Of a DNA stretch of 43,506 nucleotides, positions 1 through 43,506 are shown one piece after another. A program made the position numbers and the translations under genes. The notes under the pieces are model-generated. The model made no database searches. It had not been told where the DNA came from and was given only the letters and a program-made list of their open reading frames with translations. Positions within the stretch are counted from its first letter, which is position 1. Each line of letters begins with the position of its first letter. Source of the stretch: Paludibacteraceae bacterium (GTDB taxonomy: Bacteria; Bacteroidota; Bacteroidia; Bacteroidales; Paludibacteraceae); the NCBI GenBank assembly GCA_024401555.1, contig JAKSKV010000028.1, positions 1 through 43,506 on the forward strand, read 5' to 3'.

Positions 1-68
1 TTGGTACTTTTGTTGGTACTTTTGTTGGTACTTTTGTTGGTACTTTTGTTGGTACCTTTGTTAGTACC
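1..68. repeat. 12-bp tandem repeat in replication gene (left end)
   Basis: Four perfect copies of TTGGTACTTTTG are followed by TTGGTACCTTTG and a partial copy. On the minus strand each unit encodes Asn-Lys-Ser/Gly-Thr. Bases 1-51 are identical to 43456-43506. The unit is a multiple of three, so copy-number change keeps the reading frame. Each unit contains GGTACY. The repeats may also be protein-binding iterons, as origins are often embedded in the linker of phage initiator genes; that function is inferred. Confidence 0.9.
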
Positions 69-395
69 ACCATCGGCTTGACCACCTTGGTAACTATCGT
101 AATTTAAGACCGTTATGATAGTACCTCGCTTGGTACCTTTGTATTCGATTTGTCCGTTGTCTTTGAGTCTCCTTAATAGTGACCTTACGAACTTGTCAGA
201 GCAATTCAAATCACGCATCAAAATTGCCTTTGTCGTGAAGAAACTACCCTTAGGAATAGTAACACCGTTCCATCGGAAATCTGACGGAAATGCCGACATA
301 CATATATATAGCCACGCTTTTACCATCAGTGGAGAGTCCCACCACTCCCAGTTTACAATCTTCCTGTGCATCTTTATCCATCCGTTTATGTTCAT
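1..395 (-). CDS. Replication initiator, 5' part (gene crosses the contig junction)
   Basis: This is the N-terminal part of a replication initiator/replisome-organiser-like protein. The start ATG at 395 overlaps the stop of the upstream HTH gene (ATGA), and the frame stays open to base 1, so the gene continues at 43506 on the other end. The first ~105 residues (beginning MNINGWIKMHRKI) match the winged-helix N-domain of DnaD-type phage replication proteins: a WIKxHRKIxxWEWW opening, a helix-turn-helix (KAILMRDLNCSDKFVRSLLR) and a beta-wing ending in VLNYDSYQ. A linker of tetrapeptide repeats (NKGT/NKST) follows. Joined to 42957-43506 with the 51-bp overlap removed once, the gene encodes 297 aa; without trimming it is 314 aa and still in frame. 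The domain call rests on recognisable pattern; the role as initiator is inferred from family and operon position. Confidence 0.8.
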   Translation of the reverse strand, partial: MNINGWIKMHRKIVNWEWWDSPLMVKAWLYICMSAFPSDFRWNGVTIPKGSFFTTKAILMRDLNCSDKFVRSLLRRLKDNGQIEYKGTKRGTIITVLNYDSYQGGQADGGTNKGTNKSTNKSTNKSTNKST

Positions 396-781
396 TTTTT
401 CCTATCTCTTTTTGTGTTCAAATAAATGTTTGCCAGCTCTTCCATCGGAGAGCGCCATTCGCCACGCTTCCATCGGTCCAGCTCCATTTTTGAAAACCTT
501 ACCGATTCGCCAACCCGGAAGAATGGGATTGATTTTTCGGCAACCGACTTCCTTATTGATCCTTCGCTCACTCCGAGGTATTCGGCACACTCCTTCACGT
601 TCATGGCCCTCACGTCCCGCTGTTCGCAGATGGCGATGAAGAGTTCGGTAGTAAGTGCGTCTCTTTCTGCCTCATACTTTCTTCGCAGGAGCGAAATCTC
701 CGTTTCCAACTTCTCACGCTTGGAGTCGTAGTCGGAATGAAGCAACTGAATCTTTGCCTTTATTTCAGAAATAGACCTCAT
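392..781 (-). CDS. Excisionase-like HTH protein with N-terminal coiled coil
   Basis: A 129-aa protein. Residues ~1-50 form a charged, heptad-like helix. Residues ~60-105 form a MerR/excisionase-type winged helix with the typical pattern: an entry helix (NVKECAEYLGVSEGSIRKSV), then IPFFRVGESVRFSKMELDRW, as in the HTH_17 excisionase/plasmid-helix family. It probably binds DNA as a recombination directionality factor or regulator. It starts inside the end of the 765-1031 gene, and its TGA overlaps the ATG of the replication initiator, so it is translationally coupled to it. Family assignment is good; whether it serves excision or replication control cannot be seen. Confidence 0.75.
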   Translation of the reverse strand: MRSISEIKAKIQLLHSDYDSKREKLETEISLLRRKYEAERDALTTELFIAICEQRDVRAMNVKECAEYLGVSEGSIRKSVAEKSIPFFRVGESVRFSKMELDRWKRGEWRSPMEELANIYLNTKRDRKK

Positions 782-1031
782 TTATCAGCTCTCCTTCAAA
801 CTCTGCTATCAAATCCTCCGCACTCTCGATGGCCTCTGCCGAAAGGCTGCAGCCGTACCGCTTCATGATTCGGTATATGCAGATCTCCTCGGCTGGAGTG
901 ACCTTGCACTGTCCGTGCAGCCTCTTGTATAGCGACGTCCTGTTAGTAAGTCCCAACGCCCTGAGGACGCACGACTTGACGGTCTGTGCCACCTTATGCG
1001 GCTGATTGTCAATTTCGTTATAACACTTCAT
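765..1031 (-). CDS. Small possible HTH protein, early leftward operon
   Basis: An 88-aa protein in the control/replication operon, overlapping the downstream HTH gene by 17 bp. The segment ~20-60 (VLRALGLTNRTSLYKRLHGQ, then TPAEEICIYRIMKRYGC) has the helix spacing of a small HTH similar to phage regulators that recognise half-sites through one helix. I do not recognise a named family. It could be a Cro-like or accessory replication regulator. Confidence 0.6.
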   Translation of the reverse strand: MKCYNEIDNQPHKVAQTVKSCVLRALGLTNRTSLYKRLHGQCKVTPAEEICIYRIMKRYGCSLSAEAIESAEDLIAEFEGELINEVYF

Positions 1032-1033
1032 TT

Positions 1034-1210
1034 CTATCTCCAGTATCGGCCGCCATGGGAGAGTGCGTACTCTCTGATGTTGAGGGCAAGCTCCGTTTTC
1101 AGGTCTCCCCTGAGGGCCTTAGTTATCGTTCGTGCGCAAGCGAACTTTAGCAGCTCCTTGCGCAGAGTATTATTCACTATTATCTCCACTCCCTGTCTCT
1201 TTTCGTCCAT
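1034..1210 (-). CDS. Small protein of unknown function (58 aa)
   Basis: A short frame of 58 codons starting ATG at 1210 and ending TAG at 1034-1036, three bases before the next ATG. It overlaps the upstream 59-aa frame by 31 bp. The protein (MDEKRQGVEIIVNNTLRKEL onward) is mostly helical, with alternating basic and acidic residues and a YWR C-terminus. No family was recognised. Tight packing and overlap on both sides support it being real. Confidence 0.5.
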   Translation of the reverse strand: MDEKRQGVEIIVNNTLRKELLKFACARTITKALRGDLKTELALNIREYALSHGGRYWR

Positions 1211-1359
1211 TCTTGAAGTTCTTTTATTTTGGGTTTCTCTACTCTTATCCTCTCTCCGTTCTCCTTCACGACGAAGGCGGAAAAGTCCGTATAGTTGATG
1301 TACACTTCTGGGAATACTCCCTCTTCGGTCACACAGACCAATTTTTGTTGTTTCTCCAT
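1180..1359 (-). CDS. Small protein of unknown function (59 aa)
   Basis: A 59-codon frame starting ATG at 1359 (MEKQQKLVCVTEEGVFPEVY...). It has a short beta-like first half and a charged helical second half rich in Lys, Arg and Glu. It sits between the 65-aa gene upstream and the overlapping 58-aa gene downstream in the same leftward operon. Function is not recognisable. Confidence 0.5.
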   Translation of the reverse strand: MEKQQKLVCVTEEGVFPEVYINYTDFSAFVVKENGERIRVEKPKIKELQEWTKRDREWR

Positions 1360-1391
1360 TTTGCTATTGTTTTTTAGTGATAAGATTGATA

Positions 1392-1589
1392 TTAATTAAT
1401 CTCTATGTTCAACTTCCACGTTGGGCATGGTTGCCCGAACACCTCAGTCCATCGTTTTAAGAAGGCCTCCGTCTTGACACGGAGGTAAACCACGGCAACG
1501 CCATCAACTATCTCTATCAATGTGACATTGTCGCACAGTATCGAGGCGTATCCGTGTTTTTTTCTTAAGAAATGCGTGATTGTTTTCAT
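1392..1589 (-). CDS. First gene of the leftward early operon, unknown
   Basis: A 65-aa protein (MKTITHFLRKKHGYASILCD...) with an alternative ATG 15 bp upstream at 1604. It is the first gene behind the operator-bearing intergenic region and is transcribed away from the repressor gene. It is basic and probably a small alpha/beta protein. In temperate phages this position is typical of a Cro-like antirepressor, but no HTH is evident, so I leave the function open. Confidence 0.55.
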   Translation of the reverse strand: MKTITHFLRKKHGYASILCDNVTLIEIVDGVAVVYLRVKTEAFLKRWTEVFGQPCPTWKLNIEIN

Positions 1590-1647
1590 TTTGATTATTG
1601 TCAAATCTTTGCTTTAAAAAATTCATTTAACTTTGTACTCTCAAATG

Positions 1648-1692
1648 ACATTAAAAGGAACTCTTTTGACATCATTTGGAAGTGTTTTGACA
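1648..1692. repeat. Direct repeats in the repressor-operon intergenic region
   Basis: This stretch holds ACATTAAAAGGAACTC (1648-1663) and two copies of TTTTGACAT starting about 22 bp apart (near 1664 and 1686). The 16-mer recurs, with one or two changes, at 3374-3389 and 3406-3421. They are likely binding sites of a phage-encoded DNA-binding protein. Confidence 0.6.
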
Positions 1693-1695
1693 TTG

Positions 1696-1761
1696 CAAAT
1701 GTATATAGAAATTTCTATACTTATAGATTTTTCTATGGTTTTTTTATAGAAATTTCGTTAT
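1696..1761. promoter_or_regulatory. Operator cluster and leftward promoter between repressor and early operon
   Basis: Three related palindromes lie here: a perfect 16-bp one, TATAGAAATTTCTATA, at 1704-1719; ATAGATTTTTCTAT at 1723-1736; and a degenerate copy ATAGAAATTTCGTTAT at 1746-1761. Their equivalent positions are 18 and 23 bp apart. Just leftward, CAAATGTA (1696-1703) reads TACATTTG on the minus strand, a match to the Bacteroidetes -7 element TAnnTTTG for the leftward operon. The arrangement is that of a lysogeny switch in which the 1788-2273 repressor would bind the sites and block the leftward promoter. No clear -33 element is visible. Confidence 0.65.
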
Positions 1762-1787
1762 TTAGAAACAATCTAAATAGATAAATC

Positions 1788-2273
1788 ATGCAACAAACTG
1801 TAAAGCAAAGACTTATAGAATTTTTGAAATACTTAGGAGTAGGTCAAAATAAATTTGAGGAAGAAGTCGGCTGGGGGAATGGGTATATAACACACATGAA
1901 AGACAAAAAATTGAGACAACCTCAGATAAGCTCCCTAAAAGACAGGTATCCTAACTTAAATATTGATTGGCTTCAGGATGGCGTTGGAAATATGTTGCTA
2001 CCAGTCCCAACCTATTCCACCGAGGAGGAGGCGATGTTTGCAAACACGGAGCTATATAAGTCGATGAAGAAGCAGATCGAGGAGTTGCAAGGGAAGATGA
2101 GCATAGGGGGAGACAACATCACGATAGGCGACAAGGCGAAAGGATCCTTCCGGATCAAGAACTCGGGAGAGGAGTGCAAACTGTGCGCAGAGAAGGAGAG
2201 GCTGATAGCCTCGCTTGAAGAGCAGATCCTGGCGAAGGACGAACTGATAAGGGCATTGAAGGGGGAAAAATGA
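1788..2273 (+). CDS. XRE-like phage repressor
   Basis: A 161-aa protein. Residues ~3-65 form a lambda-repressor-like HTH of the Bacteroidetes type: VKQRLIEFLKYLGVGQNKFE, then GWGNGYITHMKDKKLRQP and the NLNIDWLQDGVGNML ending, where the segment NIDWLxxGxGxML is typical of this family. The C-terminal half has a polar linker and a final coiled coil with Cys-x-x-Cys (CKLC) near residue 133. No LexA-type Ser/Lys autopeptidase domain is present, so induction would not be by self-cleavage. It is divergent from the leftward operon, with three palindromes between them. It is the likely immunity repressor. Confidence 0.8.
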   Translation: MQQTVKQRLIEFLKYLGVGQNKFEEEVGWGNGYITHMKDKKLRQPQISSLKDRYPNLNIDWLQDGVGNMLLPVPTYSTEEEAMFANTELYKSMKKQIEELQGKMSIGGDNITIGDKAKGSFRIKNSGEECKLCAEKERLIASLEEQILAKDELIRALKGEK

Positions 2274-2480
2274 CTTGTATGTTCTTTATATGTACCCAAA
2301 ACGAAACTTTCGGGCACATGATATAGATAAACAAAAACGGCAACAGCCTACAGCTTCGCAGCTCAAGCTATTGCCAAATAAATGAATTATTTTCTTTCTA
2401 AAATGATTATGGTGCAAATATAGTTGTTTTTACGATAAAGCGAAATAAATTTAAGAAATACATAATGTCTTTACAAAAAA
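2274..2480. other. Non-coding gap downstream of repressor
   Basis: About 200 bases with no supported gene. It contains CAAATATA near 2416, which reads TATATTTG on the minus strand and could be an antisense promoter toward the repressor gene. No -33 partner is visible. Confidence 0.4.
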
Positions 2481-2511
2481 AAGGGAGTGCCGTTTGGTAG
2501 TCCCTTTTTTT
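2481..2511. terminator. Bidirectional intrinsic terminator
   Basis: AAGGGA pairs with TCCCTT around a GTTT loop, extended by further pairs with one mismatch. It is preceded by a run of A and followed by seven T, so it can act in both directions. It closes the repressor transcript. Confidence 0.8.
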
Positions 2512-2533
2512 ATTATTGATATATATCAATAAT
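2512..2533. promoter_or_regulatory. 22-bp perfect palindrome directly after terminator (copy 1)
   Basis: Perfect inverted repeat with half-site ATTATTGATAT. A near-identical copy (20 of 22 bases) occurs at 11634-11655, also immediately downstream of an intrinsic terminator and upstream of a new transcription unit. It is probably a dimeric regulator site. Confidence 0.7.
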
Positions 2534-2567
2534 TTAGTATGTAATATAAAATATAATACAATATGTA

Positions 2568-2597
2568 TTGCAGAGTATAATATTAGTCGTATATTTG
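2568..2597 (+). promoter_or_regulatory. Bacteroidetes-type promoter
   Basis: TTG at 2568-2570, 19 bp spacer, TATATTTG at 2590-2597. This matches the Bacteroidetes primary sigma consensus (TTTG / TAnnTTTG with ~19-21 bp spacing). It lies ~45 bp before the ATG at 2643 and should drive the two small genes behind it. Confidence 0.7.
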
Positions 2598-2642
2598 CAA
2601 TGTAATCAAAAACAAACAATAACAACTAAAAACATAAAGAAC

Positions 2643-2837
2643 ATGGAAAGATTAAGAGATTATATCGATTTGGGCAACGGTTATCAAGCAGAAGTAGCAT
2701 TGGCTGGTGACTATTACAAGTTGACAAAGAACGGAGAGACTGTCTATCAAGACTCTGCTAACGGTGACACATACGAAGAAGATAGTGCAATTGCATTCTT
2801 TGAGTACTGGATTGCAGAATACGGAGACAAAGAATAA
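2643..2837 (+). CDS. Small acidic protein, unknown
   Basis: A 64-aa acidic protein (MERLRDYIDLGNGYQAEVAL...) with a beta-rich core (YYKLTKNGETVYQ) and a C-terminal helix. The ATG at 2643 was chosen because it follows the promoter and an A-rich leader; an upstream in-frame ATG at 2568 would lie within the promoter. Small acidic early proteins of phages are sometimes DNA mimics or inhibitors, but no family is recognised. Confidence 0.65.
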   Translation: MERLRDYIDLGNGYQAEVALAGDYYKLTKNGETVYQDSANGDTYEEDSAIAFFEYWIAEYGDKE

Positions 2838-2840
2838 GAT

Positions 2841-3251
2841 ATGGAGACAAAGACAACAACAGTAAGAGTAACAACGGCATTTTACGATGCCGTTGTTAAG
2901 AGAGGCACATTCAACTCACAGATAGTAGAGATGTGCGAGGCGTATATGACCGAAGAAAAAATCAGAATGCTGGATATAAAGGGCATCTTTGAAGAAAACG
3001 AATGGAAGGCACTTTGCGATTCATTCAATGGAACAATCCTTGAGCAATATAGATACAACAAGGATATGCTGATAATGCACTGTGAGGATGCGGAAACACT
3101 CGACGGAATATTCAGCAAGTGGGGTTGCGATGTGAATCGCACGAACGGCAAGATAAACAGCCTTACTCGCATTCAGGTGTCTTCAGTCATAAAGAGGATT
3201 GAGGAATTTTGGGAGAAAAACCTCAACCTCGAAGAATGGTCGAAGTTTTAA
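2841..3251 (+). CDS. Hypothetical early protein (136 aa)
   Basis: A 136-aa protein starting 3 bp after the previous stop, so co-transcribed. The N-terminus (VRVTTAFYDAVVKRGTFNSQ) resembles a short ribbon-helix-type segment. The rest is mixed alpha/beta with many Glu residues and a Trp-rich end. No family was recognised. It is closed by the terminator at 3296. Confidence 0.65.
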   Translation: METKTTTVRVTTAFYDAVVKRGTFNSQIVEMCEAYMTEEKIRMLDIKGIFEENEWKALCDSFNGTILEQYRYNKDMLIMHCEDAETLDGIFSKWGCDVNRTNGKINSLTRIQVSSVIKRIEEFWEKNLNLEEWSKF

Positions 3252-3295
3252 TTAAAGAAGTTTTGATATAGAATCTTTACTTTGCGTGAACAGGA

Positions 3296-3329
3296 AATAG
3301 GCTGGTGAACTTCATCAGCCTATTTTTTT
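3296..3329 (+). terminator. Intrinsic terminator
   Basis: AATAGGCTG (3296-3304) pairs with CAGCCTATT (3316-3324). The inner bases TGAA/TTCA extend the stem to a one-base loop, and a run of seven T follows. It terminates the 2643-3251 transcript. Confidence 0.9.
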
Positions 3330-3361
3330 CTATCTAAACCACCACTAAACCACCCCTAAAC

Positions 3362-3446
3362 AACATCTAAATAACATCAAAAGGAACTCAAATAACATCA
3401 AAAGTACATCAAAAAGAACTCAAATAACACCTAAATAACATCAAAA
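3362..3446. repeat. Iteron-like cluster of AACATCAAAA repeats
   Basis: Six to seven imperfect copies of AACATCAAAA-like units run through this AT-rich non-coding stretch at irregular ~11-20 bp spacing. Two are extended to ACATCAAAARGAACTC (3374-3389, 3406-3421), shared with 1648-1663. The cluster sits inside a 345-bp gene-free region (3252-3596). Origin iterons or operator sites are both possible. Confidence 0.65.
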
Positions 3447-3455
3447 TGACATACC

Positions 3456-3479
3456 GCATAACACAACATTATGTTATGC
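3456..3479. repeat. Inverted repeat next to iteron-like cluster
   Basis: GCATAACA (3456-3463) and TGTTATGC (3472-3479) form an 8-bp inverted repeat with an 8-base spacer, extended by TAC/GTA flanks after one mismatch. There is no T-run, so it is more likely a protein-binding site or replication structure than a terminator. Confidence 0.6.
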
Positions 3480-3511
3480 CGTAATCATAAATATTAAATA
3501 ATGTTAAATGT

Positions 3512-3528
3512 TGTTGAAAAATAGAACA
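3512..3528. repeat. 17-bp direct repeat, copy 1
   Basis: TGTTGAAAAATAGAACA occurs here, 69 bp before the H1-like gene, and again exactly at 11937-11953, ~76 bp before the integrase. Both copies precede rightward genes, so a shared regulatory site or promoter part is likely. Confidence 0.6.
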
Positions 3529-3596
3529 ATTCAATTCGTCAACCATATCGACCTATATTTTAGTGCCGAATTAAATTAAACAAATAACAGATTGCC

Positions 3597-3827
3597 ATGG
3601 AAGGTATAAAAAAGAGAAAGGCGTCAAAGACAAAGGCAAGAAAAGCCAAGACGACGGCATCGGCAAAGAAAGCCGTAAAGAAGGAGTTGGCCAAGGCCAC
3701 AAAAGCAATCAAGAAGAAGACATCGAAGATTGTGAGCGCAGCACGCAAGAAGGTGGTCAAGGCAACGGCAGCCACATTGAAGGCCACAAAGAAGAAACTC
3801 GCCAAGAAGGGACTTGCCGATTGCTAA
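3597..3827 (+). CDS. Histone H1-like Lys/Ala-rich DNA-binding protein
   Basis: A 76-aa protein, more than one third Lys and about one fifth Ala, with low-complexity KKAVKKELAKATKAIKKK-type repeats like the bacterial histone H1-like (Hc1/Hc2) tails. It should bind DNA non-specifically and compact it. It begins the rightward operon leading to the methyltransferase and helicase, so it may condense phage DNA or help the polyvalent proteins act on incoming DNA. The 17-bp sequence at 3512-3528 lies upstream. Confidence 0.75.
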   Translation: MEGIKKRKASKTKARKAKTTASAKKAVKKELAKATKAIKKKTSKIVSAARKKVVKATAATLKATKKKLAKKGLADC

Positions 3828-3878
3828 AACACACTCACGTCCCATTGGGTTGGGGCGTGGGGACAAACTTAAGGAAAT

Positions 3879-4628
3879 ATGGATTCAGAACTAAAAAAGA
3901 AGATAGAAGCATTGCTCCCAAAGTTAGGAACCGGATATGAGTTTTCGGAAAAAGAGAAGGAGTTGCTAAGGTCCTATTCGGGCAAAGGAGGAAGCAAAGA
4001 CACGACGGACAGGGGAATACTCGACGAGTATTATACGCCCGACGAAATCTGCAACTACATGTACCGATTGGCTTGCCGATATGGCTATAAGAAGGGCAAC
4101 GTGCTGGAGCCATCTTGCGCCACCGGTAATATGATCAGACCGATATATCAGAGAGGCGACTTCAACAACATCGACGCATTCGAGATAAACAAGACTTCGA
4201 TGGAGATATGCAAGCTGCTCTATCCAAAGGTGAACTTGAACAACAACTACTTCGAGACGGCCTTTCTGGAGCAACCACGGTTTTCGACATTGGCAAAAAA
4301 AACATGGCTTGAAAACGCCCCTTATGACCTCGTTATTGGCAACCCTCCATACGGATCGCACGTCAACCGCTATTCGTCCTACTTCAAAGGCAAGAACCAC
4401 TTCAAGCAAGTGGAGATGTTCTTCCTTTGGAAAGGATTGGAACTTCTCAAAAGCGGAGGATTGCTCGTTTACATAAGCAGCCTTAACTTCATGCAGAGCG
4501 GTACGTTGTATCAGGACGTGAAGGATAGGGTTGGAGAAATAGCTTCTTTTCTCGACGCTTATCGCATCCCACCGGTGTTCGAGAATACAGGCATCAGCAC
4601 GGACATAATCATATTAAAAAAGAAATAG
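3879..4628 (+). CDS. N6-adenine DNA methyltransferase
   Basis: A 249-aa Rossmann-fold methyltransferase. The SAM-binding motif I is EPSCATGNMI (~residues 76-85) and the catalytic motif IV is NPPYG (~residues 154-158). The preceding YYTPDEICNYM is the typical entry segment of N-6 DNA methylases. It likely methylates adenine in DNA, and there is no partner restriction enzyme, so protection from host restriction is the reasonable role. It is followed 1 bp later by the 69-aa gene, then a helicase with a metallopeptidase-like domain. In many phage polyvalent proteins methylase and helicase are fused in one chain; here they are separate. Confidence 0.9.
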   Translation: MDSELKKKIEALLPKLGTGYEFSEKEKELLRSYSGKGGSKDTTDRGILDEYYTPDEICNYMYRLACRYGYKKGNVLEPSCATGNMIRPIYQRGDFNNIDAFEINKTSMEICKLLYPKVNLNNNYFETAFLEQPRFSTLAKKTWLENAPYDLVIGNPPYGSHVNRYSSYFKGKNHFKQVEMFFLWKGLELLKSGGLLVYISSLNFMQSGTLYQDVKDRVGEIASFLDAYRIPPVFENTGISTDIIILKKK

Positions 4629-4629
4629 T

Positions 4630-4839
4630 ATGAAAGATTTGGAAAATGAATTGAGGATTGAGATAAACAATCTTCTGCGAAACGTGAAGAAAGACTGTTG
4701 CCCGCATGTGTACGGCAAGCTGAAGGAAAAAGGCGGCTACGAACAGTTGGAGCAACAGATCATAGAGATGATGGCCACTGACGGCATAACGCCAGGAGCT
4801 TGTATAACGAACATCGAGAATCTTTATGCAGGCTATTAA
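4630..4839 (+). CDS. Small protein in anti-restriction operon
   Basis: A 69-aa protein starting one base after the methyltransferase stop and overlapping the next gene by 14 bp. It is helical and charged, with a Cys-Cys-Pro-His segment (DCCPHVYGKL) and a C-terminal ITPGACITNIENLY. No family is recognised. Its position suggests it is a separate piece of the linker between methylase and helicase domains. Confidence 0.6.
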   Translation: MKDLENELRIEINNLLRNVKKDCCPHVYGKLKEKGGYEQLEQQIIEMMATDGITPGACITNIENLYAGY

Positions 4840-5236
4840 TGATCCACAGACTTTAAGGGCAAGAATAGCAGCCATCCGCAATCTCTCTATCGAGGCGGAA
4901 GGGCAGGACAAGAAGATACTTATGTGTGGCGTTGTCCCTTTCGGCTATGAGGAAAGGATGGATGAAGAGATAGCAAGGCTAAAGGATAGCCAGACAAAGG
5001 ATCCTTTGACACTAACCGAACTGATGACATTCAACACCTGGTATCAGATGCACCCAGAAAAGGTGGCGGGAGAAATGAAGCAGAGTTCATCCATTATGTT
5101 TCCGGTGTCGGTAAAGGGCAATCTCTTCGATGTGGAAAAGATGTTCTCGTTCCTTGACGACGAAGTGGATGATCTGACGCTCTTGGAGTTGGAGGCGGAA
5201 GCGGCATTGGCAATTTTAATATTAAACAAAAAATAG
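4826..5236 (+). CDS. Polyvalent-protein linker fragment with acidic-hydrophobic C-terminal tag
   Basis: A 136-aa protein. The middle has FNTWYQMHPEKVAGEM, a pattern like the HPEKVxG segment that links methylase and helicase parts in large phage polyvalent proteins. The C-terminus LLELEAEAALAILILNKK is nearly repeated inside the following 1569-aa protein (LLELEAEAAMAILLLSKK), in each case after an Asp-rich stretch. The stop lies 2 bp before the helicase start. I infer a natural split of an ancestral fused protein, or a shared targeting/packaging tag. Confidence 0.65.
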   Translation: MQAINDPQTLRARIAAIRNLSIEAEGQDKKILMCGVVPFGYEERMDEEIARLKDSQTKDPLTLTELMTFNTWYQMHPEKVAGEMKQSSSIMFPVSVKGNLFDVEKMFSFLDDEVDDLTLLELEAEAALAILILNKK

Positions 5237-5238
5237 AT

Positions 5239-8200
5239 ATGGTTAAGAATTTAGAGGAGGAACTGAAGAAGAGACATCTTGCAGGCATCAGCGATGAGAC
5301 ATCGAAGTTCATTGCAAAAAACAGCAAGAATCTGTCTGCGGCTCTCAAAAAGTCAAAAAGCCGTCTGTTCGGACTTGGCGATGTGAACGAGGTTCTGACG
5401 GTGGAAGAGTCTGTCGAGGTCTTCAACAAGCAGAACGGCTTCATGAACGACGATGAAATCAAGGCGTGGGTGTGCTACAAGCGAATGAACGGTGTGCCGA
5501 TGGACGGATGGAAGAAGTGGTTCGTCAAGGGCAAGGGCGGAAACAAGACGATTATCTTCACAAAGGCGGAGACTGAACTGAGGGACAAGAACTTCAAGTT
5601 GTTGAAGGCAGTTCCGGCAAACACGAAGTTGGGAATGATCTCGATGGAGAAGACGGTTGCCGGATGGATTGGCTTCACTTCTCCCACTGGCGACTTCATG
5701 CTTGTAAATAAGGACGATGTGCGCTACTCTACGGACAGTTACCTTCCGGAAGACGACATCTTGAAAAAGATGGTCATCAATGGGTATATGTTCTACAACA
5801 AGGGACGCTACCTTCCGTATGCCGTCTATGCCTATGGCAACATGTATGATCGTGAAGTGGAGTTGGAGCAAGACAAGGAGTTCATTTTGGAAACATTCGG
5901 AGAGAATGTGTATGACTTCCATAAGTCGAAGATAAACGAACTCAAGCCAAAGCAACTTTCGTTTCTCGATCCTGTCACTACAAACAGACCGCAGGTGAAT
6001 CCGTTGTCGGAATTTGCGAAGAACTATATCGTAACTGAATTTTCGGACGAATATCCAGGCTATGTTAAGGACAAAGAGGTGAACTTGTCGCAAGGCTATG
6101 CCGAATTCCTTTTGGCTGGCATTGACAAGTCGCAACTCAAATACACAAACATTACCGGTGTGGTGATTTACAACATCTGCTATGCCAACGCACGCAAAAA
6201 ACCATCGATGGAACAAAGCACCTGGGAGCTTATTAAAGGTAGAGCCTACGCAGAGTTGGAACGCTTGTTCTACCTCTTTCAGGACACATGCTTGACGGTA
6301 GGCGAAAAGCAGCGTCTGGACTTCACCTGGAACAGACGTTTCAACGGATTCCCGAGCATTCAGAGCAACAAGGTGCCAATCGGTTTGAAGATGAGCAAGT
6401 ATGTGAGGGGAAACCAGTTTGAACTTCGTCCGGCACAAAGGGAAGGTGTAGCCTTCATGGAGTTGACCAATTCGGGTTGCGTTTCGTTCGACGTCGGTGT
6501 CGGAAAGACCTTTACGGCCATTGCGGAGTTGGCTTGTGCCATGTCGCAAGGAAAGTGTACTCGCCCTATCATTGCCGTACCTAACTCAACGTATAAGAAC
6601 TGGAGCATGGAGATGGTTGGAAACAAGGACTTCAACGGCTTGCTTTCAAACACCGGCATAAAGATAAACTATTGGTCTAACTTGGGTTCGCAAATGCACG
6701 TCAAGGAAAGCGAAATTGCAGACAACACGATTACGCTTGTGACCTACGAAGGACTGTTGAAGTTCGGATTCTCCAACTCGCTTGGCGACTTGGTGGTGGA
6801 GGACTTCAAGAAGGTTTTGGGACAAGCAGCTCAGACTGGAGACGCACGTTCGCAAGCGAAGTTAAACGAAAAGATTGAAAGCCTTTTAGGACGAGGACAG
6901 AAAGGCGGAAAGGTTGATTTCGACAAGTGCGGTTTCGACTACATCATCATCGACGAGGCTCACAACTTCAAGAATGTGTTTTCAAAGATCACGGCCGACA
7001 CGTCCAAGTCGCGAATGTCTTTCCATGCGAAGTCGGCAGAGCCTTCCGACAGAGGGTTGAAAGGCTTCATCTTCTGCAACTACATACAACGCAAGTTTGG
7101 AGGTAACGTCATGTTGTTGACTGCCACTCCATTCACGAACACACCGCTTGAAATATACTCAATGCTTTCGTTCGTGGCCATGGACGAACTTACGAAGAGA
7201 GGCTTCGAGAATATACATCAGTTCTTTGAGACGTTCGTCAACGAGGAATACGACCAGATTGTCGATTCGTCGCTGAATATCCGTGATGCTTACGTTACGA
7301 AGTCGTTCAAGAACAGAATAGTACTGCAAGGCCTTATCTACTCAAACTTCGACTATAAGACAGGCGAAGAGGCTGGCGTGAAGAGACCTTCAAAAATCAA
7401 CATTCCGTTGCTTTACAAGAAGGGCAAGATGCTTGAGAAGGACAAGCAGATCCTATCCTACATCAGAATGACGGAGCGACAGAAGACAAACCAAATCGTC
7501 ATAAACAAGTTGATCAACAATGCCGGCCAACAAGGCGGAAGAGGTGGAGACTCGAAGTTCTCGGGAATGGCAGGTAGCTTGAACAATGCACTTTCTCCTT
7601 TTCTGTTCAAAATTGGCAATGATGTGAAAGGTAAGGTGCTCATCCTAATGAGTGATTATGGTTTCACGCCTGACGACATCGACGAAATCAACCGTGACCC
7701 ATACGACATGGAAGAGTTCATCAACGAGAGTCCTAAGATTAAGTTCGCTTGCGAATGCGTGAAGTCTGTATATGAATGGCACGTCAAGAGGAAGGAAGAG
7801 TGTTCGGGACAAGTCATATATCTTGACAGAGGAAAGGAATATTTCGGTTACATCAAGGAGTACCTGGAAGAGATCTGCGGATTCAAGCGAGGTTTGAAGT
7901 TTGAGTACGAAACATTTGACGGAAAGAAGAACAAAACCGTAGATGAGGTGGAAATAATAGAAGGTGGAATGGGCGAAGAGAAGAAAGACCTATACATGAA
8001 GGCGTTCAACGCCGGAGTGATTAAGGTCATCATCGGTACAAGCACCATCAAGGAGGGCGTGAACCTTCAATCAAGGTCAACGGTGCTATATAACCTATAT
8101 CCGAATTGGAACCCTACCGACGTTCAGCAGTTGGAAGGACGTATCTATCGACAAGGAAACAAGTATCAGTTCGTCCGTATCGTGTTGCCGCTCATGCAAG

Positions 8201-9948
8201 ACTCGATGGACACCTTCATCTTTCAGAAGTTGCAAGAGAAGACCGACCGTATCAACGACATTTGGTATAAGGAAGACCGTGGGAATGTGCTTTCTGTGGA
8301 TTCGCTCGATCCGAAGGAAGTCAAGTTCGCACTTATAACGGACATATCGCAACTGGTTAAAGTTCAAATCAAAAAAGAGGGCGAAGATGCAAAAAGAGAA
8401 TACGACATTCTTGAGGAAGAAAAAAAGGCTCTTCAAGACTTTACATATAAGAACAATCTTCTCAAGAACCGAAAGTTAGACATTATAAGTTCCATCAGAC
8501 GCTCGCTTGACAACATGGGTAGGTATGTGGATATTATATCCAATAGGCCAAGCGAAGAAGAATTGGGAAAGATGACGGCCGAGAACCGAAACAAAATCAA
8601 GAAGACTCTTGAAACCTACGACGAGTTGATGAGGTTTATAAACAATTCCTCATTTGACGATGAAAAGGAGATCATCAAATACTCAAGGACGCTCGGTAAA
8701 TTGTATCCAAGTCACAGTTTGTATGCGACAGACGATTTCGCCGACTTGTTGAAGACGGTAGCCAAGATTGAGACTTCCGTGTTGGAGAAGAGAGGATATG
8801 ACCGAAATTCGGACATAAACGCTGCCATGTACGACATCAAGACGGAGATGGATAAGATTGCATCGGAGTACAAGAATATAATGTCTGACGAACACTATCA
8901 AGAAGTATTCGATTATATCGTAGAGAAGAAGAAGGAGATGAATATCGTAGGAAAGTCGATGGAGGACAGACTTGAAGAGTTCAAGAGGACAAACTATGTT
9001 ATGCAATATCCTTTTGACCCTCTAAAGGTAGTTGACAACAATGAACTTCCGGACGAGAATGGCAAAGTACAGAAGAGTGATGATGATGAGATAGACGACA
9101 TCGCTTTGCTTGAGTTAGAGGCGGAAGCTGCCATGGCGATTTTGCTTTTGTCTAAAAAAAAAAGTGATGTAAAGAAAAAAAGTGAAAATTCCTATCCAGA
9201 AAGAGACGGTGACGTGACCAAACAACAGCTTATCAATACCTTTGGTTTCAATGCTGTCAATCTGGATTGGAATTTGAACGAAAAGGAGACGAAAGAATTG
9301 TTGAATCAGACGTACGACACCTTCCTTCTGCTTGCCAAGGTGATAGACAAGCCTACGGTGGCACTTGGTTTCGGTGGAAACATCAAACTGAACATAGGAA
9401 TAGAGTTTATGGGCAATCACATCGGAGCATTCTATAGTCGCAAAAAGAGTTTGAACTACAAGGCTATGAGCCAATTCAAGCACGTTGGTCACGAATGGTT
9501 CCATGCCCTCGATCACTATTTGTGTTATACTTTCTCAAACAAGAAGGAAAACTTGTTCAGCGAGCCTGCCGTAAGCGATAAGGATCAGACGGCAAGAGAG
9601 GCACTACGGAAATCCTTTGTAAATATCATCAGAAAGATTAATAAATCTGAATATTACAAGCAAAGTAGTATGGTTTCGTTAAGAGTTCATGACAATTATT
9701 GGATCAAGAATCAAGAACTATTAGCAAGAGCATTTGAAGTATATCTTCTTGAAAAGATGAAAGAAAAAGGTTTGATTAATGACAATAGGCTTGTTGACTT
9801 GTTCGAGTCGAACCCATATCCGGACTTCTCGGTTGAATCTGACAGAGAGATAAAAGATGCTTTCGACGACTTCTTTAACGAGATAAAGATGGTAAAGATT
9901 GACGACTACAAAATAGAGTCATTAGGATCAATAACAGTAAACATTTAA
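5239..9948 (+). CDS. Polyvalent SF2/SNF2-like helicase with LPD1-type metallopeptidase-like domain
   Basis: A 1569-aa protein, the largest here. Residues 1-~390 are of unknown fold. The helicase core shows Walker A DVGVGKTF (~418-425), DEAH in IIIDEAHNF (~570-576), motif III LLTATPFTNTPL (~629) and motif VI GRIYRQG (~966). A coiled region follows, then the acidic-hydrophobic segment LLELEAEAAMAILLLSKK (~1288-1305), and a C-terminal domain with HEWFHALDHYL (~1418-1428), the signature of large polyvalent protein-associated domain 1. Such proteins are described in phages and conjugative elements as injected, multi-domain anti-restriction factors. With the methylase two genes upstream it likely moves on DNA and counters host defence. 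Mechanism is inferred. Confidence 0.88.
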   Translation: MVKNLEEELKKRHLAGISDETSKFIAKNSKNLSAALKKSKSRLFGLGDVNEVLTVEESVEVFNKQNGFMNDDEIKAWVCYKRMNGVPMDGWKKWFVKGKGGNKTIIFTKAETELRDKNFKLLKAVPANTKLGMISMEKTVAGWIGFTSPTGDFMLVNKDDVRYSTDSYLPEDDILKKMVINGYMFYNKGRYLPYAVYAYGNMYDREVELEQDKEFILETFGENVYDFHKSKINELKPKQLSFLDPVTTNRPQVNPLSEFAKNYIVTEFSDEYPGYVKDKEVNLSQGYAEFLLAGIDKSQLKYTNITGVVIYNICYANARKKPSMEQSTWELIKGRAYAELERLFYLFQDTCLTVGEKQRLDFTWNRRFNGFPSIQSNKVPIGLKMSKYVRGNQFELRPAQREGVAFMELTNSGCVSFDVGVGKTFTAIAELACAMSQGKCTRPIIAVPNSTYKNWSMEMVGNKDFNGLLSNTGIKINYWSNLGSQMHVKESEIADNTITLVTYEGLLKFGFSNSLGDLVVEDFKKVLGQAAQTGDARSQAKLNEKIESLLGRGQKGGKVDFDKCGFDYIIIDEAHNFKNVFSKITADTSKSRMSFHAKSAEPSDRGLKGFIFCNYIQRKFGGNVMLLTATPFTNTPLEIYSMLSFVAMDELTKRGFENIHQFFETFVNEEYDQIVDSSLNIRDAYVTKSFKNRIVLQGLIYSNFDYKTGEEAGVKRPSKINIPLLYKKGKMLEKDKQILSYIRMTERQKTNQIVINKLINNAGQQGGRGGDSKFSGMAGSLNNALSPFLFKIGNDVKGKVLILMSDYGFTPDDIDEINRDPYDMEEFINESPKIKFACECVKSVYEWHVKRKEECSGQVIYLDRGKEYFGYIKEYLEEICGFKRGLKFEYETFDGKKNKTVDEVEIIEGGMGEEKKDLYMKAFNAGVIKVIIGTSTIKEGVNLQSRSTVLYNLYPNWNPTDVQQLEGRIYRQGNKYQFVRIVLPLMQDSMDTFIFQKLQEKTDRINDIWYKEDRGNVLSVDSLDPKEVKFALITDISQLVKVQIKKEGEDAKREYDILEEEKKALQDFTYKNNLLKNRKLDIISSIRRSLDNMGRYVDIISNRPSEEELGKMTAENRNKIKKTLETYDELMRFINNSSFDDEKEIIKYSRTLGKLYPSHSLYATDDFADLLKTVAKIETSVLEKRGYDRNSDINAAMYDIKTEMDKIASEYKNIMSDEHYQEVFDYIVEKKKEMNIVGKSMEDRLEEFKRTNYVMQYPFDPLKVVDNNELPDENGKVQKSDDDEIDDIALLELEAEAAMAILLLSKKKSDVKKKSENSYPERDGDVTKQQLINTFGFNAVNLDWNLNEKETKELLNQTYDTFLLLAKVIDKPTVALGFGGNIKLNIGIEFMGNHIGAFYSRKKSLNYKAMSQFKHVGHEWFHALDHYLCYTFSNKKENLFSEPAVSDKDQTAREALRKSFVNIIRKINKSEYYKQSSMVSLRVHDNYWIKNQELLARAFEVYLLEKMKEKGLINDNRLVDLFESNPYPDFSVESDREIKDAFDDFFNEIKMVKIDDYKIESLGSITVNI

Positions 9949-9960
9949 AAAAAAGATACG

Positions 9961-11571
9961 ATGAAAATTACAGTAGAAAATGCTTTGACGGAATTTCCGA
10001 AAATTGCAGACAAGTTCAGCGATGAGATTAATCAGGTGTTCAACATGCCTGGATTTCCATCTTGGATAAAGGTGTATGGAAGGAGTGAGAAAATCGACAA
10101 ATTGGTGGACGATTGGCTGGCTCAGGTTAACGAATTTTTGAGCGAAAGCAAAGAAGAAGATGCCCCTAAGAAGAAGAAGGAAATTTACGAAGTCCCTAAA
10201 ATAGAGGTAAGAGAGCCAAAATTCAAGGTAGGCGATAAAGTATTGACGGACCACTCTTCTACGAATGTTTATACCATCTCTGAAGTTGGGAACGGTAAGT
10301 ATAAGTTGGCAGAGACAACAGGTTGGTGGAGCGAATCACAACTTGAAAAGGCCCCTAATAAGAAGAAGGAAGTTTACGAGGCACCTGAAATTACTGTAAA
10401 GGACGAACCTAAAAAAAGGGAAACAAAGAAAAAAAAGGAAAAGGGAAAAAAGGAAAAGGAGACAAAGAAAAAAAAGGAAGATGAAAGCAATTATGTAGAG
10501 TCGATTCCAGAATCTCGCAAGATCATCAAAAGATTTGTAGATCTTGTCGAAAAGAAGTCTTCAAAGAAAGATTTCATGAACGAAGCAAGATTGATTTTGT
10601 CTTCGCTACAAAAGAGCATTGTCGAGAAAAAAATCAGAAAGACAGACGATAATGCGAATTACATCAGAAGGATTCAGAACTTGCTATGTATGTGTTTGAA
10701 TGAGAACAACAACAACATCGAGGTAAAAGATAAAGATCTTGAGAAGATGCGAGAAATAGGCAACTCGGAGAAGGTTTCTGAGAGTGTAAAATTGGCTAAG
10801 GCTTACATCTCTATTCAAGGCAAGGCTGACATTGAGAAGGCAAAGAATTTGCTCAACAGAATTAACAAGGCCATCAAAAACGACAAGGTGGCTCCAGAAG
10901 TGATGGTAATAAAGAAGAGTGTTCAAGACTTCGTAGATGAGAAGACTGAGAAGATTGAGGCAACAAAGCGTGAATTGAGAGGAATTTACGGCCTATCCGG
11001 CATTGAAGAGGTAGAGAACGAGAATGATGATATGAATAGCCTGTCACTTCTCAACAAGAACTTCACTGTCCTTAATCTCGGTGGAAAGTGGGGAGATTTT
11101 ATCGGTAAGCCATCAACGAACTTAAAGATGATGGTCTATGGAATGCCAGGCAACGGAAAGAGTACATTCTCTATTCAATTCGCGGCCTACCTTTCAAAGC
11201 AAAAAGGGATGAAAGTCCTTTATGTTGCTTCGGAAGAGAAGTTGGGTTACACGTTAAAGGAGAAGCTCATGAGGCTGGATGCTGCCAACTCTAACCTTTG
11301 GATTTCAGAGGACATAGAAGGTAAGGATCTTAGCCAATATGACGTTGTTTTCCTTGATTCGATCAACGACCTTAATATGACATCTGACGACTTGAACAAG
11401 TTGCCGAAAAATGTTGCATACGTCTGGGTAGTGCAGTGTACGAAAGATGGATCATATAGAGGAGATCAAGGGCTTGCTCACGATTGCGACATCGTAATTA
11501 AGGTTGAGTCGATGAAGGCAACAACGCAAAAGAATAGATTTGGAGGCGGAGTTGTGTTTGATGTTTTGTAA
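9961..11571 (+). CDS. RecA/RadA-like ATPase with Lys-rich linker
   Basis: A 536-aa protein. The N-terminal ~150 residues hold an SH3/KOW-like segment (FKVGDKVLTDHSSTNVYTIS) between two related KKKE-Y-E-x-P motifs, then a very Lys/Glu-rich stretch. A helical region follows, then a C-terminal P-loop domain: Walker A GMPGNGKST (~395-403) and Walker B VVFLDS (~462-467). The C-terminus resembles RadA/KaiC/DnaB-class RecA-fold ATPases. It is the only clear stand-alone P-loop ATPase besides the helicase, so it might act in replication, recombination or DNA packaging. The last role is speculative. Confidence 0.8.
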   Translation: MKITVENALTEFPKIADKFSDEINQVFNMPGFPSWIKVYGRSEKIDKLVDDWLAQVNEFLSESKEEDAPKKKKEIYEVPKIEVREPKFKVGDKVLTDHSSTNVYTISEVGNGKYKLAETTGWWSESQLEKAPNKKKEVYEAPEITVKDEPKKRETKKKKEKGKKEKETKKKKEDESNYVESIPESRKIIKRFVDLVEKKSSKKDFMNEARLILSSLQKSIVEKKIRKTDDNANYIRRIQNLLCMCLNENNNNIEVKDKDLEKMREIGNSEKVSESVKLAKAYISIQGKADIEKAKNLLNRINKAIKNDKVAPEVMVIKKSVQDFVDEKTEKIEATKRELRGIYGLSGIEEVENENDDMNSLSLLNKNFTVLNLGGKWGDFIGKPSTNLKMMVYGMPGNGKSTFSIQFAAYLSKQKGMKVLYVASEEKLGYTLKEKLMRLDAANSNLWISEDIEGKDLSQYDVVFLDSINDLNMTSDDLNKLPKNVAYVWVVQCTKDGSYRGDQGLAHDCDIVIKVESMKATTQKNRFGGGVVFDVL

Positions 11572-11593
11572 AAAAGACATATATACAAGTATT

Positions 11594-11630
11594 AAATGGG
11601 GTGGCAGTTCATTGCTACCCCATTTTTTTT
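11594..11630 (+). terminator. Intrinsic terminator of the anti-restriction operon
   Basis: AAATGGGGTGGCA (11594-11606) pairs with TGCTACCCCATTT (11613-11625), a 13-bp stem with one G-U pair and a 6-base loop, followed by a T-run to 11630. Confidence 0.92.
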
Positions 11631-11633
11631 ATC

Positions 11634-11655
11634 ATTATTGACGTATATCAATAAT
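11634..11655. promoter_or_regulatory. 22-bp near-palindrome after terminator (copy 2)
   Basis: ATTATTGACGT and ATATCAATAAT form the second copy of the 2512-2533 palindrome, with two changed bases. As in copy 1 it follows a terminator by a few bases and precedes a new transcription unit. Confidence 0.65.
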
Positions 11656-11662
11656 TTATAAT

Positions 11663-11707
11663 GGTAGATTAAAATACACTATTATTATTTGGTAGATTTA
11701 AATCTAC
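11663..11707. promoter_or_regulatory. Palindrome GTAGATTTAAATCTAC and half-site
   Basis: A perfect 16-bp palindrome at 11692-11707 is preceded by a repeated half-site GGTAGATT at 11663-11670. It lies where a promoter for the short transcript ending at 11799 would be. It is probably a repressor or activator site. Confidence 0.55.
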
Positions 11708-11799
11708 TATATATATGCTGAAGGGAGAGCAGGTAGAAAAATTCACTCGAAATGAAGAAATAAGAAGAGAGATACATGAATAATGTATCTCTTTTTTTT
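11708..11799 (+). ncRNA. Candidate small RNA / leader peptide transcript
   Basis: A short independent unit: operator-like palindrome at its left and a strong terminator at its right (11768-11799), with only ~90 bp between. It could encode a 22-aa peptide (ATG 11716, MLKGEQVEKFTRNEEIRREI...), but the size and isolated terminator fit a small regulatory RNA equally well. The terminator stem overlaps the end of the peptide frame. Neither product is demonstrated. Confidence 0.45.
11768..11799 (+). terminator. Intrinsic terminator
   Basis: AGAGATACAT (11768-11777) pairs perfectly with ATGTATCTCT (11783-11792) around GAATA, followed by eight T. Confidence 0.92.
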
Positions 11800-11857
11800 G
11801 TTGCTAATTTGTTGTTTAAAAAATTGAATATGTTGATTTATAGGTATATATATTATT

Positions 11858-11886
11858 ATTACATATTACAGGCTAAAATATGTAAT
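11858..11886. repeat. 10-bp inverted repeat upstream of integrase
   Basis: ATTACATATT (11858-11867) and AATATGTAAT (11877-11886) are perfect inverted repeats with a 9-base spacer. There is no T-run. It lies within an AT-rich 230-bp gene-free region before the integrase and could be an integrase arm site, a core-type att site, or an operator. Confidence 0.5.
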
Positions 11887-11936
11887 ATCGAACGAAAAAA
11901 TATATTACCATCTATTTTGTTGAATATTAGAATATA

Positions 11937-11953
11937 TGTTGAAAAATAGAACA
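11937..11953. repeat. 17-bp direct repeat, copy 2
   Basis: Exact second copy of TGTTGAAAAATAGAACA (first at 3512-3528), here upstream of the integrase. Confidence 0.6.
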
Positions 11954-12028
11954 CGAAAGAATACACGATTTGATGTTCATTTTTCTATTTTTGTTGCAAG
12001 TTTGTTGTTATAAATTTGATTGGATAAT

Positions 12029-13054
12029 ATGAAAAGTAGTGTGACACTCCGCAAGAGAGAGGGCAAAAAAGGCATATCGTTGTATTTAGACATATATTCG
12101 AGAGGCGTAAGAACTTACGAATATCTTAACCTATATTTGAAACCAGGGAAATCGGAAAAAGAGAATAACAACAAGATCCTTCAATTTGCCCAAGAAATCA
12201 GAGCAAAAAGAGAAATTGAAGTATTGGAAAATAAAGCACATCTATCAGACCCTAATTTTTGCGATTATCTTGAAGGCCTGAAACTAACGTATTTTTCAAG
12301 AATAGTCAAATCCGTGCGTCCGACGGTAAGGTTGTCCGAAGTAGATAATAATGTATTTAATGAATTGCAACAATATATGAATAGCATTATGAATCTTAAA
12401 CCTTCAACTATAAGAACTTATCTTGCGATAATAAAAAGTAAAATTAACACGGCAAAAAAGAATGGTTATAAGGTTACTGACCAACATATATCAATACAGT
12501 CTTACAATCCAACAGAAAGAGAATATTTGACTCTTGACGAAATAAAAGTCTTATATGAAGATTTGAAGACAAATAAAAAGAAAAGTGAATCAGACGATAA
12601 ACTGGCATTTTTTTTCTGCTGTCTAACTGGGCTAAGATATTCCGATGCGAAAAAACTGAATTGGAACGAATTCAAAGACGTAGATGGGCGAAAAAGAATA
12701 GTATTCACTCAAAAGAAAACAAAGGAGGTCAATTATCTTGAGATCAACCAGCAAGCATATAGCCTTATAAAGGACAGGGAAAAAGACGAAGGAAATGTAT
12801 TTAAGATTTCGTCACCAGCAAGAGTTAATATTGTTGTCAAGAAATGGATCAAGGATTGCGGAATAAATAAGAAAATTACATTCCACTGTTCAAGGCATTC
12901 GTTCGCCATGTTGATGATGTCTCTTAACATAGATCTCTATACGGTCTCAAAACTTTTGGGCCACAAAAAAATCAGCAACACACAAATATATGCGAGAATG
13001 CTCGATAAGAGAAAACAAGAGGCTGTGGACCTCATTCCCGAAATAATTATGTGA
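12029..13054 (+). CDS. int: Tyrosine recombinase/integrase
   Basis: A 341-aa site-specific recombinase. An N-terminal arm-binding domain (~1-70) is followed by a SAM-like core-binding domain (~80-160) and a catalytic domain with the Arg in LTGLRYSD (~200), the H-x-x-R in HCSRHSF (~287), a later H in LLGHKK and the nucleophile Tyr in TQIYARML (~320). It integrates or excises the element at an att site. ATG 12029 was chosen; an in-frame TTG lies 9 bp upstream. TAAATTTG at 12011-12018 matches a -7 element but lies very close to the start. It stands alone between the candidate sRNA and the end of the late operon. Confidence 0.93.
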   Translation: MKSSVTLRKREGKKGISLYLDIYSRGVRTYEYLNLYLKPGKSEKENNNKILQFAQEIRAKREIEVLENKAHLSDPNFCDYLEGLKLTYFSRIVKSVRPTVRLSEVDNNVFNELQQYMNSIMNLKPSTIRTYLAIIKSKINTAKKNGYKVTDQHISIQSYNPTEREYLTLDEIKVLYEDLKTNKKKSESDDKLAFFFCCLTGLRYSDAKKLNWNEFKDVDGRKRIVFTQKKTKEVNYLEINQQAYSLIKDREKDEGNVFKISSPARVNIVVKKWIKDCGINKKITFHCSRHSFAMLMMSLNIDLYTVSKLLGHKKISNTQIYARMLDKRKQEAVDLIPEIIM

Positions 13055-13250
13055 TTAGTTAAACCATATCATAAACAAATCTATTAAAATAAGTACAAAA
13101 ATAGAAGAGATAAAAAATAAAAAAAGGCTTTGATATTGCAGTATCAAAGCCTTATAACTCGGCGTTTATTCGTAAATAATAAACAATTTTAGATTGCAAA
13201 AATACGATTATCCGCCATTAAAAAAAAGAAAAAATGAAAATATTTTTGAA
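13055..13250. other. Gene-free convergent junction between integrase and late operon
   Basis: 196 AT-rich bases. Besides the terminator at 13124-13153 nothing coding is seen. A position beside the integrase makes this one of the places where an attP core could lie, but no core can be identified from one sequence. Confidence 0.5.
13124..13153 (-). terminator. Terminator closing the late operon
   Basis: AAGGCTTTGATA (13124-13135) and TATCAAAGCCTT (13142-13153) form a perfect 12-bp stem with a 6-base loop. The left side is A-rich, which gives a U-run to leftward transcripts, so it mainly terminates the late region. Confidence 0.88.
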
Positions 13251-13781
13251 TTATATTATATATTTCTGCCAATCATTTGTGATGTTGGTATATCGAGTTC
13301 CATCGTAAGCAAGAATCTGCTTCCTTAATGTTGGTGCGTACGAAACGTGAACCCACTTTTTTCCGTTGGCCTGCTCGATTATAAGCTGGTCGTATATGCC
13401 ATTCTTGATAACAGCCTTGAAAATGTCATAAACACTTCCTTCACTGTATGGCTGCATGTCTGCCGCCTGTCCAGTCATGTGCTGCGAATTTCCGGCACGA
13501 CCGCTGATGATCATCTCCAATTGGGGACAACGGTAGGCAGATGTTATGCGTATAGGGTGGCCAAAAATTTCTCTGACCGGGTTAAGCACATTGTCTCGAA
13601 GAAGCAAAAGATTCTGCCAGGCTTCCTTGGTAGGCGTATTATCAATACCTCTTGCTATTGCCGTATCGCTATGCTTCAATTCTGACAATGAGAAGTAATT
13701 TTGTCTCATGATTTTTTTTTCTGACAAAAGAATAAGGCCGAATCCTGCTATTATTCCAGATGTCGCTAATTTCTTATTCAT
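13251..13781 (-). CDS. M15-family peptidoglycan peptidase (endolysin-type)
   Basis: A 176-aa protein with an N-terminal hydrophobic segment (~residues 5-20) followed by a peptidase M15 domain. The zinc ligands are in SQHMTGQAADM (His101, Asp108) and WVHVSY (His145), the classic SxHxxGxAxD and W-x-H pattern of D-Ala-D-Ala carboxypeptidases and L-Ala-D-Glu endopeptidases. It likely cuts peptide cross-links of peptidoglycan, either at entry as a virion enzyme or at lysis. It is the last gene of the late region, 10 kb away from the lysozyme, which slightly favours a virion-associated role. Confidence 0.88.
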   Translation of the reverse strand: MNKKLATSGIIAGFGLILLSEKKIMRQNYFSLSELKHSDTAIARGIDNTPTKEAWQNLLLLRDNVLNPVREIFGHPIRITSAYRCPQLEMIISGRAGNSQHMTGQAADMQPYSEGSVYDIFKAVIKNGIYDQLIIEQANGKKWVHVSYAPTLRKQILAYDGTRYTNITNDWQKYII

Positions 13782-14115
13782 TTACTCTGTCTATAAAGGT
13801 CTTTATTTGGTGTGCCTTTTTATTCGTCGTCAGGCCTAAAAGCATCGACAATGCAGTTGCTGCCGTCTGAACTTTTTGTGTCTGCTCAGGACTTTTACTT
13901 TTTGCAATCCCTAAAAGGGATTTTGCGAGTAGGATATTCTCGTCTTTTAAAAATTCTGGCACAGTTGACAATTCCTTTACCCTACATTCATATTCCTCCT
14001 TCATGTCCTTGAAATCGGTTTCGCTCCCTCCGAGGTCCGGGTGCATCTTTTTTGACAAGATCCTATATAGTGCGTTGCATTCTTCTATGTCATTAATTTC
14101 GTCGAAATATGCCAT
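13774..14115 (-). CDS. J-domain-like protein
   Basis: A 113-aa protein whose first ~45 residues carry a shortened J-domain: YRILSKKMHPDLGGSETDF contains the HPD motif (residues 25-27) flanked by the usual helix II and III patterns. There is no Gly/Phe region or zinc finger. J-domains stimulate Hsp70 (DnaK) ATPase, so this may recruit host DnaK for virion assembly. The C-terminal half is helical and of unknown role. It overlaps the peptidase gene by 8 bp. Confidence 0.7.
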   Translation of the reverse strand: MAYFDEINDIEECNALYRILSKKMHPDLGGSETDFKDMKEEYECRVKELSTVPEFLKDENILLAKSLLGIAKSKSPEQTQKVQTAATALSMLLGLTTNKKAHQIKTFIDRVNE

Positions 14116-14205
14116 GTTGTAATATTATTGATTAGTATGGCAAAGAAAGTAAGCAACTCGGTTGATACAAAAAAAGGTGAGCAAATTGCCCACCCTAAAA
14201 ACTGA

Positions 14206-14721
14206 TTAATCACAGATGTTGAAATACCACCGTACAAAGTTTGGTTTGTCCTTGTCTTGAAGTTGTGAAACGGCAAGATCATAGCATATTTGAAGATACT
14301 TCATAGAATCGCCATCACTCCACTTCTGAACTATGTTGTGTTGGTCAGACGAGAACTTGTTGGCCATTGCGTACAATGAATATCTGTTGTAGTATGGTTC
14401 TTGCTCGATCAAACCGCCAATGTCAGCAATTCGTTGAAAGAACTCTTCCGGATTTTTCCATCTTCCACCTCGACTACCATCTTGGTTGACGAACAGAGAG
14501 ACGGCATTTTCCGCTTCTTGCTCAGTAAGGTAGTTGTTGAACAACAAAGTTCCCTCGAAGCATTCGACGAATTCCTTTGCCTTACGAATGTCTGTGTCCG
14601 AAAGCAGTTCCACAGCCTTCTGGAACATCATCTTCGTAGTTTGCATCTCTTGTTTAACGCCTCCTTCTATTGTCTTGTTGAGAAGACGATTGAACTTGAT
14701 TAAAATGTCATTTCTATCCAT
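14206..14721 (-). CDS. Hypothetical late protein (171 aa)
   Basis: A 171-aa, mostly helical protein (MDRNDILIKFNRLLNKTIEG...) with a Gly-Gly-Arg-Trp segment in the middle and many aromatic residues in the C-terminal half. No family with a known function is recognised. It lies 4 bp from the next upstream gene and belongs to the 16.5-13.25 kb unit with the Gly-rich protein and J-domain protein, so it is probably a virion or assembly protein. Confidence 0.65.
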   Translation of the reverse strand: MDRNDILIKFNRLLNKTIEGGVKQEMQTTKMMFQKAVELLSDTDIRKAKEFVECFEGTLLFNNYLTEQEAENAVSLFVNQDGSRGGRWKNPEEFFQRIADIGGLIEQEPYYNRYSLYAMANKFSSDQHNIVQKWSDGDSMKYLQICYDLAVSQLQDKDKPNFVRWYFNICD

Positions 14722-14725
14722 GTGC

Positions 14726-15223
14726 TTAACTTTTTATTCCTTTAACCATATCCAATATGGTAGTTTTAAGATCTGTGATTGAAGTCTCCATCTTGTTGAA
14801 GCGTTCGTCAATCTTCTCGAATCGTTCGTTCGTCTCCATCTTCTCACGAAGAGACGGATCCCAATCCGACAAAATCTTCTCATACTCCTTTAGATCCTTT
14901 TTGCGTTCGTCAGACTTTGACAACTCTTCCTCACATTGTCCTTTAAGGACTTGTACCTCCTGCAATATTCCGGCTAATTCCGTTGCGATGACTAAGTCAC
15001 TTGAATAGGTGACAGTCAACGAATCTGGTATTGAGTAGGTGCGTGTCACGCCATTGCATTCGATCGTGACGTCGGAGATCATCTGCATCTGCATCTGCAT
15101 CATGTTGTTTTGTGTCGCTGATGGCGAAACATTGATCACCTTACCTTGATGTATTTTCTTCTCTCCATTTTTGTTTAGAATGAAGACCGGATAATTAGGC
15201 TTTAAATCTTTAAACTGGAGCAT
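14726..15223 (-). CDS. Late protein with beta N-domain and C-terminal coiled coil
   Basis: A 165-aa protein. The first ~80 residues are beta-rich (FKDLKPNYPVFILNKNGEKK) with a MQMQMQM run. Residues ~85-160 are a long charged coiled coil. Function is not recognised. The architecture suits a structural or scaffolding role in the same unit as the Gly-rich coiled-coil protein. Confidence 0.65.
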   Translation of the reverse strand: MLQFKDLKPNYPVFILNKNGEKKIHQGKVINVSPSATQNNMMQMQMQMISDVTIECNGVTRTYSIPDSLTVTYSSDLVIATELAGILQEVQVLKGQCEEELSKSDERKKDLKEYEKILSDWDPSLREKMETNERFEKIDERFNKMETSITDLKTTILDMVKGIKS

Positions 15224-15244
15224 ATTGGATATTGTTTTGGTTTA

Positions 15245-15643
15245 TTATGCTATTGTGACGGTAAGCGTCGTAGTGACTCTTGCCCCTCTTGCCATGCAGC
15301 ACCTGACGTTTGAAGGATCAACGCTCACTTCCGTTCCTGGCGTTAGGGTAACAAGGTTTGTCGCAGTTGCCGTGAATGCAACGTCAAACGCTTCATTGAA
15401 AACCTGTGTCTTTGCGCATCCACAAGCGCAAGAAGTAGGCGAATTGATTGTAGTCGTTGCGATGATTGTGGCGATTGCCGTACCATCTACTACACGAACA
15501 CCGGCAACCGAAAACGAGACGCTTGCCGATGGCCCACGTTGGTTGTTCACGCAATATGGATTGCAAAGATTCGGCTCAATGATCTCAACAAGCAAATTTT
15601 GCGATGTAGCTGTCGAAACTGGTATTACTCTTGTTGTTATCAT
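15245..15643 (-). CDS. Cys-containing beta-rich late protein
   Basis: A 132-aa protein rich in Thr, Val and Ala with alternating hydrophobic pattern typical of a beta-sandwich, and paired cysteines (CNPYC, CACGC, CC). Low charge and beta pattern suggest a secreted-like or virion-surface protein. No family is recognised. Confidence 0.65.
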   Translation of the reverse strand: MITTRVIPVSTATSQNLLVEIIEPNLCNPYCVNNQRGPSASVSFSVAGVRVVDGTAIATIIATTTINSPTSCACGCAKTQVFNEAFDVAFTATATNLVTLTPGTEVSVDPSNVRCCMARGARVTTTLTVTIA

Positions 15644-15661
15644 ACTTTCCTCCTTCCTTCG

Positions 15662-16495
15662 TTAGCAACCGCAACAACCGCTTTTCTTTTCCATCAAATC
15701 ACGGAAATAGATGTTCTGTTGAAGTTGCGAGTTCTTGAATTTCTCGTCCTGAAGGGCTTGTGACATCTCATTTGACCAATGGCTGTTTAGCAAGTCTGAG
15801 GTGCGTTGTTGAGCCGCATTGATGGCATTGATAGTCTCTCCCTTGTTTTGGGCAAGAACGTAACCTAAGTCTGAGAATCCTTTTTGTAAACCATTTGCAA
15901 TGCCAGTGAGCCTTTCATTGATTGTGTATGTTTGGTCTCCCATTGCTCTCAACGTGTCTTTTTGAGCAAGTTGGTTTTGGAAACCTTGCGTCAACACCAA
16001 CTCCTTGTTTTGGCAACAGCACTCAGACAACTTCGACAAGATGTTCATGTTGCCTAAGTTTGCAGCATTGATAACTCTTTCGCTGTTGTAGTCGAACTTG
16101 CCGCTGACTTCCGTGATTGCGTTGCGAACGCCACAAATAGCCGTGCTGATTGTGTTATAGTCGGTGTTCGTGATCATCTGCAACTCTTTGATTGCGGCCG
16201 CATTTCCACGGATAGCGTCAAGCGCAATTTCGTTGTTGTGGTTCGTGTCCATTGTCGCTTGTAGGCCTGTCAATCGTGACTGGATCTCAGCATTGTTTAG
16301 AGGACCGAATCCACGACCGCCAAATCCTCCGAAACCACCGTTACCTAAAACTGCCAACCATACGAGGTACATCATTGGGTTGTTCCACATGCCATTGGCA
16401 CCACCGAAACCGCCATTCATGAGTGCAGCCGTCTCCAAAGCACTGTTTCCGTTCGGATTGCCGAAACAGAAAATTTTGTCTTTTCCTTCTTCCAT
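15662..16495 (-). CDS. Gly-rich N-terminus plus coiled-coil virion protein candidate
   Basis: A 277-aa protein. Residues ~20-65 are Gly/Asn-rich with a hydrophobic stretch (MMYLVWLAVLGNGGFGGFGG). The rest is a long polar helical region and it ends in a CCGC tail. Similar Gly-rich plus coiled-coil proteins recur in gut phages without assigned function. It has its own promoter (16525-16532) and heads the last late unit, so it may be abundant. A fibre, spike or internal virion protein is likely. Confidence 0.65.
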   Translation of the reverse strand: MEEGKDKIFCFGNPNGNSALETAALMNGGFGGANGMWNNPMMYLVWLAVLGNGGFGGFGGRGFGPLNNAEIQSRLTGLQATMDTNHNNEIALDAIRGNAAAIKELQMITNTDYNTISTAICGVRNAITEVSGKFDYNSERVINAANLGNMNILSKLSECCCQNKELVLTQGFQNQLAQKDTLRAMGDQTYTINERLTGIANGLQKGFSDLGYVLAQNKGETINAINAAQQRTSDLLNSHWSNEMSQALQDEKFKNSQLQQNIYFRDLMEKKSGCCGC

Positions 16496-16524
16496 AATCT
16501 ATAATTTTTTTAATTAGACATGGG

Positions 16525-16532
16525 CAAAAGTA
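16525..16532 (-). promoter_or_regulatory. -7 element TACTTTTG for the Gly-rich protein
   Basis: CAAAAGTA reads TACTTTTG on the minus strand, matching TAnnTTTG, ~30 bp before the ATG at 16495. No clear -33 element is visible. Confidence 0.5.
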
Positions 16533-16577
16533 TTCAGCCGGCATTTACTCTTTCAGTGATTGTTTACTGACACATTT

Positions 16578-16859
16578 CTAATCTTTTTCCATTTGTTTTC
16601 TAATTGCTTTATAGTAATCTTCAACAAAGATCTTTCTTCTTCGCTCGGAAAACGAATTTCTGGAAATACAAACGCTTGCCCTGGTCCTATTAACCAATTC
16701 AGCTATTTTTGTATCTGAAAAGCCCTCTTCTGAAAGAATGTAGATCAGCGTGTGCCTTGCATCAACACTTTCCTCATCTTTTGCCGTTAATATTTGAGAT
16801 TGAGATACGTCCGTAACTTCTGAAACAAGACGTAGAATTGATAAGAACTTCTCTTTCAT
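16578..16859 (-). CDS. DnaA domain IV-like HTH protein
   Basis: A 93-aa protein resembling the isolated C-terminal DNA-binding domain of DnaA: a first helix with VTDVSQSQIL, a segment with DARHTLIYILSEEG, then TKIAELVNRTRASVCISR at the signature position (DnaA has RDHSTV). It has no AAA+ domain. It should bind DNA specifically, either as a transcription regulator of late genes or to compete with or mimic host DnaA. It stands alone with its own promoter, separated by a terminator from the upstream late unit. Confidence 0.7.
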   Translation of the reverse strand: MKEKFLSILRLVSEVTDVSQSQILTAKDEESVDARHTLIYILSEEGFSDTKIAELVNRTRASVCISRNSFSERRRKIFVEDYYKAIRKQMEKD

Positions 16860-16884
16860 TTCATTAATTAAAATTTAAGTAATG

Positions 16885-16912
16885 CAAACGTAAGAAATTA
16901 GTATTTACTAAT
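16885..16912 (-). promoter_or_regulatory. Promoter with TTAGTA palindrome (copy 1)
   Basis: CAAACGTA at 16885-16892 is TACGTTTG on the minus strand, a full -7 match, 26 bp before the ATG at 16859. Directly upstream, TTAGTATTTACTAA (16898-16911) is a palindrome that recurs at 33737-33750 upstream of the other small late HTH gene. Confidence 0.65.
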
Positions 16913-17091
16913 AATTTACATATCGTACTTTTCGCAAAAATAGGGATATTGAAATTTGTCTATGTTGACTAAAAAACATAGAAAAAGGCAGAGAATCGTT
17001 TGATTGTCTGAATTTGAATTTACTTTCCGAGTTACTCTACAAAAATCTCGTTGCTCATGTCTATTATCTCGAACGGATATTTGATTGCAAA

Positions 17092-17126
17092 AGAGTGGTT
17101 GTTCGGAAAAAGGAAACAACCACTCT
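17092..17126 (-). terminator. Intrinsic terminator of the middle late unit
   Basis: AGAGTGGTTGTT (17092-17103) pairs with AACAACCACTCT (17115-17126), 12 bp, loop 11. Leftward RNA then reads CTTTTGC. It lies just after the 17134-17355 gene. Confidence 0.85.
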
Positions 17127-17133
17127 ATTGTTT

Positions 17134-17355
17134 TCAAAAAATCAAATAATGTACAGCACCTCCTACAAGAATGCCTATCGTGTCTGCCAGCAAGTCCTTC
17201 CAGCACCAATGATTACCACTTTGTCTGCTGTCATAGACCTCTTTGGCAAAACTTGCCAAAACTCCTACAATAGGGTGTATTATAGATAGTACCGTGGCAA
17301 GGACAAGATGATATATCTTGTCCTTGCCTTTAATTGTGTCATTGCAGTTGCTCAT
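17134..17355 (-). CDS. YfiM-like small membrane protein
   Basis: A 73-aa protein with DKIYHLVLATVLS at residues ~11-23, a KEVYDSRQSG segment and WKDLLADTIGILVGG, the pattern of the YfiM/DUF2279 family (D-K-x-x-H, K-E-x-x-D, K-D-L-x-A-D). Two hydrophobic segments indicate a membrane protein. Similar small proteins occur in Bacteroidetes phages; a holin or lipoprotein-like role is possible but not shown. It is the last gene before the terminator. Confidence 0.65.
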   Translation of the reverse strand: MSNCNDTIKGKDKIYHLVLATVLSIIHPIVGVLASFAKEVYDSRQSGNHWCWKDLLADTIGILVGGAVHYLIF

Positions 17356-17389
17356 AATATCAAGTTTTATTTAATTATCATCATCAACT

Positions 17390-18799
17390 TCATTTATTGG
17401 GATATACTTTATAATATCCTTCCCAATAAACTGTATCCCCTTCTTTGAGTTTTAGCATATCATCAGTACTATCTCCTTTATTAACCAAGTTCATATAAGC
17501 CTTTAATGGTGCTTGAACACAACTACTATTTGAATTGTTAGCATATTGTAATCCTAAGTCTTTAGTTGTATCAATACCAAACTCAAATACATTATCTCCG
17601 AGTATTTGCTTGAATCCATAGCAATATTTGTCACCACATTTTTTAGTTCCAACAACAGAAGAGAAAAGAGAAACTCCACGATCGGCTCTACAACCAATGA
17701 AATATGCTGGTGCAGAATTATCATTTGTATACATTGAAAGTCCATAATGCAGAGAGATACGCATATCTTCAAGCGCAGTAATCTCACATTTTACATTAGC
17801 CTTTGTTTCTCTTGCATCAAAAGTTATTGTGAATTTCTGCTCCATAATTTCTCTTCCACTACCATCAGCTTTTGCAGTATTTGCACCTTGCAGTCTATTA
17901 GTGATAATAATTCTTGCAGTATTGCCAACGATAGGACTTCCAATCTCTACATCTTCGCCATCTACGGAAATGCCGAAATGTACATTCCTTGCTGATGCAC
18001 CACCGGAACCTGTAGTACCATTGTGACTATGCACACCACCTGTAAAATGTTCACTTGTAAAATTAGGATAGTCACCATCAGCATTGTTCTCTGCATAAAT
18101 TATTGATGGAGATAGGAAATCAGTAGCACCAGAAACAATCTTAGTTATTAGTGCACTTATATTAGTACTAACTTCATCCTTTGTATTATCCAAAGTTCCA
18201 AATGATGAAAAGTCAGGAAGATTATTTATTGCTTTACGACTAAAGCAAAAAACAAAGTCTTTATCCTTTAAATATCTATGTATATAAACTCTTGTTTCAT
18301 TAGAAGAAGATATTGCACAAAGTTGATTTCTTGAAGCATATTTAGACGCTTTTACAAATTCTTCTTGAGTCATTTTTCGAGTCTTTCTGATAAGCAATGA
18401 TGTTTGATCGATACGAGTATTTATGTAGAGTTTATTCGCTCCATTAGGGATTGTTATCTCTTGCTCTATGTATTTTTGTGCTGTACCTGATAATAGAACC
18501 TTTGTCGAATCACCTAATGTAAACGCTCCAACAAAATCACTATTAGTGCTAAACGCATTAATGGTATAGACCTCGCCTTCAATTACATCAAGAATTGCAT
18601 ATTCGTACGATGCGTTAGACGATTCAGAAAGTCTTTTGTCAATGAGTTTACCTTCAACTACTGATGTTGGTTGTATATTCACAACAATGTCTGGAAAATC
18701 TACTTTTTTTCTATCTACATTATTAATTCCATCCTCAATTTCATTCAGATCCTGTGCATGAAGCACATCTCCGTCTTTAAAATTATGTGTGTTATACAT
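17390..18799 (-). CDS. Putative receptor-binding spike/fibre
   Basis: A 469-aa protein. The N-terminus FKDGDVLHAQDLNEIEDGI is a widespread phage tail/spike N-terminal motif (F-x-x-G-x-V-L-x-A-x-x-L-N-x-I-E). It is followed by beta-rich repeats, a Gly/His turn segment (GGVHSHNGTTGSGG, ~265) and a jelly-roll-like C-terminal region. It likely recognises a surface glycan. Its AT-rich composition and the lectin-fold gene beside it suggest an exchangeable host-range cassette. Confidence 0.7.
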   Translation of the reverse strand: MYNTHNFKDGDVLHAQDLNEIEDGINNVDRKKVDFPDIVVNIQPTSVVEGKLIDKRLSESSNASYEYAILDVIEGEVYTINAFSTNSDFVGAFTLGDSTKVLLSGTAQKYIEQEITIPNGANKLYINTRIDQTSLLIRKTRKMTQEEFVKASKYASRNQLCAISSSNETRVYIHRYLKDKDFVFCFSRKAINNLPDFSSFGTLDNTKDEVSTNISALITKIVSGATDFLSPSIIYAENNADGDYPNFTSEHFTGGVHSHNGTTGSGGASARNVHFGISVDGEDVEIGSPIVGNTARIIITNRLQGANTAKADGSGREIMEQKFTITFDARETKANVKCEITALEDMRISLHYGLSMYTNDNSAPAYFIGCRADRGVSLFSSVVGTKKCGDKYCYGFKQILGDNVFEFGIDTTKDLGLQYANNSNSSCVQAPLKAYMNLVNKGDSTDDMLKLKEGDTVYWEGYYKVYPNK

Positions 18800-18813
18800 A
18801 TCTTAATCATTTA

Positions 18814-19767
18814 TTAGTTTAATATAAATTCTCCCAATCTCGTCAGTCGGAGTATTCCATAGCCACCGTTATGCAACACCCAGCCTTTGTTCAACAACTT
18901 GTCCTTGAGTTGTTGATTGTCTGATATATACTTGTAGTTAAAGTGTGATACATCCAATACTCTTGATTCGGTCACTTGCCATAATTTGTCTATTAGATTG
19001 TCTATCTCAACATCTTTCAAGAGTATCTTCTTTATGTCAAGAGTCTTGCTACTTTCATTAAAATGTTTCTTTACAAAATGCCAAAGCGGAACTCTTTTAA
19101 TAAGAGGGTCTGTATTGACTAATTCAAGAGTAGTGAGTTTGTCTTTTGAATTGTACTTGCGATATGCTCCGTCAATGTAATATACGTTATTGATTGCAGT
19201 ATAAGAAGTCTTGATTTCGCTATCTGCCCACTGATAATAATCACCATAATCAGTAGGAGTAGTAGCACTAAGATTACAATCTGCCCAACGAACGGAAAGA
19301 CCTAAATCAATGCCTTTAGTTTCTGATACAGGACGGATAGTTCTTCCGTAATTACGATTATATTGAGATACTATTATAGAATCGTTACGAAATTGAAGAA
19401 ACCAAGAACCTGTGTTGCCATACACTTCGCTTGCCCAAAACATTCCAACAACTCCAATAAAGTGATGGTCATTATTTGCTTTATACCCACCAGCCCTCAA
19501 GAATATACTATTACCATTACTTCTACTCTTAACCTCATAACCATTAATCCCTTCAATAGTCTTCCAAGTCCAATCACAAGAATTAATTAGTTCTTGATAT
19601 TCTGCTCTTGTAGGCATTCTCCAATCTTTGCCGAGAAGTTGTCTTGCAGTATCATCAGAAAAATTCTCCTTTTCTTCAAAAATGACAACTCCTTTATGTA
19701 TTGCCTTTTTCACAGAGCGACCCATGAAAAAAATGTCTGTTGCCGTTTTATCTTTTAGTTTTATCAT
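18814..19767 (-). CDS. C-type-lectin-fold adhesin (Fib_succ-like), rearranged
   Basis: A 317-aa protein. Residues ~45-150 match the second half of the Fibrobacter succinogenes major paralogous/DUF1566-like lectin fold: DWRMPTRAEYQELI, NGNSIFLRAGGY, ASEVYGNTGSWF and GRTIRPVS. Residues ~152-190 then carry the normal first half (GLSVRWADCNLSATTPTDYG, DYYQWADSE). The usual order is the reverse, so the domain appears permuted or left by deletion between two tandem copies. A unique C-terminal domain follows. A likely ligand-binding spike part. Its ATG overlaps the upstream stop (TGATG). Confidence 0.7.
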   Translation of the reverse strand: MIKLKDKTATDIFFMGRSVKKAIHKGVVIFEEKENFSDDTARQLLGKDWRMPTRAEYQELINSCDWTWKTIEGINGYEVKSRSNGNSIFLRAGGYKANNDHHFIGVVGMFWASEVYGNTGSWFLQFRNDSIIVSQYNRNYGRTIRPVSETKGIDLGLSVRWADCNLSATTPTDYGDYYQWADSEIKTSYTAINNVYYIDGAYRKYNSKDKLTTLELVNTDPLIKRVPLWHFVKKHFNESSKTLDIKKILLKDVEIDNLIDKLWQVTESRVLDVSHFNYKYISDNQQLKDKLLNKGWVLHNGGYGILRLTRLGEFILN

Positions 19768-20396
19768 CAGTCAGCAATTAAATATAGACAACCGTTATTC
19801 TTATTAGCATCAGACAATGCGTCATACTCCTCCTGACTTAGCATCACTACCTTGTGTGCAAAGTAGTCGTTAAGGCCATTGATGTTGAGATAATATTCAT
19901 CCATGCTTTTCTCTTTCGATTCTGACTTAGATTCAGCATCAAACCAATCATCATATACCTTGTCTGCTTTTTTCGTAGAATATGTCTCGATACGATTGTC
20001 TTCATATACCACGACGGTATATGTATTGTTTTTAGTTATACCGGAGAAAATAAATTGCGGATAGTATTCAATCAATGGCAATGTTTTTTGAAAATAGTTC
20101 AAAAAGATTTGATTATTTAGCAATGCGTCTCGCAACATTTGATAGGTGTAAACCAATCCTGACGAATCTACAATTCGTAGATTGCCGCTCATCCCTGGAT
20201 TGTAGTTAATGAACAAAACTAATATAGGCATTATGCTTTGATTCATCTCCATCTCAAACAGATGCACACCATTTCTATAAGACTTCTCTACACGAAGTTT
20301 GCTCTCGCTCTTCGATATGATGTCAACCTTTTCCGTTCCACCGCCTCCGCCTCTTTTCGCCATTGACAAATATGCTGTGTTTATATTGCTGCTCAT
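19767..20396 (-). CDS. Spike-associated protein with NTAYLS-G5 N-terminus
   Basis: A 209-aa protein. Its N-terminus NINTAYLSMAKRGGGGG closely parallels that of the next gene (LNIAYLSEEESSSGGGG), suggesting a shared anchoring peptide to the same virion site. The C-terminus VVMLSQEEYDALSDANKNNG, then CLYLIAD, is the common end motif of phage fibre proteins (x-x-x-YDAL-x-x-x-x-x-x-x-LY-x-I). It is probably part of the host-attachment complex. Confidence 0.65.
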   Translation of the reverse strand: MSSNINTAYLSMAKRGGGGGTEKVDIISKSESKLRVEKSYRNGVHLFEMEMNQSIMPILVLFINYNPGMSGNLRIVDSSGLVYTYQMLRDALLNNQIFLNYFQKTLPLIEYYPQFIFSGITKNNTYTVVVYEDNRIETYSTKKADKVYDDWFDAESKSESKEKSMDEYYLNINGLNDYFAHKVVMLSQEEYDALSDANKNNGCLYLIAD

Positions 20397-20409
20397 AATA
20401 TTTTTTTAT

Positions 20410-21441
20410 TTACAAAATGAATGGGAAACCATCTATTGTTCTTATAGTAAGAATCTGTGGCTTATATGCTTCAAGATTGATTTCCTTTTTTGCCGAATAA
20501 AGAGATACTAATAATTTGTGATCTTCTTCTGAATAAAATACCAGAGAGTATTCTGGCAAGAAAATATCTATGTTATATAGATATTTCAATACAAGATTAG
20601 ACGTTTCTCCAGTTCGATGAACTTCTATTTCTCTCTTATCACCTAAATATACAATTTCTTCCGATTCATCAATGATTTGCTTTACATTTCCTCTTATTAT
20701 ACTAATAAATAAAGCATGCCTATCTTGATATGTTTGATTTCCTGTTCGAGGATAACGAATATATTCGACATCTACTCTAATTGTTTCTCCGTATTCTATT
20801 TGTACGAATTGACAGTTGCCACAAAATACTATATCCACATTACCAAGAGGGGAATCAGACCAAGAATCACCATTTTTCGTTCTCTTCATCTTTTCCACAC
20901 CCCTTGCATCAAAAATCATAGGCTTCCCAATGCCATTGTACTTGATTTTGTTTTGAATGTAAACAACCTTACGCTTGAATGGGTTATGTTCGTGTTGAAC
21001 ACCATAATCATCAAGCAATTCATCAGTAAATTGTTCAATTGTTGCGACCAATGGTTGAAATATGCCTTTGCCAGTAAGATCAAAATCAAATACCTGAAAA
21101 GAAACTTTATCTGACATTCTGTAAGTGAATTTTAAATATACAGAATTGTCTCCTCTGTACGCAACATTATTTGAATTATAAAGTTCATAATCGTCCTTAT
21201 AATTCATCTTGTCCATATTATATATTTTAGTTGCCTCGTTGTACTTTACATCTACCGTTCCATTGGGAGATTCAATATGTACTTTTGAACGCAAACCATA
21301 AACATCTTTTTCTGGCGTGCTTTCTGATTTATCAACCGATATACTATCATCGAGTGGTTTAATTTCAACAATTTTTCCACCTCCACCGGACGAAGATTCT
21401 TCTTCCGAAAGATACGCAATATTCAAATCAACGTCCATCAT
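20410..21441 (-). CDS. Spike-associated protein with NIAYLS-G4 N-terminus
   Basis: A 343-aa protein with the anchor-like N-terminus described for its neighbour, then a mainly beta-structured body (VHIESPNGTVDVKYN; VYLKFTYRMSDKVSF). No enzymatic motif is seen. It overlaps the upstream gene by 4 bp (ATGA). It is likely a structural or receptor-binding component. Confidence 0.65.
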   Translation of the reverse strand: MMDVDLNIAYLSEEESSSGGGGKIVEIKPLDDSISVDKSESTPEKDVYGLRSKVHIESPNGTVDVKYNEATKIYNMDKMNYKDDYELYNSNNVAYRGDNSVYLKFTYRMSDKVSFQVFDFDLTGKGIFQPLVATIEQFTDELLDDYGVQHEHNPFKRKVVYIQNKIKYNGIGKPMIFDARGVEKMKRTKNGDSWSDSPLGNVDIVFCGNCQFVQIEYGETIRVDVEYIRYPRTGNQTYQDRHALFISIIRGNVKQIIDESEEIVYLGDKREIEVHRTGETSNLVLKYLYNIDIFLPEYSLVFYSEEDHKLLVSLYSAKKEINLEAYKPQILTIRTIDGFPFIL

Positions 21442-21785
21442 TCTGCCTCTCCTTCCTCAGGCTCCAAGAATGCCTGTTCAAATGATCTTGACAACTTGTA
21501 TTTAAGCGATTGTCGTTCTGACCACGACCGATTGAACTCCTTCACTCCAAAGGCAAATCCAGTTGCCTCTTGTCCGTTGGCACACTTAATGTATGCTTGT
21601 ATCAAGAATTTCTTGTCGGACTCGCTTGTAGCGCAATCGAGTGGCGTACCGAAGAATGCCACATACACAATATTGGAATCAATGTTTGTCTTGAATTGCG
21701 ATAGTTCGCCTTCGTCCGTTATTCGTTCGATTAAGCTTGGCCTTGTTTCATGGCCTGCGATAATCTGTAAAAATTGCTCTGTCAT
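21438..21785 (-). CDS. Hypothetical protein heading the host-attachment cassette
   Basis: A 115-aa protein with a beta-rich middle (IVYVAFFGTPLDCATSESDK) and an acidic C-terminus (FLEPEEGEAE). No family is recognised. It lies behind the promoter-like block at 21822-21836 and overlaps the spike gene by 4 bp. Confidence 0.65.
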   Translation of the reverse strand: MTEQFLQIIAGHETRPSLIERITDEGELSQFKTNIDSNIVYVAFFGTPLDCATSESDKKFLIQAYIKCANGQEATGFAFGVKEFNRSWSERQSLKYKLSRSFEQAFLEPEEGEAE

Positions 21786-21821
21786 TTTACTACATTTTTA
21801 TTCACAAATAAAAAGACAAAT

Positions 21822-21836
21822 AAGGTTGATGCAAAA
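21822..21836 (-). promoter_or_regulatory. Late promoter-like block (copy 2)
   Basis: AAGGTTGATGCAAAA; its minus-strand form TTTTGCATCAACCTT matches the block at 33393-33407 at 14 of 15 positions. Both blocks end 36-37 bp from the downstream ATG. They resemble a weak -7 element (ACGTTTTG here). Confidence 0.55.
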
Positions 21837-21843
21837 CGTCAAG

Positions 21844-22410
21844 TTAGTTCTTGACTACCTCTACTGCCTCCAAAGTCGTTATAGTGGAGTATGGCGAATA
21901 GTTTTTTACACTTGTTTTGCCACTATATCTTTTCCATTTCCACCAAAGAAACCTGCGTGTCTTTGCATACGAAACAACAAGTATGGAATCTTTCAGATGA
22001 ATGTTGGCCGTATCTTTTGATATTGTTATGTCAAGCCAGGGATCCTTGTAATTCATTGCAAACACCGTATCGCAAATGAAGACGGTATCAAGGAGAACGG
22101 TCGCCTTTTGTTCTTCCACGATTTTTGTTGCCGAATGCACGTCTTTTGACTTGACGTTTATTGACGCCAGTTCTTCTTTTAGTATCTCCTTCACTTCGTT
22201 GGCCGTCAGCGTCTGAACCTTGACTTCCGAAACATTCTTGCCGTCTTTGCTTTTGTACGTTTTTATGTCCGATTGCAAAGCTTCTATGTTGCTTTGTAAT
22301 CGTAAAATCTCGCACGCCTGTTCTCTATTCCGCCTGATGGACAAGATGGCTAAGAGAACAAGCGCCACGAGAAACACAAAGAATATAACTGTTAGTCTAT
22401 TTATTTTCAT
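21844..22410 (-). CDS. Rz-like i-spanin candidate
   Basis: A 188-aa protein starting ATG 22410, directly behind the lysozyme stop. The longer in-frame extension overlaps the lysozyme gene and is rejected. An N-terminal membrane anchor (VIFFVFLVALVLLAILSI, ~6-23) is followed by a coiled coil, then a beta-rich end. Location after the lysozyme and type II anchor plus coiled coil are the features of inner-membrane spanin subunits. Similar proteins are common in Bacteroidetes phages. The outer-membrane partner is not identified. Confidence 0.65.
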   Translation of the reverse strand: MKINRLTVIFFVFLVALVLLAILSIRRNREQACEILRLQSNIEALQSDIKTYKSKDGKNVSEVKVQTLTANEVKEILKEELASINVKSKDVHSATKIVEEQKATVLLDTVFICDTVFAMNYKDPWLDITISKDTANIHLKDSILVVSYAKTRRFLWWKWKRYSGKTSVKNYSPYSTITTLEAVEVVKN

Positions 22411-22411
22411 T

Positions 22412-22936
22412 TCAAGAAAAATAGAGGTTTGCCTCTTCTTCTCGTCTCCTAACAAGTCCTGGCAATACAACGCCATTTCCCAATCGCCATTTTGCGAATT
22501 CGGTTCTGATGTCCGGATTGTTAGGGTTTTCATTGACAAGTTTCAGGAGCGTTGATTTCTTGAGGTTGTTCAGGCCGAGGTTGAAGGCGAAGGATACAAG
22601 TGCGTCAAATTGGTTTTGCGTCAGCTGTTTGTTCACAAGTCTGTTCACTCCATCCTCAAACACCTTCAGATCATTCAGGAAAAGCGTTTCGGCCTGCTTC
22701 TCCGTTATGGTTTGACCTTCCCTTACGTTTGCAGTGTGTCCCCAGCCGATTGTCCAATGTCCGGTTGGGCATAAATAAGATGTAAGTTTCAAGGATTCAA
22801 ACGACTTAATCAAGTCTTTGCCTTTTTTCGATGTACTTTTAATCACACTCATGCTGTCAATCAATGTTATTGTACCAGCCGCTATCATTGCAATAGCGGC
22901 TGAAATCTTCTTAGCGATCTTATCCAAAATGATCAT
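22412..22936 (-). CDS. GH24 lysozyme with N-terminal membrane anchor
   Basis: A 174-aa T4/P21-type lysozyme (glycoside hydrolase 24), cleaving the MurNAc-GlcNAc bond of peptidoglycan. The catalytic triad region reads E47 ... C56 ... T62 (KSFESLKLTSYL, then CPTGHWTIGWGHT). Cys replaces the Asp of T4 lysozyme, a natural variant in many phage members. Residues ~8-27 are a weakly hydrophobic Ala-rich segment that could serve as a signal-anchor-release sequence, allowing export without a signal peptidase. Its start overlaps the next upstream gene by 4 bp. Confidence 0.92.
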   Translation of the reverse strand: MIILDKIAKKISAAIAMIAAGTITLIDSMSVIKSTSKKGKDLIKSFESLKLTSYLCPTGHWTIGWGHTANVREGQTITEKQAETLFLNDLKVFEDGVNRLVNKQLTQNQFDALVSFAFNLGLNNLKKSTLLKLVNENPNNPDIRTEFAKWRLGNGVVLPGLVRRREEEANLYFS

Positions 22937-24078
22937 TCTTTAGTTTTCTTTTTTTTCTTACTCTTAACCACGACAACGGCCAAAGAAGCAAGAAGAATAC
23001 CTCCGATACCCAACCAAACCAACGGCTTCTTATACCAAACCTCCTGAGCCTCCATCGCCTTGAGTTGGTTTGCCATTTCTTTGGCCTTCTCCTCCGCTTC
23101 TGCTGCTCCTTTCTCCCAATCTGCCAAGGACGGTTGATTGTTGTTGATTTCGTCTTTGGTCGGCTCCGAAATTTTGTTTTGAACGTCTGCCTTGGCATTG
23201 ATGGACGCTATCTTAATTTCCGAATAAGCCTTTACGACTGCTGCGAGCAATGTGCAGGCACCGACTATTATGGCTGCCACGACAGACGCTTCAAGAACAA
23301 ACCCCAAACCGTTTGTTCCTTTCTGCTTCGCCTCTTGTTTGAACTTCTCCAAGGCTTTCTCTGGCTTCATTCCGCATTTGGCCACGATTCCAGCTTCTGC
23401 GTTCTTGAGGATTGTGGCCTTCGTCACGTTGTTTCCACAGCCGGAGAGATAATTCAGCATCTCATTCTGCTTCATTTTCTTTCGTAGGATGGCTCTTTCG
23501 TCTCCACCTTCGCCTGTTGTGCCTGTGACAAGATAGAGCATATAAGGGCCCACTTCCTTCATCTTTTTGTTGAAGTCGTCGTCATCCAATCCGCTCAGGG
23601 GATTGTTTAACTTCCCTTTTTCGGTCTTGTAGAAGTTCTTGCTGAGTATGTTCTCGACATACCACGGCATGAAGTTTTGATTTTCGCTTGCGTCCTCGTT
23701 CGCAGCAACCCTATCTGCCAACAACTGTATAAGGCCTACAACATAACTGTTTTCCTCTTCTATTGAAGAGAAAGACTTCGAGAAACGACCTTCCGAAATG
23801 AAGTTTCCGATGACTATACCGGCACGTTTCAGCAACTCGTCATTATTTCCATAAAAAGCGATTGCCTTCAAGATTATGTAGAACATATCCATTCGGCTGT
23901 ATTGCTCTTGCAGCTCTTCTTGTGTCTGTGCGATTGCTACATATTCGTTGCAACAGTCTATCTCTGCATAACACAAAGATTCGTTGCATTTCAACCCTCC
24001 TGTATTTCTTCCTTCTGTCCAGTATGATTCCGTGGAAACTACCACGGAACCCAACATGCCTCTTTTCTTTCTCTTCAT
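22933..24078 (-). CDS. Virion membrane protein candidate with two TM segments
   Basis: A 381-aa protein. After a ~255-residue helical, Cys-containing N-terminal region there is a TM segment (VVAAIIVGACTLLAAVV, ~265-283), an acidic/Ala-rich coiled segment, and a second TM (VWLGIGGILLASLAVVVV, ~355-372) followed by a KSKKKKKTKE tail. No family is recognised. It lies at the end of the run of membrane proteins, beside the lysozyme, which suggests an internal-membrane structural or penetration protein. Confidence 0.7.
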   Translation of the reverse strand: MKRKKRGMLGSVVVSTESYWTEGRNTGGLKCNESLCYAEIDCCNEYVAIAQTQEELQEQYSRMDMFYIILKAIAFYGNNDELLKRAGIVIGNFISEGRFSKSFSSIEEENSYVVGLIQLLADRVAANEDASENQNFMPWYVENILSKNFYKTEKGKLNNPLSGLDDDDFNKKMKEVGPYMLYLVTGTTGEGGDERAILRKKMKQNEMLNYLSGCGNNVTKATILKNAEAGIVAKCGMKPEKALEKFKQEAKQKGTNGLGFVLEASVVAAIIVGACTLLAAVVKAYSEIKIASINAKADVQNKISEPTKDEINNNQPSLADWEKGAAEAEEKAKEMANQLKAMEAQEVWYKKPLVWLGIGGILLASLAVVVVKSKKKKKTKE

Positions 24079-24082
24079 GCAA

Positions 24083-24472
24083 TTATTTTTTTAGTAAAAC
24101 ATACCCTAAAAGTCCCAAAACGGTGACACCGGCAACTCCCAACGTGATGTATAAAGCCGTGTTTGCAGCTTTGTTCTGCTGTTCGTATTTATCCATCGCC
24201 ATTTGAGCGGCTTCGATTGTCTTGTTTGCAGCCGCAATCCTTTCTTGTGCAGCTCTGATGGCCGCTTCGTCCCTTTGCCTTTTTGCCTCTTCCAAGGCCA
24301 ACTCGTTTGCCGCCTTTTTTGCAGTTGCTTGATCGTTTGCAGTCTTCGCTTCTTGATACGAAGAATACATTTGTGATCCAGTTTTAACAACTGTGTCGAT
24401 CACACCTGCCCAATCCGTTTCTCCAACTCCATTGGAGGAGAAAATATCATCGTAATCGTATCTTACCATCAT
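24083..24472 (-). CDS. Ala-rich coiled coil with C-terminal TM
   Basis: A 129-aa protein: a short acidic N-terminus, a long Ala/Glu/Lys coiled coil (~45-100) and a C-terminal membrane segment (ITLGVAGVTVLGLLGYVLL). Tail-anchored coiled-coil topology. No enzymatic motif. The gene overlaps the upstream one by 4 bp. Confidence 0.7.
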   Translation of the reverse strand: MMVRYDYDDIFSSNGVGETDWAGVIDTVVKTGSQMYSSYQEAKTANDQATAKKAANELALEEAKRQRDEAAIRAAQERIAAANKTIEAAQMAMDKYEQQNKAANTALYITLGVAGVTVLGLLGYVLLKK

Positions 24473-26103
24473 TGAATTTTTGAAAAGTTATAATACTCGT
24501 CGTAGCAATCGGAATTCAACTCAAAGCCTTGATCTTCGTATGCCTCATACAATCCTTCGTAAGGTCCATAACCTTCGTAGTAAGACTTGCAATAGTCGTA
24601 AGATTGAGCGTTTGGGCGACTTCCGCTAAACATTCCGCAGTCGCACCAGTTGCAGTTTTCTGCCCTTGGATTCTTGCCGGATGCGTGATTATTGATCACA
24701 CTGTCGGACGATGATGCGAATGCCGCTATCTTCATCTCGAAGTCTTTACCTCTCATGTTGTTTACCGCTTCAAGGTCATAGAACAGACAGCCGCCTGCCT
24801 TTAGGCCTCCATATTCGGCAAAAAGAATGCTCATTTCCTCTTTGCTCGGAACTTCAAGGATGGAGAATGGCTTGTAGTAGGCCTTTGTATTGTTGAAGTA
24901 GTCGTATTGCACTCGGTAGGGTGCCAAATACTGCCTATATTCATGATAGACCTTTCCATTTGCACGGAACTTGATTTTCGGTTCTTTCACGATTGGCATT
25001 TTCACACGCACAAGAACGGAACCTCTTGCCGGAATCATCATCTTTTCGGCAACACGTTCGGTTGGCGATTCGACACCGGCCACCACCTTCGTTCCGTCAC
25101 GGTCCTCCCACTTGTAGGCTTGCTCAATCTTCTGTAACAGTTCGATCGCGATTGCCGGCTTGCTGTAATAAGCCTTCAGGTCACGATAGTTTGAACCACT
25201 CTTTTCGAGCGAATAGGATATTCCTTGCGTGTGATAGATGGCAGACAAGTCGAATAGTTCGTCTGCATTCTTTACCATGTCAATCTCGAAGTCGGAAGGT
25301 GCGAGTTTGAAGTCCATCTCCAACCTTGAATCTTGCTTCGCAACCTCGTCATACTTGATGTCAGATGTAGGGACGGCACGCATCAGATAATTGCTCCAAT
25401 ATTCCGTTTGTGCGAATGGAGACGCCTTTAGGTTGAACGCTGCATCCTTCGTTGTACGGTCGTAGATGGAGTAGTCAATTCCTCCGAAGTTAGGCATAAG
25501 AGGGTAGCACTTGTCTCCTCCGCAAGTCAATCCGCTGAAACGCAACTTCGACAAAGGCGCTTCAAAGTCGAATGGGTTGAAAACCTCAACAACGAAGTCA
25601 ATCACGTTGTATTCCCCTCGGAAGAATGGCATCACCGGCATCTGTTGGAACGGCTCCTTGTTTGATGGCCAGTCTTTCATGAAAACATTCTTTGGCCCAA
25701 CGCCAAATGTTGAATACAACTGATTTTTTTGAATTGAGTTGCTGCTGTCCAACTTCGACACGTTCAGTCTCTTAGGATCTGACATGGCAAAAAACGGACG
25801 AATGATCCTACATCTATATGCTCTTGACAATGCGTTTTGGATTCCTGAAATCATATTCAAAGCCTCCTGGCTCGAATAAACATCATCGTTAGTATAGTCG
25901 TAGAAAGGATCATACTTCTCCTTTCTGTTGCCGAAATACATTGCACCTTTGCGTGGGTCGTTGTCGTTTTCTTCTTCCTCTTCCAACACGTCTTCATCAA
26001 TCATTGTAGGGTCTTCTACAATAGGAAGATCTTCCTTCTTTCTCGAAATCAAGAAGGAGGCACCCAGTGCTGTTGTTATAAGCGATAATATTCCTGTAAT
26101 CAT
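24469..26103 (-). CDS. Large membrane-anchored beta-rich virion protein candidate
   Basis: A 544-aa protein with an N-terminal TM (ILSLITTALGASFLI), an acidic linker (DEDVLEEEEENDND), then a beta-rich body. The segment NVIDFVVEVFNPFDFEAPLS and the later IPARGSVLVRVKMPIV resemble an LEA14/LEA2-type beta-sandwich. The C-terminus is rich in Tyr, Gly and Cys (ENCNWCDCGMF; YYEGYGPYEGLYEAYEDQGF). It is the largest protein of the membrane block, and a spike base, vertex or capsid-membrane bridging role is plausible. No homologue of known function is recognised. Confidence 0.65.
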   Translation of the reverse strand: MITGILSLITTALGASFLISRKKEDLPIVEDPTMIDEDVLEEEEENDNDPRKGAMYFGNRKEKYDPFYDYTNDDVYSSQEALNMISGIQNALSRAYRCRIIRPFFAMSDPKRLNVSKLDSSNSIQKNQLYSTFGVGPKNVFMKDWPSNKEPFQQMPVMPFFRGEYNVIDFVVEVFNPFDFEAPLSKLRFSGLTCGGDKCYPLMPNFGGIDYSIYDRTTKDAAFNLKASPFAQTEYWSNYLMRAVPTSDIKYDEVAKQDSRLEMDFKLAPSDFEIDMVKNADELFDLSAIYHTQGISYSLEKSGSNYRDLKAYYSKPAIAIELLQKIEQAYKWEDRDGTKVVAGVESPTERVAEKMMIPARGSVLVRVKMPIVKEPKIKFRANGKVYHEYRQYLAPYRVQYDYFNNTKAYYKPFSILEVPSKEEMSILFAEYGGLKAGGCLFYDLEAVNNMRGKDFEMKIAAFASSSDSVINNHASGKNPRAENCNWCDCGMFSGSRPNAQSYDYCKSYYEGYGPYEGLYEAYEDQGFELNSDCYDEYYNFSKIQ

Positions 26104-26321
26104 ACCAAGTCTTGTCTGTTTAGTCTAAACTCCAAATTATCCTCCATTCTGACAAGGTCAACCATTGGGTTGACGGCCACAGTTCCACAACCTTTACGTT
26201 TGTTTTGCCCAAGTCCGGCTGTTCCTTTCTTCTTGTCGTCCTTCAAAAGGGCATACACACCAACAGCACACAAACCTAACGCTGCAATACTTGCCAACGA
26301 AATAGCACCAACTATCTTCAT
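26100..26321 (-). CDS. Small single-TM protein
   Basis: A 73-aa protein: N-terminal TM (ISLASIAALGLCAVGVYALL, ~7-26), basic KDDKKK border, a Gly/Lys-rich stretch and a short C-terminal part. This is one of the series of small membrane proteins. It overlaps the 544-aa gene by 4 bp. Confidence 0.7.
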   Translation of the reverse strand: MKIVGAISLASIAALGLCAVGVYALLKDDKKKGTAGLGQNKRKGCGTVAVNPMVDLVRMEDNLEFRLNRQDLV

Positions 26322-26340
26322 AAATCTTATTTTTTAGTTA

Positions 26341-26838
26341 TTAATACAAGCAAGTCATTCCAGACAGAAACCCAGCCTGGTCGAATTTGATATTCAACTT
26401 CTCCATCAGAGACGAACTGCACTCCTTTTTGAGCCACTCACGCAAGTTAAGACTCGTTCCGTCCATCCAGTCGAACAGCGGAGATCCGAATGTTCCGTAC
26501 TTCTTTGTGCCGAATGCCAGGACAACCATCTTCAAGTCCTCTGTTGTCAATTTGTTTCCGATGATAAGACGCTCTATTTCGTCCTCGTCGGTTCCAGAGT
26601 CCTTCATCGCATTGTATAGACGGTTGGCAATCTCCTTTGCTTGCGCCTGTGTGATAGTAGTGCCCTTGGCGTTGATCTCATCGGTTGTTTCGGTCAATAT
26701 ATTGTCCGCAGACTCCTTTTCCTTGTCCTTCTTCACGAAGATCTTATACGCACCGAAAGCCAATGCTACCGCAGTTGCGCCACCGACAATCCATGCGGAC
26801 GTCTTTATCTTACCTTTGTTGTCTCTAATGTTTATCAT
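26341..26838 (-). CDS. Membrane-anchored annexin-like protein
   Basis: A 165-aa protein. An N-terminal TM (~13-32) is followed by a linker and a helical domain whose AKEIANRLYNAMKDSGTDED and following DEIERLIIGN, DLKMVVLAFGTKKYG read like one annexin repeat (A-x-x-LY-x-AMKG-x-GTDE-x-x-I; x-x-x-AF-x-x-x-YG). In eukaryotes this repeat binds membrane with calcium; here only a structural resemblance is claimed. It may help curve or stabilise a virion membrane. Confidence 0.65.
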   Translation of the reverse strand: MINIRDNKGKIKTSAWIVGGATAVALAFGAYKIFVKKDKEKESADNILTETTDEINAKGTTITQAQAKEIANRLYNAMKDSGTDEDEIERLIIGNKLTTEDLKMVVLAFGTKKYGTFGSPLFDWMDGTSLNLREWLKKECSSSLMEKLNIKFDQAGFLSGMTCLY

Positions 26839-26850
26839 GATGTTTCTTTT

Positions 26851-27027
26851 TTAAACGAATTTCTTTGCCATGTCAATCCACTGTGGATTGTTGTTCAGCA
26901 ATGCGAACATCTTCTCCAGTTCAGAACCCTTAACCTTTTTTGCCGTCGCTTGTAGGTTTTGTGCGATTTTTTTTGCTTGTTCTGCACTGTCTGCGTCAAT
27001 TGATAATGTAATCTTAAACTTTGCCAT
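26851..27027 (-). CDS. Small basic alpha/beta protein
   Basis: A 58-aa protein; ATG 27027 was chosen because the longer in-frame version would start inside the upstream gene's end. MAKFKITLSIDADSAEQAKK begins with a strand and an amphipathic helix. Function unknown. Confidence 0.6.
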   Translation of the reverse strand: MAKFKITLSIDADSAEQAKKIAQNLQATAKKVKGSELEKMFALLNNNPQWIDMAKKFV

Positions 27028-27047
27028 AATTCTTTGTGTTTTATAAA

Positions 27048-27290
27048 TTATTCTTTCCCTTTCAGTGATTCGTCGCAAGGTTTGTCAACAAGTCGTTGGG
27101 AACAGTCCTTGCGATAACAGATGAGACGCTTGATGTCCTTCACTTCTGCCTCCAATTCCTTCACTTCCTTCTTGTATTTGAGGATAGCCGTCAGACCTCC
27201 TGAACTGATGAATATGCTCAATATAGAAAGACATTCTTTTATGTTGCCCATCAGAGCAACCACTATTGTTGATGCGTCGCTTCCTTCCAT
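27048..27290 (-). CDS. Small protein with TM and coiled coil
   Basis: An 80-aa protein: hydrophobic segment (ILSIFISSGGLTAIL) around residues 23-37, then a charged coiled coil (KKEVKELEAEVKDIKRL) and a Cys-containing tail (CYRKDC, PCDES). The topology resembles small phage lysis or holin-associated proteins such as XhlA-like ones, but its location in the virion-protein block argues equally for a structural role. Confidence 0.55.
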   Translation of the reverse strand: MEGSDASTIVVALMGNIKECLSILSIFISSGGLTAILKYKKEVKELEAEVKDIKRLICYRKDCSQRLVDKPCDESLKGKE

Positions 27291-27302
27291 ACACTTAATT
27301 AT

Positions 27303-28208
27303 TTAAACTGTTTGATAAAGTCCATCATCCTCCTTATCCTCTTCGACTTTAACTTCTTCTTGCGGTTCGCTTTGCGGAGTTTGATTTTGCGAAGGCGGCT
27401 CTTGCTGTCCTATTCCGAACAATCCGCATAAGATTGGAGACTTTGAAATCAACGATTCTGCTGCAGAAGACAAGGCAAGACTTCCGACAGCTGCAATCCT
27501 TTGATTCTTTATGCTCATCTCATCGAATTGATCGGCCTTCTCCTGCAACTCATCGTTTTCGTCTTCCAACTTTTCGATTTGCATTTTTAAGGAGAGTATT
27601 TCGTTCTTTGCCGCCTCCAACTCTGCTTTAAGGCGTGAATTGTCCTTTTCCAGTTCAATCATCCTTTCAAGCTGCTTCTGATTCTCGAAGTCCCTTTGCA
27701 TCGTGCGCTTCTGTGCCTCAAGAAGCACACCGCTAACGCCAAACTGCTCGTTTACGCCACCCAAGCCTTGCATGCCTAAAAATGCCTGTCCGAACATTTC
27801 CCAAGCATTTACGTTCATATCGGGTATGAAACTTTGTTGCTGCTGTTGTTGTTTCTCTTCCTGTCTGTTGTCCACATTTGGCTGTTGTTGTGGACAGATG
27901 GAATTTCCGTCGAACGAATAAACGTCGTCGATGAAGTACCTCTTTGGATTTCCCTTACCTCCACTTACCCATACTTGGATCTTAACCTGCGAACAACCTC
28001 TCTTGTGCAAATCATCAATGGTGGCGCAGAAATTCTGATAGGATTCGTGTCCGTCGTTGTCCGAATTGCTTCGCTTGGGACCCTTCCACGAAGATCCCAA
28101 CTGTGGGATGATGTAGAATATATCCCAATTTGCATGGCTCTTTCCGGCGATGTAATCCTTTACTTCGTCCTTGATTAGAGCGATTTGACTTTCAATTTCC
28201 TCTGTCAT
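27303..28208 (-). CDS. Late protein with N-terminal domain, Q-rich linker and long coiled coil
   Basis: A 301-aa protein. The N-terminal ~110 residues form a globular domain (YIIPQLGSSWKGPKR; VKIQVWVSGGKGNPKRYFID), followed by a poly-Gln linker, then a coiled coil (~170-225) and an acidic Pro/Gln-rich tail ending DDGLYQTV. Function not recognised; a scaffold or replication-assembly link is possible. The upstream 28209-28326 stretch is non-coding. Confidence 0.6.
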   Translation of the reverse strand: MTEEIESQIALIKDEVKDYIAGKSHANWDIFYIIPQLGSSWKGPKRSNSDNDGHESYQNFCATIDDLHKRGCSQVKIQVWVSGGKGNPKRYFIDDVYSFDGNSICPQQQPNVDNRQEEKQQQQQQSFIPDMNVNAWEMFGQAFLGMQGLGGVNEQFGVSGVLLEAQKRTMQRDFENQKQLERMIELEKDNSRLKAELEAAKNEILSLKMQIEKLEDENDELQEKADQFDEMSIKNQRIAAVGSLALSSAAESLISKSPILCGLFGIGQQEPPSQNQTPQSEPQEEVKVEEDKEDDGLYQTV

Positions 28209-28326
28209 ATTCTTTGTGTTTTGTTATTGGTTCTTTGAAACAATATTTGCAAAAACATTACTTAACCATCAGATTATCAATTATTCACAAAAGCCAATTC
28301 ATCGTCAACATTTGCAATAACTGCCG

Positions 28327-28674
28327 TTATTCATTTGCGGAAATCTTAATGATGTTTATAACCATCGGATCCAAATCGTTTCCGGTCCTCTTTACGTTGA
28401 TGAACTGCTTCATCACCTTGTGTATGTTTACGCCCATGGCCGACACCCTGAGAGACGATCCCGATATACAGTCGGAAGCCGAAGAAATGCTCACGCAATC
28501 ATTGTTTGAAAGCTGGTCAGATCCGAAAAATACAGATGATATGATGGCTGTGTCTGCTCCGATTGATACGCACTTGCATGCACCATCGACAACAATCTCT
28601 TCCGTCGAAACAATCGGCTCAAACCCATTTCTTCTGATCTTTTCCTGCTCTATTGTCACAATCTTATTCAGCAT
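28327..28674 (-). CDS. Beta-rich late protein (115 aa)
   Basis: A 115-aa protein. The start at 28674 overlaps the upstream stop (ATGCTGA), so it is preferred over an ATG 33 bp further up. The body is Val/Ile/Ser-rich (VDGACKCVSIGADTAIISSV) with several Cys, consistent with a small beta-sandwich. First of four adjacent beta-rich proteins leading to the coat candidate. Unknown function. Confidence 0.6.
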   Translation of the reverse strand: MLNKIVTIEQEKIRRNGFEPIVSTEEIVVDGACKCVSIGADTAIISSVFFGSDQLSNNDCVSISSASDCISGSSLRVSAMGVNIHKVMKQFINVKRTGNDLDPMVINIIKISANE

Positions 28675-29165
28675 TCTTCGCCTCCTTTCCTTCTGATTAT
28701 GTAACATTCAACATCGTAGGCGAACAAGAACTTTTTATCTCGATCGTAAACCGGCATGAAGTTGTCCGGCACATTGTTGACATTCTCATTCACGACAATC
28801 CTTACAGACGAATAAGGCTTCTTGTAATCAACCGGGATGATTATCTTGTTGAGCGTTGCGCCATACTTAACTTGGATAGGCACAGCAGGCGATATGACAT
28901 CTCCGTTGTCAACGCTAACGGAAGCCGTTGCGAATGATCCGTCCGTCTTGCTGAGCAAACCTTCGTTCAACGAAAGAAGTTGAAGTATTCCAAGCCCGCC
29001 ATCAAATACGATTGACGTGTCCTTTTCCACGATTTTTGTTGCCGAAATTGGGACATATACGGCCACTCCAACTATATTGCCATTTGTCGGGGAAATAGGA
29101 ACATCTATCTTGAAGGAAGAACCTAACAAGTGCGGCTCAACTTTATGTTTAATCAATTCAATCAT
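28668..29165 (-). CDS. Beta-rich capsid-type protein candidate (165 aa)
   Basis: A 165-aa protein with alternating hydrophobic strands throughout and a last strand LFAYDVECYIIRRK. The early segment ISPTNGNIVGVAVYVPISAT and middle VKYGATLNKIIIPVDYK fit a jelly-roll-like beta-sandwich. It overlaps its neighbours on both sides. It may be a minor capsid or vertex protein; sequence alone does not prove the fold. Confidence 0.6.
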   Translation of the reverse strand: MIELIKHKVEPHLLGSSFKIDVPISPTNGNIVGVAVYVPISATKIVEKDTSIVFDGGLGILQLLSLNEGLLSKTDGSFATASVSVDNGDVISPAVPIQVKYGATLNKIIIPVDYKKPYSSVRIVVNENVNNVPDNFMPVYDRDKKFLFAYDVECYIIRRKGGEEC

Positions 29166-29541
29166 TGTCGAGCAAAAGATATAGATATAACTTGCAGTCG
29201 GAAGTCAACGCTCCGTTTGGATCCTTAACCTCCAATTCAACCATGCTGTTTTGGGCCAAAATGCCATCAGACTCCTTTATCTCGAATATGGTATCTTTTC
29301 TTGAAACGAGCGGAGACTGCAACATAAGAGAGACGTGAGTGCCGACTGGCAACACTTCCTTTCCACCGATTCGTAGGCTGCATGTCAAGTCGGATGCGTA
29401 GATTTGAGCGAATTCCTGCAACGTCAAACTCTTTGCCAACGAGAAGATGACACCTGCCACTCTCTTGAAGTCGCTTCTTGTTCTTTCGTTGATCACCAAC
29501 TTGTCGCCAGTTACCTGGAATCTTTGATATACTTTATTCAT
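29158..29541 (-). CDS. Beta-rich capsid-type protein candidate (127 aa)
   Basis: A 127-aa protein with strands at both ends (YQRFQVTGDKLVINERT ... CKLYLYLLLDND) and the turn VKDPNGALTSD near the end. It is one of the adjacent short beta-sandwich-like proteins that finish in a hydrophobic terminal strand. It overlaps both neighbours by 4-8 bp. Function inferred only from context. Confidence 0.6.
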   Translation of the reverse strand: MNKVYQRFQVTGDKLVINERTRSDFKRVAGVIFSLAKSLTLQEFAQIYASDLTCSLRIGGKEVLPVGTHVSLMLQSPLVSRKDTIFEIKESDGILAQNSMVELEVKDPNGALTSDCKLYLYLLLDND

Positions 29542-30287
29542 ATCCTATCTATTTGAATTTTACTTACAAAAAACAAGGCCATCGTATAATCAGGCTGCAT
29601 GTTGTGAAGCCTGATCCGTGGCTCCTTACCCACATCTACCACATCGTCCGGAAAATTCCACTTGACGTCCTTCCAAGTGCATTTGCCGAACGGCATGATG
29701 TCTCTATAGTCAAACAAAGGCATAAGCGTATCGTTGTCGTCAATAGACACTTCAATAGGACTAATGCCAGAGTACATTACCGGTTTACGGCTTCTTAGAT
29801 AGCAGAAGAATGATTGAGGCTTGTATTTTAGCGTCAACTGCTTTATCTCATCATTCATCTCCTTGCTCTCTATGAAAACAATCTCTTCTTTTTCAACTTC
29901 CCCATCTGTTGATATGTCGAACACAACATCAAGCGAATCATCAACAGGCATTTCCGACACCTTGACCACTCCCTTGGTCGTGTTGACGCAAGATGGTATT
30001 TCAAAGAGCCTATAGTCGAGCGTTCCAACGGCCATGTGGTTCATGAACACAGAGACGCCGCTACCGTATATGTCAGAATATGACTTTAGGTTAGCGATGA
30101 AAGGTTCGACAATAAGATCCTTACAAAGTGATATGCCGTCTAACTCAACCGTTATTCTTGGGTTGATGATGTCCGGATCGTCCAACTTCTCGCCCTTCTT
30201 AACGAAAAAGAATCCCCTGATGCTTTTTGTCTCGGCTGGAAGTGTTGTGATTGTCTGCGATGTCGATGTTGGGATTGTGAATAGCAT
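29538..30287 (-). CDS. Beta-rich capsid-type protein candidate (249 aa)
   Basis: A 249-aa protein starting ATG 30287, just downstream of the coat-gene terminator; a longer frame would run into the terminator. The body is beta-rich (KSIRGFFFVKKGEKLDD; PRITVELDGISLCKDLI) and ends RLHNMQPDYTMALFFVSK. It could be a second capsid or spike protein with two beta domains. Confidence 0.6.
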   Translation of the reverse strand: MLFTIPTSTSQTITTLPAETKSIRGFFFVKKGEKLDDPDIINPRITVELDGISLCKDLIVEPFIANLKSYSDIYGSGVSVFMNHMAVGTLDYRLFEIPSCVNTTKGVVKVSEMPVDDSLDVVFDISTDGEVEKEEIVFIESKEMNDEIKQLTLKYKPQSFFCYLRSRKPVMYSGISPIEVSIDDNDTLMPLFDYRDIMPFGKCTWKDVKWNFPDDVVDVGKEPRIRLHNMQPDYTMALFFVSKIQIDRI

Positions 30288-30306
30288 GGATCTTGATTTT
30301 TTAAAC

Positions 30307-30346
30307 AAAAAAAAGAGAGTGAGGGACAATCTTCCACTCACCCTCT
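30307..30346 (-). terminator. Strong terminator behind the coat candidate gene
   Basis: On the minus strand AGAGGGTGAG pairs with CTCACTCTCT (one G-U), followed by a run of seven to eight T. It lies between the 192-aa gene and the next gene, giving the coat candidate a discrete, probably abundant transcript. Confidence 0.88.
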
Positions 30347-30368
30347 TATCGTAACTTCGTTGCTCAGA

Positions 30369-30947
30369 TTACGAAATGATCAATGAGCCGATCAACTCGA
30401 TGCGGACAGCCGTGTTTGTAACGGTAGCACCGCTGTTGATGCGCAATGTTGGCACGATCTCACTTTGAGGAGTGATCAATCGTGGACAGTCAAGCTCATA
30501 GTAGCCAATTGAACGGTTAGAGTCGGTTGTGTTGAAAAGTTGACAAGAGTTGCGTGGGAAGGCTGTTCCTCCCGCAACTGTGATGTCCAACTCTGCGTTC
30601 TTGATTACGTCAGCAGCAACACCGAAAGATGCGCCAGCCAAATCGGCAGCAGAGTCACCTGATACAGTAGCAGACAACACTCGAATACCCTTCAAGAGGA
30701 AGTATTGTGCAGCCTCCATCTTTCTGTTGTTCAAGTTTGTCACCCCCTCTACCTTGTTGTCGCTTGCTTGCATCAACTCTGTCGTACCGGCTGAAACCTT
30801 GCGAGTTGCATAAAATGACGCATCTACGATTTTAAGTGTGTGGTTTGCCAAACGCTCTACGATCTCAACTGGTAATACTCCTTGCTCTGCCAACTTCTCC
30901 ATCTCGATGAGGGAAGTCGAATTCTTTGTACCTACAAATGGATTCAT
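30369..30947 (-). CDS. Candidate major coat protein (192 aa)
   Basis: A 192-aa protein. The N-terminus MNPFVGTKNSTSLIEMEKLA is helical; the rest has Ala/Gly/Thr-rich beta segments (FYATRKVSAGTTELMQ; AELDITVAGGTAFPRNSC) and ends in VRIELIGSLIIS. No tailed-phage HK97 coat signature is recognised. Reasons to suspect the major coat: neutral composition, lack of enzymatic motifs, a flanking strong terminator, and location between the membrane proteins and other beta-rich proteins. An alternative is a major structural protein other than coat. Confidence 0.55.
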   Translation of the reverse strand: MNPFVGTKNSTSLIEMEKLAEQGVLPVEIVERLANHTLKIVDASFYATRKVSAGTTELMQASDNKVEGVTNLNNRKMEAAQYFLLKGIRVLSATVSGDSAADLAGASFGVAADVIKNAELDITVAGGTAFPRNSCQLFNTTDSNRSIGYYELDCPRLITPQSEIVPTLRINSGATVTNTAVRIELIGSLIIS

Positions 30948-30987
30948 TTCTTTAATTTTTTATTAATTATTTACTCGTTTTTTTTGA

Positions 30988-31446
30988 TTAATAGCATCCG
31001 CCTACAATTCCAGGAAGTGCCTCTTTCACGCCCGCTGTACCTGGCAATCTCTCGCTACCATACATAGGAGTTTGTGCCGGAATTGCGCGAGGAATGATCA
31101 AAGATCTTGAATTGATAGGAGCCACAATGTCGTCGGTAGCACCCAACGAGATAACCTTGCTTCCGCTAACTCCGTTCACCAACTTGGCTGCACCTACCGA
31201 TGCTGCACCTACGCAAGCTGCTTGTGCTGTCTTGTTGTTCAACATGGCTGCGCCTACAATGCCGGCTACAGTGATCAACCCAGGAACGACGTATTTCATC
31301 GTGTCTGTCTTTTCTGGAGTCTCTTCTCCAAGGAGTCGGCCAACCGTCTCGCTTTCACTTGCTTTTTTTGTTGCGTATGCCGTGATTGCCACGCCTGCGA
31401 AGGCTCCGGCAAAGGTCATAAGACCATCTTTAATGTTCATCTTCAT
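30988..31446 (-). CDS. Virion membrane protein candidate with two TM segments
   Basis: A 152-aa protein; ATG 31446 is chosen because the extension overlaps the upstream basic protein. TM segments at ~6-23 (LMTFAGAFAGVAITAYA) and ~52-70 (YVVPGLITVAGIVGAAML), then Ala/Gly-rich and a Pro/Gly C-terminus ending GIVGGCY. Unknown family. Confidence 0.7.
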   Translation of the reverse strand: MKMNIKDGLMTFAGAFAGVAITAYATKKASESETVGRLLGEETPEKTDTMKYVVPGLITVAGIVGAAMLNNKTAQAACVGAASVGAAKLVNGVSGSKVISLGATDDIVAPINSRSLIIPRAIPAQTPMYGSERLPGTAGVKEALPGIVGGCY

Positions 31447-31465
31447 ATCTGATCGATTTTTTGGG

Positions 31466-31663
31466 TTAGAATTTGAGTGCCTTATGGCGCTTAGAAGACT
31501 TCTTTGATTTTGACTTCTTCTTTCGTCGTTTGCCACCGACACCTCCAAGCGACTTTGATTTCTTTTTGTCCTTCGACATCAACGCCCATGCACCGAGTCC
31601 TACGCCGGTAGCTACAAGGCCCCATCCTACATACTTCTGCGTCTGTTCTGATAATCCAAACAT
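31466..31663 (-). CDS. Single-TM protein with highly basic tail
   Basis: A 65-aa protein. N-terminal TM (YVGWGLVATGVGLGAWALM, ~11-29) followed by a tail with about 20 Lys/Arg (KRRKKKSKSKKSSKRHK). A membrane anchor with a nucleic-acid-binding tail could attach the genome to an inner virion membrane. Role inferred. Confidence 0.75.
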   Translation of the reverse strand: MFGLSEQTQKYVGWGLVATGVGLGAWALMSKDKKKSKSLGGVGGKRRKKKSKSKKSSKRHKALKF

Positions 31664-31675
31664 ATTTCCACTTTT

Positions 31676-32026
31676 TTAAATTAATACTTTCATGATAGCA
31701 CCGACGGCTGCAACGACAATTCCAGCGATCAACACCTTGCTTGTGCCTTCCGACTCGCTTACGGTTGTTTCAGAATCAATGTTGCTCGGAACGACTGGCG
31801 TTGTCTTTTTTTCGTCATAAACAGAGATGTATTGGTTAGATACATAACCGCTTTTGCCGGCATAATTCACAGCCGTCCATCCTTCCACCTGCATCAACAC
31901 GGAGTTGCTTTCGATAACCGAACCTTTTGGAATGCTTGCAAGTATTTCTGATGTCGTGTTCGGAAGTTGCCTTAGATGCAAGTTTCCCAAAGGACCATCA
32001 TCCTTGGTCGTCACGATATACTTCAT
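31676..32026 (-). CDS. SH3b-domain protein with C-terminal TM
   Basis: A 116-aa protein. Residues ~13-70 form a bacterial SH3 domain (LHLRQLPNTTSEILASIPKG ... EGWTAVNYAGKSGYVSNQYI). A Ser/Thr/Glu linker and a C-terminal TM (VLIAGIVVAAVGAIMKVLI) follow. SH3b domains usually bind cell-wall peptides, so this may contact peptidoglycan from a membrane. Confidence 0.82.
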   Translation of the reverse strand: MKYIVTTKDDGPLGNLHLRQLPNTTSEILASIPKGSVIESNSVLMQVEGWTAVNYAGKSGYVSNQYISVYDEKKTTPVVPSNIDSETTVSESEGTSKVLIAGIVVAAVGAIMKVLI

Positions 32027-32027
32027 G

Positions 32028-32333
32028 TCAATCCTCCTTCTTCTTCGGCTTGTCCGTAAAAATCTTCTTTACGACTTGTCCGGCAACCATTCCGATAGCC
32101 AGCCATAGGGTTGCAGTCAGCATGTTTCTCGTCTTAGTGCATTCTGCATTACACATTGTGATTTCATTTTGCATTTCCATATTCATAATCATGTTTTGTT
32201 GTTGTGGCATTGATGATGCACTCGGTTGAGAAGATGGGAGATTGAACGTAGTCTGCTCCTCGATGTTTTCCCTCATAATCGGTGCGTCGTATGTGTCGCC
32301 AATGCCGTTTAAAAATTGAAGTCCGAAAGCCAT
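32028..32333 (-). CDS. Small protein with Met/Gln-rich segment and TM
   Basis: A 101-aa protein: polar Ser/Gln/Met-rich N-terminal half (MPQQQNMIMNMEMQNEITMC) and a TM at ~71-88 (LTATLWLAIGMVAGQVV) with a basic/acidic tail. Unknown; part of the membrane block. Confidence 0.68.
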   Translation of the reverse strand: MAFGLQFLNGIGDTYDAPIMRENIEEQTTFNLPSSQPSASSMPQQQNMIMNMEMQNEITMCNAECTKTRNMLTATLWLAIGMVAGQVVKKIFTDKPKKKED

Positions 32334-32334
32334 G

Positions 32335-33357
32335 TCAAAAATCCTTTTTATTAGTGAATGGTTTTTGATAGAAACAGTAGTCAGTCACTGGATCACAAGG
32401 CAACTCTTGTCCATTTTGCATTGCGATAACATAAACGTGCTGAAAGTATCCTTTGTGGTCATATTCCGCTATGCGAATTATGTATGGAATATTCAAGTTT
32501 TCAAAGATCGAGGCAATGAGAAGGGAGAAACAGTCGCAATCGCCTTTCTGCTCCTCAAGTGTGCGGAGTGGCGATCTTACCTGTTCGTTTTTCTCGCTGT
32601 CTCTAACATATTCAATGTGATTGAACACAAAATCGAAAACGCTACGCACCGTCTCCTTGACGGTATTTCTTTTTAGGCGTTTCGACAACTCCTTAGTCTG
32701 CCATGCACAAGACTTGGCCATCTTCCTGATGAAAGAAGCCGTCTGTTCTGGTGTCACGTTTTCGATTAGGATTGGGTCGGTGTGTTTGTTGTTTGTGTAT
32801 CTCGGAATGACGGAACCGTAATTAGACAACGAACGAATGTTTCTTGTCAAAGTTGGCGTATAACCGACGCCATCGAGCGAAACCTCTCCTGTCTCCACGT
32901 CAATCACTATAGGCTGCTGAAGCGATCCGTTCAAAGTGAAGTCTATCCTTATCTTAATTCCGGAAAAGGCTTCATACAAACTTCCATAACTTCTTATAAG
33001 AGAGAGAGCGGAAAGGTAGGGGATAACGATGTCGATAGGTATTGTCGTATCACGATAGGAAGATAATACGAAATCGTACTTCTTAGCCTTTGAATAGGCG
33101 ATTTTAGAGCCGCCCTTGTAAATGTCAACCGAGTTTATTGTTCCCTTTACCGTCTGGTCGCTTCTGTTGCCTATGACGGCAGAAAGAGGAAGTTTAACAC
33201 CGGACGTAGATATGTTTATATCGTTAAGGTCGCCATACCAGTTTACGCCAAATGTAAGGCCCTTCACGGCATTGACTGTACTTGCCGTTTTCGCATAGAT
33301 CAAAGTTGCGATTGCAGCAAGTCCCAAACCTCCGATTATGTAATATTTCTTCTTCAT
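32335..33357 (-). CDS. Membrane-anchored LEA14-like plus transglutaminase-like protein
   Basis: A 340-aa protein, first structural gene of the late region. TM at ~6-22 (YIIGGLGLAAIATLIYA). Residues ~33-165 form a beta domain like LEA14 (VKLPLSAVIGNRSDQTVKGT). Residues ~205-330 are a transglutaminase-like papain-fold domain with Cys274 in KGDCDCFS, His307 in YFQHVYV and Asp322 in CDPVTD, the expected Cys-His-Asp order. It may be a protease, amidase or cross-linking enzyme acting on the cell envelope or virion. It follows five 10-bp repeats and a late promoter-like block. Confidence 0.82.
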   Translation of the reverse strand: MKKKYYIIGGLGLAAIATLIYAKTASTVNAVKGLTFGVNWYGDLNDINISTSGVKLPLSAVIGNRSDQTVKGTINSVDIYKGGSKIAYSKAKKYDFVLSSYRDTTIPIDIVIPYLSALSLIRSYGSLYEAFSGIKIRIDFTLNGSLQQPIVIDVETGEVSLDGVGYTPTLTRNIRSLSNYGSVIPRYTNNKHTDPILIENVTPEQTASFIRKMAKSCAWQTKELSKRLKRNTVKETVRSVFDFVFNHIEYVRDSEKNEQVRSPLRTLEEQKGDCDCFSLLIASIFENLNIPYIIRIAEYDHKGYFQHVYVIAMQNGQELPCDPVTDYCFYQKPFTNKKDF

Positions 33358-33392
33358 CCGTTGTTTCTTTTGTCACAAAAAAAACAACGGAA

Positions 33393-33407
33393 AAGATTGA
33401 TGCAAAA
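33393..33407 (-). promoter_or_regulatory. Late promoter-like block (copy 1)
   Basis: Minus-strand TTTTGCATCAATCTT, matching 21822-21836 at 14 of 15 positions and at the same distance (36 bp) from the downstream ATG. The -7-like bases CGATTTTG deviate from TAnnTTTG, which would fit an activator-dependent promoter. Confidence 0.55.
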
Positions 33408-33410
33408 TCG

Positions 33411-33460
33411 TGTCCTATTTTGTCCTATAATGTCCTATTTTGTCTTAATTTGTCTTTTTT
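33411..33460. repeat. Five tandem 10-bp repeats (TGTCCTATTT type)
   Basis: TGTCCTATTT, TGTCCTATAA, TGTCCTATTT, TGTCTTAATT and TGTCTTTTTT follow each other with exact 10-bp period, one DNA helical turn. They end at the stop of the 51-aa HTH gene and lie immediately upstream of the late promoter-like block. Same-face binding by a multimeric regulator is the natural reading. Confidence 0.8.
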
Positions 33461-33615
33461 CAAATGAATTTCTCAATGATTTCACGGCTTATGCCGATAG
33501 GGATGCGCCCTCTGAACCTTTCAAGCTTCTTCGTCAGTGTAGGATCTTCCTTTATCCACCTGTATAGGGTTTTTGTCGAAATCCCTATCTCGTTTGCTAT
33601 CTCTTTTCTTGTCAT
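33460..33615 (-). CDS. Small HTH regulator (51 aa), candidate late activator
   Basis: A short frame starting ATG 33615 and ending TGA 33460-33462. MTRKEIANEIGISTKTLYRW is a classic HTH (resolvase/terminase-small-subunit-like), followed by a basic segment (KKLERFRGRIPIGISREIIE). It lies directly in front of the first late structural gene, with the 10-bp repeats between, so it is the obvious candidate to bind them. Alternatively it is a remnant of a larger HTH protein. Confidence 0.65.
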   Translation of the reverse strand: MTRKEIANEIGISTKTLYRWIKEDPTLTKKLERFRGRIPIGISREIIEKFI

Positions 33616-33637
33616 TGTCTTTCGATTTTTCGTTTGA

Positions 33638-33668
33638 AATCGTTAGTGCCAATAAGGCACTAACGATT
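33638..33668. repeat. 13-bp perfect inverted repeat in the HTH leader
   Basis: AATCGTTAGTGCC (33638-33650) and GGCACTAACGATT (33656-33668), loop AATAA. No T-run on either side. It would fold in the mRNA leader of the 51-aa HTH gene if transcription starts at the 33682 promoter. Attenuator, processing site or operator. Confidence 0.8.
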
Positions 33669-33681
33669 AATGATGATACCA

Positions 33682-33750
33682 CAAAGGTAAGTGTGAACAT
33701 GGTTGATGATTTATTTTCTTTATAAAAAGAAAATGATTAGTAAATACTAA
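33682..33750 (-). promoter_or_regulatory. Promoter and TTAGTA palindrome (copy 2)
   Basis: CAAAGGTA at 33682-33689 is TACCTTTG on the minus strand, a full -7 match, for the HTH gene. Upstream, TTAGTAAATACTAA (33737-33750) is the same palindrome (reverse-complement central bases) as at 16898-16911. Confidence 0.62.
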
Positions 33751-33755
33751 AAAAT

Positions 33756-34130
33756 TCATAGTAAAACTGATTGATATATCTGTTCGGATACATAACCGTC
33801 AAGATATGCCATTGTCTCCATTTCGTCTCTAATACAAATGATAGTTCCTATTCTATCCATCAAATGTCTTTTTTCGTGATTTAACACCCTATGAAAGTCA
33901 TTAGTAGTCTCGCATCTGTATATGAGTATTAATCCTTTTTTTTCATTCGCATTCATATATGTTTCGCCACCATTAAAGTTTTCATTTTCTATGTTGTAAA
34001 GGGCCTCGTCATCTGAAATTCTAAACTCTTCAAATAGTTCTTTTACTACTTCAGAGTCTTCTTTACTATCAATGATAATAACTGTTATTCCCCAATCATA
34101 AATTGGGATTCTAAATTGTACTTTATTCAT
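33756..34130 (-). CDS. Small HExxH zincin-like protein
   Basis: A 124-aa protein with VLNHEKRHLMDRIG (HEKRH at 85-89) and a downstream Glu-containing helix (DEMETMAYLDGYV, ~102-114), the gluzincin-like arrangement. The N-terminal half is beta-rich. A small metallopeptidase acting on a host or phage protein is likely; many phages carry such proteins of unknown target. First gene upstream of the late region on the accessory side. Confidence 0.68.
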   Translation of the reverse strand: MNKVQFRIPIYDWGITVIIIDSKEDSEVVKELFEEFRISDDEALYNIENENFNGGETYMNANEKKGLILIYRCETTNDFHRVLNHEKRHLMDRIGTIICIRDEMETMAYLDGYVSEQIYQSVLL

Positions 34131-34142
34131 TTTTTCTTGTTA

Positions 34143-34553
34143 TTATATTTCTACTAAAACTCTTTTAATAATTTCAGCCTTTTTTTCCGCCTCTGATTTT
34201 GTACTAAAGTAATTTCCGGAATAATACAATTCATCATCAATTTTGGTTCTATTATCCTCCTTCGTCGTTACTGATAGATTTTGTGTTATATGCCAAAATT
34301 CAAGTCCTCTATCTGCTCGCCAAGGAGCTATAGGTTCTTCAACAACAAATCCTCTTTCTAAAAGAGCAGAAGCAAATGGGCCTCCGGGTTTCATTGCTCC
34401 GTTTATTTCAGAATCTTCAATATAAAATAGAGTATCAGAATTAAACAAATCTAAACCTCTTCTGTTTCTAATGTTATTATACTTGCAATAATCTACGAGT
34501 CTTTTCCCTCCCCTATAAACCTTTATAGGAGTTATTTTACTTTTTACTTCCAT
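34143..34553 (-). CDS. Hypothetical accessory protein (136 aa)
   Basis: A 136-aa protein; ATG 34553 was chosen, as a more upstream ATG lies in an A-rich leader. The C-terminal part has FWHITQNLSVTTKEDNRTKI and a charged terminal helix (KSEAEKKAEIIKRVLVEI), the pattern of small proteins whose C-terminus reads like a SPOR-like alpha/beta unit. No family assigned. AT-rich. Confidence 0.6.
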   Translation of the reverse strand: MEVKSKITPIKVYRGGKRLVDYCKYNNIRNRRGLDLFNSDTLFYIEDSEINGAMKPGGPFASALLERGFVVEEPIAPWRADRGLEFWHITQNLSVTTKEDNRTKIDDELYYSGNYFSTKSEAEKKAEIIKRVLVEI

Positions 34554-34608
34554 TAATTTAATTTTTTTTTTAAAAATTTCATACAAATATTAGCCATACT
34601 ATTCAATA

Positions 34609-34839
34609 TTATTTGTTTTTTGTTTTAAACACAATCTTTGCTATAGAACGAATAACAAACGCAGCAAATAATAAAGGAATTGAGATGAACCAAAATACGG
34701 ACACGAAAAATATTCCTAAAAACACCTTGTTTTTGTCTTTGCTTAAATATCCACATTTATAACAATAGACAGTTAATAAGAATGACAATAAAAAAGCCAT
34801 TAGGCCGCTGATCAAAGTTAAACTTATATACATAATCAT
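34609..34839 (-). CDS. Small membrane protein with two TM segments
   Basis: A 76-aa hydrophobic protein from ATG 34839 (an ATG at 34887 is possible). TM at ~5-25 (TLISGLMAFLLSFLLTVYC) and ~38-60 (FLGIFFVSVFWFISIPLLFA), with a basic C-terminus. Very AT-rich. Could be a superinfection-exclusion type protein; that is only a guess from size and topology. Confidence 0.55.
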   Translation of the reverse strand: MIMYISLTLISGLMAFLLSFLLTVYCYKCGYLSKDKNKVFLGIFFVSVFWFISIPLLFAAFVIRSIAKIVFKTKNK

Positions 34840-34939
34840 ATATTTAATAAAATAAAATTCATTTTGTAAACTTATGACTTTTGTCAATGTCTATGAAATT
34901 CAATTCATCAACATAAATATTTGTGTTTGTCAATAGGTT

Positions 34940-35224
34940 TTACCAGTCTAAGTAAACCCTATGTCGATAAGTTTTTCCACATTCAAGTAAGAGTAATCCA
35001 GGAGTATCTGACAAACTCATTCCTATCCAATGTATATGATAATACAATTTTGGATGTTTCTTGCAAAATCTTATAACTGCATCTATTGGGTCTATTCCAT
35101 ATATAATAAGATTATTCAGCATTAACCGATCTTTAGGTACATCATAATTATTCGATTGGCTTAACACATACATTCGATAATGCCGGATTTCTTTCCTTAG
35201 TTTCTTAATATGTTTTGCTTTCAT
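34940..35224 (-). CDS. Hypothetical accessory protein (94 aa)
   Basis: A 94-aa basic protein with many His and Tyr (KLYYHIHWIGMSLSDTPGLL). No family recognised. AT-rich composition like its neighbours suggests recent acquisition. Confidence 0.55.
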   Translation of the reverse strand: MKAKHIKKLRKEIRHYRMYVLSQSNNYDVPKDRLMLNNLIIYGIDPIDAVIRFCKKHPKLYYHIHWIGMSLSDTPGLLLLECGKTYRHRVYLDW

Positions 35225-35258
35225 CTTGTTTATTTTTTTTTATCCGCTTCAAATTCAG

Positions 35259-35585
35259 TCAGAATTTACTAATTATGCGCTGTCTTAGATTCTCAATTTT
35301 TTCTTTTTCTCCATGAACATGGAAACGAAGTACTGTCATTCTAACGAATGACGCTATAGTCTCTATTATTTCTTCGTGACTTAGGTCATTTACAGCCTCA
35401 ATCATAGAATTAACTGCCTTTAATTCCTTCTCTGTTCGTACCGTCTCCATACTTTTTTTTTTTAAAAAATTAATATGAAAAATCCATCTCCTATAAAATT
35501 TCATCCTTTCCCTAAAAGAGAAATATTCCGGGAATCGGAAAACAGCAGCCGCCTTCCTCTTCATGTTTCTTTTTCTTGCACTCAT
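35259..35585 (-). CDS. Hypothetical basic protein (108 aa or 63 aa)
   Basis: The longest frame is 108 aa; an internal ATG at 35450, preceded by a poly-A run, would give 63 aa (METVRTEKELKAVNSMIEAV...), a helical acidic/basic protein. The N-terminal extension is strongly basic. Start uncertain; function unknown. Confidence 0.5.
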   Translation of the reverse strand: MSARKRNMKRKAAAVFRFPEYFSFRERMKFYRRWIFHINFLKKKSMETVRTEKELKAVNSMIEAVNDLSHEEIIETIASFVRMTVLRFHVHGEKEKIENLRQRIISKF

Positions 35586-35644
35586 ATTTTTATTTATTTG
35601 TTGTCAAAAATGCTCATTTAATATTTCACTCATCCTTATTCACT

Positions 35645-36091
35645 TTAAATGTAATTTGACGATAGTAAGTCTTTTGGGTCATATTCAAATTCGTCTTCAT
35701 CGTCTTCATCATCTTCAAACGCAGGATGTTTTATCCGTTTTAGCCACACATTAAGGTCAAAGTGTTGCTCTACAAGTCTATGGTCTAAAGAGACATCGGA
35801 TTTTATAGAATTATAAACAGCGAGGTTATAGATAAAGCAAAAATACTTCCACCTCATTACTACCGTTTCGTATTTCAAAGGCATTTGTCCATTTTGTTTT
35901 CTTCTTGAATTATTTGCTTCTACAAGATACGAAAATGCGTTTGCTCTTCTGCCTGTTGTTAGAGCAACAGATTTATAGCCATTAGTGTCTGGTTCGTGTT
36001 TAATCATACCGTTTTTAAACCAATTGTGAAATATATCACCAGTTTCTTCTTTATATTCCAACAACCAAAAAGATTCTTCTATCATAACCAA
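35645..36091 (-). CDS. Hypothetical accessory protein (148 aa)
   Basis: A 148-aa helical protein with a Trp/Tyr-rich middle (VVMRWKYFCFIYNLAVYNSI) and a very acidic end (EDDEDDEDEFEYDP). No family recognised. Confidence 0.58.
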   Translation of the reverse strand: MVMIEESFWLLEYKEETGDIFHNWFKNGMIKHEPDTNGYKSVALTTGRRANAFSYLVEANNSRRKQNGQMPLKYETVVMRWKYFCFIYNLAVYNSIKSDVSLDHRLVEQHFDLNVWLKRIKHPAFEDDEDDEDEFEYDPKDLLSSNYI

Positions 36092-36102
36092 TATTATTTA
36101 TT

Positions 36103-36390
36103 TTACAAATTATTCATTAATCGTATAGACTCGCATAATGACTTAAATACATCATCATTAAGAGCATTGTCAATTCTCTCCTCCAAATCCTTAATTTTTT
36201 CGAGTAAAGTTGGAGATATGTCACCATTAATGATAAATTCCATAATGTCGTAACACTCGCCAAGAAGGAGATGGTTACGAAATTGGAATACCGAATTTGA
36301 AGCTACTTTCGCTACAATTTTTCTAAATTTCTCTATTTCGCTTTGAACTTCATCAATATTCTGTACGATTTCAAATTTTATGTCTGCCAT
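36103..36390 (-). CDS. Hypothetical helical protein (95 aa)
   Basis: ATG 36390 (MADIKFEIVQNIDEVQSEIE...). An acidic all-helical protein. Unknown function. Confidence 0.58.
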   Translation of the reverse strand: MADIKFEIVQNIDEVQSEIEKFRKIVAKVASNSVFQFRNHLLLGECYDIMEFIINGDISPTLLEKIKDLEERIDNALNDDVFKSLCESIRLMNNL

Positions 36391-36462
36391 AACTATTACT
36401 CCCATTTACCTACAAGTCAAACTCAGTTTCTCTTTCGGTCTTTAATAAATTCATTCATAACC

Positions 36463-36786
36463 CTATACTTCCCATATTATCACAAAATACAATCTACCTT
36501 CAACCGCTCCCCATTTAGGGTTTCCGTAGCCGACTCTCAACTTCGGATTCTTAAACGTAATCCGTCGGCTGCTGTCGTCTCTACTGGGATACCCGAGGGT
36601 AAATTCAACTTCATCGAAGTCGAATAGATGCAGATCCCATTCTCCTGTTTCTGTGTTCTTCTTTACTCCGAAGCATGAGATCCAATGTTTTTTAATCTCT
36701 CGATATTCCTCTGTTTTTTCTCCACTCCTAATCATATCGAACCACCGCTTTTTTAGCGGCAATACAAGTTTATTTATTATCTTCAT
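36463..36786 (-). CDS. ASCH/PUA-like domain protein
   Basis: A 107-aa protein beginning LPLKKRWFDMIRSGEKTEEYRE, the hallmark first strand-helix-loop of ASCH domains (L-x-x-K-x-x-W-F-x-M-I-x-SG-x-KT-x-EYR). ASCH domains are PUA-related and bind RNA or modified bases. The middle carries a long Asp/Phe-rich loop and the C-terminus VEGRLYFVI. In phages they are thought to act on RNA or modified nucleic acids. Overlaps the methyltransferase subunit gene by one base. Confidence 0.78.
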   Translation of the reverse strand: MKIINKLVLPLKKRWFDMIRSGEKTEEYREIKKHWISCFGVKKNTETGEWDLHLFDFDEVEFTLGYPSRDDSSRRITFKNPKLRVGYGNPKWGAVEGRLYFVIIWEV

Positions 36787-37256
36787 CAGAATAAATTTAA
36801 TTGTCCACTACCTTTTGTCTCAACAAACATCTTATGAAAGATGTGGAATAGGCAATCCACTACAATAGAGTTGCCTGCAAGCTTGTAAAGTTGCGTTTTG
36901 CTTATTCCAGATTGCTTTATAACATCTATATCCTTGTCGGCAACGCCCATCAGACGAAAACACTCCCTTTCAGTCAACTTTCTGATTCGGAACAACTCTC
37001 CGTCCACCTCAAGCACGCCCATCTGTTTGTGTCCGCCTTTTGGTGCTATGATATTCATTGCTCTATCATGGCCGGTTGTCAGCGTGCTTGCCACTTCGCC
37101 CGATCCGTTCAAGAAATACACCTCTTTGACATAATTCTGAGTATTGTCTCTCTTACTGCTTGTTACGCAGTTGGCAATATCCACCTTGTGTCTATTTACA
37201 ATCTTACCTTTTTTGTCTCTTGTCCATCCTAAGACTTCCTTTTCCGTTTTTTCCAT
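36786..37256 (-). CDS. C5-cytosine methyltransferase, C-terminal piece (motifs IX-X)
   Basis: A 156-aa protein from ATG 37256 (MEKTEKEVLGWTRDKK...). It carries EVASTLTTGHDRAMNI (motif IX-like), RKLTERECFRLMG (the conserved region before motif X) and QLYKLAGNSIVVDC (motif X). It lacks motifs I-VIII, which are in the upstream gene. Such two-subunit C5 methyltransferases are known (M.AquI). If the upstream gene had G7 instead of G8 at 37327-37334, its stop TGA would overlap this ATG (TGATG), typical of coupled subunits. Confidence 0.85.
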   Translation of the reverse strand: MEKTEKEVLGWTRDKKGKIVNRHKVDIANCVTSSKRDNTQNYVKEVYFLNGSGEVASTLTTGHDRAMNIIAPKGGHKQMGVLEVDGELFRIRKLTERECFRLMGVADKDIDVIKQSGISKTQLYKLAGNSIVVDCLFHIFHKMFVETKGSGQLNLF

Positions 37257-37301
37257 CAGTGTTGAAAATGTTCTTTTGAGCATACGATTATATTCTCGCA
37301 A

Positions 37302-38213
37302 TTAGTCGTTAATGTTGGAACTATTGCCCCCCCCAACTTGTACTCTTCCTCGCCTGGTATTGCTCGTTGGGTAGGAAGAATCAAAACATCCAGGATATTC
37401 CTTTATCTCGTCATATCCTTCCTTCGTTGCCGTCTTGACCTTGATGAAGTTGTCGGTTTTTATACCTCCAGCATTTTGAGTTATACTATTGGCTATATCA
37501 TCTTCTCCTTTGGGACAAAAGGCAAATCCGTTTCCTTTTTCCTTTTGTTTCTGCGTGCTGAACAATAGTCCTTTCAGCCGTTCAGCATCAACATAATAAC
37601 TTTCGTCAACATCGTCTTCGAGTATCGAAAGAAGTTTCTTCTTCAACTCGATAGGTCTTGGGAAAGTGTAAGGAACATCAGACATTACCGAGACAAGAAA
37701 AACCCTCTTTCTGTTTTGAGGTACACCGTAATCCTTTGCATTCATGACACAACAAAAGTTTCGATAACCCAACTCCTCCAAAGTGGATTGCCATCTATTG
37801 AAAGTGTCTCTAAACTTCTTAGAGACAAGAGCTGCAACATTCTCAAGAAGGCAATACTTTGGCTTCTTTGCCTCGATTGCCCTTTGGCATTCCCAAAGAA
37901 GGGAAGATCGAGTTCCGCTCCCTTTCTCCCCCCCCCTCTGCAAGCCTGCATTTGAGAAGTCCTGGCATGGGGAAGAATAGGTGAACAAGTCGAAGTCAGG
38001 AACGGAAGACCAGTCTATCTTCGAGATGTCTCCGAAATTACGATCTGCGTATTGCGGATAGAGCGCATTGTGCGCTTGTATCGCATACTTGTCAATCTCG
38101 CTCCAACCGACAAGTTCGTAGTCGAACATCGGATATTGCTCATGCAATCTATCGAGTGCAAGGCATTGAGAATCGTAACCGCTGAATGCGGTGAAAACTT
38201 TTACCCTAAACAT
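37302..38213 (-). CDS. C5-cytosine methyltransferase, catalytic piece (motifs I-VIII), apparent frameshift
   Basis: A 303-aa protein from ATG 38213. Motif I FTAFSGYDSQ (~7-16), catalytic motif IV SPCQDFS (81-87), motif VI ENV (~124-126) and motif VIII QNRKRVF (166-172) are intact. It would methylate cytosine C5 in DNA. Near the end RRGRVQVGGGNSSNIND* departs from the family. Removing one G from the G8 tract (37327-37334) gives RRGRVQVGGAIVPTLTT and then NCENIIVCSKEHFQH*, which is the expected continuation. Either a phase-variable tract or a sequencing error. A longer ATG-less extension (poly-Arg) overlaps the upstream gene and is rejected. Confidence 0.88.
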   Translation of the reverse strand: MFRVKVFTAFSGYDSQCLALDRLHEQYPMFDYELVGWSEIDKYAIQAHNALYPQYADRNFGDISKIDWSSVPDFDLFTYSSPCQDFSNAGLQRGGEKGSGTRSSLLWECQRAIEAKKPKYCLLENVAALVSKKFRDTFNRWQSTLEELGYRNFCCVMNAKDYGVPQNRKRVFLVSVMSDVPYTFPRPIELKKKLLSILEDDVDESYYVDAERLKGLLFSTQKQKEKGNGFAFCPKGEDDIANSITQNAGGIKTDNFIKVKTATKEGYDEIKEYPGCFDSSYPTSNTRRGRVQVGGGNSSNIND

Positions 38214-38988
38214 ACGCCTCCGCCTCCTCCTTCGTCTTGAAAAAGTGAATGCCGCTTTTGCACTCTTCCATCGACATATCAAAATCATCGCTATGGACAT
38301 ATTCGCCAATCTTATACTTAAAAGACGACGAATAAAGGCTTCGGAAGTCATTCTTAGTGTATTTGTATTCTCCAATGACATCAAGCACGAATACCCTTGG
38401 CGTTCGACATTTATCACCATTCGGACAAATGACTATTTGTCCAGGATCTATTCTTAGTTTCAATATGGCAAATTGTCTTGATGGATATGCTATGACCTTC
38501 TTATAGCCTAACATATAGTCACTTGTTATATAACATTGACGTATTTTTTCATCGTTATAATAACTTTCAGTGATATTATTTTCTCCAACAAATCTTACAT
38601 CACCTTCTATTCTCGTCCGGTCTATAACACTCTTATAAAAAGAGATTCCTTTTTCTATTTTGGCAATATAGAAATCGCAATAATTTATCTTACAGTAATA
38701 AAAATTAATTCTTTCATATCCGTCATTATACAATTCGATGCTATTTTCTAAAAAAAGACAATAACCGAATCCTTTATATGTTGTACAATTTGACACTGTG
38801 CATGATTTAAACACCGAATTTCTTGTCTCTGTAAAAATGCAATTCTTAAAGAGGCAGTTATCGAACGAAACATTTTCAATGACATGAAACGATACGTCTT
38901 CAAATGTGCAATCAAAGAATCCTACATTTTCTTGTATCAGACGGGAAACTTCTCCCATATCGGACCTATTGAATTTCTTGTTTTTCAT
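38206..38988 (-). CDS. Pentapeptide-like repeats plus DUF5758 domain
   Basis: A 260-aa protein; ATG 38988 chosen. Residues ~20-150 have F-x-x-C/N-type repeats (FFDCTFEDVSFHVIENVSF, DNCLFKNCIFTE) of a right-handed beta-helix. Residues ~190-260 match the DUF5758 pattern: ILKLRIDP, CRTPRVFVLDVIGE, SSSFKYKIGEYV, and GIHFFKTKEEAEAYV. This pairing is common in phage and plasmid genes of gut bacteria. Pentapeptide proteins can mimic DNA, but that is not shown here. Confidence 0.8.
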   Translation of the reverse strand: MKNKKFNRSDMGEVSRLIQENVGFFDCTFEDVSFHVIENVSFDNCLFKNCIFTETRNSVFKSCTVSNCTTYKGFGYCLFLENSIELYNDGYERINFYYCKINYCDFYIAKIEKGISFYKSVIDRTRIEGDVRFVGENNITESYYNDEKIRQCYITSDYMLGYKKVIAYPSRQFAILKLRIDPGQIVICPNGDKCRTPRVFVLDVIGEYKYTKNDFRSLYSSSFKYKIGEYVHSDDFDMSMEECKSGIHFFKTKEEAEAYV

Positions 38989-38995
38989 GCTCTTA

Positions 38996-39289
38996 TCACT
39001 TTTCGTAAATAACCGATAGGCCCAACGCCTTTGCCAAATCATGCTCTATTCTTGCTCCCCTCGACTCTTCCCAACCTATCTGCATGTAGATGCAGTCGCA
39101 GTCCATCAACATCTTGATGTCTCGTCTCATGCACTCAAGCCAGTCTGCGCCAGGTTCTTCCTCCTTGATGGGGTTCACCGGTATCAAACCTCCCATTATC
39201 AAGGTGGCTTCCGACTTTGCGAAATTCTTGATGGCCACACTCAAACCTATGTTTGTGATCGGACCGCTGATGTAACATTTGTTCTTCAT
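38996..39289 (-). CDS. DUF4406 / nucleoside deoxyribosyltransferase-like protein
   Basis: A 97-aa protein: CYISGPITNIGL at the start, MGGLIPVNPIKEE, DWLECMRRDIKMLMDCDCIY and ARIEHDLAKALGLSVIY. This is the DUF4406 pattern, related to the nucleoside 2-deoxyribosyltransferase fold (Y-I-S-G-P-I; D-x-x-x-L; E-x-x-x-A). A role in nucleotide or NAD-like base metabolism is possible. It lies 7 bp upstream of the pentapeptide gene. Confidence 0.82.
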   Translation of the reverse strand: MKNKCYISGPITNIGLSVAIKNFAKSEATLIMGGLIPVNPIKEEEPGADWLECMRRDIKMLMDCDCIYMQIGWEESRGARIEHDLAKALGLSVIYEK

Positions 39290-39741
39290 TTGTTCTTCTT
39301 TTTATTGTTTCTTATTTCTCTCAACTCACACATTGTGAGTTCGTTGTTTAGTTCTCTTAGCGTTTGGTCGCTAAGGTCGCCATTCTCTATTCTTTTGTAT
39401 AGTTCCTCCAACTTCAAGGAGGTAACTTCTATTTCTTCCTTCTTGACTCTGTTTTGATCGCCTTTTTGAAAGTCAAAACATTTAGCAATGCGTAGGACGG
39501 TTGACTTCGACAATCCAAGGTATTCGGCCAGCGATTCGTTGTTCCTGTTGTAGTAGTTGTTGTAGATGTACTCAACCTTCCAAAACTCAGGCAACAACAC
39601 GTTGTACTGGGGACGAACGCCCTTTGCAACGACATTGGTTTTGCACAATGCTTTCGCAACGTCCAAGGGGTCCAAGTCCAACTCCCTCGATATTTCCATC
39701 AAGGTGTGGTCTAACGCCATTGCTAATATCCTTTCTCTCAT
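39286..39741 (-). CDS. HTH DNA-binding protein (151 aa)
   Basis: A 151-aa protein with two HTH-like segments: HTLMEISRELDLDPLDVAKA (~12-31) and ESLAEYLGLSKSTVLRIAKC (~69-88), then a helical, Lys-rich C-terminus. Likely a regulator. It overlaps both neighbours by 4 bp. Confidence 0.68.
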   Translation of the reverse strand: MRERILAMALDHTLMEISRELDLDPLDVAKALCKTNVVAKGVRPQYNVLLPEFWKVEYIYNNYYNRNNESLAEYLGLSKSTVLRIAKCFDFQKGDQNRVKKEEIEVTSLKLEELYKRIENGDLSDQTLRELNNELTMCELREIRNNKKKNK

Positions 39742-40532
39742 TTCCGATCCAACTCCTTCAACTTCTCAACCAAATCCACATAAGCCTTGTAGTGTAGGTA
39801 CTTACCTTCCGATTCCTTCCTTGCCTTTTCAAGCAATTCGGACGCTGATCCGTAGAAGCAGCCGACACTCCATTTGTCGTTACTCTTCGTCCAGGTGAAG
39901 TGACGATAAGAGGAGAAGTTATTCTTGAAGGTTATGTAGTCTTGTTCACTCTTGATTATTGCATCTCCACAGATATTTGTGTTTCCATTGATACATAACC
40001 CATCTTCACATCCGTTTACTTTTGAATCTCCACAGATAACAGCATATTCTTCAATTTCGGATACTCCACAAACTGTCGAATTTTCACACACCCTTGCTCT
40101 TTTACATATAAGAGCACAGCCAAATACACTCGCATTGTCATCTATTACTGCTTCTTCACATACCAATGCGTGTTCAAACACTTTTGCGTTACCAGCAATG
40201 ATCGCATTTCCACCTACTAAAGCACGTCCATAGACTCGCGATGAACCACATACCGTTGCTTTGCCATATACATACGCTTCACAACTAATCGTGGATTTCC
40301 CATATACGTTTGCATCTTCTGATACATTCGCATTTTCACAAACGAAGGCGTTTCCATATACCTTCGCATCATCATAGATCCATGCGTTACCACATTGACT
40401 GAGGTTCCTTTCGTGTTCCACATAACCGCCAAAGTCTCCGGCCTTCACATCTCCGAAGTCCTTCAACGCTTTTATCATATACAATTCGTGTCCAAAGTAC
40501 ACGATTTTATTGTCTGTCAATTCATACTTCAT
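39738..40532 (-). CDS. Hexapeptide-repeat left-handed beta-helix protein
   Basis: A 264-aa protein. The N-terminus GDFGGYVEHERNLSQCGNAW leads into at least 12-15 hexapeptide units of the form NAxVxG/DAxVxx (DDAKVYGNAFVCENANVSED, etc.), which build a left-handed beta-helix. A C-terminal ~55-residue helical domain follows. This N-terminus plus beta-helix occurs widely in gut phages and mobile elements without a known function. No catalytic His of acyltransferases is evident. Confidence 0.8.
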   Translation of the reverse strand: MKYELTDNKIVYFGHELYMIKALKDFGDVKAGDFGGYVEHERNLSQCGNAWIYDDAKVYGNAFVCENANVSEDANVYGKSTISCEAYVYGKATVCGSSRVYGRALVGGNAIIAGNAKVFEHALVCEEAVIDDNASVFGCALICKRARVCENSTVCGVSEIEEYAVICGDSKVNGCEDGLCINGNTNICGDAIIKSEQDYITFKNNFSSYRHFTWTKSNDKWSVGCFYGSASELLEKARKESEGKYLHYKAYVDLVEKLKELDRK

Positions 40533-40552
40533 AACTATACATTTTTAATTCG

Positions 40553-40626
40553 TAGGTAGGCGTGGAATCGAACCACGCACGATGGTAGCTTTTACTATTC
40601 GGCTACCCTTTACCGACTTACTACCC
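40553..40626 (-). tRNA. tRNA-like sequence 1
   Basis: Minus-strand 74 nt: acceptor GGGTAGT pairs with CCTACCT (one G-U, one mismatch), and a perfect T-arm CGTGG-TTCGATT-CCACG is present. A D-arm TCGG/CCGA can form. The anticodon arm is poor (no clear U33, competing GGTAGC/GCTACC hairpin), so the anticodon is not assigned. Either a divergent tRNA, a decayed one or a tRNA mimic. Confidence 0.45.
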
Positions 40627-40684
40627 ATTTCGTTCGCCCTATCTTCGCAGACCGGACGAACCTCTAATTTTGAATCTATAAGGA

Positions 40685-41122
40685 CTATTTGTTGTTATCT
40701 TTTTCAAGCACGTCAAAGACGTCTGCTATGGCGCTCTTCTTGACCGACAAGATGATGGCGTCTGAAAAAAATCTGGTTAATGTTTCCTTTTCAAGATGAC
40801 ATACGCAATCGTAGATCGAATCTGACGGAACAATCATCTTGTGCTTTACTCGTTTCTCCTTTTCCGTAGTCTCGTCTATGATGGTGGTTTCGATAACGAC
40901 TTCGTAGAAGTTCTCAAACGTCTCTTCTCGTTTCAGATATTCGCTCTTCGACTCGGAGATCGTGCCTATCTTGAAATCGTTATAACCGTCCATATTCAGG
41001 CTGACGCATTTGTCCGCCTCGGACGGAAGAAGTGCATTTATGACAAGGTATTCTTCCCTCGCTTTCTTTTTCCTACCCAAGTGTTCGTCTAAAGAATCGT
41101 AACTTACTTTTACTCTATACAT
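40685..41122 (-). CDS. DUF4494-like protein
   Basis: A 145-aa protein. The N-terminal YRVKVSYDSL, KKAREEYLVINALLPSEADK pattern (strand, 'YLVxAxxxxEAE' helix) and the following strand (FKIGTISESKSEYL) match the Bacteroidetes DUF4494 type. Function unknown; frequent in mobile elements. It ends in an acidic/Lys helix. Confidence 0.6.
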   Translation of the reverse strand: MYRVKVSYDSLDEHLGRKKKAREEYLVINALLPSEADKCVSLNMDGYNDFKIGTISESKSEYLKREETFENFYEVVIETTIIDETTEKEKRVKHKMIVPSDSIYDCVCHLEKETLTRFFSDAIILSVKKSAIADVFDVLEKDNNK

Positions 41123-41142
41123 ACTATCTGATTTTTAAATAT

Positions 41143-41247
41143 TTAACAAAATAACATAACCCATGTAACCGCCATCACATAGGCGGACAGAAGCAACATC
41201 AATACGATGGCCCAAATAAGGTCCTTGTCATCATCATTCAATGCCAT
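41143..41247 (-). CDS. Tiny single-TM protein (34 aa)
   Basis: A 34-codon frame from ATG 41247, starting inside the end of the HD gene (14-bp overlap). MALNDDDKDLIWAIVLMLLL is an acidic start then a TM segment of ~22 residues. Size and overlap are typical of small phage membrane proteins, but no function can be given. Confidence 0.5.
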   Translation of the reverse strand: MALNDDDKDLIWAIVLMLLLSAYVMAVTWVMLFC

Positions 41248-41794
41248 AATTCATGTATTTTCTTGACGCAATGTAGTCGCACATGTGTACGAACATTGCC
41301 ACCTTTGTCTTCGGTTTCGGAAGTTCCGTTTTCGAGCGGAAACCAGTGTTCCATTGCCCCATGTGGCATTGAACGGCATCGCAGATCATCTCCATGCGTT
41401 CGTCCTCAAGGTTGCCGAATGCCACCGTGCGGAAGGCGTTTGCCGCCAAGATAGGGTGTTCGTGTACGGTAAACTCCCCCCAAGGCTCTCCGCACTTCTT
41501 CGTGTCGTGGATAAGGCACGCTACGATGATCTCGTCTCTGACCGAACTCAACGGAGCATACATTTCAAGTCCGAGTAGGTCGTTCGCGATCTTCGCAACC
41601 TGCTTCGTGTGTCGCAGAAGGCCGCCCTCGCCCAAGGCGAAATTAGGGTGGTACTTCCCGGTGCTGCTCGCCGGCACACGGAAGAACTTGTCGTCCACCG
41701 TCTCCATGTAACTCAAAAAGATGTCCGTCAACCTTTTGTCGCTGATCAGGAACAATTCGTCCGTGAACAACTTCGTTATCTCTGCTACTGTCAT
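41234..41794 (-). CDS. HD-domain phosphohydrolase
   Basis: A 186-aa protein with H62 in LLRHTKQ, the H96-D97 pair in CLIHDTKK, His residues in TVHEHP (~111-113) and a terminal H-x-x-D-Y (HMCDYIASR, ~170). These are the metal ligands of HD-fold phosphohydrolases, acting on nucleotides or second messengers. In a phage it may remove host nucleotides or signalling molecules. It overlaps the 60-aa gene by 4 bp. Confidence 0.85.
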   Translation of the reverse strand: MTVAEITKLFTDELFLISDKRLTDIFLSYMETVDDKFFRVPASSTGKYHPNFALGEGGLLRHTKQVAKIANDLLGLEMYAPLSSVRDEIIVACLIHDTKKCGEPWGEFTVHEHPILAANAFRTVAFGNLEDERMEMICDAVQCHMGQWNTGFRSKTELPKPKTKVAMFVHMCDYIASRKYMNYGIE

Positions 41795-41973
41795 AGTTCT
41801 TCGATCAAGGAATTGAACTTCTTGTAATCATCGCAACACTCTATCTGCACGTCGCACAAGTCCGTGCAGTTTGCCTTGCAGTAGGCCCATAGCGACTTTG
41901 CGATCATGCGCTCCTTCAGTGATTGGTATGTCTTTTTGACAACCTCCTCAACTTCTTTAATCTCTTCATTCAT
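41791..41973 (-). CDS. Small Cys-rich helical protein (60 aa)
   Basis: A 60-aa acidic protein with Cys clusters (CKANCTDLCDVQIECCDDYK). Possibly metal-binding. Unknown family; translationally coupled to the HD gene. Confidence 0.55.
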   Translation of the reverse strand: MNEEIKEVEEVVKKTYQSLKERMIAKSLWAYCKANCTDLCDVQIECCDDYKKFNSLIEEL

Positions 41974-41995
41974 AATTATTTCAATTTAAAAATCG

Positions 41996-42081
41996 TGGAG
42001 GTAGCCGGAATCGAACCGACCTTTGAGCCGACGCTATTTAATCTCCTTGTGCGGTCAAACCTTTATCCGCACCTTCCCTCC
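41996..42081 (-). tRNA. tRNA-Leu-like sequence (class II, possible TAA anticodon)
   Basis: 86 nt on the minus strand, the length of a class II tRNA. Acceptor GGAGGGA pairs with TACCTCC (6 of 7); T-arm GTCGG-TTCGATT-CCGGC (one G-U) is intact; discriminator A. The middle, GCACAAGGAGATTAAATAGC and then GTCGGC, resembles E. coli-type tRNA-Leu(UAA), with TAA in the loop. The anticodon stem has several mismatches, so it may be a decayed or unusual tRNA. Confidence 0.55.
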
Positions 42082-42143
42082 GTTTCCGGCGCATACTCTC
42101 ACGATTTTGGCCGGACAAGAACAATTCAAAGTAGTTTCGCAAA

Positions 42144-42163
42144 GAGGCTGCCTTTTCAGCCTC
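42144..42163. other. Hairpin GAGGCTG/CAGCCTC
   Basis: Perfect 7-bp stem (42144-42150 with 42157-42163), loop CCTTTT. First of a series of stable hairpins in the gap between the tRNA-like sequence and the 42404 gene. Confidence 0.75.
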
Positions 42164-42178
42164 GTTGCTCTGTTGTTA

Positions 42179-42208
42179 TAAAAAAGACTTCGGCCGCCTG
42201 CCGTAAGT
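42179..42208 (-). terminator. Terminator of the replication operon
   Basis: On the minus strand ACTT-A-CGGC-AGGCG-GCCG-AAGT forms a stem of 4+4 bp with one bulge, followed by C and six T. It would end transcription coming from the replication genes. Confidence 0.72.
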
Positions 42209-42218
42209 TTTTGTAAGG

Positions 42219-42280
42219 AAGGGGAGACACCAACCCCCTCTTCCCCTTGCCCTGAAAGTGTCTCACGACACCCACAGGGC
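42219..42280. other. Two further stable hairpins, possible structured RNA or origin
   Basis: AAGGGGA (42219-42225) pairs with TCCCCTT (42242-42248). Directly after it GCCCTG (42249-42254) pairs with CAGGGC (42275-42280), enclosing GTGTC/GACAC with a TCAC loop. The whole gene-free stretch 42082-42403 holds four to five such elements; the region is likely a structured RNA leader/ncRNA or a replication origin. Confidence 0.65.
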
Positions 42281-42403
42281 CAATCACTAAAAAACAAACT
42301 CTATGTGAACTGTTTTTAAGGCTCTCTAACGTGTTAAATTCCAAAGTGCGGACACTTTATCATTTTTGTTTAGAAAGTCGATTTTTGGCCACGAAAACGA
42401 CCT

Positions 42404-43042
42404 CTACAAGGTCAATAGCCATTCGGCTGCATACTCTTTGAACACTTCGTAGGTCTCTGCCATCCACCGCAACCTGCGCTCGTTGGCCTGCCGCTCGATT
42501 TCGCTCAACTCCTTCTCACGGTCTATTCGTTGCAGTTCGGTCCTTCGCCACTCGATGAACTTCCGCATCGCCTCGCCGATCCGCATTCCGTCAACCACTC
42601 CGTAGAAAGAGCCGTATGTTCCTGCCTTGAGCTTGTGGAAGAACAGCATCCACTCCGTCAGCTTGAGATAGGGATATTCCACCATCATCGTCTCGGCCGT
42701 CTGCACAAGCTGATCTATCGACTGCTTCTCACGGACGCCGGCATAGTTGCCGACAGCGTTTATCTGAATCTCCAGCCACGACTTGGCAACGGCATATCCG
42801 TACGTCCTCGACACTCTCGCCAAGCTCGGTGCGAGACCGGTTAGGCATCTGCGCTCCTGCATCGAGAACTCTGCCACCCTCGAAGGGTTGAAGGTCTTCA
42901 GAAGGTTTTCCGCCTCTCCGTATCGCCCCTTTATCTCGGCCACCCAAGAAGGATCCTTAGATGTTGCCGGAGAGTTGGCTTGCGATGTGCTGGGCAAATT
43001 CTGTATCCCTATCAATGTTGTTTGGTTTCCGTTGATTTGCAT
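42404..43042 (-). CDS. Replication-partner protein, DUF6633-like
   Basis: A 212-aa helical protein, overlapping the 3' end of the replication initiator by 86 bp in another frame. The N-terminal ~45 residues are polar and Ser/Asn-rich; the rest is helical (GLAPSLARVSRTYGYAVAKS; MVEYPYLKLTEWMLFFHKLK). The pattern resembles DUF6633-type proteins found behind replication genes in Bacteroidetes phages. A helicase-loading or primosome role is plausible by position; no P-loop is present, so it is not a DnaC-type ATPase. Confidence 0.65.
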   Translation of the reverse strand: MQINGNQTTLIGIQNLPSTSQANSPATSKDPSWVAEIKGRYGEAENLLKTFNPSRVAEFSMQERRCLTGLAPSLARVSRTYGYAVAKSWLEIQINAVGNYAGVREKQSIDQLVQTAETMMVEYPYLKLTEWMLFFHKLKAGTYGSFYGVVDGMRIGEAMRKFIEWRRTELQRIDREKELSEIERQANERRLRWMAETYEVFKEYAAEWLLTL

Positions 43043-43506
43043 TTCTTTTTTGTGTTATGTCATTATTCAACCTCATCATTTTCATGAAGTGATTCTTTAT
43101 GTCGTTAGTGTCCTTTTGTTCGACGCCTTGAGCTATCAGTTCATTCTGAAATGAAATAAACATGTTGTCAAGTTCCGGAAGAGAACATCTAAGTTGCATA
43201 CATACAACCTCCTTCCAAGATAAAGGTTGCGATTTTAACCACTCGCAAACCTCATTCGCACGCACGCACGCATGCGCATGTGTGGTGGTGGTGATATTAT
43301 TCTTATCTTCTTTATATTCTTTATATTCTTCTATTGTGGTACCTTGGCTGGTACCGTAGATAGTACCTTTGTTGGTACTTTCGTTAGTACCTTTGACAGT
43401 ACCTTCGTTGGTACTTTCGTTAGTACCTTTATCAGTACCTTTGTTGGTACCTTTGTTGGTACTTTTGTTGGTACTTTTGTTGGTACTTTTGTTGGTACTT
43501 TTGTTG
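42957..43506 (-). CDS. Replication initiator, 3' part
   Basis: The continuation of the gene at 1-395. From base 43506 the frame reads four NKST units, then NKGT, DKGT, NEST, VKGT and similar units to about 43338, then EEYKEYKEDKNN, TTTT and a helical C-terminal domain (EVCEWLKSQPLSWKEVVCMQ; LNNDITQKRNANQRKPNN), ending TAA at 42957. The C-terminal domain is the type that follows winged-helix initiators and probably mediates oligomerisation or helicase loading. An internal ATG at 43265 would give only the C-terminal domain. Confidence 0.8.
   Translation of the reverse strand, partial: NKSTNKSTNKSTNKSTNKGTNKGTDKGTNESTNEGTVKGTNESTNKGTIYGTSQGTTIEEYKEYKEDKNNITTTTHAHACVRANEVCEWLKSQPLSWKEVVCMQLRCSLPELDNMFISFQNELIAQGVEQKDTNDIKNHFMKMMRLNNDITQKRNANQRKPNNIDRDTEFAQHIASQLSGNI
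43338..43506. repeat. 12-bp tandem repeats in replication gene (right end)
   Basis: Fourteen 12-bp units, each with GGTACY or AGTACY, become more diverged toward 43338. The last four plus TTG (43456-43506) are identical to bases 1-51. After removing this overlap the circle has about 16 distinct units; the true copy number cannot be known from the assembly. Confidence 0.88.

Follow-up and report, generated by a model that had tools for sequence, protein, structure and literature searches.

The closest characterised relative of the element analysed here is Salisaeta icosahedral phage 1 (SSIP-1), described as a 100-nm virus (T=49) whose genome is 44 kb of circular dsDNA (PMC6260650), and as a membrane-containing virus almost without sequence similarity to GenBank entries (PMC6356626). 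It is still unclassified in the copy of the NCBI taxonomy that we consulted. Integrated SSIP-1-like prophages (f142, loci L099-L107) have, in the regions examined, the gene order gp34, gp40, giant protein, gp44, coat and gp47. Single-jelly-roll coats are also found in Sulfolobus polyhedral virus 1 (SPV1, Portogloboviridae), which is reported to have a genome of about 20 kb, an archaeal host and a presumably nonlytic cycle (PMC8459092) and is listed as being without a packaging ATPase (PMC8812541), and in the Helvetiavirae of the realm Singelaviria (HHIV-2, HCIV-1, SH1, P23-77), for which two coat genes and an FtsK-HerA ATPase are described (PMC8812541).

We analysed a whole contig of a Paludibacteraceae assembly, 43.5 kb long and hereafter called the window. 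The host of SSIP-1 likewise belongs to the Bacteroidota. Both contig ends carry a common 12-bp tandem repeat (positions 1-67 and 43337-43506), the termini overlap exactly over 51 bases, and the left repeat matches, outside itself, only the right contig end at E <= 0.001. A tyrosine integrase is encoded on the forward strand at 12020-13054 (PF00589, 1e-22). The window is read as a whole, probably circular genome of a temperate phage, comparable to the 43.8-kb circular dsDNA of SSIP-1, in which an integrase is also present. Among the relatives of the window, circularity was shown for one and integration for another.

Results showed that the region 13251-33357 is an almost unbroken run of leftward genes, of which 31 ORFs were retained as likely genes, in line with the approximately 30 counted in the initial annotation. 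Between 22412 and 33357, BLASTP finds homologues of 14 of the 18 genes counted in each of two other contigs, with conserved order and about 23-56% identity, and this collinearity argues that the gene run is beyond chance. A simple hydropathy scan gave a transmembrane (TM)-like segment in 11/31 late ORFs, where at least ten had been announced. These observations also bear on whether the element is defective or domesticated, as a satellite, transfer agent or protein compartment would be, with a capsid module retained but infectious particles no longer made. Some relatives are indeed located in chromosomes, and tails and terminase are unrecognised, as would be expected of such an element; on the contrary, independent contigs keep the late genes open and in the same order, the integrase and the lysis genes have been retained, and one genome contains two different members of the group, each as a circular-looking contig. 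We consider this explanation unlikely.

Three structural genes connect the window with SSIP-1. The leftward gene 32335-33357 encodes a transglutaminase-like protein with an N-terminal TM segment (PF01841, 3e-6), whose family profile matches structural gp34 at 3.3e-20. Directly upstream of the coat gene, 30988-31548 (leftward) encodes a small membrane protein corresponding to structural gp44 (family profile, 1.8e-6) and matching the gp44 homologues of the integrated f142 relatives at 5e-11; its true start is probably near 31446, where the homologues begin. The third counterpart is a RecA/KaiC-like ATPase on the forward strand (9961-11571), a candidate packaging ATPase related by BLASTP (2e-13) to gp40, which is annotated as structural in SSIP-1. 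Both match phrog_6891, a family not exclusive to SSIP-1-like phages. With the SSIP-1-like phages, as defined here by SSIP-1, the window shares counterparts of gp34, gp40 and gp44 and the order gp34, gp44, coat. Unlike in SSIP-1, the ATPase and helicase genes are on the opposite strand, outside the late operon.

This helicase (5239-9948, forward strand) is a SNF2 protein of 1569 aa with an LPD1 domain (PF00176, 7e-14; LPD1, 5e-9), and its counterpart is the helicase portion of the giant protein that the f142 prophages encode at the gp43 position (phmmer 2.5e-33 in a three-sequence set). The N6 adenine methylase of the Eco57I type at 3879-4628 (forward strand; PF07669, 3e-13) is likewise the counterpart of the methylase portion of that giant protein (phmmer 2.7e-18, again among three sequences). 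In the window the two are separate genes, and neither matches SSIP-1 gp43 itself; the f142 prophages link the window and SSIP-1 by profile.

We also looked for the coat protein. The initial annotation had pointed to a row of short beta-rich proteins at 28.3-30.9 kb, and our candidate major capsid protein is indeed among them: the leftward gene 30369-30947 encodes 192 aa with one predicted single-jelly-roll domain. The predicted fold is SPV1-like, with SPV1 and HHIV-2 ranking higher than the double-jelly-roll rows. Comparison of the candidate with SSIP-1 gp45 and gp46 gave no significant profile match, and the hhalign alignment was co-linear and weak. When the gp45/46 profile was run against 4036 other ORFs, two of the three top rows belonged to the 36-member coat family of the window, with weak E values of 1.1 and 3.7. 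By sequence, the f142 coat matches gp45/46 and shows no match to the window coat.

SSIP-1 has the two coat paralogues gp45 and gp46, whereas the window has one coat gene, whose homology with them is not seen by sequence. Among 195 ORFs of the window a single one belongs to the coat family (4e-66; the next at 0.36), as is the case in contigs C84 and G139:C12, and one coat-family ORF per locus was found in 34 of the 35 loci having any, mostly stretches of <= 21 kb. A pair of single-jelly-roll coat genes, the trait of Singelaviria and Helvetiavirae, was thus not found in the window sequence, where an unrelated-looking second coat may be encoded, for example, by 29538-30341. This beta-rich protein of 267 aa, encoded after the coat gene (leftward; start probably at 30287), is a candidate second capsid or vertex protein. 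It has homologues, occupies the position of SSIP-1 gp47, has no sequence link to gp47, and is related by iterated profile to the neighbouring 29158-29541 (leftward, 127 aa), a beta-rich candidate minor capsid protein with 33 members, counting the 29538-type proteins and repeated contigs. Two further beta-rich leftward genes encode candidate minor virion proteins, 28668-29165, with homologues at the same position, and 28327-28707, for which an iterated profile gathers 16 members if repeated contigs are counted.

These data can be set against a tailless phage with a double-jelly-roll coat, as in PRD1, PM2 or FLiP, the comparators first suggested for this DNA. In the 192-aa candidate, to which the fold comparison applies, one jelly-roll domain is predicted, and SPV1 and HHIV-2 are placed above the double-jelly-roll proteins. 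Moreover, FtsK (PF01580) and DUF87/HerA (PF01935) profiles have no match in the window or in contig C84, while other contigs of the same genome do match, so the FtsK-HerA packaging ATPase of Singelaviria and Helvetiavirae was not found in the window sequence. Among window ORFs of >= 60 aa, the strict GxxxxGK[ST] motif occurs only in the KaiC/RadA-like ATPase 9961-11571. We give such a phage hardly any credence, and the single-jelly-roll viruses SSIP-1, SPV1, HHIV-2 and P23-77 fit better. The window differs from Helvetiavirae in having a single coat gene and an ATPase of the RecA/KaiC-like type, and from SPV1 by a candidate packaging ATPase. The 9-15 kb range previously given for tailless membrane phages does not hold, as SSIP-1 has 43.8 kb.

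We also considered a tailed phage in which terminase, portal and HK97 coat have diverged beyond the reach of profile searches. The 43.5-kb size, the lysozyme, the M15 endolysin and the spanin-like protein are all common in tailed phages, and members of the ATPase family are also present in Bacteroides phages, including 10 with the name p00. Nevertheless, largely as the initial annotation had stated, the late proteins show no match to terminase, portal, HK97 coat, protease, tape measure, tube or baseplate families at E <= 0.01 in scans covering 28/31 of them with PHROGs and 24/31 with Pfam (27048-27290 being the sole ORF in neither, and early proteins scanned in part). There are two weaker head-category PHROG rows. 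One, a point in favour of a tailed phage, links 26341-26838 to a "virion structural protein" family (E 0.047); in the other, a head maturation protease is matched (E 0.13) by the coiled coil of 27303-28208, which has many other coiled-coil rows. The single Terminase_6N row in the genome is below cut-off and on a different contig. Considering also that the longest late ORF has 544 aa, that the coat candidate is a predicted jelly roll and that three structural genes are common with the tailless SSIP-1, a tailed phage is very improbable.

Several other late genes, all leftward, encode proteins with TM segments. The 544-aa protein 24469-26103, with an N-terminal TM segment and 27 and 30% identity to two relatives, is a candidate spike or membrane-anchored vertex protein with no Pfam or PHROG match. 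Near it are a 129-aa protein with a C-terminal TM anchor (24083-24472), a 381-aa candidate membrane virion protein with two TM segments (22933-24078; 35% to both relatives) and two small single-TM proteins of 73 and 165 aa (26100-26838; the longer one 42% to relatives). A coiled-coil protein (27303-28208), whose iterated profile finds 18 members including repeated contigs, is a candidate scaffold or internal virion protein, and 31676-32333 encodes two small proteins with homologues at the same position, one having an SH3 domain (SH3_3, 1.2e-7) and a C-terminal TM segment. The lysis genes were correctly predicted: a phage lysozyme (22412-22936; PF00959, 4e-44), an M15 peptidase endolysin (13251-13781; PF08291, 6e-15; phrog_894, 3e-32) and a spanin-like protein of the DUF6549 family that has a single TM segment (21844-22539; PF20186, 4e-26).

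Judging from its genes, the phage very likely has a tailless virion with an inner membrane. We consider it highly probable that the window is a temperate, SSIP-1-related phage with a round tailless particle, a single-jelly-roll shell and an inner membrane, assembled as follows. Excision would lead to expression of the leftward late operon; the 192-aa protein would form an icosahedral shell of single-jelly-roll capsomers, presumably with vertical jelly rolls, and the small TM proteins would populate the internal lipid membrane. The ATPase may drive genome entry into the particle, while helicase and methylase, in the role of the relatives' giant structural protein, might accompany the genome. 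For the transglutaminase-like protein, a part in the maturation of the virion or in its passage through the cell wall is proposed. Four fast-changing proteins (17390-21441, leftward), for which the two syntenic contigs gave no homologue at E <= 0.01, are candidate fibres or spikes that would bind the receptor; a Lcl_C-like match within 18814-19767 is below cut-off. Lysozyme, M15 peptidase and spanin-like protein would release the progeny. The large, temperate, tailless and probably membrane-containing phage first proposed is therefore the best reading, with structural genes shared with SSIP-1; the lineage is undescribed as regards the window branch, not as regards its kind.

The late region has no megablast match in 50,697 phage records, and neither the 544-aa nor the transglutaminase-like protein has a tblastn match there, so current tools hardly detect the group. 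We found no published report of such SSIP-1 relatives in a literature coverage mostly outside subscription journals and bioRxiv. The group is widespread and little studied, and SSIP-1, until now nearly alone, acquires kin across several Bacteroidota groups, some of it in potentially inducible strains, as titled in the records: Saccharicrinis aurantiacus HQYD1, Carboxylicivirga sediminis JR1, Gaoshiqia sediminis A06, Flammeovirga sp. EKP202 and Breznakibacter xylanolyticus DSM 6779, the coat gene of the last lying beyond the stretch analysed. A single coat gene whose predicted fold resembles that of SPV1 is directly relevant to the origin of two-coat single-jelly-roll viruses. Tentatively, and with somewhat less than even confidence, we propose a phylum-wide bacterial virus lineage in the proposed state of the Helvetiavirae ancestor (one single-jelly-roll coat gene, before duplication), packaging with a RecA/KaiC-like ATPase instead of FtsK-HerA, in which the coat gene was duplicated separately in the SSIP-1 branch, giving gp45 and gp46. 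If true, a new high-rank taxon would be merited, and two-coat shells would have arisen more than once.

Finally, a J-domain protein conserved in the family is encoded leftward at 13774-14115 (DnaJ, 7e-4, below the curated cut-off; 12 members by iterated profile).

The window takes up the entire contig C81, which is 43,506 bases long and one of 159 contigs in an assembly of 3.52 Mb. ORF listing and translation of its late region (13251-33357) retained 31 ORFs as likely late genes, every one leftward, and the lysozyme, M15 peptidase and spanin-like protein that the initial annotation had recognized there were borne out, the last as a DUF6549 protein. A hydropathy scan revealed TM-like segments in 11 of these proteins. 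At E <= 0.01, neither PHROGs (run on 28/31 late proteins) nor Pfam (24/31) assigned any of them to a family of tail, portal, terminase or HK97 proteins; two PHROG head-category rows lay above this cut-off, at 0.047 and 0.13. The best reading, which we hold with considerable confidence, is that the window is a large, temperate, tailless, probably membrane-containing phage. It is a divergent and widespread variant of the kind represented by SSIP-1 (Salisaeta icosahedral phage 1), and its virion kind is not new; the shape of the virion, its lipid and the mode of packaging are predictions, and the coat may be homologous to that of SSIP-1.

Family profiles matched SSIP-1 proteins gp34 (3.3e-20), gp40 (9e-19), gp44 (1.8e-6) and the integrase gp13 (3e-6), the first three carrying a structural annotation in the SSIP-1 record. 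In addition, a flavobacterial homologue of the transglutaminase-like protein (window 32335-33357, minus strand) matched gp34 (24%, 1e-3), the window ATPase (9961-11571, plus strand) matched gp40 directly (2e-13), and both ATPase and gp40 matched phrog_6891. With gp34 as query at phylum level, 59 of 395 genomes matched, many weakly, while the strong matches clustered in genome family f142. In seven regions from f142 the genes run gp34, gp35, gp40, giant protein, gp44, gp45/46-type coat, with a gp47 match in six, and the window profiles recognized the f142 homologues of gp34 (5e-16), gp40 (2e-31) and gp44 (5e-11). Methylase and helicase occur together within both f142 giant proteins compared (n = 2) and are separate genes in the window (3879-4628 and 5239-9948, plus strand); the f142 giant protein resembles gp43 near its C-terminus only, and gp43 of SSIP-1 matched neither the methylase nor the helicase of the window. 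Unlike in SSIP-1, the ATPase, helicase and methylase of the window lie on the strand opposite to the late operon, and therefore only gp34, gp44 and the coat keep the SSIP-1 order. We also noticed gp34-like genes at E below 1e-22 in 14 f142 genomes (prophage loci L099-L107 and the phylum-level search); three of these genomes carry the gene two or three times.

Within the bacterial family, the 544-aa protein (24469-26103, minus strand) found matches in 2 of 300 genomes, namely in the window, in C84 (39,184 bases, same genome) and in G139:C12 (46,702 bases, another genome). Across 22412-33357, 14 of 18 genes have BLASTP homologues in both contigs with gene order kept, though in permuted form in C84. 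For 27303-28208 a homologue turned up in C84 and not in G139:C12, and genes 24083, 26100 and 27048 have none in either. Both contigs also carry the ATPase, integrase, M15 peptidase and J-domain protein. Alignment-based searches gave two related IMG/VR contigs (45.9 and 57.9 kb), others being found afterwards, and 28 loci in GTDB species genomes, some of them in records whose titles name strains of Flammeovirga, Saccharicrinis, Breznakibacter, Gaoshiqia and Carboxylicivirga. A coat-family gene follows the transglutaminase-like gene in 22 of these 28. Of the remaining six, L022, L033, L035 and L039 stop at or near the transglutaminase-like gene, and L017 continues past it without a coat gene. 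L041 is a marginal, archaeal match. At order level, the transglutaminase profile matched 39 of 393 genomes, mostly as short loci that do not amount to a count of phages.

Two paralogous coat-like genes, with products 25% identical, are present in SSIP-1 and one coat-like gene in the f142 regions. We found one coat-family ORF each in the window (30369-30947, minus strand), C84 and G139:C12, and one per locus in 34 of 35 loci. The sole locus with two, L018, has them 14 kb apart (102-650 and 14918-15508), which might reflect a coat duplication or the presence of another element. PMC8812541 outlines a proposed origin of Helvetiavirae in which a portoglobovirus-like ancestor with a single coat underwent duplication and acquired an FtsK-like ATPase. 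FtsK and HerA-type profiles had no match in C81 or C84; other contigs of the genome did match. The only window ORF with a strict P-loop is the KaiC/RadA-like ATPase, which may serve in packaging, a role we only infer because this ATPase family occurs in other phages as well. Its best phage match (36%, 7e-18) is LR756504.1 200495-200995, in a 636-kb uncultured phage record.

A 12-bp tandem repeat is shared by the two ends of the window, and the right end is the sole match of the left end within the genome; the contig thus looks circular, which is suggestive rather than proof. One gene is intact when read across the ends of C84, marking that contig as a circle. The same genome holds a second, different member of the lineage, the 39.2-kb C84 (L008, L009). 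In the relative G598:C67, a 46-bp exact repeat (17-62 and 42206-42251), whose sequence resembles a tRNA's 3' half, accompanies an integrase-family ORF (237-1442); ARAGORN called no tRNA in the stretches examined. This repeat and integrase, together with other relatives embedded in contigs of up to 1.6 Mb, indicate that members of this phage kind integrate. For the window itself, a temperate life is suggested by one feature, its integrase gene (12020-13054, plus strand).

Outside the late region, a cytosine methylase gene (37302-38420, PF00145) is followed by a second ORF (36786-37301), and two ORFs occupy this place also in G139:C12 and L012. Short A+T-rich tandem repeats at 3356-3452 (11- to 32-bp units) might be origin iterons involved in replication. 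Hairpins resembling a tRNA T-arm with an acceptor-like end lie on the minus strand at 40564-40574 and 42007-42017, about 31-33 bases before an early gene start. ARAGORN called no tRNA there, and folding was only mildly better than in shuffles (z -2.2 and -1.2). Comparable hairpins occur in the related loci L005 (7249 and 8433), L012 (745 and 941) and L009 (1413), and they are possibly tRNA-like processing signals.
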